Assembly (NCBI RefSeq): GCF_002563965.1
Contig: NZ_PDJF01000001.1
Span: 62,001 to 126,000 of the forward strand
From: Corynebacterium renale
Lineage (GTDB): Bacteria; Actinomycetota; Actinomycetes; Mycobacteriales; Mycobacteriaceae
Length of the DNA: 64,000 bases
Reading direction: 5' to 3'
Shown: piece by piece, positions 1 to 64,000 of the stretch
How positions within the stretch are numbered: the first letter of the stretch is position 1
How the letters are laid out: every line of letters begins with the position of its first letter
Position numbers and translations under genes: made by a program
Notes under the pieces: model-generated
What the model saw: the letters and a program-made list of their open reading frames with translations, nothing else
What the model was told of the DNA's origin: nothing
Database searches by the model: none

Positions 1-681
1 GGTGGCGATAATTCCGATGAATAGCCCGCCTTTAACATTGCGGACAACGAGGCCACCGCAGATAACCAGGCCGATGACAAAGACCAACGTCGGCCACGTG
101 CCAATCGAGCCGTTAATGCCCAGGCCAACGGGAACAGTGGTGTTTGCGGCGTCTGGCAGACGCGTGACAAAACCAGCGTCAACGAAGCCGATCAGCGCGA
201 TAAACAAGCCGATGCCCACGCCGATTGCTGCTTTCAGCGATGGTGGGATTGCCTTGAACACGGCCTCACGGAACCCGGACAGGGCCAGCAGGACGATAAC
301 GATACCGTCGAGGACGATCAGCCCCATGGCTTCTGCCCAGGTCAAGTCGTGGCCACCAACGAGTGTGACGGCGACCATGGTGTTCAGGCCTAGGCCCGCT
401 GCGATACCGAACGGGTACTTAGCGATCACGCCGAAAGCGATGGTCATGACGCCGGCCGCGAGTGCGGTGGCAGCCGCGACCTGCGCGGTTCCCAGCACTG
501 TGCCTTCGCGGTCGGGCGACGTGCCAAGGATAAGGGGGTTAATGATGATGATGTAGGCCATCGCGAAGAAGGACACGACACCGCCGCGCACCTCATCCCC
601 GATGGTGGAGCCGCGCTCCGTAATCTTGAAGTATGTGTCGATTGCACTCAGCTGGCGCGTCGACTCGGGCGTTTGAGCCAT
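1..681 (-). CDS. NCS2-family (AzgA-like) purine permease, N-terminal part
   Basis: Partial gene: the reading frame runs off the left edge, leaving 227 N-terminal residues from an ATG at 681. The protein is very hydrophobic, with the early segments MAYIIIINPLILG and GIAAGLGLNTMVAV and the segment AIPPSLKAAIGVGIGLFIALIG, which are typical of AzgA-type NCS2 transporters. These are proton symporters in the inner membrane for adenine, guanine or hypoxanthine. A good ribosome site (AAGGAAG) lies about 11 bases upstream. Upstream, two direct copies of GCGTGTTAA (709-717 and 722-730) may be an operator. The exact purine cannot be told from this fragment. Confidence 0.85.
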   Translation of the reverse strand, partial: MAQTPESTRQLSAIDTYFKITERGSTIGDEVRGGVVSFFAMAYIIIINPLILGTSPDREGTVLGTAQVAAATALAAGVMTIAFGVIAKYPFGIAAGLGLNTMVAVTLVGGHDLTWAEAMGLIVLDGIVIVLLALSGFREAVFKAIPPSLKAAIGVGIGLFIALIGFVDAGFVTRLPDAANTTVPVGLGINGSIGTWPTLVFVIGLVICGGLVVRNVKGGLFIGIIAT

Positions 682-708
682 GGAAATGCCGAACTTCCTT
701 ATAACAGT

Positions 709-730
709 GCGTGTTAACAACGCGTGTTAA
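709..730 (-). promoter_or_regulatory. Direct repeat GCGTGTTAA x2, possible operator of the purine permease
   Basis: GCGTGTTAA occurs at 709-717 and again at 722-730, so the copies are 13 bp apart. Each includes the palindromic core of GTTAAC or a near copy. They sit just upstream of the ribosome site of the permease. Location and repetition suggest a regulator site; the regulator is unknown. Confidence 0.35.
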
Positions 731-837
731 ACGCAGGGGTTTCACCTGACGTCCCGAAAGTTTAAGGGCTAACTGTTGATTCCACCAAAAGCGGGGACGA
801 CCCAACAAATGTTCCGCAGCGGCTTTACAAACGCTCC

Positions 838-1590
838 TTAGAAGGCCTCGTCATCGAAGGGGTTTCCCACCCGTTCCGCGGGTTCCATCCCGGTACTGCC
901 CTCGGAATGAGCTCCACACCCGGCGGTTGCGTGGACGACGTGCCCATCCGCGGCGTATTCGTTGGCGCACACGCCAAAGTTCGTGCCCACCGGCTGCCCC
1001 AGCGGGATATAAAAAGCGCACGTCGTACATTGCAGCGGCGCCTTTTCGGCGTACTCAGAGTTGGGGCCAAATTCGCCAGTGCGCCACCGCGCGGTGGCCT
1101 CTTTGAGCCCGGCGCGACTGAGGAAGTACTGCCGCTCGAGATGAGCGCGAGACCGGTCTGCGTCGGTGGCGATTGTTGCCGAGTATTCGGGATCTTCGGT
1201 GAGGCGTTCGTCGCCAGGCTCCGGGGGCATGATGTCGCCCGGCTTGAGGTCGCCGGGGCGTAGCCGGTCGGAGTATGGGACCCATTCGGGGGCGCGGAGC
1301 GCTTCCCCGTGGGGTTCGGGGACGAGGGCCACTTCGCTGATCGTGACCTGGTCAGCACCGGGCGCCGCCGCAACAACGACCTGCCATTCCCAGCCCTGGT
1401 AGCCCGGTAGTTCGGCGCGGAATCGGTGGATTGCGCTGTGCTCGTCGATAATGCGCACTCCGATGTGGTCGCCGACTGCGTCCTCATCAGTGTCCTGTGC
1501 TGCTGCGCGGGCTGCGGAAACGGCGTGCGCGCTGTGGAGCACGGAGTGCTTGGGGGATCGGGCGTGTCGGCGTGTGCGGGTACTCATCAT
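838..1590 (-). CDS. DUF3027 family protein
   Basis: A 250-residue soluble protein of the actinobacterial family DUF3027, function unknown. The N-terminus is basic and Ala-rich. The C-terminal third carries a cysteine set (CTTC, then VCANEYA, then GCGAH) that could bind a metal such as zinc. It is acidic overall. The start is one of two adjacent ATGs (1590 or 1587); an AATAAT -10-like element directly upstream suggests a leaderless or very short-leader transcript. It is divergent from the cyclotransferase gene, with only 36 bp between the two start codons, so the promoters must overlap. Confidence 0.75.
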   Translation of the reverse strand: MMSTRTRRHARSPKHSVLHSAHAVSAARAAAQDTDEDAVGDHIGVRIIDEHSAIHRFRAELPGYQGWEWQVVVAAAPGADQVTISEVALVPEPHGEALRAPEWVPYSDRLRPGDLKPGDIMPPEPGDERLTEDPEYSATIATDADRSRAHLERQYFLSRAGLKEATARWRTGEFGPNSEYAEKAPLQCTTCAFYIPLGQPVGTNFGVCANEYAADGHVVHATAGCGAHSEGSTGMEPAERVGNPFDDEAF

Positions 1591-1626
1591 TCACCATTAT
1601 TGCCCACTGCTTGGCACAATTGCGAC

Positions 1627-2448
1627 ATGACCTTGACTACCACCTCTCGCTGTGGGCTCGCGCTTGCAGCCACTGCCCTGCTCAGCTCCTGTTCTTCGCC
1701 TATCGACGCCCCGTCCGGTGACACGCCACCCCAGCGTTTGAAGGCCGAGATCGTGGCCACGTACCCGTTTGATGCGACGTCCTTCACCCAGGGCCTTGAG
1801 TTCGCCGGCGACGGGACCCTGCTGGTGGGCACTGGCCAAAAGGGAGAATCCCGGCTGTACCGGCGCACGTTAGAGGGCAAAGAATTACAGTCCACTAACT
1901 TGCCGGAAGCGTACTTCGGTGAGGGAATCACCGTGGTTGGCGATTCTATATGGCAGTTAACCTGGCAGGATGGGGTTGCGTTACGCTTCGACGCCCAGAC
2001 TTTGGAACCGGTAGAAACCGTCTCTTTCAACGGCGAGGGGTGGGGCATCTGCGCGACGGACGACGGGCATGTGCTCACCTCGAACGGAAGCGCTGAGCTG
2101 AAGGTTGCTGACCCGCACACTTTGGTGCCTTCGTCGACGGTGACGGTCACCCGCGAAGGCGTGCCGGTTTCGGGGCTCAACGAATTAGAGTGCGTGCCGG
2201 CCGATCGTGGCCCGGGTGGCGCGACAGTCCTGGCGAATATATTCACCACCGATGAAATTGTGGCTATCGACGCCACTACCGGGAAAGTTACCGCAACCAT
2301 CGACGCATCCGGGCTTCCCAATAACGCAGAGCCTGACATTAATAATGTACTCAACGGAATTGCTGCGATTCCGGGCACTGATCGCTACTTGTTGGCCGGG
2401 AAGCGATGGCCGGACTTGTACGAGGTGAAGTTTGTTCCGGCCGACTAA
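1627..2448 (+). CDS. Glutaminyl-peptide cyclotransferase, lipoprotein
   Basis: A 273-residue lipoprotein with a signal peptide and lipobox (LLSSC, about residues 17-21), so it is anchored outside the membrane. The body matches the plant-type glutaminyl cyclotransferase beta-propeller family: conserved stretches include TQGLEF, GTGQKGES, WQLTWQDG and LNELE near the middle, and NNVLNGIA at the end. The family converts N-terminal Gln of exported proteins to pyroglutamate. The start ATG at 1627 was preferred over an upstream in-frame start at 1426, because the lipobox then sits correctly and GGCACAAT, a likely -10 region, lies 6 bases upstream (leaderless type). Confidence 0.8.
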   Translation: MTLTTTSRCGLALAATALLSSCSSPIDAPSGDTPPQRLKAEIVATYPFDATSFTQGLEFAGDGTLLVGTGQKGESRLYRRTLEGKELQSTNLPEAYFGEGITVVGDSIWQLTWQDGVALRFDAQTLEPVETVSFNGEGWGICATDDGHVLTSNGSAELKVADPHTLVPSSTVTVTREGVPVSGLNELECVPADRGPGGATVLANIFTTDEIVAIDATTGKVTATIDASGLPNNAEPDINNVLNGIAAIPGTDRYLLAGKRWPDLYEVKFVPAD

Positions 2449-2466
2449 TTGGTAGGATTCCTGACC

Positions 2467-2991
2467 ATGGCGCGCACTTCATCTTCGAAGAAAAATATCC
2501 GGCAGATTCTTGCCCTCGTGGTTGCCGTTGTTGTGGTCTTGGGCGTGGTTTTCGCGGCGACGTCGTGGTGGAATTCGCGCCCTGGCCGCCAACCTCAGGA
2601 CGTGTCGGTGACTGCTCACGTTGGGGATCAGTCCACTGACGTATTCCCTTACATGCTTTTTGAGCCAGGCGTGGAGCCTAACGAGGGTGAGCCGACCGTG
2701 GTGGAGCTGGGCCCTGACGAGAAGATGACCTTGGACATCCCCCGCGAGATCCATAATCATGATTGGCAGTTGCTCACCATTTACGATGATCCGGCGGCTA
2801 ACGAGCAGCAGCTTTTCGCAGGCTATGACTCGGATTCGGTGACGGTTGCCGGTTCGCTAGATCCCCTCACGGAAGGTGGCCCGCGCCCGCGATTGGTCGT
2901 CGTGGAGATTTCGTCTGTTCTCATTGGCACGGACGCCAGCGGCGAGGAAACCCCCTACACCACGTACTGGTCCATTGCGACGGGCGCATAA
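2467..2991 (+). CDS. DUF2771-like membrane-anchored protein
   Basis: A 174-residue protein with a basic N-terminus (ARTSSSKKNIRQ), one transmembrane helix (about residues 14-32), then an exported domain of about 140 residues. It resembles the Corynebacterium DUF2771 family of unknown function; this is recognition by eye. ATG 2467 was chosen over TTG 2449. It lies 18 bases after the cyclotransferase stop and 16 bases before the next gene, so the three probably form one transcript. Confidence 0.6.
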   Translation: MARTSSSKKNIRQILALVVAVVVVLGVVFAATSWWNSRPGRQPQDVSVTAHVGDQSTDVFPYMLFEPGVEPNEGEPTVVELGPDEKMTLDIPREIHNHDWQLLTIYDDPAANEQQLFAGYDSDSVTVAGSLDPLTEGGPRPRLVVVEISSVLIGTDASGEETPYTTYWSIATGA

Positions 2992-3007
2992 GGGGGCGTC
3001 GTCAAGC

Positions 3008-3667
3008 ATGGTCTGGCGCGTATTTTTGCTCCTTGTCGGCATTGGAATAATGTCGTTTGGCGTCTCGCTGACGGTGGTCGCGGGTATCGGAACCACGACG
3101 AATTCATCGCTGCCGGTAGCGCTAGCCGCGATTACAGATTTGAGCGTCGGGCAGTTGACCATCGTGTTCAATTTTGTGTACGTCGCTGTACAGATTCTGC
3201 TGCTCCGCAGCCGCTACCAGTGGATTCAGCTCCTGCAATTGGTTACTGGCCTGATTTTTGGCTTGCTTATCGACGCCACCGCTCCCCTCGTCGAGCCACT
3301 GCGGCCCGAACATTACTGGCAGGAACTAGGCCTCGCCCTGATTGGTGTTGTGGGGATGGGGATAGGAATCGGCATGCAGGTCGGCGCGAATCTGATTAAT
3401 TTGCCCGGTGAGGGTTTCGTCGTGGCAATTACCTCCGCGCTGCGCCGACGGTTCGGCCCCCGCCCACGACTCCATTTTGGCACCGTGAAGACCGTGAGCG
3501 ACCTTGTGCACGTAGCCGTCGCCGCAGCGTTGGGCCTGATTTTCCTCGGCCATCTTGAAGGCGTGCGCGAAGCCACGATTATTGCCGCATTGTCGCTGGG
3601 CGCAATTTCGAAGACCGTCCTGAACCGGCTCCCCCACTATCCCCCGATTGTGCGCCCGAAAGAATAA
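3008..3667 (+). CDS. YczE/YitT-like integral membrane protein
   Basis: A 219-residue integral membrane protein with five to six hydrophobic segments. It fits the YczE-like group of the YitT superfamily: an N-terminal GVSLTVVAGIGT-like segment, a cytoplasmic-loop LINLPGEG motif, and a TVKTVSDL segment. The function is unknown; transport or regulation of transport has been suggested for relatives. ATG 3008 has an AAGGGGG ribosome site 11 bases upstream. A longer frame from 2876 would overlap the preceding gene and was not used. The gene ends at a strong bidirectional hairpin. Confidence 0.65.
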   Translation: MVWRVFLLLVGIGIMSFGVSLTVVAGIGTTTNSSLPVALAAITDLSVGQLTIVFNFVYVAVQILLLRSRYQWIQLLQLVTGLIFGLLIDATAPLVEPLRPEHYWQELGLALIGVVGMGIGIGMQVGANLINLPGEGFVVAITSALRRRFGPRPRLHFGTVKTVSDLVHVAVAAALGLIFLGHLEGVREATIIAALSLGAISKTVLNRLPHYPPIVRPKE

Positions 3668-3699
3668 ACCGTCGGCGCGTAAGACAACGCACCGACGGT
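3668..3699. terminator. Bidirectional hairpin between convergent genes
   Basis: ACCGTCGG (3668-3675) pairs with CCGACGGT (3692-3699), extended inward by GCGT/ACGC. It lies between the convergent membrane protein and cold-shock genes and can serve both. Confidence 0.7.
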
Positions 3700-3704
3700 A
3701 ATTA

Positions 3705-4085
3705 TTAAGCGTCAAGCTCCTTAGCCACAGCCCGGAGAATCTCCGCCACCTGACGGCCCTGCTTTCGATCCGGGAAACGCCCATTACGCAGCTCCGGCTG
3801 CACGGCAGATTCCAAGACAGTAAACAGGTCCTGAATCATAGAATTCAGCTGCTCTGGCGTGTACTTGTGTTGTGGCTTACGCGGGGCATCTAAAACTTTG
3901 ATGCGCAGCGCCTGCGGGCCTTTGCGCCCAGAGGCGAAATCGAATTCGATGCGCTGTCCTGGGAACAGTTCATCTACTCCCTTGGGAAGAACCTGTCGGC
4001 TGACAAAGACGTCTTCGTCGCCTGGGTTCGATGCGAATCCGAATCCCTTCTCTGCGTCATACCATTTCACCTTGCCCACTGGCAT
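3705..4085 (-). CDS. Cold-shock domain protein with C-terminal extension (CspB-like)
   Basis: A 126-residue protein. The N-terminal ~70 residues form a cold-shock domain with RNP-1 (KGFGF, about residues 13-17) and an RNP-2-like DVFVS motif (25-29), which bind single-stranded RNA or DNA. A further ~55 residues form a helical tail absent from ordinary 67-residue Csp proteins but present in the M. tuberculosis CspB type. The neighbourhood with rpfA also matches. Start MPVGKVKWY at 4085; an alternative ATG lies six bases upstream at 4091. A TATAGT -10-like box at 4220-4215 would place the transcript start inside the GlxR-like site. Confidence 0.8.
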   Translation of the reverse strand: MPVGKVKWYDAEKGFGFASNPGDEDVFVSRQVLPKGVDELFPGQRIEFDFASGRKGPQALRIKVLDAPRKPQHKYTPEQLNSMIQDLFTVLESAVQPELRNGRFPDRKQGRQVAEILRAVAKELDA

Positions 4086-4199
4086 GATCATCACCACTTT
4101 CTTCTTTCCTGGCGGCGCTTCAGGGCGCCTGCACACTGACCTACTATCCAACCATGCACCCACATTGGGGAGGAACTTAGCCCCAACCCCGTGATCCGT

Positions 4200-4215
4200 T
4201 GTGCCGATTGTCACA
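4200..4215. promoter_or_regulatory. CRP/GlxR-like binding site
   Basis: TGTGCCGATTGTCACA matches 9 of the 10 fixed bases of the GlxR/CRP palindrome TGTGA-N6-TCACA. It sits between divergent csp and rpfA. GlxR control of an rpf gene (rpf2) is known in C. glutamicum; use here is inferred from sequence. Confidence 0.6.
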
Positions 4216-4225
4216 CTATAGCGAG

Positions 4226-5144
<919 letters not shown>

Positions 5145-5160
5145 TCGCGCGTAAAGCACT

Positions 5161-5196
5161 AAAACCGCAACCGGGTTTCGGTTGCGGTTTTCTTTT
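5161..5196 (+). terminator. Terminator of rpfA
   Basis: AAAACCGCAACC (5161-5172) pairs with GGTTGCGGTTTT (5180-5191), followed by a T-rich tract. A textbook intrinsic terminator 17 bases after the rpfA stop. Confidence 0.9.
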
Positions 5197-5226
5197 ACCC
5201 CGCGAAAAGATCAATGCGGGCAGCAG

Positions 5227-5257
5227 AAAAAGCGGATTCACTTCACGTAAATCCGCT
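5227..5257 (-). terminator. Terminator of the 63-residue gene
   Basis: AGCGGATT (5231-5238) pairs with AATCCGCT (5250-5257); read on the minus strand the stem is followed by TTTTT. It ends transcription from the small minus-strand gene. Confidence 0.75.
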
Positions 5258-5283
5258 GAGCGCGCCCACAGGCTGGGGCCGTT

Positions 5284-5475
5284 TTACTTGTTGATACGGG
5301 TGTACGGGTGGACGTAGCCGGTCTTCTCTGCAGGGACGGGAAGAACGGTGTCATCACCGTAGGGGCTGGATGCGCCAGCAAACTGCGCAGTCAACTCGGT
5401 GACTACATGGCCGTAACCTGGGATTTCAGCAGGCCAGGACGGGTTTGCGTGGTCTTTTTTCTCAACGTTAGCCAT
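5284..5475 (-). CDS. Small conserved-looking hypothetical protein, 63 aa
   Basis: A 63-residue hydrophilic protein starting MANVEKKDHANPSWPAEIPGYG, with no signal peptide, membrane segment or cysteine. I do not recognise a family. Support for it being real: its own terminator, and GGCACAAT followed closely by the ATG at 5475, the same leaderless promoter arrangement as at 1627 and 36179. The longer frame reaching 5643 overlaps the next gene's start and was not used. Confidence 0.6.
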   Translation of the reverse strand: MANVEKKDHANPSWPAEIPGYGHVVTELTAQFAGASSPYGDDTVLPVPAEKTGYVHPYTRINK

Positions 5476-5586
5476 ACCGTATATTGTGCCAAATCTTTCC
5501 ATGCCGTGCCCTGACCAGGGGTACGGCCGTGCAAAGTGGGTGGGAAGAGCCCTGTACCCGCGGGTGGGCACTAGGATGAAGACACC

Positions 5587-7830
5587 ATGAATGACCACCC
5601 CTCCTCCCCACTTTCTGGGGTATCCGAAAGGGTATCCACGCACGCTGCACGATTTACGGAATGGTTAGCCCAGCGTACGCCAAATGAGCTTGAGTCCTTG
5701 CTGCGGCTGCGCCCTGATGCGGCTACGCCTCCGCCGCCCACGGTGACGTCGTTAGCTACTCGGTTACAGTTATCGGCGTCGCTGGCGCGTGCGGTCGCGC
5801 AGCTGAATGCCCAAGAGTTGGCCGTCATCGAGGCTGCCGCCCATAAAGGCGCGGAGTGGGAACCTGTTCCAGCAGCGGATCTTGGTGCACCGGAGTCCTT
5901 CGAGCGGGTACGCGCTGCGGGGCTGATGTACGGGCAAGAGACGGTGTGGTTGCTTCCCGACGTTATCCGTTGCCTCGGCGCGGTGCGGGTGACCGATTCG
6001 CCCCTGACCGCAGAAGAAATCGAGGCCGCGCTCGCCGAGGCGTCCGATAGCGAACGCGCCGTCTTACACACCTTGGCGACCTCCGGTGGCGTAGGGACTA
6101 CGAAAGACGCTGCTATCGGAGCCGATCCTCAGCGTCCGGTGCCGTCGTTGATTGCGCGCGGTTTGGTGTATCGCGTCGACTCGTCGACGGTGCGTTTGCC
6201 GTTTTCGGTAGCCCAGGTGTTACGCGGTACGCGCATGTGCCCGATTCCCCTTAACCCGCCCACACTCCACGAAGGAAACGCGGCTGCTTCAGGAGCCGGC
6301 GAAGGCCTAGATACGGTGCGTCTCCTTGCGCAGCTCATCGATCATCTGGACCGGCGACCACAACAATTGCTACGCGCCGGTGGGATTGGGGTGCGTGAGG
6401 CCGCGCATCTCGCAGCGGATCTTGGTATTTCGCAGCAACGCTTGGCGTTCGTCGTCGGTCTGGGTGTGAGTGCCCGCCTGCTTTCTGTTGGTGAGCCACG
6501 GCCTTTGCCTGCTGATTGCCCGGAGGATGTGAATTATCTGGCGGCCACGGACGAAGCGACGCAGTGGCGTGCCGGGACGCTTGCCCAGCAGTGGGCTGTC
6601 CTGATTGCGGCACTCCCGGGTTCGCCGTGGATGTTTTGGCAGGCCGCAACACCCGACGAGGCGGGCAAGACACGTCACGTCATGTCGGAGGCGACACGTA
6701 GTTCGCACCTGACGCACATTCGGCAACAGTTCTGGGCGGCACTTGCGGCGCGGCCGGCCGGCTCGGCGCTAACTGCTAGCGAAGCAGCCGAAGTATTTGG
6801 GTTCACGTTCCCCGTGCGTGCTCACCGCGTGCCCCTTGCGGTGGCGGAGCACCTCTACGAGGAGGCCAGTTACCTCGGGCTTATCGACGACAGCACGCTC
6901 ACCCCCACAGGCGCCTGGTTCGCTGCGGCAACACGCGCGCTTCTCGACGGCGGCACCGCCCCCACAGCCGCAGGCGCTGAGGAAGTCGTTGCCGGTGTGG
7001 TGCCGGAGGCCGTCGATAAGCTGATTTTTCAAGCAGACCTTACTGTCTTGGCCCCTGGCCCGCTCGTCCACGAGGTGGCGTGGCGGATGCGGTTGCTCGC
7101 GGAGATCGAATCGCCTGGCCTCGCAGCGGTCTATCGGATTACGGAAGAAACGATTCGCGCAGGTATGGACGCCGGCATGTCTGCCGAGGACATCGTGGCA
7201 TTTTTCACCTCACATTCGCAGGGAACCCTGCCCGATGCTGTCACCTACCTTGTCAATGACGTTGCACGCACCCATGGCAGCCTCCGCGGCGGGCCGGCCG
7301 GATCCTACATTCGGTCCACCGATGAAGCATTGCTCGTGTCTGCTGTGCGCGTCGCCGAAAGTGTGGGGTTGCGATTGATTGCGCCAACGGTCGCGATTTC
7401 ACCGCGCCCGCTCGCAGACGTGTTGCGTGTTTTACGCGAGAACGGGTTCGCCCCCGCCGCTGAAGACGCCTCCGGCGCGGCCTTGGACGTTCGCCCCGAA
7501 CCACCCCGCCTGCCCACGCCGCGCGCGGCGGCACCTGCGTACGCGCCAGGACATCTCGACACCGTCGTGGCTAACGCGATCACCGCCCTGACCAATGGCG
7601 ATGGCACAGGGCATGCACATGCGTCAGGCGATATTGTCGGAATGCTGGAATCTGCGGTTCGCGGGCAGCGGACCGTCATGCTTTCCGTCGCGGATAAAAA
7701 CGGGCACGTTTCCGAGCGCATCGTACGCCCCATCCGCCTCGACGAAGGGACCTTACACGCCGTCGACCCGGACGGGGTCCAGGCATACCGCTTCACCGTG
7801 GAGAGAATCGCAGGAGTCTCTCCACCCTAG
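5587..7830 (+). CDS. Helicase-associated (XPB/Ssl2-like accessory) domain protein
   Basis: A 747-residue protein without helicase ATPase motifs. It matches the actinobacterial helicase-associated family (helicase C-terminal-like domain, M. tuberculosis Rv0862c type) found directly upstream of the XPB helicase. It shows winged-helix-like stretches in the first 300 residues, a Pro/Ala-rich linker (about 640-660), and a C-terminal domain ending with a beta-rich TVMLSVADKNGHVSERIVRP region. Inference: it partners with or loads the XPB motor encoded 52 bases downstream. TAGGAT nine bases before the ATG suggests a leaderless start. Confidence 0.75.
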   Translation: MNDHPSSPLSGVSERVSTHAARFTEWLAQRTPNELESLLRLRPDAATPPPPTVTSLATRLQLSASLARAVAQLNAQELAVIEAAAHKGAEWEPVPAADLGAPESFERVRAAGLMYGQETVWLLPDVIRCLGAVRVTDSPLTAEEIEAALAEASDSERAVLHTLATSGGVGTTKDAAIGADPQRPVPSLIARGLVYRVDSSTVRLPFSVAQVLRGTRMCPIPLNPPTLHEGNAAASGAGEGLDTVRLLAQLIDHLDRRPQQLLRAGGIGVREAAHLAADLGISQQRLAFVVGLGVSARLLSVGEPRPLPADCPEDVNYLAATDEATQWRAGTLAQQWAVLIAALPGSPWMFWQAATPDEAGKTRHVMSEATRSSHLTHIRQQFWAALAARPAGSALTASEAAEVFGFTFPVRAHRVPLAVAEHLYEEASYLGLIDDSTLTPTGAWFAAATRALLDGGTAPTAAGAEEVVAGVVPEAVDKLIFQADLTVLAPGPLVHEVAWRMRLLAEIESPGLAAVYRITEETIRAGMDAGMSAEDIVAFFTSHSQGTLPDAVTYLVNDVARTHGSLRGGPAGSYIRSTDEALLVSAVRVAESVGLRLIAPTVAISPRPLADVLRVLRENGFAPAAEDASGAALDVRPEPPRLPTPRAAAPAYAPGHLDTVVANAITALTNGDGTGHAHASGDIVGMLESAVRGQRTVMLSVADKNGHVSERIVRPIRLDEGTLHAVDPDGVQAYRFTVERIAGVSPP

Positions 7831-7882
7831 CTGGCCGGCGCGGGCATAATGGTGGTTTGTTCACAATCGTAAAGGAGCCGCC

Positions 7883-9568
7883 GTGGCACTCGATGGCCCG
7901 CTAATCGTGCAGTCCGATAAAACAATTCTTCTGGAGGTCGCTCACCCCCAGGCTGCTTTGGCACGCCTGGAACTGGCGCCGTTCGCCGAACTCGAGCGCG
8001 CCCCAGAGCACATCCACACCTACCGCATCACCCCGCTGGCCTTGTGGAATGCACGCGCCGCCGGGCATGACGCCGAACAGGTCGTCGACGTCCTGGAGCG
8101 GTATTCGCGCTTCCCTGTTCCGCAGGCGCTCCTCGTTGACGTGGCAGAGACGATGGCACGCTACGGGCGGGTCGTCCTGCACAAGCACCCCGCCCACGGC
8201 CTCATCCTGGAATCAGCGGAACCGGCAATTCTCGCGGAGGTGCAACGCCACAAGAAAATTGCACCAATGTTGGGCCAACGTATCGACGAGCACACCATCG
8301 TGGTACATCCCTCCGAGCGTGGGCGCCTGAAGCAAGAATTGCTCAAGATTGGGTGGCCCGCCGACGACCGCGCCGGCTACGTCGATGGCGAGCATCACCC
8401 CATCGCATTAAGCGACGCCACCGAGGAGTGGCAGCTACGCGACTACCAACGCTACGCAGTCGATTCCTTCTGGGAAGGCGGGTCCGGGGTCGTTGTGCTG
8501 CCGTGTGGCGCAGGCAAAACCATCGTGGGAGCTGGCACGATGGCGCTGGCTAAAACGACCACGCTCATCTTGGTCACCAACACCGTTGCCGGGCGCCAGT
8601 GGCGTGACGAACTGCTGCGCCGCACAACACTTACCCCCGAGGAGATCGGCGAATACTCGGGGGAAAAGAAGGAGATCCGGCCCGTCACCATCGCCACCTA
8701 CCAGGTGGTCACCCGCAAAACCCGGGGCGAGTACCGAGCGCTCGAACTCTTCGACTCCCGCGACTGGGGGTTAATCATCTATGACGAAGTCCACCTGCTC
8801 CCCGCGCCCGTCTTCCGCATGACTTCGGACCTGCAGTCGCGCCGCCGCCTCGGACTGACGGCCACCTTAGTGCGTGAGGATGGCCGCGAGGGCGACGTCT
8901 TCTCCCTCATTGGGCCGAAACGCTACGACGCGCCGTGGAAAGAGCTCGAGGCCGCCGGCTACATTGCCACCGCGGAGTGCGTGGAAATCCGCACGACCAT
9001 GAGCGACGCCGGGCGCATGGCATACGCCACCGCCGAGACTCGCGAACGCTACCGTCTTGCCGCATGCGCCCCGGAGAAACGTGCGGTCGTCGATAAGCTA
9101 CTCGAGGCGCATGCGGGCTCCCCCACGTTGGTGATCGGCGCCTACATCGACCAATTAGAGGAGATCGCCGAGCGGCATAACATCCCGCTTATCGACGGTT
9201 CCACCTCCACCAGCGCCCGGCAGAAAGCGTTCGATGCTTTCCGTGCGGGCGAAATCTCCCAACTCGTTGTGTCCAAGGTAGCCAATTTCTCGATCGACCT
9301 GCCCGAGGCATCAGTGGCGATCCAGGTTTCTGGGACGTTCGGCTCCCGCCAAGAAGAAGCTCAACGCCTGGGCAGATTGTTACGCCCGAAAGCAGACGGC
9401 GGCGAGGCCCACTTTTACACCGTGGTCACACGCGATACGCTCGACGCCGAATACGCCGCCCACCGGCAACGATTCCTCGCCGAGCAGGGATACGCCTACC
9501 GGCTTCTCGACGCCACCGATCTCCCCGCCTTCCTCACCGAAGAAGGTATCGTGTCCAGAAAGGATTAA
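7883..9568 (+). CDS. XPB-type superfamily 2 DNA helicase
   Basis: A 561-residue DNA helicase of the bacterial XPB (ERCC3) group; the family unwinds DNA 3'-to-5' and is linked to repair. Seen: an N-terminal damage-recognition-like domain (~1-180), Walker A CGAGKT (about 208-213), DEVH box (~300), LTATLVREDG with the RED motif typical of XPB (~326-335), and motif VI QRLGRLLRPK (~493-502). The GTG start at 7883 follows a good AAAGGAG ribosome site. It forms a pair with the accessory protein upstream and probably one transcript with the DUF3239 gene, two bases downstream. Confidence 0.92.
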   Translation: MALDGPLIVQSDKTILLEVAHPQAALARLELAPFAELERAPEHIHTYRITPLALWNARAAGHDAEQVVDVLERYSRFPVPQALLVDVAETMARYGRVVLHKHPAHGLILESAEPAILAEVQRHKKIAPMLGQRIDEHTIVVHPSERGRLKQELLKIGWPADDRAGYVDGEHHPIALSDATEEWQLRDYQRYAVDSFWEGGSGVVVLPCGAGKTIVGAGTMALAKTTTLILVTNTVAGRQWRDELLRRTTLTPEEIGEYSGEKKEIRPVTIATYQVVTRKTRGEYRALELFDSRDWGLIIYDEVHLLPAPVFRMTSDLQSRRRLGLTATLVREDGREGDVFSLIGPKRYDAPWKELEAAGYIATAECVEIRTTMSDAGRMAYATAETRERYRLAACAPEKRAVVDKLLEAHAGSPTLVIGAYIDQLEEIAERHNIPLIDGSTSTSARQKAFDAFRAGEISQLVVSKVANFSIDLPEASVAIQVSGTFGSRQEEAQRLGRLLRPKADGGEAHFYTVVTRDTLDAEYAAHRQRFLAEQGYAYRLLDATDLPAFLTEEGIVSRKD

Positions 9569-9570
9569 CT

Positions 9571-10212
9571 ATGAAAATATTTCACTTTGACGTAGACGAA
9601 GCGTGGGCAAAAGAAAATAATGAACTGCTCCGCGATACTTCCCGCCTCCAGCTCTCTGCCGTGGTGATGGGCCTTATCTTCGCGACAGCAGGGGTTGCAG
9701 CGTGGTTCCTAATCGATAATTCGAGTGTGGGGCTGCTCGTGCTCATCGCCGCGTTGGCGGTCATGGTGTTGTGCTTCATCATCGCGTGGGTGGTGCCGCG
9801 CAAGGTTGGCACTGCGCAACAACTTTACGACACCTACCCCCTCGCCCCCGCAATTATCGCCGAGGTCAACCCGCGCGATGTCGTACTTTTAGCGCTGGTA
9901 AACACATCCGTGGACCCGGAGGCGAAACCGCGCTGGGCACTGGCGACCCGAACAGTCACCCGCCTGAAGGGCCATCCGCGCACTGTGGGGACCCGAGTTC
10001 CTGTCGCAGCTGTGTCTGGCCGCCGGAAAGTGTCCAGCCAAGGTCAGTGGGACGAAATCACCCCGATGCCGATTGCTTGGGGAACACCCGACGAGGACAT
10101 TATCGCCGCAGCCACCAAAGAGATTCCGTTCCAACAATGGCAGATCGTGGAAAAGCACGCCGGGCGCGCCGACGAAGTCCAGAAGACACAGTTTAGCCTG
10201 CTCGAGCTTTAG
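9571..10212 (+). CDS. DUF3239 family membrane protein
   Basis: A 213-residue protein with two adjacent transmembrane helices (about residues 28-50 and 53-73) and a ~135-residue cytoplasmic domain. It resembles the Corynebacterium DUF3239 family, whose function is unknown. It begins two bases after the XPB stop, so it is translated from the same message. The C-terminus overlaps the stop of the convergent aminotransferase by four bases. Confidence 0.65.
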   Translation: MKIFHFDVDEAWAKENNELLRDTSRLQLSAVVMGLIFATAGVAAWFLIDNSSVGLLVLIAALAVMVLCFIIAWVVPRKVGTAQQLYDTYPLAPAIIAEVNPRDVVLLALVNTSVDPEAKPRWALATRTVTRLKGHPRTVGTRVPVAAVSGRRKVSSQGQWDEITPMPIAWGTPDEDIIAAATKEIPFQQWQIVEKHAGRADEVQKTQFSLLEL

Positions 10213-11363
10213 GCGCTGAGCCGGCGGCAGGCTTCCGCGATGACGTCTTCACTCTTGCAGTAAGCAAAGCGCACCATATCCGACCACGGTTCCGGATTGT
10301 CACAAAACGCAGACACAGGTATGCCAGCCACCCCGATCTCTTCCGGAGCCGACATACACCACTGCGCGGCATCGCGGGTAGCCACGCTCTCAGGCAGACG
10401 TGCACAAACGAAGAATGTTCCCGGACTATCAAAGACCTCCCACCCCGCCTGGGAAAGCGTCCAGGTTAATTCATCGCGACGCTGCTGCAGCGTCAACTGA
10501 TTCTGTTCAATCCACCCGCGTTCATTATTCAAGGCGTAGGCCACAGCCGGCTGAAGAGGGGCACCAGAAGCAAACGTCAAGTATTGGGACACTCCCGCAA
10601 TCGGCGCAAGTAACTCTTCCGGCGCGATGACCCATCCGACTTTCCATCCCGTGACGTTGAGCATTTTTGCCGCCGAGCTCACGGTGATTGTGCGTTCAGC
10701 AAGACTGCTTATCGACGCCGCCGGGGTGAACTCGACGCCATGCGTGAGGGTTTCGTAGACTTCGTCGGCAAGCACTACTGTCCGCGTCCCGTCGAGGAGT
10801 TCACCGAGCGATTGCAAAGCAGAGCTGCTAAAGACCGAGCCTGTGGGATTGTGCGGATTGTTGACGATGACCATCGCCGTTTCCGGCGACAAGGCTGCCT
10901 CGACGGCGATAATGTCGATGTCCCACGAGCGGGCGACCTGCTTCAACGGCACGCTGACACGCGAACCACCGGCTAACGAAATAGCCGCACCGTAAGAATC
11001 GTAGAACGGCTCTAGGACGATGACTTCATCACCAGGGTTCACGAATGCGAGCACCGAGGCAGCGATAGCCTCCGTCGCGCCAACTGTCGCGTATACGTTG
11101 CTAGGAGGGATCCTTAGCCCATAGCTGCTTTCCCGAAAAGCGGCCACCGCGCTCTTTAACTCTGAGATGCCTCCCGCCGGAGGGTACTGATTCCTGCCGC
11201 TAGTCAGCGCTTCGCAGGCTTTCTCGAGCATCGCCTGGGGACCGTCAGAATCGGGAAACCCTTGTCCAAGATTAATTGCATCGTGGCGTGAAGCTTCGGC
11301 GGTGATCGTCGAAAAGATAGATTCGCGGACGCCCCGCGCCCGAGCTGCCGGTTGGATAAACAC
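10209..11363 (-). CDS. Class I/II PLP-dependent aminotransferase (DapC-like position)
   Basis: A 384-residue fold-type I aminotransferase. Seen: LGQGFPD near the N-terminus, NNPHNPTG (~168-175), ADEVYE (~202), and the PLP-lysine motif SSAAKMLNVTGWKVGW (lysine about 232). M. tuberculosis has dapC (N-succinyldiaminopimelate aminotransferase) beside XPB, so a DapC role is possible, but C. glutamicum has dapC elsewhere, and kynurenine- or methionine-type aminotransferases share these motifs. Translation starts at GTG 11363 within a TAGTG overlap with the DedA stop, so the two genes are coupled. Confidence 0.8.
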   Translation of the reverse strand: MFIQPAARARGVRESIFSTITAEASRHDAINLGQGFPDSDGPQAMLEKACEALTSGRNQYPPAGGISELKSAVAAFRESSYGLRIPPSNVYATVGATEAIAASVLAFVNPGDEVIVLEPFYDSYGAAISLAGGSRVSVPLKQVARSWDIDIIAVEAALSPETAMVIVNNPHNPTGSVFSSSALQSLGELLDGTRTVVLADEVYETLTHGVEFTPAASISSLAERTITVSSAAKMLNVTGWKVGWVIAPEELLAPIAGVSQYLTFASGAPLQPAVAYALNNERGWIEQNQLTLQQRRDELTWTLSQAGWEVFDSPGTFFVCARLPESVATRDAAQWCMSAPEEIGVAGIPVSAFCDNPEPWSDMVRFAYCKSEDVIAEACRRLSA

Positions 11364-11989
11364 TATGATTCCTTTGCTTGACGCCGACTGACAAGGTAAC
11401 CCCGAGCACTGGAGACAATAACCGGAAGCAGCGAAATACCAACAATGACGAGAACGATGAGATCAATGCGATCAGCAATCCCCGGGATGCCTCCAAGTAG
11501 CACCCCGACCAGAGTCATGGAAACAATCCACAAGACCGCTCCCGTCACGTTCCATACGATAAAGTTACGGTATTTCATGTTCGCGGTACCGGCGGATACT
11601 GGGACGTAGGTCCTGACGATGGGGACGAAGCGGCCCAAGATTAAAGCTAAAGGACCGTGCTTCGCGAAAAATGCTTCCGCTTTGTGAAGGTATTCAAGTT
11701 TAAGCACGCGCGCGTCCTCAGAGAATAGCTTTCGGCCAAATTTGTGTCCAAGATAGAAGCCGACCTGATCTCCTAGGAATGCTGCCACAACACCAACGCC
11801 GATGATGCTGACGACCGTTAGATTGAGTTGGTCTTTAAGTATCGCTGCGGTAACTAGGAGGGAGTCACCGGGCAGGAATGGGAACAGGACGCCGGATTCA
11901 ATAAAGATGATGAGGCCCAAGCCCGCGAGCGCCCAGGGCCCGAAACTGTTGAGGAGCTGAGTGGCGTCCATCAGATCAGAGATATGCAT
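11363..11989 (-). CDS. DedA-family membrane protein
   Basis: A 208-residue DedA (SNARE-associated/VTT) protein. Seen: FIESGVLFPFLPGDSLL near residue 30, LGDQVGFYLGHKFG (~70), and FGRFVPIVRTYVPVSAGTANM-like membrane re-entrant motif (here LGRFVPIVRTYVPV, ~120-135), followed by C-terminal membrane helices. The family flips or transports lipids such as undecaprenyl phosphate and supports envelope integrity. It is the first gene of a two-gene unit with the aminotransferase. Ribosome site AAAGGA lies before the ATG. Confidence 0.9.
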   Translation of the reverse strand: MHISDLMDATQLLNSFGPWALAGLGLIIFIESGVLFPFLPGDSLLVTAAILKDQLNLTVVSIIGVGVVAAFLGDQVGFYLGHKFGRKLFSEDARVLKLEYLHKAEAFFAKHGPLALILGRFVPIVRTYVPVSAGTANMKYRNFIVWNVTGAVLWIVSMTLVGVLLGGIPGIADRIDLIVLVIVGISLLPVIVSSARGYLVSRRQAKES

Positions 11990-12131
11990 GGGTGTCCTTT
12001 CGGAGGAATTGATTGCTTTACACTACTCCGAAAAGCACAGAACGCCCTTATGAATAACCGCTACCGGAAAACATTCCGAGGAAACTCACAGGACGAGGAG
12101 CAGGTGGACGCGGGGGACACTCATCAACGAC

Positions 12132-12175
12132 AAAAGGGTGGTCACACCACGTGACGTGGTGTAACCACCCTTTTT
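12132..12175 (-). terminator. Large near-perfect hairpin terminating the rrn operon
   Basis: A 44-bp near-perfect palindrome: AAAAGGGTGGT pairs with ACCACCCTTTT and the inner ACACCACGT with ACGTGGTGT, with one mismatch pair and a one-base loop centre. T-tracts flank both sides, so it can stop transcription from either direction. It lies 18 bp beyond the 5S gene. Confidence 0.85.
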
Positions 12176-12192
12176 CTTGTATGTAATTTTTA

Positions 12193-12313
12193 GTGTTGGC
12201 GGCGACCTACTCTCCCACACGCTCCCGCATGCAGTACCATCAGCGATTAACAGGCTTAGCTACCGGGTTCGAAAAGGGACCGGGCGTACCCCTGCCACAA
12301 TAACCACCAACAC
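12193..12313 (-). rRNA. rrf: 5S ribosomal RNA
   Basis: About 121 nt, beginning GTGTTGGTGGTTA and ending near GCCGCCAACAC, whose ends pair as the 5S terminal stem. The central GGTACTGCATG and CGAACCCGGTAGC segments are typical. It is last in the rrn operon; boundaries are good to a few bases. Confidence 0.93.
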
Positions 12314-12427
12314 ACTCAATAAACACAACCCCGAAAGGGACCATGCCCACAACACCACGTGTTGTGTCAAACACTGCACAGTGGACGCAAACACCCAACA
12401 AATCTTTGGGCTCGTTACAAACTTACT

Positions 12428-17342
<4,915 letters not shown>

Positions 17343-17893
17343 AAAGAAAAAATTCAATCAGAAAAAATCCTCAAGCAAGAAAGCCTGAAAAACCTGACAA
17401 ACAAAAACTAGCAAAACAACCACACCAATCTTATCCACACACGGGGGTGCATGAACAAGAAACCAATGTGGTCAAACATAGTTAGGCACACCATGATCAT
17501 ATTTAACGAGCCACAGGTGTTAACCCACACCACACACTCGACCAGTCACACCCCAACACCACCAGTCATACGAACCAGTACGTGTCAGGCGCAATGTAAC
17601 CAGTAACAAAAATAATAAAAGTACATTGGCACACTATTGAGTTCTCACACAACCACAACACACACCACCAACACTCACAAGTTTTACGAGTGCCAATCAG
17701 TGCGATTGCAATGTCCCAGGAGCCTACCACACACGATTACAAACAAGCAAACGTGAAGTAAACCCCCAGCATGTTCACCAACCATCACCCACACACACTG
17801 TGTTGTGGTGACCTCGTCGGCAACGAGACATAAACTTACACACACCCCGGAAACAACACAAACCCGCAGGTAAACCCACGGGTTTGAACGTCG
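17343..17893 (-). promoter_or_regulatory. rrn promoter and leader region
   Basis: A 551-bp region without a gene. On the minus strand, TTAACA (17523-17518) and TATGAT (17501-17496) are separated by 16 bp, a strong candidate promoter about 150 nt before 16S. Farther upstream 17650-17621 reads GTGTGAGAACTCAATAGTG, a boxA antitermination element also found in the spacer before 23S; its position implies another promoter upstream of 17650, and weak candidates lie at 17700-17760. Short minus-strand T-rich tracts precede 16S. Confidence 0.65.
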
Positions 17894-18649
17894 TTAGTGA
17901 TAACAAGCAAGCAATCCATCCGGCCCATCGATCACTTTGATGGTTGTGCCGAAGATTTCGGTGAGCTTTTCAGACGTCATCACGGACTCTGTTTTTCCGA
18001 ACTCCAGAATCTGGCCATCTTTTACTGCACAAATGTAGTCGGCGTACCTGGCTGCAAAGTTGATGTCGTGGAGCACGATGATGAACGTCCGCCCGAGTTC
18101 CTGTGCCGCATTCTTCAAATGCTGCATCATCTGCACAGAGTGCGCGATGTCCAGGTTGTTTAGGGGCTCGTCCAGAAGCACGTACTCCGTCTCCTGAGTA
18201 AGCACCATGGCCACGTACGCACGCTGACGTTGTCCACCTGAAAGCTGGTCAAGGTAACGATTCTCCAGTTCGCCCAAGTTGAGGAAGTCGATGTAGCGGG
18301 ACACGATTTCCTCATCTTCTGCGGTGAGCCGACCTTGGGAGTACGGAAAACGGCCGAAAGCAACGAGCTGGCGTACGGTCAGCTTCGTCACGAAGTGGTT
18401 TTCTTGGCGCAAAACCGAGACAATCTTGGCCAAATCTTTGGAGTTAGTGGTGGCGACGTCGTAATTTGCGACGGTGATTTCGCCTTCATCCATGTTCAAC
18501 AGGCGGCCGACCATCGTCAGCAATGTGGATTTGCCCGCACCGTTAGGTCCGACGAGCGCGGTGATACCGCCATGTGGGATAGATAGATTGACCGGACCGA
18601 TGTTGACTTTGTCGTTATAGGCCTTCTTTACGTGCTTTAACTCAATCAC
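17894..18649 (-). CDS. Siderophore ABC transporter, ATP-binding protein (YclP/FatE-like)
   Basis: A 251-residue ABC ATPase: Walker A GPNGAGKS (~35-42), signature LSGGQRQR (~136), Walker B YVLLDEP (~157-163) and the switch histidine in LHDINFAARY (~190). It powers the two permeases encoded immediately upstream. The start is GTG 18649 within a GTGA overlap with the permease stop. The last gene of a three-gene unit. Similarity by eye is to the petrobactin/catechol siderophore system (YclNOPQ, CeuBCDE, FatBCDE). Confidence 0.88.
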   Translation of the reverse strand: MIELKHVKKAYNDKVNIGPVNLSIPHGGITALVGPNGAGKSTLLTMVGRLLNMDEGEITVANYDVATTNSKDLAKIVSVLRQENHFVTKLTVRQLVAFGRFPYSQGRLTAEDEEIVSRYIDFLNLGELENRYLDQLSGGQRQRAYVAMVLTQETEYVLLDEPLNNLDIAHSVQMMQHLKNAAQELGRTFIIVLHDINFAARYADYICAVKDGQILEFGKTESVMTSEKLTEIFGTTIKVIDGPDGLLACYH

Positions 18650-19728
18650 AGGCGTCCCTTTCGGAGAATGACGAACAAGAACATGGAACCACCGACCAGC
18701 TCGATAACAATGCTGACTACACCCTGGGCATAGAAAATGTGGTTCATGATGAAGTAGGCACCGGTCATGACCGCAAAGCCAATCATGATTGCCATCGGAA
18801 TGATGTACCTGTGGTCATAGGTATCAGCGAATTGGTAAGCCAATGTAGCCACAAGGAATCCCAGGAATGTCATAGGCCCGACGAGGGCCGTGGAGCTAGC
18901 GATAAGAATCGAAACGAGCACTAGGGTATAAATTGTGTGCCTTCGGTACTTCACACCCAGGTTTGTTGCAGACGCTTTGCCCAGTGCCAACACGTTGAGT
19001 CGCTTGGAGTTGGCCAGCACCAGGATCGAAGCTACTACGACTAACGGGATCGCTACTGGATAGTAAGAAGGGTCTGCGTTGTTGACCGAACCGAAAAGTC
19101 GGGCGGTGAGGACGTCGAAGTCTTGCGGGGTCAGCAAGCGTTGCATGAACGTCGATAGTGAACCCAGTCCCCCGCCAATCACGATGCCCACCAAGAGCAT
19201 GACGTGCATATTGGCTTTGTTGCCGGTGAGCAGCCACCCGTAAAGGATCAGCGACAATCCCACCATCAAAATAATTTGGACAATGAACATCGGGACAGTC
19301 GCTGCGTTGATAAGGCCAACTGCGCCGAAGAAGAAAATCGTCGAGGTGTGGATCAGCCGATACAGGGACTCAAAGCCCATGATCGACGGCGTAATAATGC
19401 GGTTGTTGGTGACGGTCTGAAACGCGACCGTCGCAACAGCTTGACTGACGGCGACGACTGCCATCGCGACAAGGGCGATGGCGCGGCGCTTCGCGACAGT
19501 CCAGAAGCGCGGATCCCCGAGCGGAATCGGGTTCTTATACATGAGCAGTCCTGCGGAGAACAGGATGCACAAGACGATGACAATGGCAAGAATGATCCAG
19601 TACTTGCGCTTCGCTTTAGCCGTCGGGAAGGCTGCCGCTGAACGACGCATACGCTGGACAGTAATGCAGGCCTCTTGGTCCGCTGGGGTGGTGATTGCTG
19701 GGTTGACCGGCGAGCTGGATTTAAACAT
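18646..19728 (-). CDS. Siderophore ABC transporter permease 2 (FecCD family)
   Basis: A 360-residue permease of the FecCD family with about nine to ten membrane helices after a ~45-residue polar N-terminus. Seen: NRIITPSIMGFESLY near 110 (the family's substrate-channel region) and GPMTFLGFLVATLAYQ (~285), the ATPase-coupling loop. Its first codons overlap the last eight bases of permease 1, and its stop overlaps the ATPase start, so all three are coupled. It forms the membrane channel with permease 1. Confidence 0.88.
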   Translation of the reverse strand: MFKSSSPVNPAITTPADQEACITVQRMRRSAAAFPTAKAKRKYWIILAIVIVLCILFSAGLLMYKNPIPLGDPRFWTVAKRRAIALVAMAVVAVSQAVATVAFQTVTNNRIITPSIMGFESLYRLIHTSTIFFFGAVGLINAATVPMFIVQIILMVGLSLILYGWLLTGNKANMHVMLLVGIVIGGGLGSLSTFMQRLLTPQDFDVLTARLFGSVNNADPSYYPVAIPLVVVASILVLANSKRLNVLALGKASATNLGVKYRRHTIYTLVLVSILIASSTALVGPMTFLGFLVATLAYQFADTYDHRYIIPMAIMIGFAVMTGAYFIMNHIFYAQGVVSIVIELVGGSMFLFVILRKGRL

Positions 19729-20773
19729 TGTTCTTCCGCCCCCTCAGGATCAGGTACACAAAAACAATTGCGCCAAGAATGCCCAAAATGACCGAGACCG
19801 GAACCTCAAACGGCATGATCACGATGCGGGCGACAAGGTCGCAAATTGTAACCGTCCCAATACCGACGAGCACCACCCACGGGAGGTTACTGCGCAGGTC
19901 ATCGCCCCGGAAGATGGAGACAATGTTGGGCACAATTAGTCCCAGGAATGGCAGGTTTCCAACCACTACCGTCACGACACCCGTTGCGACAGCGATCAGA
20001 CTGGTGCCAATGAGCACGATGCGGTTGTAATTCAGCCCCACGTTCGTCGCGATGTCTTCGCCTAGACCCGCCACAGTGAGACGGTCAGCATAAAACCAGA
20101 CGGCGATGAGAACGAGGATAACAATGAGCAAGATTTCCCACTGCCCCTTAAACACCGAGGTGAAGGAGCCAGCAAACCACACTGTCAAGCTCTGCAGCAT
20201 ATCAAGCTGCAAGGCGAAGAAGGTGGAAATCGAACTCACCACAGCACCCAACATGATGCCGATAATGGGCACCACTAACGACGACCTCAGGGACACTTTT
20301 CGTAGGAAAAGGAAGAACACCATGGTCCCGACGAACGCGAAGACCACCGCTCCCACCATACGGATTCCGATAGATGCTGTCGGAATAAAGGCCATGACAA
20401 AAAGTAAGCCCAATCCAGCCCACTCGGTGGTGCCCGTGGTAGTGGGTTCCACGAACTTGTTTTGCGTGATCAGCTGCATGACCAGACCCGACATCGCCAT
20501 CGCTGCGCCAGCGAGAACGAGTGCAAGAGTGCGTGGGACTCGGGTTTGGAAGAACATTTGGCGCCCGTCTTCCTGCCCGGCAATGTCGTAGACACCGGTA
20601 AACAGTGAAGCTACAAGCAAAGCTCCGACTACGATGAGCCCGATAATAAAAGGCAGAATCGAGCGGGCTGACTTTCCAAACGCTTTGGCACTAGACGCTT
20701 TATTACGTGTCTTTCCCCGCGGCTGATTCACCGGTTCGGGAGCGTCCTGGGTCACGGAGGCCTGAGTGCTCAC
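19721..20773 (-). CDS. Siderophore ABC transporter permease 1 (FecCD family)
   Basis: A 350-residue FecCD-family permease. A ~35-residue hydrophilic N-terminus precedes the first helix. Seen: RVPRTLALVLAGAAMAMSGLVMQ (coupling region near 85-105), NKFVEPTTTGTTEWAGLG (~108-125) and NLPFLGLIVPNIV (~270), all typical of YclN/FatD permeases. It is the first gene of the permease-permease-ATPase unit. A 227-bp gap with a hairpin separates it from the binding-protein gene, which suggests stronger expression of the binding protein. Confidence 0.88.
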   Translation of the reverse strand: MSTQASVTQDAPEPVNQPRGKTRNKASSAKAFGKSARSILPFIIGLIVVGALLVASLFTGVYDIAGQEDGRQMFFQTRVPRTLALVLAGAAMAMSGLVMQLITQNKFVEPTTTGTTEWAGLGLLFVMAFIPTASIGIRMVGAVVFAFVGTMVFFLFLRKVSLRSSLVVPIIGIMLGAVVSSISTFFALQLDMLQSLTVWFAGSFTSVFKGQWEILLIVILVLIAVWFYADRLTVAGLGEDIATNVGLNYNRIVLIGTSLIAVATGVVTVVVGNLPFLGLIVPNIVSIFRGDDLRSNLPWVVLVGIGTVTICDLVARIVIMPFEVPVSVILGILGAIVFVYLILRGRKNNV

Positions 20774-20940
20774 TGGCCCGCCTCCTTACATATTTCGTTC
20801 ATGAGCAATATTCCTGTGGTACGCCACAGGGTATTAAATTCTTACTTCTGAGTATCGACACTACAGATAGCAGTTTTTATCGGCAAGGCTTCACTTAGTA
20901 TGGGCGCCCTAATTTTCGAGGGTGCCGTGAAGAACAAAAG

Positions 20941-20975
20941 GAAGGGCAACGCGCCAGCTGGCACGTCGCCCTTCA
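20941..20975 (-). terminator. Hairpin after the siderophore-binding protein gene
   Basis: GAAGGGC (20941-20947) pairs with GCCCTTC (20968-20974), with an inner CCAGCTGG palindrome. On the minus strand it is followed by CTTTTG. It can end or attenuate transcription between the binding-protein gene and the permease genes. Confidence 0.65.
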
Positions 20976-21000
20976 CAGCAGATTTATCGAGGGAGGCGAC

Positions 21001-22023
21001 TTACTTCTGTGCTGCCTCGAAGGTGTCTGCGATACCGTTCAAGATCTCGGTGTAGGTCTGGATCGACTCGTTGACGTAGGTGTCCTTAGGCGCGATGTAC
21101 ACGTGACCGGACTTGATTGCAGTGACGTTCTGCAGCGGAGCAGCATCTGCAAGGATCTTGTCTGCAGAAACGTATGCTGGATCATCCGGGTTTGCGCCAC
21201 CGTCGCGGTCGAGTGCGAAGAGGAAGTCTGGGTTGGACTGCGCGATTGCCTCGACGGAGATGTCGTCACCCTTGTGGTCGGAGGATTCGCCTTCAACGTG
21301 CTCCAGTGCTGGCTTCAGGCCGAGCAGCTCGAAGAGCGCGCCGTAGGTACGGCCCTTACCTGGGGCAATGTAGTTGATGTTGCCGCCGGAAACATTCACA
21401 GCCATGACGGTGGAGGTGCCGTCGTAGGCCTTCTTGGCTCGCTCGAGTGCCTTGTTGAAGTCATCGACAAGCTTCTTAGCTTCTGCTTCCTTGCCGAAGA
21501 TCTGGCCCAGAGCTTCGGTCTGGCGAATCAGTTCCTGATCCAGTGGCTCACCCTTGCGGACTTCAAATTCGACGAGGGTTGCGTTCGGGTTGTCCTTCTC
21601 AATCTGTTCGTCGTACTTGGTGAAGCGCTGGCCGGAGATAATCAGCTGTGGGTCAGCCGCGATGATTGCCTCGAGGTTTGGCTCCTTGTGGTTACCAATG
21701 TTGGCAATGCTGCTGTCCTTGGCGTAGGAGATGGTGTCCGGAATCAGGTCAACCGGCGCGGCCTCAAGCTTGACCCCCCAGTCAGCGAGGGTCTCGAAGG
21801 TGCGGTTATCCAGCGCAACAACGCGCTCAACTGGAACGTCGATGGTCTTTTCACCGTAGTTGTCGGTGACGGTCACCGTGGTTGCAGCAGGCGCAGCCGA
21901 AGAGGTTGCAGCCGAGCTCTCGGAGCTGGAGGAAGCGGAGGTTCCCTCGTCAGAGGAGCAGCCTGCCAGAATCAGGGCAGCAGTGGTTACAAGACCTGCG
22001 AGTGCGTAACGGGTTTTCGCCAT
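21001..22023 (-). CDS. Siderophore-binding lipoprotein (CeuE/YclQ-like)
   Basis: A 340-residue substrate-binding lipoprotein. The lipobox LILAGCSS lies near residues 18-24, followed by a Ser/Ala-rich linker and a helical-backbone binding fold: VERVVALDNRTFETLADWGV (~65-85), EAIIAADPQLIISG (~125), and EAIAQSNPDFLFALDRD (~255). These match the FatB/CeuE/YclQ group that binds catecholate ferric siderophores outside the membrane. It delivers substrate to the permeases encoded downstream. A DtxR-like box lies about 140 bp upstream. Confidence 0.9.
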   Translation of the reverse strand: MAKTRYALAGLVTTAALILAGCSSDEGTSASSSSESSAATSSAAPAATTVTVTDNYGEKTIDVPVERVVALDNRTFETLADWGVKLEAAPVDLIPDTISYAKDSSIANIGNHKEPNLEAIIAADPQLIISGQRFTKYDEQIEKDNPNATLVEFEVRKGEPLDQELIRQTEALGQIFGKEAEAKKLVDDFNKALERAKKAYDGTSTVMAVNVSGGNINYIAPGKGRTYGALFELLGLKPALEHVEGESSDHKGDDISVEAIAQSNPDFLFALDRDGGANPDDPAYVSADKILADAAPLQNVTAIKSGHVYIAPKDTYVNESIQTYTEILNGIADTFEAAQK

Positions 22024-22164
22024 CGTTATTCCTTACGTTGTTCTTCACTATCACACGGGACCGCGCGATAGCTTCGGTAATGAAGTTGGGCGCAACGCCA
22101 ACATGGTTATTTTCCGCCGGTGGGACAGGGAGGTTCCACAATATTGACAGAAGCCTAAGCTTAG

Positions 22165-22183
22165 TTATGTAAGCGTTGCCTAA
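22165..22183 (-). promoter_or_regulatory. Candidate DtxR box upstream of the siderophore operon
   Basis: On the minus strand TTAGGCAACGCTTACATAA matches 13 of 19 positions of the DtxR consensus TWAGGTTAGSCTAACCTWA, with both ends intact. Next to it lies the palindrome TAAGCTTA (22156-22163 region). A second partial match, with core GGTTAGCCT (22273-22281), lies 100 bp further up. Control by iron fits the gene function. Confidence 0.5.
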
Positions 22184-22392
22184 AGCCAGAGTGTAGTAAG
22201 AAAAAATCTAAATGTGAAGACCCTGTCAAACATTTTTACCCCCAATTATGGCCAACTAAAGTTTGAAACCGTGGTTAGCCTGGACATTTAACACACGCTA
22301 GTGTCATATAAATTCCCCCTTATTTACCCCCGAAACGATCACATTCACAGGAAAAACCGAAACTTTCACGGCTAGCAGGTTTAATATTTCCC

Positions 22393-22908
22393 ATGGCTCC
22401 CGTTATCCGCAGACTCACTGTTTCCGACGCGTCAGTCGTGGCCAAGCTCGGCCGCGAAACCTTCCTAGCGACATTCGGGCACACCGACACGGCAGAGAAC
22501 ATGCAGGCTTACGTCGACGAAGCGTTCGCCCTCCCCCGCATCTCCGCTGAGCTCGCAAACCCAGAATCCGAGTTTTATTGTGTGCTTATCGACGACCTCC
22601 CGGCCGGCTACCTCAAAATCAACACAGGCAGCGCACAAACTGAACCTTACGGCGAGGAGGCCCTAGAAATACAGCGCCTGTACCTACACCACGCGTTCCA
22701 TGGGCGAGGTTTAGGTTCCGCGTTTATGACAAAAGCCTTAGAACGCGGGCGCGCCTTAGGTAAGAAGAAGGTGTGGTTGGGAGTCGCCGACTTTAACGAA
22801 CCGGCGCTACGCCTCTACACGAAGTTTGGTTTTACACATATCGGCGAGCACTACTTCACCATCGGTACTTCGACCGACGTGGACCTCATCTACGGGCGTG
22901 CGCTCTAG
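22393..22908 (+). CDS. GNAT-family N-acetyltransferase
   Basis: A 171-residue GNAT acetyltransferase. Seen: the acetyl-CoA site motif A, RLYLHHAFHGRGLGSAFM (~96-113; R/Q-x-x-G-x-G/A form), and motif B LGVADFNEPALRLYTKFGF (~127-145). The arrangement is like PaiA-type polyamine or small-molecule acetyltransferases; the substrate is not known. TTAATAT lies about eight bases before the ATG, so the transcript is probably leaderless. Confidence 0.85.
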   Translation: MAPVIRRLTVSDASVVAKLGRETFLATFGHTDTAENMQAYVDEAFALPRISAELANPESEFYCVLIDDLPAGYLKINTGSAQTEPYGEEALEIQRLYLHHAFHGRGLGSAFMTKALERGRALGKKKVWLGVADFNEPALRLYTKFGFTHIGEHYFTIGTSTDVDLIYGRAL

Positions 22909-22935
22909 GGTTGCGGCCCGGGTGGGTCCGGTGGA

Positions 22936-22946
22936 CGTCGATAAGC
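22936..22946 (-). repeat. Intergenic copy of the iterated motif GCTTATCGACG
   Basis: CGTCGATAAGC on the plus strand, between the acetyltransferase stop and the GH3 start, outside any gene. The bases after the core are TC on the motif strand, matching the NC preference. Confidence 0.75.
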
Positions 22947-23039
22947 AAGAAACAAGAGCAGCTAAATTTTTGGACACATATACTTAGGGGTACCGATCTA
23001 ACATCTCACAGCCATGCTGAACTCAAGGATGGAGTATCA

Positions 23040-25055
23040 ATGAGTACGCAACAACCCGCAGTAGAAACCCGTGGTAAAAACATCATCGAAGTCGACGGCC
23101 TGAAGTTCCGCGACCTCGATGGCGACGGACAGCTCAGCCCCTACGAGGATTGGCGCCTTCCCGTAGCAGAACGCATTGCTGATCTGTTGTCGAAAATGAC
23201 CGACCAGGAAAAGGCCGGCATGATGGTCATCGGTTCCCACTATCCGGGTTACTCCGAGTTCTTGCCAGAACCCACCGACGACATTCTGAACCAGAACGAT
23301 GTGTGGCGCGATGCCAACCCGATCACTTCGCAGGCTTACCCTGAGCCGATTCTGGTGACCTCGGCAACTGACAAGGCCCTCAACGAGCGCTTCCAGCACT
23401 ACTTCATTGCGCGCGACAACCTCAAACCACGCCAGCTTGCCGAATGGACCAACGCAGTACAGGCTGCCGCAGAAAACACCCGCCTGGGCATCCCCGTGGT
23501 CTTTGCCTCTAACCCACGTAACCACGTGGCCCTGGTTGCCCAATTCGGGGTTAGCGAATCCGCCGGCGTGTTTTCCGAATGGCCAAGTGAGCTGGGCCTC
23601 GCTGCGCTGCAGGACCCCGAGCTCATTGAATTCTTTGGCACCGAAATAGCTAAAGAATGGCGCGCCGGCGGTATCCACAAAATGTACGGGTACATGGCCG
23701 ATGTAGCCTCCGAACCGCGCTGGTCGCGTTTCAACGGTACCTTCGGCGAAGACACCGAACTGGTTCGCGACTACATCGAGGCCACAGTCCGCGGCATGCA
23801 GGGCGACAAACTCAGCAACACGTCCGTTGCCTGCACCGTCAAGCACTTCCCCGGCGGCGGCGTGCGTCTCGACGGCCACGACCCCCACTTCGAATGGGGA
23901 CAAACCAACGAGTACCCCACCCCCGAGGCGCTCTACAAGTACCACATGCCGCCATTCCAAGCGGCAGTAGACGCCGGAGTGGCCTCAATCATGCCGTACT
24001 ACGCCAAGCCCGTGAACGCATCTGCGCCACAATTGCCTGAACAGTACTGGCAGGGCCCCACCACCCAGTTCGAGGAAGTCGCGTTTGCCTACAACTCCAC
24101 TTTCATCGACACGATCCTCCGCAAGGACATGGGGCTGAAAGGATACGTGAACTCCGACTCCGGCATTATCGACGCCATGATGTGGGGCGCGGAGAACCTC
24201 ACCAAGCCTGAACGTTTTGCCGCCGCCATCAAAGCCGGCACGAACATCGTTTCCGACATGGCCGACCCCACCGAATTACTCAAAGCCGTTGACCAAGGCC
24301 TGGTCACAACCGCGGATCTGGACAAAGCTGTGGGCCCCCTGCTGGAAGAAATGTTCCTGCTTGGGCTGTTTGAAAACCCCTACGTGGACGAAGACAAGGC
24401 TGAAGACATCATTGGCAACGCTCCGCTATGGAAGCGCGGCGAAAAGGCTCAGCGCCAGTCCGTCACCCTCCTACGCAACAACGAGGACATCTTCCCGCTT
24501 GACCTCCAGGCCGAACGCAAGGTCTACGTCTGGGCCACCGGGCGTACCAAGATCGACGAAGTCCAAACCAAACTGGAAGCAGCGGTGACTACGATATGGC
24601 CGGGCGCTACCTTAGTTGATTCGCCGGAGGACGCAGACCTAGCGTTGGTCTGGGCCCGCCCAGAAATCGCGCTCTTTGAGGACGATAAGGAAGGCCACCC
24701 GCTCTCCGTAGATCCTCGCGCAAATGGCGTAGACGTGGATAAGGTCGTTGAGATTGAAAAGACAGTCCCGACGATCCTTGCGGTCAACATCACCAACCCA
24801 TGGATCCTCAGCGAGATCGAACCTGACGCCGCCGCAGTGGTAGCGACTTTTGAGATTCAGCCACACAACCTTCTGAAGTCGCTCGCCGGCGAAGACGGTG
24901 GACCTCAGGGCAAATTACCACTCACGTTCCCTGCGTCTGAGCAGGCTGTCGCCGATTCCCCGCGCGATGTGCCGGGCAAGTACCTCGACGAGTCTTACGC
25001 TTACCAGGACCGCGACGGTGTCCGCTACACCTACGGCCATGGACTGCGGTTTTAA
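23040..25055 (+). CDS. Glycoside hydrolase family 3 (beta-glucosidase-like)
   Basis: A 671-residue GH3 enzyme without a signal peptide, so probably intracellular. It begins with FRDLDGDGQLSPYEDW, an EF-hand-like calcium motif common in this GH3 subgroup. The catalytic barrel shows HFPGGG (~264), GYVNSDSG with likely nucleophile Asp (~371), followed by the C-terminal GH3 domain with NITNPWIL and a terminal YTYGHGL. The ATG at 23040 has GGAGTA upstream; a longer frame from 22911 lacks a good start. The acid/base residue and sugar cannot be fixed by eye. It faces the symporter-kinase gene, separated by two hairpins. Confidence 0.88.
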   Translation: MSTQQPAVETRGKNIIEVDGLKFRDLDGDGQLSPYEDWRLPVAERIADLLSKMTDQEKAGMMVIGSHYPGYSEFLPEPTDDILNQNDVWRDANPITSQAYPEPILVTSATDKALNERFQHYFIARDNLKPRQLAEWTNAVQAAAENTRLGIPVVFASNPRNHVALVAQFGVSESAGVFSEWPSELGLAALQDPELIEFFGTEIAKEWRAGGIHKMYGYMADVASEPRWSRFNGTFGEDTELVRDYIEATVRGMQGDKLSNTSVACTVKHFPGGGVRLDGHDPHFEWGQTNEYPTPEALYKYHMPPFQAAVDAGVASIMPYYAKPVNASAPQLPEQYWQGPTTQFEEVAFAYNSTFIDTILRKDMGLKGYVNSDSGIIDAMMWGAENLTKPERFAAAIKAGTNIVSDMADPTELLKAVDQGLVTTADLDKAVGPLLEEMFLLGLFENPYVDEDKAEDIIGNAPLWKRGEKAQRQSVTLLRNNEDIFPLDLQAERKVYVWATGRTKIDEVQTKLEAAVTTIWPGATLVDSPEDADLALVWARPEIALFEDDKEGHPLSVDPRANGVDVDKVVEIEKTVPTILAVNITNPWILSEIEPDAAAVVATFEIQPHNLLKSLAGEDGGPQGKLPLTFPASEQAVADSPRDVPGKYLDESYAYQDRDGVRYTYGHGLRF

Positions 25056-25069
25056 ACCGTAATCGTGCT

Positions 25070-25105
25070 GACCGCACCGGGTGGAATACCCGGTGCGGTC
25101 TTTTT
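25070..25105 (+). terminator. Terminator of the GH3 gene
   Basis: GACCGCACCGGGT pairs with ACCCGGTGCGGTC (loop GGAAT), followed by TTTTTC. Clear intrinsic terminator. Confidence 0.9.
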
Positions 25106-25117
25106 CTGCCCCAATAA

Positions 25118-25160
25118 GCTGCGCCCCAGTACCCGAAGAATCCGGAAACTGGGGCGCAGC
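25118..25160 (-). terminator. Hairpin after the symporter-kinase gene
   Basis: GCTGCGCCCCAGT (25118-25130) is the inverted repeat of ACTGGGGCGCAGC (25148-25160), a 13-bp perfect stem. It lies just past the stop of the minus-strand gene. T-run is weak, so it could also be a stability hairpin. Confidence 0.6.
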
Positions 25161-25183
25161 GGTTTTAGCGCCGGGCGGCGCTG

Positions 25184-27346
25184 CTAGAACTTGATGTCGT
25201 CTTCGCTGCCCTCACCTTTGGCATCTTCCCAAAGCTTTTTCAGGTCGATGATTTCGTCCACAGCATCGGGATCCGGTTTATTCTCCGGATACTTGGTTTG
25301 GTAGAGCTCGATGATGGTGTCCACGATCTGCTCGTAGGTCACAGAGCCCGTATTGATAATGAGGTCGTAGTAGTGCTCATTGTTTGGCTCCCACTGGTAA
25401 AGGTGGATAGCCATCTCTGAACGCATACGGTCTTCGCCTTCAAGTTGCGTTTGGGCTTGAGCGGCATTGAGACCTGTGCGCTGCATGACGCGTTCGATAC
25501 GCTTTCTCTTCGGCGCCATCAGGCGAACGTGGAGAGCACCCACTACGTGGTGCAGGACGAATGCGCCGTTGCGGCCCAAGATGACGCCACCATTGGCGAC
25601 CTTCTCCAAGACCTCCTTGGTGTTGTTCTCCGCGATCATGTTGTTTTGCGCGGTACCAGAGGCAGCAGCCATGGTGGCGTCCTGCGTACCCGTGTATGCC
25701 ACCTTGCGCATCCAGCGGTCAAAGGCAGAGTCTGTCGCTAGGGCTTTATGGTCAACAAGCGCTAGTTCTTCCGCGCTGAACCGCTGCCCGATATACGGCA
25801 CGCCAAGCTTCGCTGCCAGCATCGGACCAATGATGGAAGCACCCGAACCGGAAGTGCCGAAAAGGGTGATAATTGGTGGCGCCGATTCTCCTTTTTCCCG
25901 CAGCAGAGTGGTCCGCCCGTCGCCAGTGCCTGGTGTAGAAACATCCGACCGGCCAGTAGAGGAAGCCACGGCCTTATTGGTGCGACGCTGGTTCAGTTCG
26001 CGCACAATCGTGGTGTGAGTATCCAGGTCCAATGGGTAGCGCAGCATGATAAGCAAAGCAACTACCGCTAGTACTGCGGGAACAGCTCCCGTAGCGATGC
26101 GGATACCTTCAATTGATTCCGCACTTTGGACCGCTGCGCCAGCTTCGTAGACATAGATTCCGATAACTACGCCTGCAACCCAACCGCCAACGCCTTGTCC
26201 AACTTTGCGGATGAACGACAGCATGGAATAGGAGCCGCCTTCAGAGCGCACACCGGTTTTCCATTCGCCATAGTCAACGGTGTCGGCCTGCATCGAGAAC
26301 ATCAGCGCATTCGTGCCACCGATGCCTACACCATAGATAAACCATCCGACAAGACCGACGATAAGAGAACCTGCCGGCGCTAGGAAAATGATGACGAAAG
26401 AAACAATCACAGCTGCAGCCGAAAACGCATACCCTAAGCGCTTACCAAACTTCGTCGTGATTGCAGGTACGAAGGAAGCAATCAGAATAGAACCAAGCGT
26501 CTGCGCCACCATGAGATACGCATACCAACCAGCATTCCCGAGCACATCGCGGGCGTAGTACAGGCCCACTGCGTTCATCGTGAACATGGAAGCCAAGAGG
26601 AAAAGGGCACCGAAGCACAAAATGAGCAGGGGTTTGTTGCTGCGGACAGTCTTAAACGTGGATTTCAGGGTGATTTTCGACGATGGCCTTTCCACCGTTT
26701 CACGCGTGTTCTTGAAACAAATCAGGTAAAGGCATAGGGCCACCACACCAAGACCAGCGGTAATGAGGGTGAACTTCAGCCGAATATTGTCAGCAGCGGT
26801 GTCCTGGAACTGCGGAGCAATAACAAAGGCCAAAACTACCGACGCAAGCGAAGACGTAATAGACCGCGCGCCTGACAACCGAGAACGATCGACGGGATCT
26901 TGCGTCATCGCCGCAGAGAGTGACCCATACGGAATGTTGATGAAGGAATATGCCAGCTGGTAGAGGGCATCAAAGAGAAGAATCCACGCAATGGTAATCG
27001 CTGGCGAAAGACCCGCCGGAATGGAAAACAGCAGGACGAAGACAATAACTAACGGGGCGGACACATACAAAATCCACGGGCGCAAACGCCCCCACCGGGT
27101 ATTAATCCGGTCGACTGTCTGCCCCGCGATGAGATCTGAAACACCAGCCCACACCTTGGTCACACCGTAGATGGTGCCGGCAATACCAGCACCGACACCT
27201 GCGATGTCCGTCATGAAAACCATGAGGAACATCGAGGTCATCATGAAAGTCAGGTTGTTTGCTACGTCTCCTAGCGCATAGGAGATAACTGTGCCGTTTG
27301 AAAGGCGTTTAGATTCGGCAGGCGCCTGGGTTGTAGATACAGACAT
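25184..27346 (-). CDS. GPH-type sugar:cation symporter fused to a cytidylate-kinase-like domain
   Basis: A 720-residue fusion. Residues ~1-455 are a twelve-helix GPH symporter of the MelB/MFS type: LGDVANNLTF near 26, GVSDLIAGQTVDRINTRWGRLRPWIL (~74-99; central cytoplasmic loop), SYSMLSFIRKVGQGVGGW (~375). A polar linker (~455-485) leads to a C-terminal domain (~488-690) of the cytidylate kinase-like family, with GTSGSGAS at its start, where the classic GKS/T lysine of a P-loop is missing, then RRGxxx-like RNGAFVLHH and RERVMQRTG-like ERVMQRTGL. A normal GPH symporter is about 460 residues. No frameshift or internal stop is visible. Inference: an internal ligand-sensing or phosphoryl-transfer domain coupled to sugar uptake. 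Beside the GH3 gene. Confidence 0.8.
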   Translation of the reverse strand: MSVSTTQAPAESKRLSNGTVISYALGDVANNLTFMMTSMFLMVFMTDIAGVGAGIAGTIYGVTKVWAGVSDLIAGQTVDRINTRWGRLRPWILYVSAPLVIVFVLLFSIPAGLSPAITIAWILLFDALYQLAYSFINIPYGSLSAAMTQDPVDRSRLSGARSITSSLASVVLAFVIAPQFQDTAADNIRLKFTLITAGLGVVALCLYLICFKNTRETVERPSSKITLKSTFKTVRSNKPLLILCFGALFLLASMFTMNAVGLYYARDVLGNAGWYAYLMVAQTLGSILIASFVPAITTKFGKRLGYAFSAAAVIVSFVIIFLAPAGSLIVGLVGWFIYGVGIGGTNALMFSMQADTVDYGEWKTGVRSEGGSYSMLSFIRKVGQGVGGWVAGVVIGIYVYEAGAAVQSAESIEGIRIATGAVPAVLAVVALLIMLRYPLDLDTHTTIVRELNQRRTNKAVASSTGRSDVSTPGTGDGRTTLLREKGESAPPIITLFGTSGSGASIIGPMLAAKLGVPYIGQRFSAEELALVDHKALATDSAFDRWMRKVAYTGTQDATMAAASGTAQNNMIAENNTKEVLEKVANGGVILGRNGAFVLHHVVGALHVRLMAPKRKRIERVMQRTGLNAAQAQTQLEGEDRMRSEMAIHLYQWEPNNEHYYDLIINTGSVTYEQIVDTIIELYQTKYPENKPDPDAVDEIIDLKKLWEDAKGEGSEDDIKF

Positions 27347-27496
27347 AGTTCGTTCCGTTTCACAGGGCTCGAAACCGCAACTGCGCGGTTAGTGATACGA
27401 ACCATTATATGCCCAAAACTACCCTGATGACCATAACAAACTTCATCGTGAACTGGACCATAATTCCTGCGAATCTGTCCCACCTTCGCGCACAAT

Positions 27497-27522
27497 AAAA
27501 CCCCTGACCACATGGTCAGGGG
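27497..27522 (-). terminator. Terminator of tmRNA
   Basis: CCCCTGACCA (27501-27510) pairs with TGGTCAGGGG (27513-27522); on the minus strand a TTTT tract follows. It is placed just past the tmRNA 3' end. Confidence 0.85.
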
Positions 27523-27534
27523 CTTTACCTTAAG

Positions 27535-27911
27535 TGGACCCGCCGGGAATTGAACCCGGGTCCTCCGTGATCTTGCCAGGGCTTCTCCGTGCGCAGTTCG
27601 CACAGTACCTCTACTTGACCCTCCAGGTCAGGCGAACATGCCTGGATGGTGGGCCCAGCCAACACTAGAAGTCCCACCTAGCCGTGTTGGCGGAGCCAGG
27701 TGGCAAGTCCCTATAAGTCGATGCCAAGAACCGGGTCTGGGACTAACCCGGACTGACAGACACGCAGCTCGCTAATTAGGCAGCGAGGGCGTAGTCACGC
27801 TGAGAGTTCTTCTCTGCGTTTATTGATTGCTGCGACGCTCACGGTGGTCTCCAGCCTGCACCGGCACGCTTCCCCTGGGTTGATGCACAGAGTCGAAACC
27901 AAGTCGAGCCC
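27535..27911 (-). ncRNA. ssrA: tmRNA (transfer-messenger RNA)
   Basis: About 377 nt. The 5' end GGGCTCG pairs with the 3' acceptor sequence CGGGTCC, counting two G-U pairs. The tRNA-like T arm GGGTTCAATTCCC lies near the 3' end, and TTTCGACTCTGTG follows the 5' end. The tag-coding frame runs 27817-27776: AEKNSQRDYALAA then TAA. The C. glutamicum tag is AEKSQRDYALAA, so this one has an extra Asn. CCA is not encoded after the discriminator. It works with SmpB, encoded 3.0 kb away, to release stalled ribosomes. Confidence 0.95.
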
Positions 27912-27916
27912 TCGTA

Positions 27917-27944
27917 CACCTAAAGAAACCGGGATTGTGCTCAA
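27917..27944 (-). promoter_or_regulatory. ssrA: Candidate tmRNA promoter
   Basis: On the minus strand TTGAGC (27944-27939) and TAGGTG (27922-27917) are 16 bp apart; the predicted RNA 5' end (27911) lies six bases past the -10 box. Spacing fits well; the boxes only partly match the consensus. Confidence 0.55.
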
Positions 27945-28023
27945 GGTTTCTTCAAGAAGCTCGAATATAACACAGAAAAATGCTCCGGGCAAGGATTTAT
28001 GCAGGCGGTGAGGGTTGCGGGGT

Positions 28024-28034
28024 CGTCGATAAGC
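28024..28034 (-). repeat. Intergenic copy of the iterated motif GCTTATCGACG
   Basis: CGTCGATAAGC on the plus strand, between tmRNA and the AbgT-family gene. The motif-strand bases after the core are AC (NC). Confidence 0.75.
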
Positions 28035-28111
28035 GAAAGTTTCCTGACGCTGCGCTGCAACTTCCCGTAGAATTCGAATTTCACTTTGCTGTCTACGATA
28101 AGGGCCAGACT

Positions 28112-29776
28112 ATGACCTCGCAGACCTCTCCTCCCGCAGAGAATACGCAGGAGAAAACCCGCAAGGGACCGTTGTATTGGGTGGAGCGCATCGGTAATGC
28201 GCTTCCGGATCCGTATTGGCTGTTCGTCATTCTTGCGGGCGTGACTGTGCTCGCAAGTTGGTTGGGCAGCCGCGCCGACTTAAAGGTTGAAGACCCGAAT
28301 AGTGGCGAGATTGTGGGGGTCGAAAACCTCCTGACCGCCGACGGCGTCCAGACGATGATCAAAGAAGCAGTCAATAACTTTGTCAGCTTCCCGCCACTGG
28401 GCGTGATTCTCATCGTGATGCTGGGTGTGGCGGTCGCAGAGAACTCCGGGCTCATTGGTGCTGCGATGCGCTGGGCTGTGCGCGGAGTAAGCCCGAAGTG
28501 GATTACGTTTGCCGTCGCAATGACTGCTGTGACCGGTTCCATCGCATCAGACGCCGTGTTCATCATCATGATTCCGCTTGGCGCTGCCGCGTTTCGCGAA
28601 GTGGGCCGCTCCCCCATCACTGGCGTAATCGTGGCTTTCGCCGCCAGCGCTGGAGGCTTCAACGCCTCACTTCTTTTGAACATTACCGACGTCCTCTTGG
28701 GCGGAATCACGACTTCCGCTGCACAGTTCGTGGATCCTGATTACGAGGTCTCCCCGCTCGCAAACTACTTCTTCGTGATGCCTTCGTCGATTGTGCTCGC
28801 GCTCCTCATTACCGTGGTCACCGAACTGGTCACGAAGAAGCGCGTGAACTCCATCGTCGACCCAGACGCCGTGGACTACGAGGAAGCTGCCTTCGACAGC
28901 CCCGACGAGCAGCTCCAGGGCAACAAGCAGTACGACGCCCACAAGGCTGCCAGCGAAACCAGCTTCGGAGTGACTAACCCCCGCAAGGAACAAGAAAAAC
29001 AGTGGATCCAAGACCGGGAAAATAAGGCGCTGCGCGTTACCGCCATCGTTTTCGTGCTCATGCTCGCCGCTTACTTCGCGCTGCTGTTTGTTTCCGGGTC
29101 GCCCTTGCAGGGCCCCGGCGGGGCGGTCATGGAATCCGTGCTCATCCGCAACATTGCTGTGGTTATCGCGGTGATGTTCTTTGTTCTTGGCGTGACCTAC
29201 GGGCTGGTCTTCGGTTCCATCAATAGCTCCGCAGACATCCCTTCCTACATGGGCAAGGGCATAAAATCTATGGTCGGCGTGCTGGTGCTCTTCTTCGCTG
29301 CTTCCCAGTTCCTGGCGTACTTCGAATGGTCCAACCTGGGCATCTGGATCGCGGTTAAGGGCGCAGAATTCCTCGAGGCCGTCAGCTTGCCCGAGCCTCT
29401 ATTGTTTGCGCTCTTCGTTCTGATTGTGGTGGCGATCAACATGTTCATCACATCCGGCTCCGCGCAGTGGGCGCTCATGGCGCCGATTATCGTGCCCATG
29501 TTCATGCTGCTCGGCGTGGCACCGGAGGTCACGCAGATGCTCTACCGCATCGGCGACGCCCCTGCCTCCACGATCACACCGATGAGCCCGTACTTTGCAA
29601 TCGCGCTGACTTACCTGCGCCAGTATTACAAGAAGGGCGGAGTAGGAACCCTGATTTCACTGTGCCTGCCGCATGCTGTGGTCATGCTCGTGGGTTGGTT
29701 CCTCTTCTTCCTCGCCTGGTACTACCTGGGCATCCCACTGGGGCCTGGAACCCCCACCCCGGGTGAGACATTCTAG
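28112..29776 (+). CDS. AbgT-family transporter
   Basis: A 554-residue integral membrane protein of the AbgT family (p-aminobenzoyl-glutamate transporters and antimetabolite efflux pumps such as MtrF and YdaH). Seen: YWVERIGNALPDPYWLF (~27-42), SDAVFIIMIPLGAAAF (~150), a SPITGVIVAFAASAGGFNASLL segment (~170-190), and the C-terminal GSAQWALMAPIIVPM (~450) which is characteristic of this family. ATG 28112 follows TATGACC; the longer frame from 27980 is not used. It could import p-aminobenzoyl-glutamate or pump out sulfonamides; the sequence does not decide. Confidence 0.85.
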   Translation: MTSQTSPPAENTQEKTRKGPLYWVERIGNALPDPYWLFVILAGVTVLASWLGSRADLKVEDPNSGEIVGVENLLTADGVQTMIKEAVNNFVSFPPLGVILIVMLGVAVAENSGLIGAAMRWAVRGVSPKWITFAVAMTAVTGSIASDAVFIIMIPLGAAAFREVGRSPITGVIVAFAASAGGFNASLLLNITDVLLGGITTSAAQFVDPDYEVSPLANYFFVMPSSIVLALLITVVTELVTKKRVNSIVDPDAVDYEEAAFDSPDEQLQGNKQYDAHKAASETSFGVTNPRKEQEKQWIQDRENKALRVTAIVFVLMLAAYFALLFVSGSPLQGPGGAVMESVLIRNIAVVIAVMFFVLGVTYGLVFGSINSSADIPSYMGKGIKSMVGVLVLFFAASQFLAYFEWSNLGIWIAVKGAEFLEAVSLPEPLLFALFVLIVVAINMFITSGSAQWALMAPIIVPMFMLLGVAPEVTQMLYRIGDAPASTITPMSPYFAIALTYLRQYYKKGGVGTLISLCLPHAVVMLVGWFLFFLAWYYLGIPLGPGTPTPGETF

Positions 29777-29779
29777 GCC

Positions 29780-30901
29780 TTAGCCCTCTAAGGCGATGAG
29801 CTCCCCGCGCACCCACGCCACGAGCTCATCGCGCCACCAGGTCCAATCGTGCCCGCCGGCGGGCACGCTGAAAGTAGTGTCCCAGCCACGCGCCTTCATA
29901 ATTCCGTGGAGCTGAGCCACTCGCGGGATGCTTAAATCCTCGTGGTCCCCCACCTGGAGTGTCACCCGGCACCCACCGGCAGGAATTTCTGCGTACCTGC
30001 GACTCAACCACGGCATGCCAGGTGCGGAAAGGTCTGCGGGACTTGCCTTTCCACCAGGGACCCACCACATCGACGGCGACTGTGCCAGCGCAGCTGAAAC
30101 CTGTTCACCGCATTCTGCAACGGCAGTCAACGTGGACAAACCGCCCAGACTTTGGCCAGCGACCCACACTGGCGATCCTGCCGCCCGGGAGTGAACCCAC
30201 TCCAGCATGGCGCTGAGAAACTCCGAATTTGCACCTAAGCTGTGTCTGCGGTCTGCCGTGTCTTTGTTAAAAACTGTAAAAATAGCCACCGGTAAGCCCA
30301 GCTGCGCGAACACTTCCGGCAGGTGGAGGCGTGGGAACCAGGTTTCGCCGTCGAAAAGCAAGAGCGCTACGCGCGCCGATTCAGGGACATAGGCTTTCAC
30401 CTGGTGGTTGGCTACGGTATCCGTTTCAATAGAAACGTCCGGGAAGTCCACTACATGGTGCCAGGGCGAATCCCCGGCGAGTTGCCCGTAGAAAGTGGAC
30501 AGCCCAGTACCGGACCCGCTGTCGATGAGCGGTGGCAACGCCGAATGCGGATCATAGAAACGGTGGTAAACATCATTTTTCGGGGGTCTCGGGACTGCTT
30601 CCTCGCGGGCTGCGAATTCCGCAAAACCATACGAAACTTTCAACGTCGGTGGCAGCTCGAGGGTCCGTGCCCACAACCGCGTCCCCGGAACGTGGTGCAT
30701 GAAGCCATCATTGAATCTAGCTTTATCCGTCACACGGTTGATGAACACGTGCACGGCTTCCGGTGCCGTGTCCGATTCCCACAGGAATGTTGCACGCATC
30801 GTTGCCGGATCATACAGTGGCAAGCCTTTTTCGCGAGCACGGGACCACATTTCGGAAGCGCAGCCGGGGGCCGCGCATAACTGCGCATCCGTAAAAAACA
30901 T
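29780..30901 (-). CDS. fes: Enterochelin esterase-like siderophore hydrolase
   Basis: A 373-residue Fes-type enzyme: an N-terminal beta domain (~1-140) with MFFTDAQ and YGFAEF, then an alpha/beta-hydrolase with the nucleophile motif AGQSLGG (Ser ~251) and a late histidine in GGHDWTWW (~348). No signal peptide, so it acts in the cytoplasm, cleaving ester bonds of a ferric siderophore after import to free iron. It fits the siderophore importer at 17.9-22 kb. It is convergent with AbgT, with three bases between stops, and lies two bases downstream of smpB, so readthrough from smpB is likely. Symbol by family only. Confidence 0.8.
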   Translation of the reverse strand: MFFTDAQLCAAPGCASEMWSRAREKGLPLYDPATMRATFLWESDTAPEAVHVFINRVTDKARFNDGFMHHVPGTRLWARTLELPPTLKVSYGFAEFAAREEAVPRPPKNDVYHRFYDPHSALPPLIDSGSGTGLSTFYGQLAGDSPWHHVVDFPDVSIETDTVANHQVKAYVPESARVALLLFDGETWFPRLHLPEVFAQLGLPVAIFTVFNKDTADRRHSLGANSEFLSAMLEWVHSRAAGSPVWVAGQSLGGLSTLTAVAECGEQVSAALAQSPSMWWVPGGKASPADLSAPGMPWLSRRYAEIPAGGCRVTLQVGDHEDLSIPRVAQLHGIMKARGWDTTFSVPAGGHDWTWWRDELVAWVRGELIALEG

Positions 30902-30903
30902 GG

Positions 30904-31398
30904 CTAGGCTCGAATCCCTTTCACGCGGCGGCCCAATTCGCGGACGACTTCACGCTCTGCAGTTCGCCGTTTGATGGCCTCGCGCTTGTCGTGGGCTTGC
31001 TTACCTTCGGCTAACCCGAGTTCACACTTCAGCAGACCGTTCTTGAAATACAGGGTAAGTGGGATAAGTGTGCGGTTGCCGTCGCGGACCTTGCCCGTAA
31101 GCGAATCGATCTCGCGGCGGTGCAGCAAGAGCTTGCGGACGCGACGTGGCGAATGGTTCGTCCAGTGGCCTTGCGAATACTCCGGAATGTGCAGGTTACG
31201 GAGCCAGACTTCGCCGTCGTCAATAGTGCAGAACGCTTCGGCGAGGGACGCTTTGCCGTCGCGTAGTGATTTCACCTCGGTGCCCACCAGCTGGACGCCG
31301 GCTTCGTAGGTGTCCAGGATGGTGTAATCGTGACGTGCCCGACGGTTGTAGGCAACAACGTCGCCGGGGACTTTAGACTTCTTTTTCTTTGCGGCCAT
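30904..31398 (-). CDS. smpB: SsrA-binding protein SmpB
   Basis: A 164-residue SmpB. Seen: NRRARHDYTILDTYEAGVQL-like N-terminus, the TEVKSLRDGKASLAEAF signature (~40-56), GLLKCELGLAEGKQAHDKREAIKRR (~120-144), the RNA-binding beta barrel. It binds tmRNA and delivers it to stalled ribosomes. The start ATG 31398 gives MAAKKKKSKVPG, normal for the family; an in-frame ATG upstream at 31410 is possible. Follows ftsX in the conserved corynebacterial order prfB-ftsE-ftsX-smpB, and is coupled to the esterase gene downstream. Confidence 0.95.
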   Translation of the reverse strand: MAAKKKKSKVPGDVVAYNRRARHDYTILDTYEAGVQLVGTEVKSLRDGKASLAEAFCTIDDGEVWLRNLHIPEYSQGHWTNHSPRRVRKLLLHRREIDSLTGKVRDGNRTLIPLTLYFKNGLLKCELGLAEGKQAHDKREAIKRRTAEREVVRELGRRVKGIRA

Positions 31399-31510
31399 AA
31401 TGGCTGTCAAGTGTACTGGTTAAAAAGTGCCCGGCGCTAGTTCCCTCTACGATGCTCCGGGGTGGCTAAGGAATTGATCCGTTAAGTTCCCCAATCCACG
31501 AGAAGCCCGT

Positions 31511-31699
31511 GTGGACGACCTGCTTGACTCCACACCGCTGGAGCGAAACGCTTATTGTGGCGCGGGAATATGCTTTGTAATCGCCGCAATTCTCCTGCTG
31601 CCAGCCCAGAACTACCTTGCGGCGGCGATGCTCATGAGTTCCGGGTTCGCTTTTAAAACATTCACAGTGCTACGCATTTATGCCTCGGCAAAAGAATAA
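31511..31699 (+). CDS. Small membrane protein, 62 aa
   Basis: A 62-residue protein with two hydrophobic helices (about residues 13-30 and 35-50), starting with GTG 31511. No family is recognised. It sits alone on the plus strand between smpB and ftsX, with a hairpin immediately after its stop, which supports an independent unit. The frame is otherwise short, so a shadow call cannot be excluded. Confidence 0.5.
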   Translation: MDDLLDSTPLERNAYCGAGICFVIAAILLLPAQNYLAAAMLMSSGFAFKTFTVLRIYASAKE

Positions 31700-31722
31700 C
31701 CCTTCCTGCAACGCAGGAAGGG
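31700..31722. terminator. Hairpin between the 62-aa gene and ftsX
   Basis: CCCTTCCTGC (31700-31709 region) pairs with GCAGGAAGGG ending 31722. It serves the convergent small gene and ftsX. Confidence 0.7.
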
Positions 31723-31738
31723 CCACCATAACCGCAGT

Positions 31739-32641
31739 TTATGTCCGCACGTAGAACCGCAGGGTAATCTGCGCAATCACACCGGCAAAAATCATGCCCA
31801 CCAGCGCCACGACCGGCATAACCACCCAAATGTCCGCTGTGGTGATGGGGGCTATGAGCTGCGCGTCGTACAGGCTGCGAAGCGCACGGTCCACCACGAA
31901 CTCCTTGCCCAAGAACAATCCGGCGGTGGCAAAAACACTACCAATCAGGGTGCTCAAGACGGCCTCAATAATGAACGGCCCCTGCGTGTACCAGCGGGAA
32001 GCACCCACCATGCGCATGATTGCCATCTCGTCGCGGCGGTTGTAGGCAGCGATCTGCACCATGTTCGCGATCAGGAAGATTGCAGCCAGCAACTGCACGC
32101 CAGCCAGGAGGAAGGTCGCATTGCGGATCGAATCCAGGTTGTCAGTTGCGCCGCGTAGGTCGTCGACCTGGTCCACAACATCGAGCACGTGCTCGTTGTC
32201 ACGGATCGGATCCAGTGGCGTGGTGTCCAGAGGATCAGTCAGGCGGACGTGAACAGCTGCGGGCAGCGCGTCCGACGAGGTCTCTTCGACCAGGCGCGGG
32301 TCCGTGTCCTTAAACACTTCGACGAACCGTTCGTAGGACTGCTGACGGGAGCGGTAGGTTACCGACTCCACGCCTTCTGCCCCATCGAGGGTATCCATCA
32401 CCTGACGGCACGCTTCGGAGGAACAGGTGTCGTCGTTTGCGGAGGTTTCCTCGTCGAACTGCACCATCACTTCGACGCGGTCCAGGTAGATATCTTTGGT
32501 GTCGGCGGTCATCTTGGTCACCAAGAAGCCGGTGGTCAGAAGTGCCAGCGAAATCGCGGTGGTGATCACCAGCGCGATGGTCATGGTGATGTTGCGGCCA
32601 AGCCCGCGCACAGCTTCTTTGAGTACGAAACCGAATTTCAT
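31739..32641 (-). CDS. ftsX: Cell-division ABC permease FtsX
   Basis: A 300-residue FtsX: one N-terminal helix (~20-45), a large exported domain (~50-175) with a close cysteine pair (TCSSEAC, ~80), then three helices with the family's YNRRDEMAIMRMVGAS cytoplasmic segment (~205-220). With FtsE it forms the complex that activates cell-wall hydrolases (such as RipC in mycobacteria) at the septum. It begins 27 bases after ftsE. The exported domain is where hydrolases dock. Confidence 0.92.
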   Translation of the reverse strand: MKFGFVLKEAVRGLGRNITMTIALVITTAISLALLTTGFLVTKMTADTKDIYLDRVEVMVQFDEETSANDDTCSSEACRQVMDTLDGAEGVESVTYRSRQQSYERFVEVFKDTDPRLVEETSSDALPAAVHVRLTDPLDTTPLDPIRDNEHVLDVVDQVDDLRGATDNLDSIRNATFLLAGVQLLAAIFLIANMVQIAAYNRRDEMAIMRMVGASRWYTQGPFIIEAVLSTLIGSVFATAGLFLGKEFVVDRALRSLYDAQLIAPITTADIWVVMPVVALVGMIFAGVIAQITLRFYVRT

Positions 32642-32668
32642 CGTAGTTCTCCTTTGTACGTGCGGGCT

Positions 32669-33358
32669 TTACAGGACGCTGCCGTAGACACCGTGGGCGT
32701 CGTCACGCACCAGGTCGCCGAGGTGCAACTCGATGACCCGGCGACGCATGTCATTGACGGCCCGAGAGTTGTGCGTACTCATCACGACGGTCGTGCCAGT
32801 GCGGTTAATCCGGCTGAGCAAGTTCATGATGCCGTCAGCGGTATCGGGGTCAAGGTTGCCTGTGGGCTCGTCGGCAAGCAGCACGAGGGGCCGGTTAACG
32901 AAGGCCCGCGCGATAGCGACGCGTTGCTGCTCACCGCCAGAGAGCTCACCAGGCATACGCGTGGCCTTGCTGGCCAGGCCAACCAGTTCCAGGGTTTCTG
33001 GCACTAATTGCGCGATGCGCTCCTTGCGCTCACCGATAACCTGCAGCGCAAAGGCAACATTGTCATACACGTTGAGTTTGGACAGGAGGCGGAAGTCCTG
33101 GAAGACGTATCCAATGCGGCGGCGCAGCTCATTAATCTGCTTGCCTTTGAGTGTGTTGACGTGGAAATCCCCGAGGTAAATGTCGCCTTCGGTGACGTTT
33201 TGTTCCCGGATCAGCAGTTCCAGGAACGTGGATTTACCCGAGCCCGACGGCCCGATGAGGAACACGAAATCGCCTTTATCAATGGTCAGCGAAATGTTGT
33301 TCAGCGCGGGTCGGGTCGAGGTCTTGTACACCTTGGTGACATTGTCAAACGTAATCAC
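32669..33358 (-). CDS. ftsE: Cell-division ATP-binding protein FtsE
   Basis: A 229-residue ABC ATPase with Walker A GPSGSGKS (~36-43), signature LSGGEQQR (~140), Walker B VLLADEP (~160-166) and the switch His in STHNS (~192). It hydrolyses ATP to drive FtsX. Start is GTG 33358. It is the middle gene of prfB-ftsE-ftsX-smpB. Regulation is not visible apart from a 107-bp gap after prfB which holds a copy of the iterated motif. Confidence 0.93.
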
Positions 33359-33415
33359 TTAGACCACTCTAGTCACACAAACCTCAAGGGTGCACCTTTC
33401 CCAGGGTTTTCCTAT

Positions 33416-33426
33416 GCTTATCGACG
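33416..33426 (+). repeat. Intergenic copy of the iterated motif GCTTATCGACG
   Basis: Exact 11-mer in the ftsE-prfB gap, followed by TC (NC). Outside any gene. Confidence 0.75.
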
Positions 33427-33465
33427 TCCTCCCGGCCTACCCCCGCGCCGATATGACCTAGCCTT

Positions 33466-34566
33466 TTAACTTTCTTGCTGTGCCATCCGCCAGCGGATAC
33501 CTGACTCGAGGAATCCATCAATATCGCCGTCCAAAACCTTGGAGGGATCGCCTACCTCGTAGTTTGTACGCAAGTCCTTGACCATCTGGTACGGGTGAAG
33601 AACGTAGCTGCGCATCTGGTTACCCCAGGATGCGTTACCACCGGCACCCAGTGCATCGAGCTCAGCCTGCTCCTCCTGGCGCTTACGCTCCAAGAGTTTA
33701 GCCTGGAGGACGCGCATAGCCGAGGCCTTGTTTTGAATCTGCGATTTCTCATTCTGGCAGGTCACCACGATCCCCGTAGGGATGTGCGTCAGGCGCACGG
33801 CGGAATCCGTGGTGTTGACCGACTGGCCGCCAGGTCCGCTGGAGCGATACACATCCACGCGTACGTCCGCGTCGGGGATGTCGATCTTGTCCGTCTGCTC
33901 CACAACCGGTAGCACCTCAACCTCCGCGAAGGAAGTTTGGCGGCGGCCCTGGTTATCAAAAGGGCTGATCCGTACTAATCGGTGCGCACCCTGCTCTACC
34001 GAGAGTTGGCCGTACATGTAATCACCATGGACCACGAACGTCGCAGACTTAATGCCAGCTTCTTCCGCGTAGGAAATGTCGTAGACGTCTACCTTATGGC
34101 CGTGTTTTTCCGCCCAGCGGATGTACATGCGCATAAGCATTTCAGCCCAGTCGGCAGCATCGACACCCCCCGCGCCCGAGCGGATGTTAATCACGGCTTC
34201 GCGGTCGTCATAATCACCGGACAGCATGGTCGTCACTTCGAGGGCTTCAATAGCGGTGCGTAGCTCGGCGCGTTCGGCGTCGGCAAGCGCCTCACCGTCG
34301 GCTTCCTCTTCGGCGAGCTCGTACATGACCGGGAGGTCGTCGATACGCTGACGTAGTTCGGTGAGCTTGCGGACCTTCGCCTGAGTCGCAGATAGTTCAC
34401 TAGTTACCTGTTGCGCATGGTCCGGATCATCCCAGAGAGTGGGGTCCCCAGCCTGGGCTTCGAGTTCGCGGATGCGGGTACGCAAAGACTCCGGATCCAT
34501 CACCTTCTCGATCTCGGCGAGAGTGTGGTCGAGATCCTGCAAGTCAGAAGAAACATCAGCGCGCAT
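33466..34566 (-). CDS. prfB: Peptide chain release factor 2
   Basis: A 366-residue class I release factor. Seen: the SPF tripeptide that selects stop codons UGA/UAA ([10 protein letters not shown], ~201) and the GGQ motif ([10 protein letters not shown], ~243) that triggers peptide release. The reading frame is continuous from the start ATG, so the programmed +1 frameshift of E. coli prfB is absent here. TACTAT about eight bases before the ATG suggests a leaderless start. First gene of the prfB-ftsE-ftsX-smpB cluster. Confidence 0.95.
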
Positions 34567-34628
34567 GCGTTAGATAGTACAGCCCCACTGGCTCTCCAGG
34601 TGCAGGCCGGTGGAAAGACACGCTGGGA

Positions 34629-34639
34629 CGTCGATAAGC
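34629..34639 (-). repeat. Intergenic copy of the iterated motif GCTTATCGACG
   Basis: CGTCGATAAGC on the plus strand in the prfB/membrane-protein gap, followed on the motif strand by TC (NC). Confidence 0.75.
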
Positions 34640-34642
34640 AGC

Positions 34643-35248
34643 TTAAGCGTCAACCCGTCCAGCGCTACGCCTATGCACCGCGCGCGCCACAGCGACCAAG
34701 AGCAAGCACGCGGGGTGAGTGACAATCCCCATGCCGACAATCAAGAAGAACCACCCGACTCCAAACATGTTTGCAGGATCCGGGTCCAGTACCCCAGCGA
34801 AATAATAGAATGCGGCGCTAAATCCTATGGTCATCATGCTCGCAACCAACCAACCCGGACCGTAGCGCCAGCCACTCCAGTGCAACAACACAATTGTTCC
34901 GATCAGCAGCCCCACAACTAAGACTGCGACGCCCGTATGCGAAGGAATGTGCTTCCACAACTCCCACTCCCACCTGGCGTCGGTCACGGCCATCTCCACA
35001 TACATCCATGCCCACGACACAAAACCTACGACGAACGCTGCGCCAGCTACCCCAAGCGGATGAGGTACGCGCGCAGGATCCTTGTAGTCGCCCGCGGCCG
35101 CTTGAGCAGGCCTACTGTCCCGCCAATCCGCTTCGGCCGAATAGACAAACCACGCGGTCCCCGCTGCAAGAGCGAAGGGGATGAGCAGTGGAAATCCCAC
35201 AAAATAGAGGGCTTTCAAAAATAATTTCGCTACTGGATTGAAGTCCAT
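34643..35248 (-). CDS. Multi-pass membrane protein, tandem paralogue A
   Basis: A 201-residue protein with four to five membrane helices. I do not recognise a named family. It is homologous to the gene just upstream: both share a W-x-YGP motif, VGWxFLIVGM, and a CLxxVA helix near the C-terminus. The start ATG (35248) overlaps the paralogue stop in TAATG, so the pair is translationally coupled. The function is unknown; two paralogues with unlike tails suggest a complex. Confidence 0.65.
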   Translation of the reverse strand: MDFNPVAKLFLKALYFVGFPLLIPFALAAGTAWFVYSAEADWRDSRPAQAAAGDYKDPARVPHPLGVAGAAFVVGFVSWAWMYVEMAVTDARWEWELWKHIPSHTGVAVLVVGLLIGTIVLLHWSGWRYGPGWLVASMMTIGFSAAFYYFAGVLDPDPANMFGVGWFFLIVGMGIVTHPACLLLVAVARAVHRRSAGRVDA

Positions 35249-35892
35249 TACATACCCCGGCCTTCCGGAGCAGAACCGCCTTCAGCTGAGTCCGGGCCTG
35301 GCTGCGGATACCCGCCCGGAGCGCGGCGCGCGGAACCTTTGGCCGCGACAGCGATAAGACACACGAGGTTCGCCACGACCGCCATGCCTACGATAAGGAA
35401 TAGCCAGCCAACAAGATACAGTCCATCAGCATACGGCTGCAGCGCACCGAAGAGGAGAAACACCGTAGCCGCGCCAGAGGTGAGCATCCCCGCGATCATG
35501 CACGCAGGCCCGTACGTCCATTTGGTCCACCGCAACAGGTAAAAAGCCGCGACAAGCAGAACGATTACCATCAGCGCGACACCCGAGTATAAGGAAACCT
35601 CCCCGTACCACAGCGGCGGCGGGTCAGAGACCGGGATAAGCAAGGTGACCAGTCCACCGAGCAGGGCGCCGACCCACGACACGGCCCCGGCGACCCACGC
35701 CACGACTCCGACGGCTACTGCCCGTGGGCGCTGTGGCGGCTGGGGCGAGGTATAACCGTGGGCAGCGAGCAGTTCTGCTTTCGCCTCCCACGACTTACGT
35801 TCCGATCTATACGCGATCCAGCTAACGAATACCGTTACCAGGACGGGTAACAGGATGAGTACCCCGTGAAGTATAAAGAAATACAGGTTCAT
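35248..35892 (-). CDS. Multi-pass membrane protein, tandem paralogue B
   Basis: A 214-residue protein with an N-terminal helix, a short polar loop rich in Pro and Arg, and three further helices; the tail is Gly/Pro/Ala-rich. It is the first of the tandem pair and shares the LxWxxWxYGP and VGWLFLIVGM segments with paralogue A. No catalytic motif is seen. The 286-bp region upstream holds its promoter and that of the IMPase gene. Confidence 0.65.
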   Translation of the reverse strand: MNLYFFILHGVLILLPVLVTVFVSWIAYRSERKSWEAKAELLAAHGYTSPQPPQRPRAVAVGVVAWVAGAVSWVGALLGGLVTLLIPVSDPPPLWYGEVSLYSGVALMVIVLLVAAFYLLRWTKWTYGPACMIAGMLTSGAATVFLLFGALQPYADGLYLVGWLFLIVGMAVVANLVCLIAVAAKGSARRAPGGYPQPGPDSAEGGSAPEGRGM

Positions 35893-36178
35893 GGCAGACC
35901 TCTGCAGTGTTGTATCGGGTTCTGTGGCACCCGTTATTGAAAGTTATGTTCACAAAAGAGTAATCGGAATGAATGTTCTGGCGCGAAACTTGCCGCATCC
36001 CAATGAGCGTTTCCCAGGTCAATGTTGTTACCGGACCACCCCCGTGCTACCCCATGTATGACCATTGCCAACTATCCATAGTGGCTCTTTTCTGCTTCTA
36101 CCCCTGACAAGGTTCGCCACCCCCACGCCCGTCCCGCAGGTGTGGTGAAACCTCCAACGGCAGGGCACAATAGTGTCC

Positions 36179-37027
36179 ATGAGTGAACCTGCTGCAGATT
36201 TTGACCAGATGCTGGCTGCAATCATTAAGACGTTTGCGGTCGCACACACCGAAGATTCCGACGAACACCTTGCCCAAGCGCTAGTGTTCAACGCCGGCCG
36301 TTTAGCCTGGCGGATGCGCGAATCCGGGGTCACTACTGAGCAAAAGACGAACATTTCCGACGTCGTCACCGAAGCCGATCGCGCCGCCGAACGTTTCGTG
36401 GCCGGAGCTCTGGAAATTCTACGCCCCAAAGATGGGATCCTTGGCGAAGAAGGAGCCGCCCGGGAATCGCAGTCCGGCAAAACATGGGTCATCGATCCTG
36501 TTGACGGCACCTACAACTTTGTCGCAGGTTCTGACTACTGGTGCTCTGCACTAGCCCTGGTTAAGGGCGACCCACACTCCCCCGATGAGCTTCTCTTCGG
36601 TGCCGTCCACCGTCCCGCTATGGGATACACCTGGTTCGGCGGGCCGAAGATTCCAACCACCCGCGACGGCAAAGAGGTTCACGCCCAAGCTGACACCCCG
36701 TTAGATCACGCGAGCGTAGCCACCTACCTCCACCCGACGTGGATGCAGGTCGACGCAGTGCGGAAAGCCTGGATCAAAGCTGTTCAACAGGCTGCCACCG
36801 TGCGCATGCTCTGCTCAGGGTCCGTGGATATGTCTGGCGTCGCCGACGGCACGTGGAGCGCGTGGGTCCAGCACAGCGTTCCCGCTTGGGATTGGCTTCC
36901 AGGCCGAGCACTCGTCGAAGGCGCCGGTGGAACCACCGAGGAGGTCGAGTCCCACGGCGTGGTGTGGCGCATCGCCGGAAATAAGCAGTCCGTAGCGGAA
37001 ATCGCCGCCCACCTGCGCGAAGCGTAA
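36179..37027 (+). CDS. Inositol-monophosphatase-family protein
   Basis: A 282-residue metal-dependent phosphatase of the IMPase family. Seen: VTEADRAAE (~64), LGEEG (~88-92), WVIDPVDGTYNF (~103-114), and the late WDWLPG (~236-241), the metal-binding set. It precedes hisN by 21 bases, as in C. glutamicum where hisN has an IMPase-like neighbour. GGCACAAT lies upstream (36164-36170) and the ATG at 36179 was chosen (GTG 36173 is an alternative); a leaderless start is likely. Substrate is not fixed. Confidence 0.85.
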   Translation: MSEPAADFDQMLAAIIKTFAVAHTEDSDEHLAQALVFNAGRLAWRMRESGVTTEQKTNISDVVTEADRAAERFVAGALEILRPKDGILGEEGAARESQSGKTWVIDPVDGTYNFVAGSDYWCSALALVKGDPHSPDELLFGAVHRPAMGYTWFGGPKIPTTRDGKEVHAQADTPLDHASVATYLHPTWMQVDAVRKAWIKAVQQAATVRMLCSGSVDMSGVADGTWSAWVQHSVPAWDWLPGRALVEGAGGTTEEVESHGVVWRIAGNKQSVAEIAAHLREA

Positions 37028-37048
37028 CAACAACCAAGGAGCATGAAC

Positions 37049-37828
37049 ATGTCTAATACTGATCTTGAACTGGCACTTTCCCTGGCAGACATCGCCGATG
37101 CCATCACAATGCCCCGTTTCGAAGCCAGCGACCTGAAGGTGAAGTCGAAGCCGGATATGACTCCCGTCTCTGAGGCCGACCTAGCCACCGAAGAGAAATT
37201 ACGCGCGGAGCTTAAGCGCTGCCGCCCCGACGACGCCATCCTGGGCGAAGAGTTCGGCGGCGACGTAGAAAAGGTTGGCCGCCAATGGGTCATCGACCCC
37301 ATCGACGGCACTAAAAATTACGTCCGCGGGGTCCCCGTCTGGGCGACCCTTATTTCTTTGCTTATCGACGGCGTCCCCGTCGTCGGCGTGGTCTCTGCCC
37401 CGGCACTCGGCAAGCGTTGGTACGCAGCCCAGGGCGAGGGAGCGTGGCGCACTTTCCAGGGTGGGACCCCGAAGCGCCTGCACGTTTCTGAGGTGGACGA
37501 TCTGGCAGACGCTTCCCTTTCCTTCTCCTCCCTGTCGGGTTGGAAGGACCGTGGTCTGCGCGAGAATTTCGTAGAGCTTACAGATAAAACCTGGCGCCTG
37601 CGCGGTTACGGTGATTTCTTCTCCTACGTCCTCGTCGCCGAAGGCGCAGTAGATATTGCCGCCGAGCCGGAGGTTTCGTTGTGGGATCTCGCGGCTTTGG
37701 ATTGTGTGGTGCGTGAAGCTGGTGGCCGGTTTACGTCGTTAATCGGTGAAGACGGTCCGCATGGCGGTGACGCCGTGGCCACGAATGGGCTGCTCCACGA
37801 GGAAGTCGTCAAGCAGCTCGGGGCATAA
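37049..37828 (+). CDS. hisN: Histidinol-phosphate phosphatase (IMPase type)
   Basis: A 259-residue HisN-type phosphatase. Seen: [13 protein letters not shown] (~40), LGEEFGG (~67-73), [15 protein letters not shown] (~83-97) and [15 protein letters not shown] (~210-224). It removes phosphate from histidinol-phosphate, the penultimate step of histidine synthesis in corynebacteria and mycobacteria (Rv3137 type). Start ATG 37049 has AAGGAG seven bases upstream; the earlier ATG at 37043 is only one base from it. The gene ends at a strong terminator. Confidence 0.88.
37360..37370 (+). repeat. Coding copy of the iterated motif inside hisN
   Basis: Exact GCTTATCGACG followed by GC (NC), reading Leu-Ile-Asp. 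One of eleven copies found inside genes; the reading frame used differs between genes, so codon usage alone does not explain them. Confidence 0.7.
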
Positions 37829-37831
37829 AAA

Positions 37832-37856
37832 ATGCCGGGCCGCCCGGGCCCGGCAT
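37832..37856. terminator. Bidirectional terminator between hisN and the protease
   Basis: ATGCCGGGC (37832-37840) pairs with GCCCGGCAT (37848-37856), preceded by an A-run and followed by the protease gene end. Works for both convergent genes. Confidence 0.85.
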
Positions 37857-37865
37857 CACGGTGCT

Positions 37866-38966
37866 TTATTTTTGCACGTAGGGGGTGAATCCGTACCCGA
37901 CCGCGGTAGCGTCACCTTGGTTGAGCTGGCGGATTACGTTATCCATGGCAAATGAAACCACCGGCATGTGGAAAACTCCCTGGAGCGGGGAACGAGAAAC
38001 CAGTGCCGGGTTGGCCCACAGGCCACCGTCAACAACACCGACTACGTGGTTGCCACGCATAACCGGGGCACCCGAATCGCCCTGCATTGCCGCCATGTGG
38101 GAAGTGGACTGCAAACCACTACCCAGAAGCGTATAACCGCAGGTCCACCCGGTTGCCACGCCGAACTTGCACACGCGGTCGCCCGTGGTCGCTGCCCCGC
38201 CAACGCCATCGACTTTGACACCGTTGTAGTTGTCGGTCAACACGGTATTAGAGCCGAATTCAATGACGGAAAACGGCGCACCCGACCCGCCACGTACAAC
38301 AGTTCCCGCTGGGCCGACGGTAACGGCATCCGCAGAACGCACCTCTTGGCCCACCGTGCCGCAGTGGCCAACAGTCAGGCCCACTTTGCGGCCTTGGGCG
38401 TCCGTGCCAACTGCAGTAAGGGTGCACAGGCTGTGCTTCCCCAAATAGATCGGGGTGCCTGCACCGAAGAGTGCTTTACCTTGGCGTTCTGCGGCTACCG
38501 ACTCCTGTGGTACACGCGGCGCGTCATAGTAGCTGCCCGGCGCCCGGTGCAAAACGGGGCCACTTCCTGGTGCTTTACCTGCAAGAACCTGGCTGACGGG
38601 ATCATTAGTCCAGGTGTAGTTAGGGTAATTAAGCAGCGGGTCGGTGACGTGCTTGCTGGCTTCCCCCAAGCTTTCGAACTGGACGCGGGACTGATTTACT
38701 GCATCCTGGACGCGGTTCTGGACGTCGGTGACCACCCGGTCTGCTTCCATGAGCACGTCCGTCGGGAGCTCTGGGGCCTCAATGCCCACGCTGGAGAGCT
38801 GTGCACGCGCCTGATTCAGCGCGTCCGTCACGGGACCGCGCTGGATCTCCTGCGCATCGTGGCCCTGTGTGGTTGTGGCGTTTTCTGCTGCAGTCGCTGG
38901 CACGGTGCCCAACGCCACTACTGCCGCGCACACTGTAGCTGCTAGTGTGCCGACCTTACTTTTCAT
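37866..38966 (-). CDS. Secreted chymotrypsin-like serine protease
   Basis: A 366-residue exported protein: signal peptide (~1-26, ending PATA-AE), a ~120-residue helical propeptide-like region with Gln/Val-rich helices, then an S1-fold domain with VGHCG (catalytic His ~199), an Asp in the VIEFGSNTVLTDN segment (~238-250), and QGDSGAPV (catalytic Ser ~295). Conserved cysteines (SLCTL/GHCG and RVCKF/GWTCGY) suggest disulfides. A secreted peptidase of unknown target; it could cleave host or cell-surface proteins. Isolated on the minus strand with its own upstream region carrying a tandem repeat. Confidence 0.85.
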   Translation of the reverse strand: MKSKVGTLAATVCAAVVALGTVPATAAENATTTQGHDAQEIQRGPVTDALNQARAQLSSVGIEAPELPTDVLMEADRVVTDVQNRVQDAVNQSRVQFESLGEASKHVTDPLLNYPNYTWTNDPVSQVLAGKAPGSGPVLHRAPGSYYDAPRVPQESVAAERQGKALFGAGTPIYLGKHSLCTLTAVGTDAQGRKVGLTVGHCGTVGQEVRSADAVTVGPAGTVVRGGSGAPFSVIEFGSNTVLTDNYNGVKVDGVGGAATTGDRVCKFGVATGWTCGYTLLGSGLQSTSHMAAMQGDSGAPVMRGNHVVGVVDGGLWANPALVSRSPLQGVFHMPVVSFAMDNVIRQLNQGDATAVGYGFTPYVQK

Positions 38967-39472
38967 GTATTACCGCTACCCTTTCCGCGTTATGCCCCGG
39001 TTGTCCCGTGCGCACCATCCGCCCCATCTGTAATCGCAAATTATCACCATCATGCCACGAATATGGGCAGAATATTGCTTTATCCATGTCGCGGGGTTAC
39101 ACCCACCGCTACACCCACCGTTACACCCACCGCTACGCCCACGCACGACGGCCGCAATATCTGGTTGCTCGCTATGTTTTTAGCCACACTTTCTTGATTT
39201 AGTTGAGTTAAGTGAGCTTTCAGATTTTCGTCCCACAGTCCAGGACGACCTATCACGCCACGTTGAAGCACTTCACACTCGAGGGGGCAAAGCAACGCAC
39301 TTCACATTCCATGATGAGACTCACAGAAGTGCAGGTAAGCGATGTGCGCTCCGAACACACAGCGTTGAGCGGCAACAAAGAGAACACTATTCTTATTTAT
39401 CGCAGACCGTCTCTGAGTCCGGCACACACTTCTCAGCCGGCTAGGTCTCACAGTGGAAGAAAGGGAACGCCC
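38967..39472. other. 506-bp intergenic region upstream of the protease and the 95-aa gene
   Basis: No credible gene is seen. It contains the protease promoter/leader (GGAAAGGG ribosome site just before its ATG), the tandem repeat at 39097-39144, and the promoter of the divergent 95-residue gene. Confidence 0.6.
39097..39144. repeat. 12-bp tandem repeat, about four copies
   Basis: TTACACCCACCG, CTACACCCACCG, TTACACCCACCG and CTACGCCCACGC stand head to tail, 12 bp each. Copies 1 and 3 are identical, and copy 4 is degenerate. They lie about 130-180 bp upstream of the protease start. Confidence 0.85.
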
Positions 39473-39760
39473 ATGGTTCATCGCTTCGCCAACGCAGTGA
39501 ATAATCTCGCCGCCGCGCGCTACGTCGATATCAGTGACCGCTCCCTCTACCTAGATTCGGTGGAAAGCTTGGCCGAAGAGCTCAGTTTCCATATCACGCG
39601 CCTGGGAATCGACTTCAACGACGTCGTCGAGAAAGCCACCGAATACCCGGACCTTCCGCCTAATCTCGAAGCGGGACTCGTCGCATGTATTGAAGCCCTG
39701 CGCGGGCGCGTTAAACAGCCCCCTCAACCGGATGATGCGGTCCCGGCCCCGGAGCCCTAA
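39473..39760 (+). CDS. Hypothetical soluble protein, 95 aa
   Basis: A 95-residue acidic helical protein, with a proline-rich tail (PPQPDDAVPAPEP). I recognise no domain. The ATG at 39473 has AAGGGAACG upstream, so it was chosen over the long frame from 39212. Stop lies six bases from that of the convergent MscS gene. Confidence 0.6.
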   Translation: MVHRFANAVNNLAAARYVDISDRSLYLDSVESLAEELSFHITRLGIDFNDVVEKATEYPDLPPNLEAGLVACIEALRGRVKQPPQPDDAVPAPEP

Positions 39761-39766
39761 CTGGCG

Positions 39767-40690
39767 TTAATCCTGTTCCCCCAAGTCCACTTCGAGGGTA
39801 TCGGGAACGAGCGCAACATCGTCGACGCCAGCTAGGCGGTGGTAAACATCGCGCCAGACTCGGGTCTTTGCGCCGCCAATATCGTTTTGGTGCGCTAGGA
39901 AACGCATCGTCACGGTGATACCTTGCCCGTCCATATCCAGGGTGATGGTTGGCGTTGCCGACTCAGTGCAGTACACACCCGCGCGTTCTTCGAGGGTTTC
40001 GCGGGTCAGGATTTCAGCATCCGGAGCTTCCTCATCCTTATCGGAGTTTTGCGCATTGATCAGGCGCGCTACCTCCCGTTCGCCGGCCTGGGTGAGAATC
40101 TTTTCAGCTTTGTCTAGGTTGTGCTCGTGGGCGATGGGCAGGGCTATTTCGATCCACACGAATGGGAATTCATCGCGCGTCACGGCGAAAGTACCGCTCA
40201 GGATTTTCGAGTTCGGGATAGAGACAATCCGCCCGGTTGGTGTAGCGGTGCTCAGCCAGCCTTCTACCTCTTGCACCTGCGTGTGCAGCGGGCCTATGGC
40301 GTGCACGATTCCGCGAATCTCACCTACCTCGACGCGATCGCCAGAGTCGAAGGGTGCCTGGGAGGTGATGTAGAAGAAGGCAAAAAGATCGTTGACCAGA
40401 TCTTTCATCGCCAGGAAGACGATCGCGATGACGATGACCGCAGAGATCACAATCGCACCCGTCACGTTGAACCACACGAGCAGCACCGCCACCAGCGCCA
40501 GAAAACCGAAAAGGGCCGTCGCAACGTGAGTCCACCTGATGACGTTGATTTCCTTTTGGGCAATCTTTCGAACCAAATAACGGGCACTGCGCCGCAGCGC
40601 AATGAATGCCAGCACGATTGCCAGGGTGATCAGCAGCTTGATTCCAACGTTTTCCGTGTCGGCGAAGAAGTCCTGAATATTATCTACCAT
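39767..40690 (-). CDS. Small-conductance mechanosensitive channel (MscS family)
   Basis: A 307-residue MscS-family channel: two to three membrane helices (~18-95), the third lining the pore (AIVISAVIVIAIVFLAMKDLV), then a beta domain with PFDSGDRVEVGEIRGIVHAIG (~113-133) and SIPNSKIL (~160), the hallmarks of MscS. It opens when the membrane is stretched, releasing osmolytes. The ATG at 40690 was chosen over a longer frame to 40888 that overlaps the lldD regulatory region. Confidence 0.88.
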   Translation of the reverse strand: MVDNIQDFFADTENVGIKLLITLAIVLAFIALRRSARYLVRKIAQKEINVIRWTHVATALFGFLALVAVLLVWFNVTGAIVISAVIVIAIVFLAMKDLVNDLFAFFYITSQAPFDSGDRVEVGEIRGIVHAIGPLHTQVQEVEGWLSTATPTGRIVSIPNSKILSGTFAVTRDEFPFVWIEIALPIAHEHNLDKAEKILTQAGEREVARLINAQNSDKDEEAPDAEILTRETLEERAGVYCTESATPTITLDMDGQGITVTMRFLAHQNDIGGAKTRVWRDVYHRLAGVDDVALVPDTLEVDLGEQD

Positions 40691-40750
40691 GGGCGCACCT
40701 CGTCTTTGGGTCGTCGTGAAGCCTAAAACTCCAGTATGGCATCTTTTCAT

Positions 40751-40761
40751 GCTTATCGACG
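40751..40761 (+). repeat. Intergenic copy of the iterated motif GCTTATCGACG
   Basis: Exact 11-mer between mscS and lldD, followed by CC (NC). Confidence 0.75.
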
Positions 40762-40802
40762 CCCCTCCGGCCCGACAACGCAGAGCCGAGAAAAAACGTG
40801 AT

Positions 40803-40859
40803 TTAGGTTGCACCCCATTTACTAGACCATAGTACAAGCGTAAGGTTAGGCTACCCTGC
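40803..40859 (+). promoter_or_regulatory. lldD promoter with a strong DtxR-like box
   Basis: TAAGGTTAGGCTACCCTGC (40841-40859) matches 16 of 19 positions of the DtxR consensus. Upstream, a -35-like TTGCAC (40808-40813) and -10-like TAGTAC (40830-40835) are 16 bp apart, so the box would cover the transcription start. A second half-site TTAGGTT (40803-40809) overlaps the -35. The arrangement suggests iron-dependent repression. Confidence 0.6.
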
Positions 40860-40880
40860 CAATCAAGCGAAGGAGTAACG

Positions 40881-42140
40881 ATGGTCAAAATGCATCGTCA
40901 GATTCCCAATCTCGGGGAATTTTTTGATTTAGTGAAGTTCAAAAAGCCACAACTTAACCTCAAGCAAGCTCAGCTAGATAACGCCCAAACTATCTGGGAC
41001 CTGCGCAAGGTGGCCAAGCGCATGACGCCTGCCGCAGCGTTCGACTACACCGACGGCGCCGCCGATGACGAAATCTCCATGAATCGCGCCCGCCAGGCCT
41101 TCCGCGACATCGAGTTCCACCCCTCAATCCTCAACGACGTTTCCGAGTTAGACACCACCACGGAAATTTTCGGCGGGTCCTCGACGCAGCCTTTCGGCAT
41201 CGCACCAACCGGCTTTACCCGCCTCATGCAGACTGAAGGCGAGCGCGCCGGCGCACGCGCAGCGGGCCGCGCAGGAATCCCCTTCTCCCTTTCCACCTTG
41301 GGTACGACCTCCATCGAGGACGTCAAGGCAGCCAACCCCAACGGCCGCAACTGGTTCCAGCTCTACGTGATGAAGGACCGCTCCATCTCCTACGGGCTGG
41401 TTGAACGCGCCGCCAAGGCTGGCTTCGATACGTTGTTCTTTACCGTGGACACGCCGGTTGCTGGCAACCGCTTGCGCGACGCGCGCAATGGTTTTTCTAT
41501 CCCGCCGCAGATTGCTTTAAACACGGTGGTCAATGCTGCGATTCGCCCGTGGTGGTGGATCAACCTGCTAACCACCGAACCACTGCAGTTCGCGTCGCTG
41601 TCTTCTACCGGCGGCACCGTGGGCCAACTCCTGGACTCCGCGATGGACCCATCCATCCAGTTCTCCGACTTGGATGAAATTCGTGCCCTCTGGCCAGGCA
41701 AGCTCGTGGTCAAGGGTGTGCAGAATGTAGACGACGCGCGCAAGCTCGTGGACCTAGGCGTGGACGGCCTGGTGCTGTCCAACCATGGTGGCCGCCAGCT
41801 CGACCGTGCGCCAGTCCCCTTCCGCCTCATGCCGGAGGTCCGCAACGCGGTGGGCTCTGACGTGGACGTTGCCATCGATACCGGCATCATGTCCGGCCAG
41901 GATATCGTGGCTTCCCTGGCAGTCGGCGCGGACTTCACTCTCGTCGGCCGCGCTTACCTGTACGGGCTCATGGCCGGTGGTGAGGCCGGTGTGGACCGCA
42001 TGATTGAAATCTTGTCCTCCGAAGTTGCCCGTACAATGCGACTACTGCAGGTTGCGGACGTCTCCGAGCTCCGCCCGGAGCACGTCACCGTGCTGCACAA
42101 CCTCAAGCAGGAAGGCAAGCTCGCACCTGAATCCCACTAG
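40881..42140 (+). CDS. lldD: Quinone-dependent L-lactate dehydrogenase-like FMN enzyme
   Basis: A 419-residue FMN-dependent alpha-hydroxy-acid oxidizing enzyme. Seen: YTDGAADDE (~54-62), PFGIAPTGF (~110), [14 protein letters not shown] (~138), [10 protein letters not shown] (~160), and the active-site [12 protein letters not shown] (~299-310; His base). The GIMSGQDI and [16 protein letters not shown] ends match LldD. It oxidises L-lactate to pyruvate at the membrane. The start ATG has AAGGAG eight bases upstream. It converges with and overlaps the sugar ABC ATPase end by four bases. 2-hydroxy-acid relatives cannot be excluded. Confidence 0.85.
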
Positions 42141-42895
42141 CGCTGGAGTTCGTGGCTCAGCGCTTCGAGTTCTCCGCCGCCGGCCATCTGATAGGTCAGT
42201 TCTTCGAGCGTGACCTCGGAGCGGTCGGCGTCCAGAACTTGTTCCCCCAATTTCAGGATGGAGAAGTGGTCGCCCACCAGGTAGGCGTGGTGCGGATTGT
42301 GGGTAATCAGCACCACGCCGATTCCCTTTTCGCGGGCGGCGCTGACAAAGCGCAGGACCATCCCGGACTGCTTCACACCAAGGGCAGCGGTGGGCTCGTC
42401 GAGGATGAGTACCCGCGCCCCGAAGTAAATGGCACGCGCAATGGAGACGACCTGCCGTTGGCCACCGGACAAGGTGCCGGCCTCAACGTTCACATCCGGG
42501 ATGTTAATCCGCATTTCCTCCAATTGCTGCGCACAGATCCTGCGCATCTCCTCTTCCTTGAGCGCGCCGAATACACCGGTTATTTCCTGGCCCAGGAAGA
42601 AGTTGCGCCACACGCTCATCTCATCGACGATCGCCAGGTTTTGGTGCACGGTAGCAATGCCATTATCGATAGCTTCGCGGGGTGAGGCCCATCGGGTTTC
42701 GGTGCCGTCGATAAGCATTGTGCCCGACGTCGCCTGGTGGATACCCGACAAAATCTTGATCAGTGTGGATTTTCCGGCGCCATTGTCGCCGAGAATGCAG
42801 GTGACGCGGCCGGCCTCGACGTCGAGGTTGATGCCGCGCAGTGCCCTGAAGCTGCCGTAGTTTTTGGTGATGTCGCGCAAGCTGATGACTGCCAT
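42137..42895 (-). CDS. Carbohydrate ABC transporter, ATP-binding protein (CUT2-like, single domain)
   Basis: A 252-residue ATPase: Walker A GDNGAGKS (~35-42), LSGGQRQ signature (~145), Walker B VLILDEP (~165-171) and a switch histidine ITHNP (~198). A single-domain ATPase (about 250 residues) is typical of FrcA-type sugar systems; the usual RbsA is a 500-residue tandem. It serves the permease and binding protein encoded upstream on the same strand. Overlaps lldD stop by four bases. Confidence 0.85.
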
Positions 42896-42905
42896 GGAGG
42901 ACCTC

Positions 42906-43898
42906 CTACCTGGTCTTGTTGTACTTTGCGACGGACGTATTGGTTAGAACCGCGAACAGCAACATCGCGCCGAGGAAGAACTTGAACCAGTCCGGATTCC
43001 AGCCCGCATACACGATTCCCTGGTTGGTCATGCCGAAGATTAGGGCGCCGATCGCCGTACCGACGGCGGTGCCGCGCCCGCCTGTCATGGAACACCCGCC
43101 GATGACCGCCGCGATGATGTAGAGGAATTCATTGCCAATGCCTTGGCCGGCCTGGATGGAGTCAAAGGCAAAGAGTGTGTGCATGCCGACGAACCAGGCT
43201 GCGAAAGCGACGGTCATGAAGAGGATGACCTTCGTGCGCCGTACCGGGACACCCGTTGCACGCGCGGCTTCCTTATTGCCGCCGACGGCATAAATCCAGT
43301 TGCCGAACTTCGACTTATGCAGGACAAACGCGGCGATCGCGACGAAAAGGATCCACCACACCACCGTGGCGCGGATTGTTACCCCGCCAATCTGAAAGCT
43401 GCCCGCAAAAAAAGTGCGGGCGGAATCGAAACCGGCCATATCGCTGATCGAAGGCGTGGCTACCTGGCCGGTCACCAACTTGGTCACCGCCAGATTCAAC
43501 CCCTGCAACATGAGGAATGCCGCAAGCGTAATGAGGAAGCTGGCGATGCCAGTACGCGTGACCAAAATCCCGTTGAGCGCACCAATCGCCAGAGAAATAC
43601 CCAGGGCCAGCAGGGCACCCACCCACACGTTGAGGTGCAGGTTATAGCTGAGCATCGTGGCAGCAAGCGCTGCGGTGGTTACGGCGACGCCGGAGGAAAG
43701 ATCGAACTCGTCGCCAATCATGAGCAGGCCCACAGCCACCGCGACGATGCCCAGCGTTGAGGACGCGTACAAAATCGTGGCCACCGCGTCTAAAGAACGA
43801 AACGCGGGCGCCACTGCCAAGAACAGGACCAGAATGACCAGGAAACCCAGCAAACTGGCCAATTCAGGGCGGCGGATCACCTTCGTGACCACGTTCAT
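42906..43898 (-). CDS. Carbohydrate ABC transporter permease (CUT2-like)
   Basis: A 330-residue multi-pass permease of the branched-chain/ribose type (RbsC-like). Seen: VGLLMIGDEFDLSSGVAV (~58-75) and the C-terminal GGCSMTGGRGTAVGTAIGALIFGMTNQG (~270-297), typical of the family. Its start (43898) overlaps the binding-protein stop in an ATGA, so the genes are coupled. It forms the sugar channel. Confidence 0.86.
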   Translation of the reverse strand: MNVVTKVIRRPELASLLGFLVILVLFLAVAPAFRSLDAVATILYASSTLGIVAVAVGLLMIGDEFDLSSGVAVTTAALAATMLSYNLHLNVWVGALLALGISLAIGALNGILVTRTGIASFLITLAAFLMLQGLNLAVTKLVTGQVATPSISDMAGFDSARTFFAGSFQIGGVTIRATVVWWILFVAIAAFVLHKSKFGNWIYAVGGNKEAARATGVPVRRTKVILFMTVAFAAWFVGMHTLFAFDSIQAGQGIGNEFLYIIAAVIGGCSMTGGRGTAVGTAIGALIFGMTNQGIVYAGWNPDWFKFFLGAMLLFAVLTNTSVAKYNKTR

Positions 43899-44896
43899 CG
43901 CAGCCCTGCCTTCGCGGCCTCGGCAACCTCATCCACGTTGGTGGCGTCCACGAAACTTGGGCCGGTGTAGACCGGCCGCCCGCCACCATAGGTGCCACCG
44001 TTACGCTTGGCTACCCACAGGGAGTCCACCGCGAGGTAGCCCTGCAGGTAAGGCTGCTGGTCAACAGCCCATTGGATACGCCCATCCGCGATGGCCTCGA
44101 CGAGCTCCGCGTTGGTGTCGAAAGTAACGATCTCCGCTTCGGAGCCGGCATCCTTTACTGCATCGATGGCACGCATCGCCACGGGTGCCTGCAGTCCCAT
44201 GACAGCATCAACGTTCTTATCTTGCGCCAACTTGGACTGCATGGTCGCCTGTGCGGAGGTGAGATCTTGGCCGTTGACGTAGAGCAGTTCCACCTTGCCG
44301 CCCTGCAGACCGTCGGCGACACCCGCGCAGCGTGCTTCTTGGGAGGAGTTGCCCTGTTCGTGGATCACGCAGAGCACGTTTTTCTTGCCTTCTTCCGCCA
44401 GGCGCTTCCCGGCTGCGGTGCCGGCGACGGTCTCATCTTGGCCGAAGAAGCCGGTCATGCCGTATTTTTTGTAGTCGTTCATTCCGGCGTTGAGGCCCAC
44501 GGTGGGGATGCCAGCGTCGACAGCCGCTTGTGCTTTCGGCCCGATTGCCTCGGCGTTGGGCAAGGTGACGGCGATGCCGTCGACACCGGAGTCGATGGCC
44601 GACTGCACCAGGTTCGCCTGATTCGGGGCCTGCGGGTCGGAGGAGTAGCGCAGTTCGATGTTGTTTTTCGCGGCCGCTTCTTCCGCGCCCTTGCGCACGA
44701 GATCCCAATAGGTATCCCCCGGCGCGCCGTGGGAGATGAACGAGACGACGTAACGTGGCGTATCCACGCCGCCGGCCGTTCCGGTGCTGTTGTCGCCCTC
44801 GCGTGGAGCGCCGCCGGTGCTGGAGCACCCGGCTGCGAGTGCTGCTACTGCCGCGGTCGCGAGAACCGCCTTACACGCCCGTGAAAATAATGTCAT
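43895..44896 (-). CDS. Sugar-binding lipoprotein of a CUT2-like ABC transporter
   Basis: A 333-residue periplasmic-binding-protein lipoprotein with lipobox LAAGCSS (~21-26). Seen: SIDSGVDGIAVTLPN-like segment AIDSGVDGIAVTLPN (~103), GLNAGMNDY (~130), VMGLQAPVAM (~233) and QPYLQGYLAV (~283), of the FrcB/RbsB type. The sugar is unknown. TTGACC and CACTAT 17 bp apart lie upstream on the minus strand, a good promoter. First gene of the three-gene importer. No kinase or regulator is beside it. Confidence 0.85.
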   Translation of the reverse strand: MTLFSRACKAVLATAAVAALAAGCSSTGGAPREGDNSTGTAGGVDTPRYVVSFISHGAPGDTYWDLVRKGAEEAAAKNNIELRYSSDPQAPNQANLVQSAIDSGVDGIAVTLPNAEAIGPKAQAAVDAGIPTVGLNAGMNDYKKYGMTGFFGQDETVAGTAAGKRLAEEGKKNVLCVIHEQGNSSQEARCAGVADGLQGGKVELLYVNGQDLTSAQATMQSKLAQDKNVDAVMGLQAPVAMRAIDAVKDAGSEAEIVTFDTNAELVEAIADGRIQWAVDQQPYLQGYLAVDSLWVAKRNGGTYGGGRPVYTGPSFVDATNVDEVAEAAKAGLR

Positions 44897-45226
44897 GGCT
44901 CACATAGTGGAGGGGTGTAACAGTACGGTCAAATGGTTTTTTGGGTTTTTGGCGTATTTTCGGCCGTAGAAAAGGCAACCGCGCCATGTCTGCGCTTATC
45001 GACGTCCCCCTCCCCCACTCACCCGCCAGTCAATTCATTTACCTGCTACTTTGTCCTCGGAAATGTGTGGCTGGCGGCGTTCTTCTCCCCGTCACGGAGC
45101 ACGCGGGGGCTGGGCTTCGCAGCGTTCTGAATCGTTTTAGATAAAAAGTTAAGTTTCCCAGCCTGGAGACGCGGACAAGCCACGAGGCCCGAGAGAATTC
45201 CCGAGCCTCGCATCCATAGCCATGTG
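44897..45226. other. 330-bp region between the sugar importer and the surface-protein gene
   Basis: No credible gene. It holds the importer promoter, a copy of the iterated motif (44994-45004) and a hairpin at 45183-45210 (GAGGC/GCCTC with inner CGGG pairs) that likely ends the surface-protein transcript. Confidence 0.6.
44994..45004 (+). repeat. Intergenic copy of the iterated motif GCTTATCGACG
   Basis: Exact 11-mer between the sugar importer and the surface protein gene, followed by TC (NC). Confidence 0.75.
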
Positions 45227-48200
45227 CTAGTCACTCACGCACTGATCCGCGATCGTCAGCCCGGCGATGACCGCGTACGCAATTAGACCAGCAAAACGCA
45301 TACCCTGCTGGACCTGCGGGGACTTGAGCGTGGCATTGAGCTGCTCCACCCACGCAGCAACGTCAGGGTTATAGATTCCGGCCCGCTGCTGCAGCATACG
45401 ATGCACGTCCGCGATGGACTGCGAAATCTCCGCCTGACGCTGTGCCAAACCAGGCACGTTAATCGATGCGCCGAGGGCGAATGGGATCAGCGCCAGGAAT
45501 GGAATTCCCAGGCCGACTCCCGTGGCGACACATTTACCGTTCACTGCTGTTGGTTCCTGCACGTCAACGGCTTCAATCGTGACGGGGATTTCGCCGACGG
45601 TTGTGCCGTCTTTCGCGGCGATGACTACGGTGGCATCCCCTGCTGGAGCGCCGTTACTCACCGTCACCGTAATCGCCCCGGTCTTCGGATCAACCTGTAC
45701 GGAAGCGCCCGCCAGAGGTGTGCCGTCGCCACCAAGGAGCGTTCCTGTAAGGCCTTCGCGTGGATTGCGGACGACGTCGTCGAGAGCCACTGGCACCCCA
45801 TTGGCAAGGATTCGATCAACGCCCTTACCAGGGATGATCTGCGGCTTAGTGGGAATAAGAAGCGTTGCGGGGAATTCGTCCTTATTCTTCGGGTCGGTTC
45901 CCTCTGCGGTTTCGGTGACGTCGGTGTAGCCGTCGCCGTCGTCGTCAGTATCTGTGGTGTCGGGTTCGCCGTCCTTGTCGGTGTCGCGCAGGATGTCAAT
46001 AGTAATGATCTTGGTGGTCTTCGCCCCGGCCGGCGTGGTCACCGTGGCTTCGATGGTGAGGCGTTGTTCTTCCTTTCCGCTACCCCACTTCACCTGCGGG
46101 GTCCCGGAGATGGTGCTGGTCGCGGGGTCGAAGGTCAGGCCCTCAGGCAGGCTCGCGGTATCGATTGTGACGGTCGCGCCATCGCGAGGGGTGATCACGA
46201 TGTCGTGGATGGGCTGGTATTCGAAGACCGTCTGCCCAGCACCGGTGACATCGGCTTCCGCGCCCGGGTTAAGCGGGGTCGCCGGGAATTCGTCCTTATC
46301 CTTCGGGTTGGTCCCCGCCGCGGTTTCTAACGTGTCGGTGAAGCCGTCGCCGTCGTCGTCAGTATCCGTGGTGTCGGGTTCGCCGTCCTTGTCCGTGTCG
46401 CGGGCGACGGTGATGGTGAAGTTGGTGGTCACGCCCGAGCCGTCCTCGTTGACGGCGGCTACTTTGACCGTGATGGCGCGGGTTTCTTCTGCCCCATCCC
46501 AGGTCACGGTTGGGGTTCCGGTGATGGTGCGCGTCGCTTCGTCGAAGGTCAGGCCAGTGCCGTCAAGCCCATCGACGGTGATGATTGCTTTGGGGTCTTC
46601 GGCTTTAATCGCCACCGCGTCGAGGGCCTTGCCCTCTACCTTGGTCTGGTTATCAATGGGCTCGAGGGACTTGACTGGCTTCACGACGCTCATTGGCTGC
46701 GATTTCTCACTCTTGGAATCTGTGCCAGCGTGCTTTTCTACCTCGTCGCTGAAGCCGTCGCCGTCGTCGTCCTTGTCCGTGAGGTCCGGCTCGCCGTCAC
46801 GGTCGGTGTCGCGCTGCACGGTGATGGTGAAGTACTTGACGTCTTCTGTCCCGCCTGGGTGCGTGACCTTCGCTTCGACCTTGAATTCTTTGGTCTCCTC
46901 CCCCTTTTCCCACGTCACTTCCGGCGTGCCCGTGATCTCACGGGTTTCCGGGTTGTACGTCAACCCTTCGGGGAGGCCGGCATTCGGCGTTCCGCGCCCG
47001 ACGGCAGTGTGGAAGGTCGGGTGAGCCTCCAGGTTTTTACCCGTGACGGCGATCGGCTCGACCGGCGCATGCTCAACGACGGTGGATTCCGCGATGTCGT
47101 CCAGCAGTGCTGGGGTGCGAACCCACAGGTCAAACGTATCGACGGAGTCACCACCCTGGTTGTCCTTGTACACAACCTGAACCGAAACCGTTTGGGTGGT
47201 ACCCGGTTCTAATTTCTGCGACGGGTGAACGACGAGTGTGGCGCCGTCGGGAAGCGGTTGCCCGGTTTCCTCAGTCTCTGCTTTGGGTTTCTTCTTCGCG
47301 GAGAAGCTGACCAGCTTGCTGAGGTTCTGCGCGGTGAGATCCCCGAGACTAGAGATATCCAGCGGCTTCTGCTGCGAGTTCAGTTCGGTGTTAACCGCTG
47401 GCTCGTACTTGTCCTTGAGCGGGTACACGTGCAGGTTCATGGTGCCCACGCGTATGTCGGCCGGATTCGTGGCTCGCGGTACCGAATAGGTAACTACGTT
47501 CTTGCCCAGCTGCGCGTCGAGGTCAATCGCTCCGGTAATTGCGTAGTCCACGGCCATATACGGTTTGGCGTCGGCAGGTTTGACATCCTTACGGTTGCCG
47601 TCGCGCGTATCGCCGACCAGGCTCATGCTCAGGCCCTTGGGAAGGCCTTGGACCGTAACGTCAGGGGTCGCGTCATTTTCTTTGCGCTTGACCACCGTGA
47701 TGTTGTTTGCAAAGACGCACAGGCCACTGGCAGTTTGTTGTGATTCTTGTGCCTTGGTAGGCGCATTTGAGCAAGGAGTTGCCGGGCTGGTGTCCCCTTC
47801 AGAGAACTTGGCTTGGAAATTCTGCAGCTTCACGGTGTGCTTGACGTCGCGGCCAGCAGCACCACGGAAAAAGTGCATTTCAGTCGGCTTTTCGGCGATG
47901 TTCTCGCCCGCGTTCGTGAAGGTGGGCAGTTCGGGTTCGCGCTGACCCGTTGCGGTGTGATCCTTGTAGAGCACGAAGTCAGTGATCTTCAGCTCCTGCT
48001 GCTTTCCCCCGAGCGTGAAGGTGACCTTCCCTGTCCCCTCAGGAGTGGTGATGTCTGTGGCTTCAGGATTTGCTTCTTTAACTTTCCTGGCAATGTCATC
48101 GGCTTCGCGCTTGAGCAACCAGTAGGGGTTAAACACCGCGACCGCCGCAGGTATTACCGGTCCACTCGAGGCGGACCGGTTTTCTGTGGCGTTCGGTGTT

Positions 48201-48301
48201 ACTCCTATGCCGAGAGGCTCGGCTGAGGCAATTGCGGGCGCAGTTGTGACGACAAGTGCGCTGGCCAAAGCCATGCCAATGGACTTGTTGAAAATACTCA
48301 T
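45227..48301 (-). CDS. Large secreted surface protein with TSP3-type calcium repeats
   Basis: A 1024-residue exported protein: signal peptide (~1-29, ending ASA-EP); a ~380-residue N-terminal region; then three modules, each an Ig-like domain (signature EGLTxxPxTxxIxGTPxxxW) followed by a D-rich TSP3-like repeat (DTDxDGEPDxTDxDDDGDGxxD) near residues ~498-519, ~633-660 and ~770-803. TSP3 repeats bind calcium. No LPxTG sortase motif; instead two hydrophobic segments (~924-947 and ~1003-1020) near the C-terminus. Four cysteines appear in two pairs. The gene lies alone, with a divergent-looking promoter region containing an inverted repeat. Probable adhesin or surface layer component; function not known. 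Confidence 0.75.
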   Translation of the reverse strand: MSIFNKSIGMALASALVVTTAPAIASAEPLGIGVTPNATENRSASSGPVIPAAVAVFNPYWLLKREADDIARKVKEANPEATDITTPEGTGKVTFTLGGKQQELKITDFVLYKDHTATGQREPELPTFTNAGENIAEKPTEMHFFRGAAGRDVKHTVKLQNFQAKFSEGDTSPATPCSNAPTKAQESQQTASGLCVFANNITVVKRKENDATPDVTVQGLPKGLSMSLVGDTRDGNRKDVKPADAKPYMAVDYAITGAIDLDAQLGKNVVTYSVPRATNPADIRVGTMNLHVYPLKDKYEPAVNTELNSQQKPLDISSLGDLTAQNLSKLVSFSAKKKPKAETEETGQPLPDGATLVVHPSQKLEPGTTQTVSVQVVYKDNQGGDSVDTFDLWVRTPALLDDIAESTVVEHAPVEPIAVTGKNLEAHPTFHTAVGRGTPNAGLPEGLTYNPETREITGTPEVTWEKGEETKEFKVEAKVTHPGGTEDVKYFTITVQRDTDRDGEPDLTDKDDDGDGFSDEVEKHAGTDSKSEKSQPMSVVKPVKSLEPIDNQTKVEGKALDAVAIKAEDPKAIITVDGLDGTGLTFDEATRTITGTPTVTWDGAEETRAITVKVAAVNEDGSGVTTNFTITVARDTDKDGEPDTTDTDDDGDGFTDTLETAAGTNPKDKDEFPATPLNPGAEADVTGAGQTVFEYQPIHDIVITPRDGATVTIDTASLPEGLTFDPATSTISGTPQVKWGSGKEEQRLTIEATVTTPAGAKTTKIITIDILRDTDKDGEPDTTDTDDDGDGYTDVTETAEGTDPKNKDEFPATLLIPTKPQIIPGKGVDRILANGVPVALDDVVRNPREGLTGTLLGGDGTPLAGASVQVDPKTGAITVTVSNGAPAGDATVVIAAKDGTTVGEIPVTIEAVDVQEPTAVNGKCVATGVGLGIPFLALIPFALGASINVPGLAQRQAEISQSIADVHRMLQQRAGIYNPDVAAWVEQLNATLKSPQVQQGMRFAGLIAYAVIAGLTIADQCVSD

Positions 48302-48385
48302 GAGACTCCCTTCGAAAGGTAGATGCAAAAAGAACGAAGAGATTTTATGGCATTAATGGCGGTTAAACAAATCCAAAAAGAAGAA

Positions 48386-48437
48386 ACCTTTTGGTATATT
48401 TTCGGCCCCAAGAATCGGCACGAAAAAACCAAAAGGT
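48386..48437. repeat. Long imperfect inverted repeat upstream of the surface-protein gene
   Basis: ACCTTTTGGT (48386-48395) is repeated inverted as ACCAAAAGGT (48428-48437), extended inward by ATTTTCG/CGAAAAA. A minus-strand TATACC -10-like box lies inside the left arm. It may be an operator or leader hairpin; the 311-bp region around it holds no gene. Confidence 0.55.
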
Positions 48438-48612
48438 CTATTGAGTGACGTGTCCACTGTGGAGTGTTGCGGTGAGGTGGGTATCAGCTTCACGACGCCC
48501 TCCGGCCGCCTCTCGCCCGTTTGAACATCAGCCCGCATTCGCCGCACGGAGTGCCACTCCGCTGAATTCCGCCCGGCCGGTTACGTTCGACCTTGCCGGC
48601 TTGCGCTGGCGT

Positions 48613-49017
48613 TTATTTCGGCGCGTATACCGCGCTGTAAGCAGGCTCCTTTAGAGAAACAAAAACGATAAAAATAACTAATGCTGCAGCGGTCCCGATT
48701 CCTACCATATCCCCCACAAGATTCGAGAAGTACGCCCGGAAGGCAAAACCCACAATCGAGGCCACCCCTGCGATCAGCGCGCTTGAACTAGCAACTACTG
48801 GAATCTTCATATCGAGGCGATATATTTGCCACGCAGTAACCCCAGCCCCCATAAGAAGACCACAAATTATAAGCACATTGACGTGCATGTATACCGCCCA
48901 CAACACCGAGGCAAACACCAGCACCCCCAAAGCCAGGAACGGCACATACTTTTCAGCTGCTGTCATATCTTCACTCCGAGTGTTGGCATTTTCCTCGCCT
49001 GAGGAAACTTTTACCAT
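48613..49017 (-). CDS. Small integral membrane protein, 134 aa
   Basis: A 134-residue protein with a short polar N-terminus and four membrane helices (about residues 27-45, 48-65, 75-95 and 105-125). No family is recognised. The ATG at 49017 was chosen; the frame could begin earlier at a TTG. It may be transcribed with the surface protein, though the 311-bp gap makes this uncertain. It is followed by the initiator tRNA terminator region upstream. Confidence 0.6.
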   Translation of the reverse strand: MVKVSSGEENANTRSEDMTAAEKYVPFLALGVLVFASVLWAVYMHVNVLIICGLLMGAGVTAWQIYRLDMKIPVVASSSALIAGVASIVGFAFRAYFSNLVGDMVGIGTAAALVIFIVFVSLKEPAYSAVYAPK

Positions 49018-49123
49018 CAAACATACGCCATGTTACTGTTGCCTACTGGCGAACCGACACCGGAAAGCCAAACGCATTTCTTTACTTAACCCCTTACTTA
49101 CCCCCGGAAGTGGGTACAAAAAA

Positions 49124-49151
49124 TTCCCCTTCCAGCGAACTGGAAGGGGAA
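49124..49151 (-). terminator. Terminator of tRNA-fMet
   Basis: TTCCCCTTCCAG (49124-49135) pairs with CTGGAAGGGGAA (49140-49151); on the minus strand it is followed by TTTTTT. Strong intrinsic terminator. Confidence 0.85.
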
Positions 49152-49158
49152 TCTAAAT

Positions 49159-49235
49159 TGGTAGCGGGGGCAGGATTCGAACCTACGACCTCTGGGTTAT
49201 GAGCCCAGCGAGCTACCGAGCTGCTCCACCCCGCG
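49159..49235 (-). tRNA. Initiator tRNA-Met (CAU)
   Basis: A 77-nt tRNA reading CGCGGGGTGGAGCAGCTCGG at the 5' end, with anticodon CAT in CTGGGCTCATAACCCAG. The three G-C pairs below the anticodon loop (GGG/CCC) and the unpaired 1:72 position (C-U) mark the initiator tRNA. CCA is encoded at the 3' end. It reads on the minus strand, upstream of the small membrane gene. Confidence 0.95.
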
Positions 49236-49311
49236 TCACGTAACCCTTATCAGGGATACCGTGCCTTGCGGCAACAAAGAAGTACTATACGCACGTTCCT
49301 ATAAAAGACCA

Positions 49312-49351
49312 AATCCCCTGGGCACACCACCTAAGTAACGCCCAGGGGATT
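49312..49351 (-). terminator. Terminator of the UPF0182 gene
   Basis: AATCCCCTGGGC (49312-49323) pairs with GCCCAGGGGATT (49340-49351). It lies just past the stop codon of the long minus-strand gene. Confidence 0.75.
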
Positions 49352-49367
49352 ACTCACTACTCAGCGC

Positions 49368-52340
49368 TTACTGCTGGTCCTGGTAGGACTTCACAGCGCG
49401 GTCCAGCTGGTCTAGGGCTCGACCGTATTCCTCGAAGCTGCCGTTACGGGCAGATTCTAGGTTGCGCAGGGCGTCGTTGATGCGGCCAATCGCGTCGCCT
49501 GCGTCACCGGTTCCAGACGCCGGGGCGGATGGAGTGGACTCGCCCTTCTTCTCATCCTTGGAGTCTGCCGACTTCGCAGGGGTGGAGGTACTTCCGTCTT
49601 CTTCAACGACCTCGATGTCCTGAGCGGACTTCGGGTCGATGCCCACCTGCTGGAGGGCTTCAGCGATGGTCGGTGCGTAGCCCACCTGGCCGTCGTAAGA
49701 CACCAGCACACGCAGCAGCTTCGGGAATGCAGATTCCTGATCCTTACGCTGGGAGTAAATCGGTTCTACGTACAGGATTTCTCCCCCGCCGACCGGCAAG
49801 GTCAGCAGGTTGCCGTTGTGCAGCGTATTGGTGCCTTCCCACAGGGTGCGGTCGCGGGCAATCTGGTCGGAGGACATCATGGTGTCCTGTGCCTGCTTCG
49901 GGCCCTGGGTTTGGGTGTTCGTCGGCAGTACGCGCACGGTGATCTGGCCGTAGTTCTCCGGGTCGGAGGTCACGGTCATGTGTGCGGACAGGAACTCACG
50001 GGACAGGCCGCGGAACGGGGTAATCAGCTGGAAGCTGGATTCTCCGGTCTCCGGGTCGGCAGCCACGATGTAGTACGGAGGCTGGCGCAATTCCTGGCGT
50101 CCTTCCGGTGCGGTTGGGTCGTTCGGGACGGACCAGAAGGAGTCGTTGGTGAAGAACACGCCTGGGTCGTCGACGTGGTAGCGGGCAAGCATTTCACGCT
50201 GGACCTTGAACAGGTCTTCTGGGTAGCGCAGGTGCTCACGGAGTTCGTCGGAAATCTCGGACTCTGGCTTCACCGTGTCCGGGAAGATGGAACGCCATGC
50301 CTTGAGGACTGGGTCCTCGGTGTCGAACTCGTAGAGTTCCACGGTGCCGTCGTACGCGTCCACGGTGGCCTTGACGGAGTTGCGGATGTAGCCAACCTCG
50401 TTGGAGACCAGGCGCTGGTTGGTGCCGTCCGGGTTCAGGGCATCCTCGGTGGCCTGCTGCAGGCTGGTACGGGAGGAGTATGGCAAGGAGCTCAAGGTGG
50501 TGTAGCCGTCCACGATCCACTTGATGCGGCCATCGACGACAGCCGGGTAGGTCTTGGAATCGGTGGTCAACCATGGGGCAACCTTTTCCACACGCTCACG
50601 CGGGTCACGGTCGAAGATGATCTTCGATTCGTCGCCAACACGGTCGGAGAGAATCAGGTTCATCTCCTGGTATTTGATCGCAAACGCTGCGCGGTTGATC
50701 CAGTTAGCTACATCTACACCACCCTTGCCTGTGTAGGTGTAGTTGGAGTTGTCGGTGTCGTATTCCACGTCGCCGTTTCCAGCAGTGCCGACGATCGCAT
50801 AATCCTTGCCATCAGCGGCAGAGGCAATCACCGGACCGTAGTAAATACGAGGCTGATCGACCTTGATGCCCAGATCTTCGTTCGCCTCGTTTTCGCGGGC
50901 CAAGGTCTGGGACTGCAGGTCAGACACACGGTAGACCGGGTAGCCACCACGGGTGGAGCCCACATCACGGGCAACCTCATCCACCTGGTTGGCCTGCGCT
51001 GCGATGAAGCCGTTGCCGTGGGTGTACACAGTGTGACGGTTGATCCAGTCGGACTGGTTTTCACGCAGTTCGTTCGGGTCGAGTTCGCGGGCTGCGACGA
51101 CGAAGTCACGCAGCTCCCCGTCCACCTCGTAGCGGTCAACAGCCAGGGTGTCCGGGAATCCGTAGAAGTTACGCAGCTGCTGTTGCTGGGTGAAGGTTGG
51201 GCTCAAGATGTCTGGGTCCAGGAGGCGGATGTTGGAAATGGTTGCCTCGTCGGAAGCTACGGCCTCGTTGGAAGCACCTTCAGCGCCCCAGTTCTCCAGG
51301 TAGGTGACTTCTTCATCCGTGATGCCGTACGCGTGGCGGGTGGCATCGATATTGCGGGCGATGTATTCAGATTCCTTCGCAGCGCGGTTCGGGTTGACGG
51401 AGAAACGCTCCATCAGGGCCGGCCATGCGCCGCCGATGACAACCTGGGAAACCAGCATCAGAACCACGCCGAGGGCTGGGATACGCAGGTCCTTGATAAC
51501 GATGGCAGAGAAGAAAGACACCGCCACCAAGACGCCAATAATCATGAGGATAATCTGGGCTGGAAGCTGGGCGTTGATGTCCGTGTAGGAACCGCCGGTG
51601 AACACCTCGTGGCGGTTACTCAGCAAGGAGAAGCGGTCCAGCCAGAAGCCGAAGACCTTCACCAGCATCCACAGGCCAGCAATCACGGCAAGTTGGATAC
51701 GCGCCGGCTTGGTCACCGTGCCGTTGATTCCAGCAGCCTGGTTACCAATCCGGATCGCTCCCAAGAGGTAGTAGCCCACTAGAGAGATAAGGAAGGCAAT
51801 AATCAGCCACGTCGATAAGCTGGATTGAACCAGACGCAAGAATGGTGCGGTGAACGCGTAGAAACCGAGGTCGTGCCCGAACTGGGGGTCCTGGATTCCA
51901 AAGTTTTCACCGTTGACGAACATCAACACATTGCGCCACTGGGCCTGGCCAGTCAACCCCGCAAAAATGCCGATGACCACAGGCAAAGCCACCAGCAAGC
52001 CCTTGACCGAACGGTCGATGGACTGCCGGTACTGGTGCACGGGCGAGTTGAGGTCTAAATCGGCAAGATCGTTCGGCCGATTCTTCCACGTCAAATACCC
52101 TGCAGCCCATGTAATCAGGCCTGCGAGCAGTGCAAAAACAATGAACAAAATGATGCGGGTGACAACCACTCGGGTAAACACGCCACGGAAATCGACCTCA
52201 CCGAACCACAGCCAGTCGGTGTAAAAACCAACGAGGAGTGGTGCACCAATGACCAGGACGGCAAGAATGCCGACTAGCCATGCGAGGCCTTTTCTCGGGG
52301 CGCGTGCCGGGGCTGCCGAATAAGTGGAACCGTTCGCCAC
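49368..52340 (-). CDS. UPF0182 family large membrane protein
   Basis: A 990-residue protein of the UPF0182 family (M. tuberculosis Rv3193c type). The first ~300 residues hold seven membrane helices; the rest is a large exported domain, with an acidic Ala/Ser-rich tail containing several Asp/Glu blocks. Its function is unknown. The start is GTG 52340, with AAGGAG seven bases upstream; a longer frame to 52391 lacks this. It is the start of the block matching mycobacterial Rv3193c-Rv3202c. Confidence 0.88.
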   Translation of the reverse strand: MANGSTYSAAPARAPRKGLAWLVGILAVLVIGAPLLVGFYTDWLWFGEVDFRGVFTRVVVTRIILFIVFALLAGLITWAAGYLTWKNRPNDLADLDLNSPVHQYRQSIDRSVKGLLVALPVVIGIFAGLTGQAQWRNVLMFVNGENFGIQDPQFGHDLGFYAFTAPFLRLVQSSLSTWLIIAFLISLVGYYLLGAIRIGNQAAGINGTVTKPARIQLAVIAGLWMLVKVFGFWLDRFSLLSNRHEVFTGGSYTDINAQLPAQIILMIIGVLVAVSFFSAIVIKDLRIPALGVVLMLVSQVVIGGAWPALMERFSVNPNRAAKESEYIARNIDATRHAYGITDEEVTYLENWGAEGASNEAVASDEATISNIRLLDPDILSPTFTQQQQLRNFYGFPDTLAVDRYEVDGELRDFVVAARELDPNELRENQSDWINRHTVYTHGNGFIAAQANQVDEVARDVGSTRGGYPVYRVSDLQSQTLARENEANEDLGIKVDQPRIYYGPVIASAADGKDYAIVGTAGNGDVEYDTDNSNYTYTGKGGVDVANWINRAAFAIKYQEMNLILSDRVGDESKIIFDRDPRERVEKVAPWLTTDSKTYPAVVDGRIKWIVDGYTTLSSLPYSSRTSLQQATEDALNPDGTNQRLVSNEVGYIRNSVKATVDAYDGTVELYEFDTEDPVLKAWRSIFPDTVKPESEISDELREHLRYPEDLFKVQREMLARYHVDDPGVFFTNDSFWSVPNDPTAPEGRQELRQPPYYIVAADPETGESSFQLITPFRGLSREFLSAHMTVTSDPENYGQITVRVLPTNTQTQGPKQAQDTMMSSDQIARDRTLWEGTNTLHNGNLLTLPVGGGEILYVEPIYSQRKDQESAFPKLLRVLVSYDGQVGYAPTIAEALQQVGIDPKSAQDIEVVEEDGSTSTPAKSADSKDEKKGESTPSAPASGTGDAGDAIGRINDALRNLESARNGSFEEYGRALDQLDRAVKSYQDQQ
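51810..51820 (-). repeat. Coding copy of the iterated motif inside the UPF0182 gene
   Basis: GCTTATCGACG on the motif strand, followed by TG. It reads Leu-Ser-Thr here, a different frame from most coding copies. Confidence 0.7.
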
Positions 52341-52467
52341 TATGGAACTCCTTGAACACGTTGAGAATCTGGCCAGGTATCGTGATACCACTGTACGGAT
52401 TTTGTTAGCCGTGTGGTAATACGTTCGCAGTGATGAAGCAGTAAAGAAGTAGGGGTGCGCGTAAAAA

Positions 52468-53010
52468 ATGACGCAGCGTGAGCAGACTCAGCAGGCGCTC
52501 AATAAAGCCATGGTCGAAGCTATTGAATACGTCCACGCCGAAGGGTGGGACGGCCCGCCGGTACTTTTTGGCCTGGTGAGCTCCAGGATGCTTGCCGACG
52601 CCGACATCACCCTGACCAACGTCGACGACGAAGACACCGCGCCCCTGACGCTCATCGTGCAGGATAACCTGCCCGAGAACATCGAACCAGGCTCCGCCAT
52701 GCTGGCCGATTACCTCACTCGCATCGCCTGGCCCCCACATATCGAAGGCGTGGTGCTCACCCAGGAGATTATGTTCAAGGACTCCTCGGCGGGACCGGAC
52801 GCTCCGGCTCGTCCTGCGCGTCTGATTTCCGGCGTGCTGCGCGAGGGCGCGGAACAGACCCTGCTCCAATTGCGCCCCACCGAAGAAGAACTCGAAGAAG
52901 CAGGCCCCTTTGCCCAGGATGATATCCAGCTGCGCGGCGGTCCAGGCGTTGCGCCCAACGTGATCGCAGCATTGAAATACGGTCTCGAGGCCGATCCCGA
53001 ACAGTGGTAG
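52468..53010 (+). CDS. PPA1309 family protein
   Basis: A 180-residue acidic soluble protein matching the actinobacterial PPA1309 family, function unknown. Conserved-looking segments include WDGPPxLFGLV (~29-38), DYLTRIAWPPHIEGVVLTQEI (~80-100) and the DLQLRGGPGVAPN-like end (DIQLRGGPGVAPN, ~150). It lies between UPF0182 and the lipoprotein gene. No cofactor motif is visible. Confidence 0.75.
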   Translation: MTQREQTQQALNKAMVEAIEYVHAEGWDGPPVLFGLVSSRMLADADITLTNVDDEDTAPLTLIVQDNLPENIEPGSAMLADYLTRIAWPPHIEGVVLTQEIMFKDSSAGPDAPARPARLISGVLREGAEQTLLQLRPTEEELEEAGPFAQDDIQLRGGPGVAPNVIAALKYGLEADPEQW

Positions 53011-53093
53011 AAAAGAGCGCGGACGCCCCTTGTCTGGCGCATGCTCTAGAATCAATAGCCGATTAAACTTTGACCCTCCCAAGGAGTTTTCCG

Positions 53094-53774
53094 ATGGCCT
53101 CTTCCACCTGTGTCCGCCTGATTGTTAGCGTGGCAGCTACAGTGTTTGCCACCTCAGCCTTGGTGGCGTGCGGTAGTGGCCAAGAAACACCGGCAACCTC
53201 CACAGAGGCGTCCACCGAAGTGTCGTCCACTGTTGAAACTTCCAGTGACGCCACGACCACGAGCTCGTCGACGGCGTCTGCGACAGAAACCACCACTAAA
53301 AAAGATGACGGTGTAGCCCAGGTCGCGGAAACGTTCTCCACCCTCGCACCGAAATCCCTGTTCGCACAGTTCGACTCGTGTAACCCTAACGGCTTGGAAA
53401 ACTCGATGGAATGCTCCGGCAGTGAGATCGGCCAGTTCCAGTTCTTTGACACGGAATCCAAAGCCGCATCGACCGCCCAGCTGCTTACCGAACTGCGCAG
53501 TTCACGCGTAGTCCTGGATACTGGCAGCCACATTATTGGGTGGACCACCCTGGGCAACAATGCTGTGGTCACCGTGGTGGACACGCACAAGGCGCAGGTC
53601 ATGCAGCAGATGATTTCCTCCGACAAGGTTGATCCAGAAGAACGCATCAAGAAGCTTGGCCTCGTAGAACACGTGGAGAAGCACTTCTCCTCTGGGGAGT
53701 CAGACGAGTCCTCAGAGGGGGAAGGAACCGAGTCCGCAAGCGCCACCCCAACCTCTTCCCCGGCGCGCTCCTAA
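53094..53774 (+). CDS. Putative lipoprotein with Ser/Thr-rich linker
   Basis: A 226-residue putative lipoprotein: lipobox LVACGS (~23-27), then a Ser/Thr/Glu-rich linker (~30-75), then a ~110-residue domain with two cysteines (FDSCNPNGLENSMEC, ~100) and a charged C-terminal tail ending in Ser/Ala/Thr. Start at ATG 53094 (AAGGAG upstream) and not 53070. No family is recognised. It converges on the Lon/PDZ protease with a three-base gap. Confidence 0.65.
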   Translation: MASSTCVRLIVSVAATVFATSALVACGSGQETPATSTEASTEVSSTVETSSDATTTSSSTASATETTTKKDDGVAQVAETFSTLAPKSLFAQFDSCNPNGLENSMECSGSEIGQFQFFDTESKAASTAQLLTELRSSRVVLDTGSHIIGWTTLGNNAVVTVVDTHKAQVMQQMISSDKVDPEERIKKLGLVEHVEKHFSSGESDESSEGEGTESASATPTSSPARS

Positions 53775-53777
53775 AAA

Positions 53778-54833
53778 CTACTCGCTACAGGTGGGGTACG
53801 GTTTTCCTGCCGCGTGGGCGTCCATGGCCGATAGGGCGTCGTCAAGCGTAGCTACCTTCGCCAGCGGAATATCTGCGTCGGCGGACAACGCCTCCTTGCA
53901 GTTATCCTTAGGCGCCAGGAAAAGCTGGGCGCCTTCATCGGCTGCGGCGCGGACCTTGTGCGCGATGCCGCCGATCGGCCCGACCGTGCCGTCCTCGCTA
54001 ATTGTGCCCGTACCTGCAACAACGGCCCCAGACGTAAGATTTCCGGGGGTCAGTTTGTCGATGATCGCAAGACTAAACATCATGCCCGCCGATGGGCCAC
54101 CAACGTCTGACAGGTTGTAGGTCACGTCAATTCCATCTGCGGATCGTGACGACATAAGGACCCCCACCTGCCCCTGCTTCGGATCCCTCTCGGAAGCTTT
54201 CAAAGTGACGGGAATCTCGTGCTCGGCGCCGTCGCGAAGCACAGTAAAGCGCACCGTCTCTCCCGGCGCACGCGCTGTGACTAGGTCCCGGACGTCGGCA
54301 GGAGTATCAACTGCCGTGCCATCGACCGCGCGCAGGACGTCGCCTTCCTTGAGCATCCCCTCTGCGGCACTGCCTTCGAGGACGCCCGCAACCTCAACCT
54401 GCATCGGCTTCTTCAGATGTCGCAAGGCGGCAACGGTAGCATTCGCCTCCGACGTATTAAACGCAATCTGATTCGAACGGCTGATCTCTTCCTCACTAGC
54501 GCCGGGAGGAAAGAGCTCGTCGATAGGCACAAATTGATCATCCGTGGTGGCCCACAGTGTGAGTGCCTGCAGCAGGCTCATGTTCGTGCGCACCGCCACG
54601 GTGGTCATGTTGAGCTCGCCAGCCGGGTTGTCGTCCGTGGGAGCACCACTAATAGCAATGACCTGCTTGCCATCGACCTCACCGAGCGTGTCGATCACCG
54701 GGCCCGGCCCCTGCGCCGCATAGGGCACCGCCAAGGAAATATCCGTGCCCGGAATATGGTTCCACGAGACAAGCCCCGCAAGGGCGATAACCGGGATTGC
54801 ACCCAGAAGGACAGTACTCACACGACGTTTCAC
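53778..54833 (-). CDS. Lon-type PDZ serine protease (YlbL/Rv3194c type)
   Basis: A 351-residue membrane-anchored protease: N-terminal membrane helix (~8-28), a PDZ domain (~115-200; VEVAGVLEGSAAEGMLKEGDVLRAVDG), and a Lon-like catalytic domain (~225-335) with the serine motif GGPSAGMMFSL (Ser ~249) and lysine in GIAHKVRAA (~292), the Ser-Lys dyad. Family type is YlbL (S16-like). GTG 54833 was chosen as start (VKRRVSTVLLG); an ATG at 54866 is possible and would abut the iterated motif copy. Likely cleaves exported substrates outside the membrane. Confidence 0.82.
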   Translation of the reverse strand: MKRRVSTVLLGAIPVIALAGLVSWNHIPGTDISLAVPYAAQGPGPVIDTLGEVDGKQVIAISGAPTDDNPAGELNMTTVAVRTNMSLLQALTLWATTDDQFVPIDELFPPGASEEEISRSNQIAFNTSEANATVAALRHLKKPMQVEVAGVLEGSAAEGMLKEGDVLRAVDGTAVDTPADVRDLVTARAPGETVRFTVLRDGAEHEIPVTLKASERDPKQGQVGVLMSSRSADGIDVTYNLSDVGGPSAGMMFSLAIIDKLTPGNLTSGAVVAGTGTISEDGTVGPIGGIAHKVRAAADEGAQLFLAPKDNCKEALSADADIPLAKVATLDDALSAMDAHAAGKPYPTCSE

Positions 54834-54866
54834 AAACGGACAGCCTACCTGCCACCTCACTGCCAT

Positions 54867-54877
54867 GCTTATCGACG
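54867..54877 (+). repeat. Intergenic copy of the iterated motif GCTTATCGACG
   Basis: Exact 11-mer immediately upstream of the Lon/PDZ protease gene, followed by CC (NC). Confidence 0.75.
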
Positions 54878-54990
54878 CCACGCCACCTCCCCTGTACATC
54901 ACCTGTGAAGGTGGCGGTGTTCGCTGACAGCGTCATACATATCAGCGTCTTTTGTGGCAGCCAGACCTGAAACGCCGGTAAGTTAGGGGC

Positions 54991-56418
54991 ATGACTTCAG
55001 GTGGATTTGGATTTAGCTTTAATAATAACGACGACGATGACCGCGAGGACGGTTCCGGCAACAGCGGTAACGGCGGCGGTAATGACGGGCCGCAGTTTGG
55101 TTTCTTTGGCGGCCCCTTCGGATTCAGCATGTCCGGATCCGGTTCCGGAAACTCTGGTGGGCCCGGCAATTTAGGCGATATTTTAAACCAGTTCGGCGCC
55201 ATGCTCTCCGGCATGGGTAACTCCATGAACTCGCCCGAAGGCGCTGGCCCGGTTAATTATGACGTAGCAAAACGCACCGCACGCCAGCACGTAGACAGTA
55301 GTCAGCGCGTGCGCCCGCAGGATACGAAGGCCGTCGAAGATTCCGTGCGCTTAGCCAACCTGTGGTTAGGGGAAGCCACCTCCCTCCCCGAGGGCGAAAG
55401 CCGCGTCGTGGCGTGGAGCCCGCACGACTGGCTCCAGGAAACCATGCCGATGTGGCAGCGCCTCGTAGAACCAGTAGCCCGCCACATGAACGAAGCCCAG
55501 CTGGATTCGATGCCCGAAGAAGCACGCGAAATGATGGGCCCCATGTCCGGAATGCTCAACCAAATCACTGCGATGAACTTTGGTATGCAGTTGGGCCACG
55601 CGCTGGGCGACCTAGCCAACCAGGCGCTCACCGGCTCCGACTTCGGCATTCCGGTCGCCCCAGCCCACACCACGGCCCTGGTTCCCTCCGCGATCAGCAC
55701 ATTGGCCCAAGACCTGGAACTTCCCGCACAGGAAGTCATGGTCTACGTCGCAGCGCGTGAGGCTGCCCGCCAACGCCTCTTCGACAACGTCCCGTGGTTG
55801 ACCGAACGCCTCGTCTCTTCCGTCGAGGAATACGCGATGGGTTTGGTCATCGACACGTCCCACATCGAAGAAGCAATCCGGGGCATGGGCCTGGAATCCC
55901 AGGATCCGGAGGCGATACAAGAAGCGATGGAAAATCTGCAGGGACTGGATATGTCCCCGAAGATTTCCTCCCGCAACGCCGCCGCAGTCACCCGCTTGGA
56001 AACGCTCCTAGCCCTTATCGAAGGTTGGGTCGAGCACGTTGTCACCGAAGCCCTTGGCGAACGCATCCCTTCCACCGCTGCGCTGAACGAGTCGTGGCGA
56101 CGTCGCCGCGCATCCGGCGGTTCTGCCGAAGATGCTTTCTCCACGGTGGTCGGTATTGAATTCAACGCCCCCGAGGTCGCCGGCGCGCAAGACCTGTGGC
56201 GCCGCGCGGACACCGCGGTAGGCCAGCAACGTCGCGACGCCGTCTGGCAGCACCCCGACTTCATGCCGACTGCTGAAGACCTAGAAAACTCCGCCGACTT
56301 CATCGACGGGCTTATCGACGACGGCACCGCCACCGACTTCGACCCCATCTCCGAAATCCAGGCACTCGAAGAACGGCTCGCTGCCGAAGACGAGGACGAT
56401 AAAGACGACGAGAAATAG
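54991..56418 (+). CDS. DUF2342 (zinc-dependent metalloprotease-like) protein
   Basis: A 475-residue protein of the DUF2342 family (M. tuberculosis Rv3195 type, often annotated as a zinc-dependent metalloprotease or hydrolase). Gly/Asn-rich N-terminus (~1-70), a central helical region with MQLGHALGDLANQALTGSDFGIP (~197-218), ALIEGWVEHVV (~340) and the tail AAEDEDDKDDEK. No HExxH zinc motif is visible where it would be expected; the corresponding segment reads AREAARQRLF (~254), so a classical protease seems unlikely. Its stop abuts that of the YgjP-like gene. Confidence 0.7.
   Translation: MTSGGFGFSFNNNDDDDREDGSGNSGNGGGNDGPQFGFFGGPFGFSMSGSGSGNSGGPGNLGDILNQFGAMLSGMGNSMNSPEGAGPVNYDVAKRTARQHVDSSQRVRPQDTKAVEDSVRLANLWLGEATSLPEGESRVVAWSPHDWLQETMPMWQRLVEPVARHMNEAQLDSMPEEAREMMGPMSGMLNQITAMNFGMQLGHALGDLANQALTGSDFGIPVAPAHTTALVPSAISTLAQDLELPAQEVMVYVAAREAARQRLFDNVPWLTERLVSSVEEYAMGLVIDTSHIEEAIRGMGLESQDPEAIQEAMENLQGLDMSPKISSRNAAAVTRLETLLALIEGWVEHVVTEALGERIPSTAALNESWRRRRASGGSAEDAFSTVVGIEFNAPEVAGAQDLWRRADTAVGQQRRDAVWQHPDFMPTAEDLENSADFIDGLIDDGTATDFDPISEIQALEERLAAEDEDDKDDEK
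56310..56320 (+). repeat. Coding copy of the iterated motif inside the DUF2342 gene
   Basis: GCTTATCGACG followed by AC (NC), reading Leu-Ile-Asp. Another coding copy in the adjacent block. Confidence 0.7.
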
Positions 56419-56970
56419 CTACTCGGTCCTGCCGAACCGTTGGTAAGCCTCCAAATAGCCGGCAGCCCGCTCTGCCTGTGGTGCGCGGTTGGCCCACTGC
56501 CAAAACTCTGGCGTGTGGCCACCGCGCACAAACGTGTGCGCAAGCTCGTGCACAATCACCGCGTTGAGCACGTAATCCGGCACGATTTGTAGCCGGTGGC
56601 TCAACCTGATTACCCCTGTTCCTGGAGTACATGACGCCCATCGGTGCTGCTGGTTAGTCACCCACTTGACTTCCTTGAAAGCCGCTTGGCCATCCAAGAA
56701 TTTCTCGTTGAGCTCCTGGGCGCGTTCCGCTAACTCGTGGGAGCTTAAGGCCTGGGGATTTCTGCGCGCTTTCAGTTTTGCCACTAAATCGGCCACAACC
56801 TCGCGCTCCTGCTGCGCACTGAAATGGGCGGGAATGCGCACCTCAATCCGGTTCCCTGCTGTAAAGCGGGCCTGTGCGCTGCGGGTACGCCGGGCAGAGC
56901 GAATCACCGTTACGTTTGGTTCGCCAGGTTGAGTCGAGTGCGGGCTGGAGGAATCTAACACGGGGAACAA
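56419..56970 (-). CDS. YgjP-like metallopeptidase (M48/SprT-like fold)
   Basis: A 183-residue protein with the zinc motif VIVHELAHTFVRGGHTPEFW (HELAH ~139-143, third ligand His ~149 region), like the YgjP/DUF45 metallopeptidases. The ~20-residue N-terminal tail is unrelated. Soluble. The stop abuts the DUF2342 stop; the N-terminus lies 100 bases from the ThiF-like gene start, in divergent orientation. The substrate is unknown. Confidence 0.8.
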   Translation of the reverse strand: MFPVLDSSSPHSTQPGEPNVTVIRSARRTRSAQARFTAGNRIEVRIPAHFSAQQEREVVADLVAKLKARRNPQALSSHELAERAQELNEKFLDGQAAFKEVKWVTNQQHRWASCTPGTGVIRLSHRLQIVPDYVLNAVIVHELAHTFVRGGHTPEFWQWANRAPQAERAAGYLEAYQRFGRTE

Positions 56971-57070
56971 CGCTAGCAGCCCCGACGTGATCGAGGTGTG
57001 CTACAAAGTAGGAAAGCCCAGAATTGGGCGGGGGAAGTTGTACATCGTGGATACACAAGGGGTTCGGGGG

Positions 57071-58000
57071 ATGGAAGAAAAACTCACGCTGGCACGTGGC
57101 ACGCATGTGATTGTGCGCAATCGTCATGAAGTGCAGTGGGGTTTAGATGCCACACAGTCCGGGATTTTGCCGGTTGGGCGGGCACTCGCTGCCCATGTAG
57201 CCGCAGTATTTTTAACGCTGCGCCGCACCCCGCTAACCTTGCCTGAGGTGGTGGCCCGCCTGGAGAAGTGCGGTATCGACGCCTGGTTGGCCCGTGTCAT
57301 GATCGATGACCTGCGCTCCTATCGAATTATCATCCCCGTTCCGCGCCCTAACCGGAGAGTCCTGCTCTTAGGCCGCAGTATGACCGCCAACGTGATGGCC
57401 GATATTTTGCGGCACGCCGGAGTCCTCGTGGAGCGTACGGAGGCCGGCTTTCCTGATGACTACATGCTCAAAACGATGGCGAAGCCTACGACTGACCCCG
57501 TCATCGTGGTGGACCGCGCCGCCCATTTCGAGCTTTTAGCCCCATGGTTGCATGCCAAAGCACAGACCGTGGTCCCGGTGAATTTGGTCGATTCAACCGG
57601 TGTCATCGGGCCACTGCGCCTGGATGGCGAGGGCCCGTGTGTTCTGTGTTCGATGCTGCACCAAGTCGAGACCGATCCGCGGTGGGTCCATGTTGTGCGT
57701 CAAACACCGCTGGGCGCTCCTACTCCCCAACCTGCTTTTGCGTACGCGGTCGCGGCGCGGGCGGCGTGGTGGGTGCAGACGCTTCTCGACGCCCCCTTCC
57801 CACCCGGTGCGCCCGTTCAACGTTTGCACCCTGGGTTTGTTGAAACCTTTTCACCACTGACCGGGGAGGTGTCTGCGGCGACTATGCAGACGCACCGCCG
57901 ATGCTACGTCTGCTTTCACCTCAATGACTCCGCGGGCAGGATTAGTGCTGGTACTGCGCAAGAAATTCCAGCAACTGCGGGCCAAACTCCTGCAACTTAG
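57071..58000 (+). CDS. ThiF/cyclodehydratase-like protein with two CxxC motifs
   Basis: A 309-residue protein that resembles the ThiF-like (E1-type) cyclodehydratase/leader-peptide-binding proteins of TOMM peptide pathways; actinobacterial relatives lie beside UvrD2 (M. tuberculosis Rv3196 type). Seen: a Rossmann-like VLLLGRSMTANVMADIL (~97-113) and two CxxC pairs, CVLC (~194) and CYVC (~275), a likely structural zinc site. No YcaO or precursor peptide is nearby. Start ATG 57071 has AAGGGG upstream. The last 59 bases overlap the 3' end of convergent uvrD2. Confidence 0.65.
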   Translation: MEEKLTLARGTHVIVRNRHEVQWGLDATQSGILPVGRALAAHVAAVFLTLRRTPLTLPEVVARLEKCGIDAWLARVMIDDLRSYRIIIPVPRPNRRVLLLGRSMTANVMADILRHAGVLVERTEAGFPDDYMLKTMAKPTTDPVIVVDRAAHFELLAPWLHAKAQTVVPVNLVDSTGVIGPLRLDGEGPCVLCSMLHQVETDPRWVHVVRQTPLGAPTPQPAFAYAVAARAAWWVQTLLDAPFPPGAPVQRLHPGFVETFSPLTGEVSAATMQTHRRCYVCFHLNDSAGRISAGTAQEIPATAGQTPAT

Positions 58001-59993
58001 CCGGCCCAATTCCTGGGATGTTCAGCAGGTCACGCTCGTTTTCTGGCATATCTTCTGCGATGGCTACCAGTGTTGCGTCGGTGAAGATCATGTACGTAGC
58101 CACGTCGAGTTCGCGGGCAACGCTCAGGCGCCATTGGCGCAAGGCTTCGAACACGGCCTCATCCATTCCGGAAGGACAGTCTTCGTGGCGGCCGAGAGTC
58201 TTTTCTGTGGCGGAGTGTAGTGGCCGGCCGCAGACGCGGCACCGGCTGGGTCGCTTGGACCGTGGTTTCACGTCGGTGATTTCTGGTTCGGGTAGTACTT
58301 TGTCCAGAAAACGAGTGCGCTCGCGGCTGGCACGCCCACCTTCTTGGCGAGCCCGTGACCAGGACAGGAAGAGGTGTTCGCGGGCACGTGTGATACCTAC
58401 GTAGAAGAGGCGGCGTTCTTCTTCGATCTGCTTATCGCCAGCCTTTATAGCGTGGCTAATCGGTAGGGTTTTTTCCACCAACCCCACGAGGAACACGGCG
58501 TCCCACTCCAAGCCCTTGGCGGCGTGCAGGCTGGCGAGGGTCACGCCTTCGACAGTCGGTGGTTGCCGTGATTCGGCGCGGCGTTGCATCTCACGGATGA
58601 AACCGTGCAGGTCCAAGTCTGGGACCGTGGCTGTGAGGTCTTCAGCGAGGTCTGCTACGGCGCCGAGCAGTTGCCAGCGTTCGCGGGCTTGCGCACCTTC
58701 GGGTTCACGCTCGGTTAAGCCTAGGGGCGCAAGTATTGCACGAACTTGCTGGGCGACTGTTCCTCCAGGAACAGTGCCGGCTTGGGCAGCGCGCACAATC
58801 TGGGTCATGGCCTGCTTGATCTCAGCGCGCTGGAAGAAGCCTTCCCCGCCGCGGACTTGGTACACGATCCCGGCATCGGAGAGTGCCTGCTCGAATTCCG
58901 CTGATTGCGCGTTGATTCGGTAGAGAACCGCAATTTCAGAGGCGGGCACTCCGGCGTCGAGAAGCGTGAGAATCTTGCCGGCTACTTCCCTGGCTTCTGT
59001 GGGTTCGTCGTCGTACCCGTGGTACTCAGGTTCTGGGCCATTGGGGCGCATACCGATAAGTTCTAGGCGTGTGCCTGCCAGGCGGCCACTGGCTTGGTCG
59101 ATGACCGTGTTTGCTAGTTCGGTAACCTGCGGGGTGGAGCGATAGTCTCGCTGGAGTTTGACCGTTGTTGCATGCGGGTAATCGCGGGAAAAGTTCAGCA
59201 AGAACTCGGGGCTCGCACCCGTGAAAGAATAAATGGTCTGGTTCGCGTCGCCGACCACGGTAAGGTCGTCGCGCTGCCCCAACCAGGCTTGCAGTAGACG
59301 ATGCTGCAAGGGAGTGACGTCCTGGTATTCGTCGACGACGAACGTGCGATATTGGTGCCGGAATTCCTCGGCGACGGCCGTGGAGTTCTCAATCGCGGCT
59401 GCTGTGTGCAACAACAGGTCGTCAAAGTCTAGGAGCATACCTTCCGGGCTGGTCTTTTGCTTTTCATACCGGCGGTACACCTCCGCTACCTTGGCTGGGC
59501 TTTCCGGTGGTGTGCGATCGTGCTTGTCTACCGCCTCCGCGTACTGGTCCGCAGAAATCAAGGACGCCTTCGCCCACTCAATTTCGCCCAAGAGGTCACG
59601 CACGTTTTCTGTAGTGGAACCGACCCCTACGCTGCGCGCAGCACGGCCGACCAAAGGGAATTTGTTGTCAATCAATTTCCATGGCAGGTCACCTGCTACT
59701 TGGGGCCAGAAGTAGCGCAACTGGCGGCGGGCAGCTGCGTGGAAAGTACGCGCCTGCACCCCGCCGATCCCCATTGCCTGAAGCCGGTCCCGCATTTCAC
59801 CCGCGGCCCGGGAAGTAAACGTCACCGCGAGCACCCGATTCTGCCCGACGAAGCCCTGCTGGATGAGGTGGGCGATGCGGTGCGTGATGGTGCGTGTTTT
59901 ACCGGTGCCGGCGCCGGCCAAAATACAGACGGGGCCGCGTGGTGCAGTAGCTGCTACCAACTGGTCTTGGTCAAGATCATTGATGTCAAACAC
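57942..59993 (-). CDS. uvrD2: ATP-dependent DNA helicase UvrD2
   Basis: A 683-residue superfamily 1 helicase. Seen: DQDQLVAA, Walker A GAGTGKT (~27-33), DEYQDVT (~218-224; motif II), QTIYSFTGA (~250), GLEWDAVFLVG (~492) and GITRARE (~537). The C-terminal part has a cysteine set (CRVCGRPL ... CPSG, ~593-620) then an HRDC domain (~610-680), which is the UvrD2 layout of mycobacteria. It unwinds DNA in repair. Start at GTG 59993. It lies with NudC, K+ channel and AdnB in the order of Rv3198c-Rv3201c. Confidence 0.93.
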   Translation of the reverse strand: MFDINDLDQDQLVAATAPRGPVCILAGAGTGKTRTITHRIAHLIQQGFVGQNRVLAVTFTSRAAGEMRDRLQAMGIGGVQARTFHAAARRQLRYFWPQVAGDLPWKLIDNKFPLVGRAARSVGVGSTTENVRDLLGEIEWAKASLISADQYAEAVDKHDRTPPESPAKVAEVYRRYEKQKTSPEGMLLDFDDLLLHTAAAIENSTAVAEEFRHQYRTFVVDEYQDVTPLQHRLLQAWLGQRDDLTVVGDANQTIYSFTGASPEFLLNFSRDYPHATTVKLQRDYRSTPQVTELANTVIDQASGRLAGTRLELIGMRPNGPEPEYHGYDDEPTEAREVAGKILTLLDAGVPASEIAVLYRINAQSAEFEQALSDAGIVYQVRGGEGFFQRAEIKQAMTQIVRAAQAGTVPGGTVAQQVRAILAPLGLTEREPEGAQARERWQLLGAVADLAEDLTATVPDLDLHGFIREMQRRAESRQPPTVEGVTLASLHAAKGLEWDAVFLVGLVEKTLPISHAIKAGDKQIEEERRLFYVGITRAREHLFLSWSRARQEGGRASRERTRFLDKVLPEPEITDVKPRSKRPSRCRVCGRPLHSATEKTLGRHEDCPSGMDEAVFEALRQWRLSVARELDVATYMIFTDATLVAIAEDMPENERDLLNIPGIGPAKLQEFGPQLLEFLAQYQH

Positions 59994-60077
59994 AGGCCTA
60001 TCCCCCTTTACTTAAAAACGAACTACACACACCCTACATCCCCACCCCGACACATCCGCCAACCTGTTCGAAAACCG

Positions 60078-60842
60078 CTAGCGGCGACGTGCCTGAGCAG
60101 CGGCTTCTGCGAGCATGGTGTGCGCGATAGAACCCGGGGCAGGGCCGGTTACCGTGTGCAGTTCGGATGCCTCCACCCAGATGGTTTCTAGGAGTTCGTC
60201 GTCGGTAGGCAAGGTGGGTTCCTCGTGCTCTGTTGTGGCGGTGAACCCGACCATGATGGACCCCGACTGTGGCCATGGTTGGGAACCCCAATAGCGAACC
60301 GAGTCAGAGTCTACGATGCGGCCAGTTTCTTCGCGCACTTCACGGACGAAGGCACCTTCGAGTGTCTCCCCCAAATCCACGTATCCAGCGATGAGCGAAA
60401 AATACCCTGGACGTGCCGAGTTCCTGCCGAGCAGAATCTTGTCGGTGCCACCCAGGCGTACGAGCCCAATGACCGCCGGGTTCAGCCGCGGGAACACCTC
60501 GGCACCCTCGGTATCCCGTGCGACGATGCCAGCGTCGTCGAAGTGTAGGGGCAACCCGGTTGTCGGGTGATACTTGTGATAGCCCTGGTTACGCAGTACT
60601 GCTGCAGCTCGAGTCACCAGGTTGGGGCCGGGAAAATCGCGGATCGTGCCCACGCGATGCCCCTGTTCCTGCGCCCACTGGTGCAGCGTGGAGCTGGGTA
60701 GGGCGATGGCGTGGACGTCGCCATGCAAGGGCACACTGCTTTGCGACGTCTCCTCCGGCACGATAACCAGCGCGGGTTCGGGCACGTCGGTGTCAGTAAC
60801 GATGACTTCCCCTGACGGCGAAAGAACTATGCAGACGCCCAC
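60078..60842 (-). CDS. nudC: NAD+ diphosphatase (NudC)
   Basis: A 254-residue Nudix hydrolase. Nudix box GYVDLGETLEGAFVREVREETG (~165-187) followed by the family signature SQPWPQSGSIMVGF (~196). It hydrolyses NAD(H) and can remove NAD caps from RNA. The zinc-ribbon cysteines found in E. coli NudC are not visible. Start GTG 60842 lies in a TAGTG overlap with the K+ channel stop, so it is translationally coupled; uvrD2 follows 84 bp later. Confidence 0.88.
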   Translation of the reverse strand: MGVCIVLSPSGEVIVTDTDVPEPALVIVPEETSQSSVPLHGDVHAIALPSSTLHQWAQEQGHRVGTIRDFPGPNLVTRAAAVLRNQGYHKYHPTTGLPLHFDDAGIVARDTEGAEVFPRLNPAVIGLVRLGGTDKILLGRNSARPGYFSLIAGYVDLGETLEGAFVREVREETGRIVDSDSVRYWGSQPWPQSGSIMVGFTATTEHEEPTLPTDDELLETIWVEASELHTVTGPAPGSIAHTMLAEAAAQARRR

Positions 60843-61918
60843 TACCGTTTCACGTCCTCACTGAACACGCGGCGCACGTACAAGAGGCGGTCGCCCGGTT
60901 CAGCGGTCTCTGCCTCTGGGGAGTCGATGCGGTAGAGCTCACCAGAACGGACCACACCGAGCACGATGTCTGCCAGGTTGCGGGGGTTTGCGCCGACTTC
61001 GTCTTCGGCAACGGGACGCTCCGCGATGGAGAAGCCTTCGTCCGGTGAAAGCAGGTCCTCCATCATCTCCACCACGGAAGGGGTCACGGTGGCAAGGCCT
61101 AGCATGCGACCGGCGGTTTCGGAGGAAATCACCACGGAGTCCGCACCCGATTGTTCGAGAAGGTGTTGGTTTTCCGCCTCGCGGGCGCTGGCCACAATCA
61201 TCACGCTCGGGGCCAGTTCACGCACTGAGAGAGTAATAAGCACCGCCGTGTCATCCTGGTTGGGGGCAACCACCACGGAACGGGCTCGCGTCACACCAGC
61301 GACTTTGAGGACTTCTGCGCGGGTGGCGTTGCCGCGCACAGTCACGAGCCCATTATTTTCCGCCCGGGTAAGCGCGGCCTCATCTTTGTCGATGACGACA
61401 ATCTGCTCGGGCGTGACGCCGTCGGCAAGCAATGCAGCGACCGCGGACCGGCCTTTCGTACCGTAGCCGACGACGATGGTGTGTTGACGCACCCGTGACC
61501 TCCAACGTTGGATTCGGAATGATTGACGGGACTCTTCAGTAAGTACCGAGAGTGTCGTAGCCACTGTAAGCACCAGGAACGCGATGCGCAGTGGCGTCAG
61601 AATGATGATGTTAACCAGCCGGGCCTCCGGAGTTACCGGGGTGATATCGCCGTAGCCGGTTGTGGATAGTGTGACCGAGGAATAGTAGAACGCATCGAGG
61701 AATGAAAGATGCTCGTTGTAGCCGTTGTCACCGTCTAACCACACCACCATGGTGGAGATAAACAGCAGGCCAATGGCGTAGAGCATGCGCCGAGCAATCA
61801 ACGACCACGGGCTGGCTGCAAGCGCATTAGGGATCGTGATGACATCCAACAGCGCGTGAACGGGCAGTTTAGATAGCTGCTCGTCGCGGTGGAAGCGCCC
61901 TCGGAATGAACCCTTCAT
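60842..61918 (-). CDS. Potassium channel with RCK (TrkA-N) domain
   Basis: A 358-residue channel: two membrane helices (about residues 30-55 and 100-122) flanking the selectivity filter TTGYGD (~88-93), then a NAD-binding RCK/TrkA-N domain (~138-270) with VVGYGTKGRSAVAALL. It is a gated K+ channel of the Rv3200c type. Coupled to nudC at its stop (TAGTG). Physiological role is not known; ligands may bind the RCK domain. Confidence 0.9.
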   Translation of the reverse strand: MKGSFRGRFHRDEQLSKLPVHALLDVITIPNALAASPWSLIARRMLYAIGLLFISTMVVWLDGDNGYNEHLSFLDAFYYSSVTLSTTGYGDITPVTPEARLVNIIILTPLRIAFLVLTVATTLSVLTEESRQSFRIQRWRSRVRQHTIVVGYGTKGRSAVAALLADGVTPEQIVVIDKDEAALTRAENNGLVTVRGNATRAEVLKVAGVTRARSVVVAPNQDDTAVLITLSVRELAPSVMIVASAREAENQHLLEQSGADSVVISSETAGRMLGLATVTPSVVEMMEDLLSPDEGFSIAERPVAEDEVGANPRNLADIVLGVVRSGELYRIDSPEAETAEPGDRLLYVRRVFSEDVKR

Positions 61919-61958
61919 TCGGCCCTACTTTCTTCCTGACACATAATCCCAACACACC

Positions 61959-64000
61959 CTAGTCCGCCTGGGTGGCCTGCGCTAATAATCTTTCCAGCTC
62001 GGCGCCATCGGGAAGATTCCGTGGCGTAAGCGTGGTTCCCCAACGCACATAATGGAAGCTAGCGCGCACCTGCGCATCACGCATCTTCTCCGTCATGGGC
62101 ATTTCTGGGGAGTTCTGCGAAACGTCCTCACGGCCCTCCTGGACTGGGATTGCGCCCCGCTTCTCCCACGTGGCGAGCAGTTTTTTAAACGCGTACGCGT
62201 ACACCGCCAGCTGGATTTCTGCAGCCGCCTTCTCCTGGGAGGTTGGTGGCTGGCCAGTTTTCCAGTCCACGATGTCCCACACATTGTCATCTTCGTCATA
62301 GAAGACAGCGTCCATGCGTCCGCGGACGACCGCGGAGCCGATACGAACCTCGAAGGGGAGCTCCCGGAAAGGTGGGGTGCGCTGGGCCCAAGATGATTCT
62401 AAGAATTGTTCTTTGAGCTTTTCGACGTCCCTCTCCCCTACCGTTTCTTCACCCATTCCGGGAAGTTGGTCTTCATCAAGGAGGCTTTGCTTTCCGTACA
62501 GGTTTTCCACCCAACTATGGAACGCGGTTCCGCGTTTGGCGTACGCGTTCGGCTTAAAGGGCACCGGGCGGCGGGCCCGGCGGGCGAACTGTTCGGGGTC
62601 TGCGCGCAAGGCAACCAAGTCACTTGCGGTGAGTTCTTCAGAGAGTTCGACTTCCAATTCTGGGGCTTGAAGCGCAGCGTATTCACTGATCAACGCTTCG
62701 ACGTCTGCTTCCCAAAGTTGGGAAAGTTCGTCTTCGGCAACTGGCGGCAAGGCGTCCATCGCGGCGTACACGGCGTCCGCCGCACGGCGCGTGTGGTCAT
62801 CGATGTCCAAGCGTGGGAACTGCGCTTCCTGTGCCTCTTGCTCAGGCTGTGCGTGGGAACCTGATTCTTCGTCTTCGGGTTCCGCGCCTGGTTCGTACCA
62901 GTGTGCCACCGCGTCGGGGTGATGCTTATCCACGTAGTTTTTAAGTAGGTCAAAGTTGCCGTATGGCGGGTACTCTCTGGTTCCGCCCCGGAAAGCCGAT
63001 CCCGTGACAAGGAGGTCTTTTCCGCTTCGGGTCAGGGCTACGTAGAAAAGTCGTGTCGCTTCCTCTGCGTTGGAAGCTTTGACGTCTTCGAGGTAGGCCT
63101 TGCATGCATTTTCTAAATCTGCACGCGTTTCTACACCGGAGGTATCCAGTAATGGTGCGGTTGTTCCGGCGTCACCGCGCAGGTCAGCGGGGATGAGTTT
63201 CACCTGGGTCAGGAACGTTTCGGTGGTGCCGGTCCAGGTTTGCTTGTCTGCGTGAACCACAGCTACGTGGTCCCATTCCAGGCCCTTGGACTTGTGGATG
63301 GTCAGGATCTGAACTTGGTCAGCACGGACTTCAACTGTCCCCATTGCTAGGCCGTCTTCGTGTTCCTCGGCGAGGGTGAAGTAGTCGAGCAGCCCACTTA
63401 AGCTTGAGTGCGCAATGGCGTCGTAGGTGGTGACCTCTTCGATCAGCCGGTCAAGATGAACGGTCCCTGCTGCCCCATCCGTGTGGGCTTGGCTGCGGGC
63501 GAGGACTTCGATGCGGATGTTGAAGATGTCGATGATATCGGCAAACAGGTCCGGCAAAGCTTTGGTTAGGCTGTGCCGGCGTAAGTGGCGCAAGCGCGCG
63601 GACAGGTGAGATAACCGCTTATAGCCCTCTTCGCTGAATCGCCCTGGTTCGCCGAGGTCGGCGATGGCGTCGGTAAGCCCAACAATCTGCTCGGGGTCAG
63701 CTTCGGTGGCTTCGGCGATTTCTTTCTCCAGAATGCTGAGGGCGTCGAGGGGCTGTTGCTCCGCCTCGTTCACGTCGTTGTCGCTGACTGATTCTGGAGT
63801 GTTCGCGCGGGCAGCCAGGTTGCGTGCGCGGCGGTGTAGCGCCTGGATATCGGCGATACCGAGTCCCACGAGGGGGCCGGCGAGTATGCGCAGTGCCGCG
63901 GCGTTGTCGAAGGGGCGGATGAGCATGGTCGCTAGCGCCACGGTGTCTGCGACTTCGGGCACCCGCAACAATCCGGAGACCCCCACGATTTCGTAGGGGA
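61959..64000 (-). CDS. adnB: AdnB-like helicase-nuclease, C-terminal part
   Basis: Partial gene: the frame stays open beyond the right edge (about 680 C-terminal residues visible). Seen: the helicase motifs QILTIHKSKGLEWDHVAVVHADK and RLFYVALTRSGKDLLVTGS; then, after an acidic linker, a RecB-type nuclease domain with AFHSWVEN, RGRMDAVF and VDWKTG (near 62265-62275), the catalytic Asp-Lys pair. Gene order places it as AdnB (Rv3201c type), partner of AdnA in mycobacterial double-strand-break resection. The exact start lies outside the window. Confidence 0.88.
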   Translation of the reverse strand, partial: PYEIVGVSGLLRVPEVADTVALATMLIRPFDNAAALRILAGPLVGLGIADIQALHRRARNLAARANTPESVSDNDVNEAEQQPLDALSILEKEIAEATEADPEQIVGLTDAIADLGEPGRFSEEGYKRLSHLSARLRHLRRHSLTKALPDLFADIIDIFNIRIEVLARSQAHTDGAAGTVHLDRLIEEVTTYDAIAHSSLSGLLDYFTLAEEHEDGLAMGTVEVRADQVQILTIHKSKGLEWDHVAVVHADKQTWTGTTETFLTQVKLIPADLRGDAGTTAPLLDTSGVETRADLENACKAYLEDVKASNAEEATRLFYVALTRSGKDLLVTGSAFRGGTREYPPYGNFDLLKNYVDKHHPDAVAHWYEPGAEPEDEESGSHAQPEQEAQEAQFPRLDIDDHTRRAADAVYAAMDALPPVAEDELSQLWEADVEALISEYAALQAPELEVELSEELTASDLVALRADPEQFARRARRPVPFKPNAYAKRGTAFHSWVENLYGKQSLLDEDQLPGMGEETVGERDVEKLKEQFLESSWAQRTPPFRELPFEVRIGSAVVRGRMDAVFYDEDDNVWDIVDWKTGQPPTSQEKAAAEIQLAVYAYAFKKLLATWEKRGAIPVQEGREDVSQNSPEMPMTEKMRDAQVRASFHYVRWGTTLTPRNLPDGAELERLLAQATQAD

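Follow-up and report, generated by a model that had tools for sequence, protein, structure and literature searches.

Results

The motif in the window

The window, that is, the whole 64-kb stretch of Corynebacterium renale DNA analysed here, carries 18 exact copies of an 11-mer (Table 1), and every coordinate and strand listed for them in an earlier note on this DNA was reproduced. The over-representation claimed there is real: dinucleotide-preserving shuffles contained a mean of 0.01 copies and none of 100 reached 18. The NC directly 3' of 16 of the 18 copies and the position of seven copies outside predicted genes were likewise found as described. The exact 11-mer understates the element, as motif bases 5 and 6 are loose; under the definition GCTTNNCGAYG the window holds 40 sites, 34 of them with the NC tail.

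Table 1 Sites of the motif in the window. Positions are window coordinates; gene context follows the calls of a simple in-house gene finder; no NC, NC tail absent.
Form	Position	Strand	Context	Tail
variant GCTTGACGACG	2997..3007	-	intergenic	C-rich
exact core	3265..3275	+	in gene, same strand	
variant GCTTCCCGACG	5952..5962	+		no NC
exact core	6879..6889	+	in gene, same strand	
variant GCTTCTCGACG	6939..6949	+		
exact core	7011..7021	-	in gene, antisense	
exact core	9088..9098	-	in gene, antisense	
exact core	9187..9197	+	in gene, same strand	no NC
variant GCTTCTCGACG	9502..9512	+		
exact core	10707..10717	+	in gene, antisense	
variant GCTTGCCGACG	10763..10773	-		no NC
variant GCTTGTCGATG	21462..21472	-		
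exact core	22584..22594	+	in gene, same strand	
exact core	22936..22946	-	intergenic	
exact core	28024..28034	-	intergenic	
variant GCTTTTCGACG	30349..30359	-	intergenic	
variant GCTTGCCGACG	32869..32879	-		no NC
exact core	33416..33426	+	intergenic	
variant GCTTGCCGACG	34278..34288	-		
exact core	34629..34639	-	intergenic	
exact core	37360..37370	+	in gene, same strand	
variant GCTTCACGACG	40712..40722	-	intergenic	
exact core	40751..40761	+	intergenic	
exact core	42706..42716	-	in gene, same strand	
exact core	44994..45004	+	intergenic	
variant GCTTCACGACG	46678..46688	+		no NC
variant GCTTCCCGACG	47245..47255	-		
variant GCTTCACGACG	48487..48497	+	intergenic	CCCTCCGGCC
exact core	51810..51820	-	in gene, same strand	no NC
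variant GCTTGCCGACG	52590..52600	+		
variant GCTTGACGACG	53837..53847	-		
variant GCTTCGCGACG	54230..54240	-		
exact core	54867..54877	+	intergenic	
exact core	56310..56320	+	in gene, same strand	
variant GCTTCTCGACG	57781..57791	+	intergenic	
variant GCTTCTCGACG	58955..58965	-		
variant GCTTTGCGACG	60738..60748	+		
variant GCTTGCCGACG	61420..61430	-		
variant GCTTTTCGACG	62417..62427	+		
variant GCTTACCGACG	63668..63678	-		

Abundance and shape of the motif

The motif is not confined to the window: the 2.35-Mb chromosome carries 379 exact copies (192 on the plus strand, 187 on the minus strand) and none of a reversed-word control, and the degenerate form GCTTNNCGAYGNC, whose commonest form is the exact 11-mer and which has a C-rich tail at its 3' side, occurs 1110 times in the genome (control, 12). 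In an 864-kb sample consisting of the window and 40 stretches (37% of the genome), 147 exact copies were seen and 1.9 were expected under an order-4 Markov model; the motif thus resembles DUS and USS in being a word of 9–13 bases in large genome-wide excess over such a model. It is asymmetric, with about 11 fixed core positions, a loose two-base spacer and a long downstream tail in which C peaks at +13 to +15, +20 to +22, and +30. The tail is common to intergenic copies also, and the flanks are conserved no further than the tail, apart from a weak codon-like periodicity.

Distribution and dialects

The excess proved widespread in the genus, the degenerate site reaching at least six times control in 91 of 120 Corynebacterium relatives; the 92 strong genomes, C. 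renale included, have a median of about 800 copies (control median, 27). GCTTNNCGAYGNC is near control in 22 of the 120 relatives. No enrichment was found in other genera, all 40 genomes tested (of 80) lying at 0.6–2.2 times control.

A GCTTGCCGATG dialect is used by five relatives (G052, 478 copies; G006, 340; G104, 336; G093, 213; G110, 133), which are nearly devoid of GCTTATCGACG (3–13 copies each). Dialect changes comprise ACG to ATG and GCTT to a looser T-tract, and certain relatives without GCTT retain the plan as a T-tract plus YGACGCC. Among nine sampled groups without GCTT, five have a related dialect; no motif was found in the G029 group, and the G106 group, G013, and G038 gave a weak signal at most. 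These calls rest on consensus and 7-mer ranks, preferred to motif-finder likelihoods because the latter had no shuffled control and reached 136–173 in sets with no visible motif. Dialects are coherent by species or clade on a one-gene tree, and the inner core that they share is the right half, YGAYGNC.

Two loci of the relatives G006 and G004, 79% identical, were aligned. Sixteen of the 19 alignable G006 sites are also sites in G004 (background 18–19% for the same nine positions), all 16 pairs lie within predicted genes, and the fixed motif bases are conserved far above background. The identical single T/C difference is found at 15 of these 16 sites (background C-to-T, 6.1%), in 12 cases in a frame where the change is silent; so coordinated a switch points to a trans-acting reader. 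Unshared sites comprise eight substitutions and three gaps in these two loci, and four substitutions and one gap between G070 and G034.

DNA uptake machinery

DNA uptake machinery, as expected beside DUS or USS, is encoded in C. renale by a tad operon and comEA-comEC; the gene kit consists of tadA-B-C, a small protein in the Flp position, TadE-like pilins, comEA-comEC, and an unlinked prepilin peptidase. In the 121 genomes (120 relatives and C. renale), ComEC is above cut-off in all, a T2SSE/TadA-type ATPase in 115, prepilin peptidase in 112, and an Rv3654c-type TadE-like pilin in 115; among 14 control genomes this pilin occurs in C. glutamicum only. The second pilin model, NF041390, gave hits in 103 of 121 genomes, 17 of them over cut-off, and was too weak to use. 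The 22 near-control relatives all have ComEC and most have the other machinery genes, so the machinery does not predict the motif; its presence was rejected as a discriminator of motif-bearing species, the genes being near universal. No dialect-specific receptor column was found in two TadE-like pilins (5 D2 and 19 D1 genomes).

Many genomes without GCTT have long ComEC frames. The seemingly short pilin of G072 is a fragment at a contig end. The search for TadA in named genomes was dominated by distant ATPases. One of its 80 loci, L123, is a Corynebacterium record with 13 sites in 21 kb; in the other 79 loci combined, 32 sites stand beside 20 matches to the control.

Discussion

A candidate DNA uptake sequence

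DNA uptake tags are known mainly from two Gram-negative families, Neisseriaceae and Pasteurellaceae. Judged from sequence, the motif described here is probably (at about 0.74) a DNA uptake sequence: its copies, spread over the genome, would serve as a tag for a surface receptor of the natural-transformation machinery; the genus would then be naturally competent, its uptake machine would read the site, and molecular drive rather than site-by-site selection would maintain the motif. A Tad/Flp pilus or other surface protein would bind GCTTNNCGACGNC with its C-rich tail, one strand would be brought in by ComEA and ComEC, and the local allele would be replaced through homologous recombination. Uptake would favour DNA from the cell's own or a closely related species, uptake bias and recombination together (molecular drive) would spread and hold the site at many loci, and shifts in receptor preference, followed by the sites, would give rise to dialects. 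In favour of this reading are the excess and strand symmetry of the motif, the near-control counts in the other genera tested, the dialects with their shared single-base difference at 15 of 16 sites, the conservation of sites above background, and the Tad, ComEA and ComEC genes. Against it stand the near-control relatives that have the machinery, the position of all 16 compared pairs in predicted genes with 12 of the 15 switches in a silent frame, the split antisense class of G004, the lack of a dialect-separating column in the two pilins, the slight lagging-strand tilt of the exact AT form, and the lack of an excess of close pairs. We also favour, somewhat less firmly, a wider reading: transformation that is genus-wide and divided by dialect, Gram-positive Actinobacteria having independently evolved a third class of uptake sequence that is read by a Tad/Flp-type pilus and whose dialect changes re-spell about a thousand sites and set recombination barriers between species.

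Alternative explanations

The earlier note had listed four candidate roles, among which uptake sequence is favoured here and the Chi-like and FtsK/KOPS roles lose ground for want of a leading-strand bias. A Chi-like hotspot read by a helicase-nuclease of the RecBCD/AddAB/AdnAB type, with enzyme specificity drifting between species, would suit a genome-wide, asymmetric motif, and any site read in trans could have dialects; it is nevertheless unlikely. The Chi sites known so far are short by comparison and favour the leading strand, whereas the 392 sites of the 864-kb sample divide into 188 leading and 204 lagging (p=0.45; ori set by dnaA at 725.7 kb, ter assumed opposite), and the exact AT form tilts slightly to the lagging strand (leading 61, lagging 86, p=0.047). 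Neither the leading-strand bias of Chi nor the skew switching at ori and ter of KOPS was seen in this sample, which argues against both roles, and they were rejected on this strand balance. A core with roughly 11 fixed positions, followed by C-rich tracts in the tail, is moreover closer in design to uptake sequences.

We consider it equally improbable that the motif is bound by an abundant protein of chromosome organisation or regulation (nucleoid, segregation, transcription factor) that changed its specificity between clades. The dialect switch does imply a trans-acting reader, and divergent intergenic regions are richer in copies (27 in 50.2 kb) than convergent ones (5 in 29.5 kb); against this, 325 of the 392 sites fall within predicted genes, spacing is near random (CV 0.96), and a replichore pattern is absent. 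Site-by-site selection would also hardly switch hundreds of sites without a drive from uptake and recombination. Coding density is about 0.49/kb (coding, 77% of the 864 kb) and intergenic density about 0.34/kb (64 GCTTNNCGACGNC sites in 186.5 kb); the copies between genes stressed in the earlier note therefore represent no enrichment, and none was seen at terminators in this sample. Close site pairs, often in excess for DUS and USS, are not so here (13 gaps below 100 bp, 16 expected); frequent close inverted pairs (terminators) are common in such systems, not essential.

A methyltransferase or restriction target, or a repeat without known cause such as the HIP1 word of cyanobacteria, would account for a short word in extreme excess with species-specific spelling, but seems very improbable: restriction normally leads a genome to avoid the word, HIP1 is palindromic, and the present motif is asymmetric with a tail.

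As the earlier note held for the intergenic copies, codon use is not the cause: codon bias yields to the dialect base in both directions. Aspartate codons of the in-frame class are 217 GAC to 3 GAT in C. renale (all Asp codons, 9231:4201), 40 GAT to 0 in the G006 loci and one G104 locus (all, 1026:719), and 15 GAT to 0 in G052, though GAC is commoner there overall (838:610); intergenic copies have 67 C to 1 T in C. renale and 5 T to 0 in G052. In G004, by contrast, the antisense A1 class is evenly split (3 C, 3 T). Codon or dipeptide usage (Leu-x-Asp, C-ending codons) as the source of the word, or a mobile repeat, can hence be dismissed almost entirely, even if the commonest coding frame is CTT NNC GAC GNC (61 of 147 exact copies), as core and tail are retained in antisense and intergenic copies, conservation ends with the tail, sites not shared between aligned loci mostly reflect substitutions and seldom insertions, and other genera remain near control. 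The conditions that the earlier note named for its own refutation, confinement to the window or loss of the excess once codon usage and dinucleotide bias are corrected for, did not hold.

Significance

Our literature search found no report of a DNA uptake sequence in Actinobacteria, nor of self-recognising natural transformation in this genus. If the uptake-sequence reading is true, most of a genus that matters to medicine and industry can, or recently could, take up DNA by self-recognising natural transformation, providing an independent replicate of uptake-sequence evolution beyond Neisseriaceae and Pasteurellaceae; the dialect map would predict which species exchange genes, and a transformation route may be available for laboratory Corynebacterium that is hard to engineer. 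Paired dialects make the spread and switching of uptake sequences directly testable.

Comparison with known systems

In the actinobacterium Micrococcus luteus, transformation needs Tad/Flp pili; the term 'uptake sequence' is absent from the main text of the paper concerned (PMC4322843). The gene kit of C. renale matches that system, and competence in Corynebacterium is a prediction. Like the USS of Pasteurellaceae, the motif is discontinuous, with a fixed core and downstream base-biased tracts, and has more than one dialect; its tracts are C-rich where those of USS are A/T-rich, its core is unrelated, and it lacks an excess of close pairs. Like the DUS of Neisseriaceae (receptor ComP), it is a short asymmetric word that occurs hundreds of times or more, on either strand, with one main dialect per species, an inner core common to the dialects, and competence pilus genes present; for Corynebacterium, uptake and its receptor are predictions. 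It differs from DUS in its unrelated sequence, in the two loose bases of its spacer and its extended C-rich tail, and in belonging to a Gram-positive actinobacterium with Tad/Flp genes, not a type IVa pilus. Dialects built around a conserved inner core are characteristic of Neisseriaceae DUS too (PMC3630211).

Abundance and form of the motif

The exact 11-mer GCTTATCGACG was found 18 times in the window, each time where an earlier note had placed it; shuffled window sequence gave a mean of 0.01 copies. The window spans bases 62001–126000 of a single contig of 2,348,927 bases; this contig carries 192 copies on the forward strand and 187 on the reverse, and 0 copies of the reversed word. The window and 40 further stretches of 20 kb together form an 864-kb sample, or 37% of the genome. 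It contains 147 copies where an order-4 Markov model predicts 1.9, and no other 11-mer present at least 15 times has so high a ratio. The proposed excess is thus genome-wide and not confined to the window.

Base 5 was the only position with common one-mismatch neighbours (A 147, C 92, G 29, T 26), and neighbours with G at base 3 (13) or A at base 6 (12) were less frequent; the remaining variants had 0–6 copies each. The degenerate site GCTTNNCGAYGNC (bases 5 and 6 variable, Y at base 10, C at +12) has 1110 genome copies, against 12 for the reversed control. Coding copies prefer the frame CTT NNC GAC GNC; the core is nevertheless unchanged in antisense and intergenic copies. In 64 intergenic copies, for which C at +12 was built into the selection of sites, a C-rich tail follows the core (C 50–55% at +13 to +15, 53–59% at +20/+21 and 61% at +30; background 27%), and T stands at -1 in 48%. 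These copies are the safest evidence for the tail because that of coding copies also tracks codon third positions.

Site spacing is near random (CV 0.96). With the origin placed by dnaA at 725.7 kb and the terminus assumed opposite, sites of the form GCTTNNCGACGNC showed no replichore bias (188 leading, 204 lagging, p = 0.45), a symmetry that removes the usual signature of both Chi and KOPS; the exact AT form tilts to the lagging strand (61 leading, 86 lagging, p = 0.047), and the leading strand carries 61% of coding bases. The seven intergenic copies in the window are real, but they reflect no intergenic enrichment, their density being below that of coding sequence, as judged from approximate gene calls by a simple finder that probably misses some coding sequence. 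The window's longest motif-free gap contains the rRNA operon (5S, 23S, 16S); a tmRNA was also located.

Features located in the window and on the C. renale chromosome
Feature	Position	Strand	Basis
rRNA operon	window 12194–17344	minus	
tmRNA	window 27532–27911		
tad-type locus	chromosome, about 507–511 kb		profile matches
comEA-comEC	chromosome, about 1.397 Mb		profile matches

Distribution and dialects in the genus

Exact copies numbered 0 to 679 across 120 Corynebacterium relatives (G-numbers below) and at most 6 in each of 80 genomes of other genera of the order. Counts of GCTTNNCGAYGNC in the genus revealed enrichment in most members: at least 6-fold over control in 91 of the 120, as in C. 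renale, weak (2.7–6 fold) in 7 and near control in 22. Forty of those 80 other-genus genomes were tested for GCTTNNCGAYGNC and gave 0.6–2.2 times control.

A second spelling, GCTTGCCGATG, with T (ATG; dialect D2) for C (ACG; D1) at one base, emerged from de novo k-mers of G052, a genome with 4 copies of the exact word. It occurs 133–478 times in G006, G052, G093, G104 and G110, which hold just 3–13 copies of GCTTATCGACG; 33–34 times in G072 and G083, the latter of the weak GCTTNNCGAYGNC class; and at most 23 times in the remaining genus genomes. An EM motif finder returned the consensus GCTTatCGACG.C for C. renale, its reverse complement for G070, CtTGcCGATGCC.CC for G052 and gCTtg.CGATGcC for G006. 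G047 spells the site GCTTTCCGACG (8 copies) and GCTTGCCGACG (5 copies; 80 kb).

A tree of the ComEC core from 51 genomes, rooted at its midpoint, requires at least two changes for D2 and places 18 of the 21 genomes present that are without the GCTT-type site in one well supported group. In GCTT-less sets of 100–200 kb each, CGACGCC ranked 1st (G014), 2nd (G032), 24th (G009) and 34th (G065) among about 16,000 7-mers; in the G053 group TGACGCC ranked 4th and CGACGCC was depleted. TT occurs at -7 to -2 in 32–60% of such sites, against 9–23% for the reversed word. No related 7-mer dialect was found in the G029 group, and little in the G106 group, G013 and G038. Five of nine GCTT-less groups thus keep a common plan of T-tract, short spacer and YGACGCC, with dialect-specific spelling.

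TTGCCGACGC occurs 7 times in 20 kb of G012 (stretch L221) against 0.4 expected, and is perhaps a further dialect of this genome, where the GCTT form is weak. Dense repeated words in G065 (L083–L086; e.g. GGATTCATTCTC, 38 copies in 80 kb) and G083 (L087–L090; e.g. TTAGAACCCAGC, 22 copies in 80 kb) resemble repeat arrays, of CRISPR or another kind, and are unrelated to the motif. Repeated words in 80 kb of G032 (L071–L074) included TGGAGCACCCGG (11 copies) and CGGAGCTGCTGG (10 copies).

Base switch at orthologous sites

Two orthologous loci of G006 (D2) and G004 (D1), 79% identical, were aligned. Sixteen of 19 aligned G006 sites are also sites in G004 (p = 1.5e-9), while 18–19% of background windows are conserved at the same nine positions. 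At 15 of these 16, the only sites at which the switch was traced, G006 has T as its dialect base where G004 has C; the background C-to-T rate is 6.1% (p = 9e-18, sites treated as independent). The two-base spacer differs at 3 of the 16. Unshared aligned sites comprise 2 substitutions and 1 gap for G006, 6 and 2 for G004; 8 sites not covered by the alignments were left out. Between G070 and G034 (79% identical), with rows counted from both directions, 14 of the 19 aligned rows are sites in both genomes; between G006 and G104 (94% identical), 18 of 19 are.

All 16 pairs lie within predicted genes, and 12 of the 15 switches fall in the frame in which a GAC–GAT exchange is silent. Codon preference does not account for the dialect base at Asp-frame sites: 217 GAC to 3 GAT in C. 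renale (all Asp codons 9231:4201); 16 to 0 in G004 (328:321); 0 to 40 in the G006 loci plus one G104 locus (1026:719), the latter orthologous to a G006 locus and so partly the same sites; and 0 to 15 in G052, although GAC is commoner there. Intergenic copies agree (67 C to 1 T in C. renale, 5 T to 0 in G052, 3 C to 0 in G004), upholding the view that codon use does not create the motif; in the antisense A1 class of G004, C and T occur 3 times each.

Competence and pilus genes

In C. renale the tad-type locus encodes TadA, TadE (Rv3655c type), a TadE-like pilin (Rv3654c type) and, at the place of Flp, a small DUF4244 protein. It also encodes two T2SSF-type proteins and an Ssd-like protein; the latter and one of the former score slightly below their model cut-offs. 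Among 121 genus genomes, family cut-offs were exceeded by ComEC in 121, T2SSE in 115 (any match 118), prepilin peptidase in 112 (120) and the Rv3654c-type pilin in 115 (120); across these genomes the kit did not separate motif-rich from motif-poor species. In G001, G111 and G113 the ComEC match is broken in two, which looks like frameshift or assembly error; G113 has 529 exact motif copies. ComEC open frames span about 650–880 aa in many relatives without the GCTT form and mostly about 420–600 aa in motif-rich ones (exceptions include G018, G055, G079 and G098); either loss of a domain or phylogeny alone could account for this.

Interpretation and comparison with known systems

The motif is probably a DNA uptake sequence, to which we give a probability of roughly three in four. 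The 16 sites compared in two loci, and a dialect spelling that hardly varies between reading frames and intergenic copies of the D1 and D2 genomes sampled, suggest a putative trans-acting reader that changed specificity, its sites then following. Were the reader a regulator or nucleoid protein, with sites selected one by one, very many parallel changes would be needed; under uptake bias with recombination, sites would follow the new preference automatically.

Among the open-access titles and abstracts searched, none was found to report an uptake sequence for Corynebacterium or any other actinobacterium, and priority is uncertain. Two of the open-access papers searched contain the exact string GCTTATCGACG; one deals with the 5' UTR of a plant gene transcript, the other with a clone of a duck virus. 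A motif scan gives CRISPR patterns for three Corynebacterium species (PMC5217627). Passages of one review cover DUS with ComP, and describe Flp-pilus competence there without an uptake sequence (PMC6370729).

The Tad/ComEA/ComEC kit was shown to drive transformation in M. luteus, and the authors of that work describe the combination as frequent in Actinobacteria (PMC4322843). Dialects around a conserved inner core, as described here for Corynebacterium, fit the pattern of DUS (PMC3630211) and also that of USS (PMC12616744).
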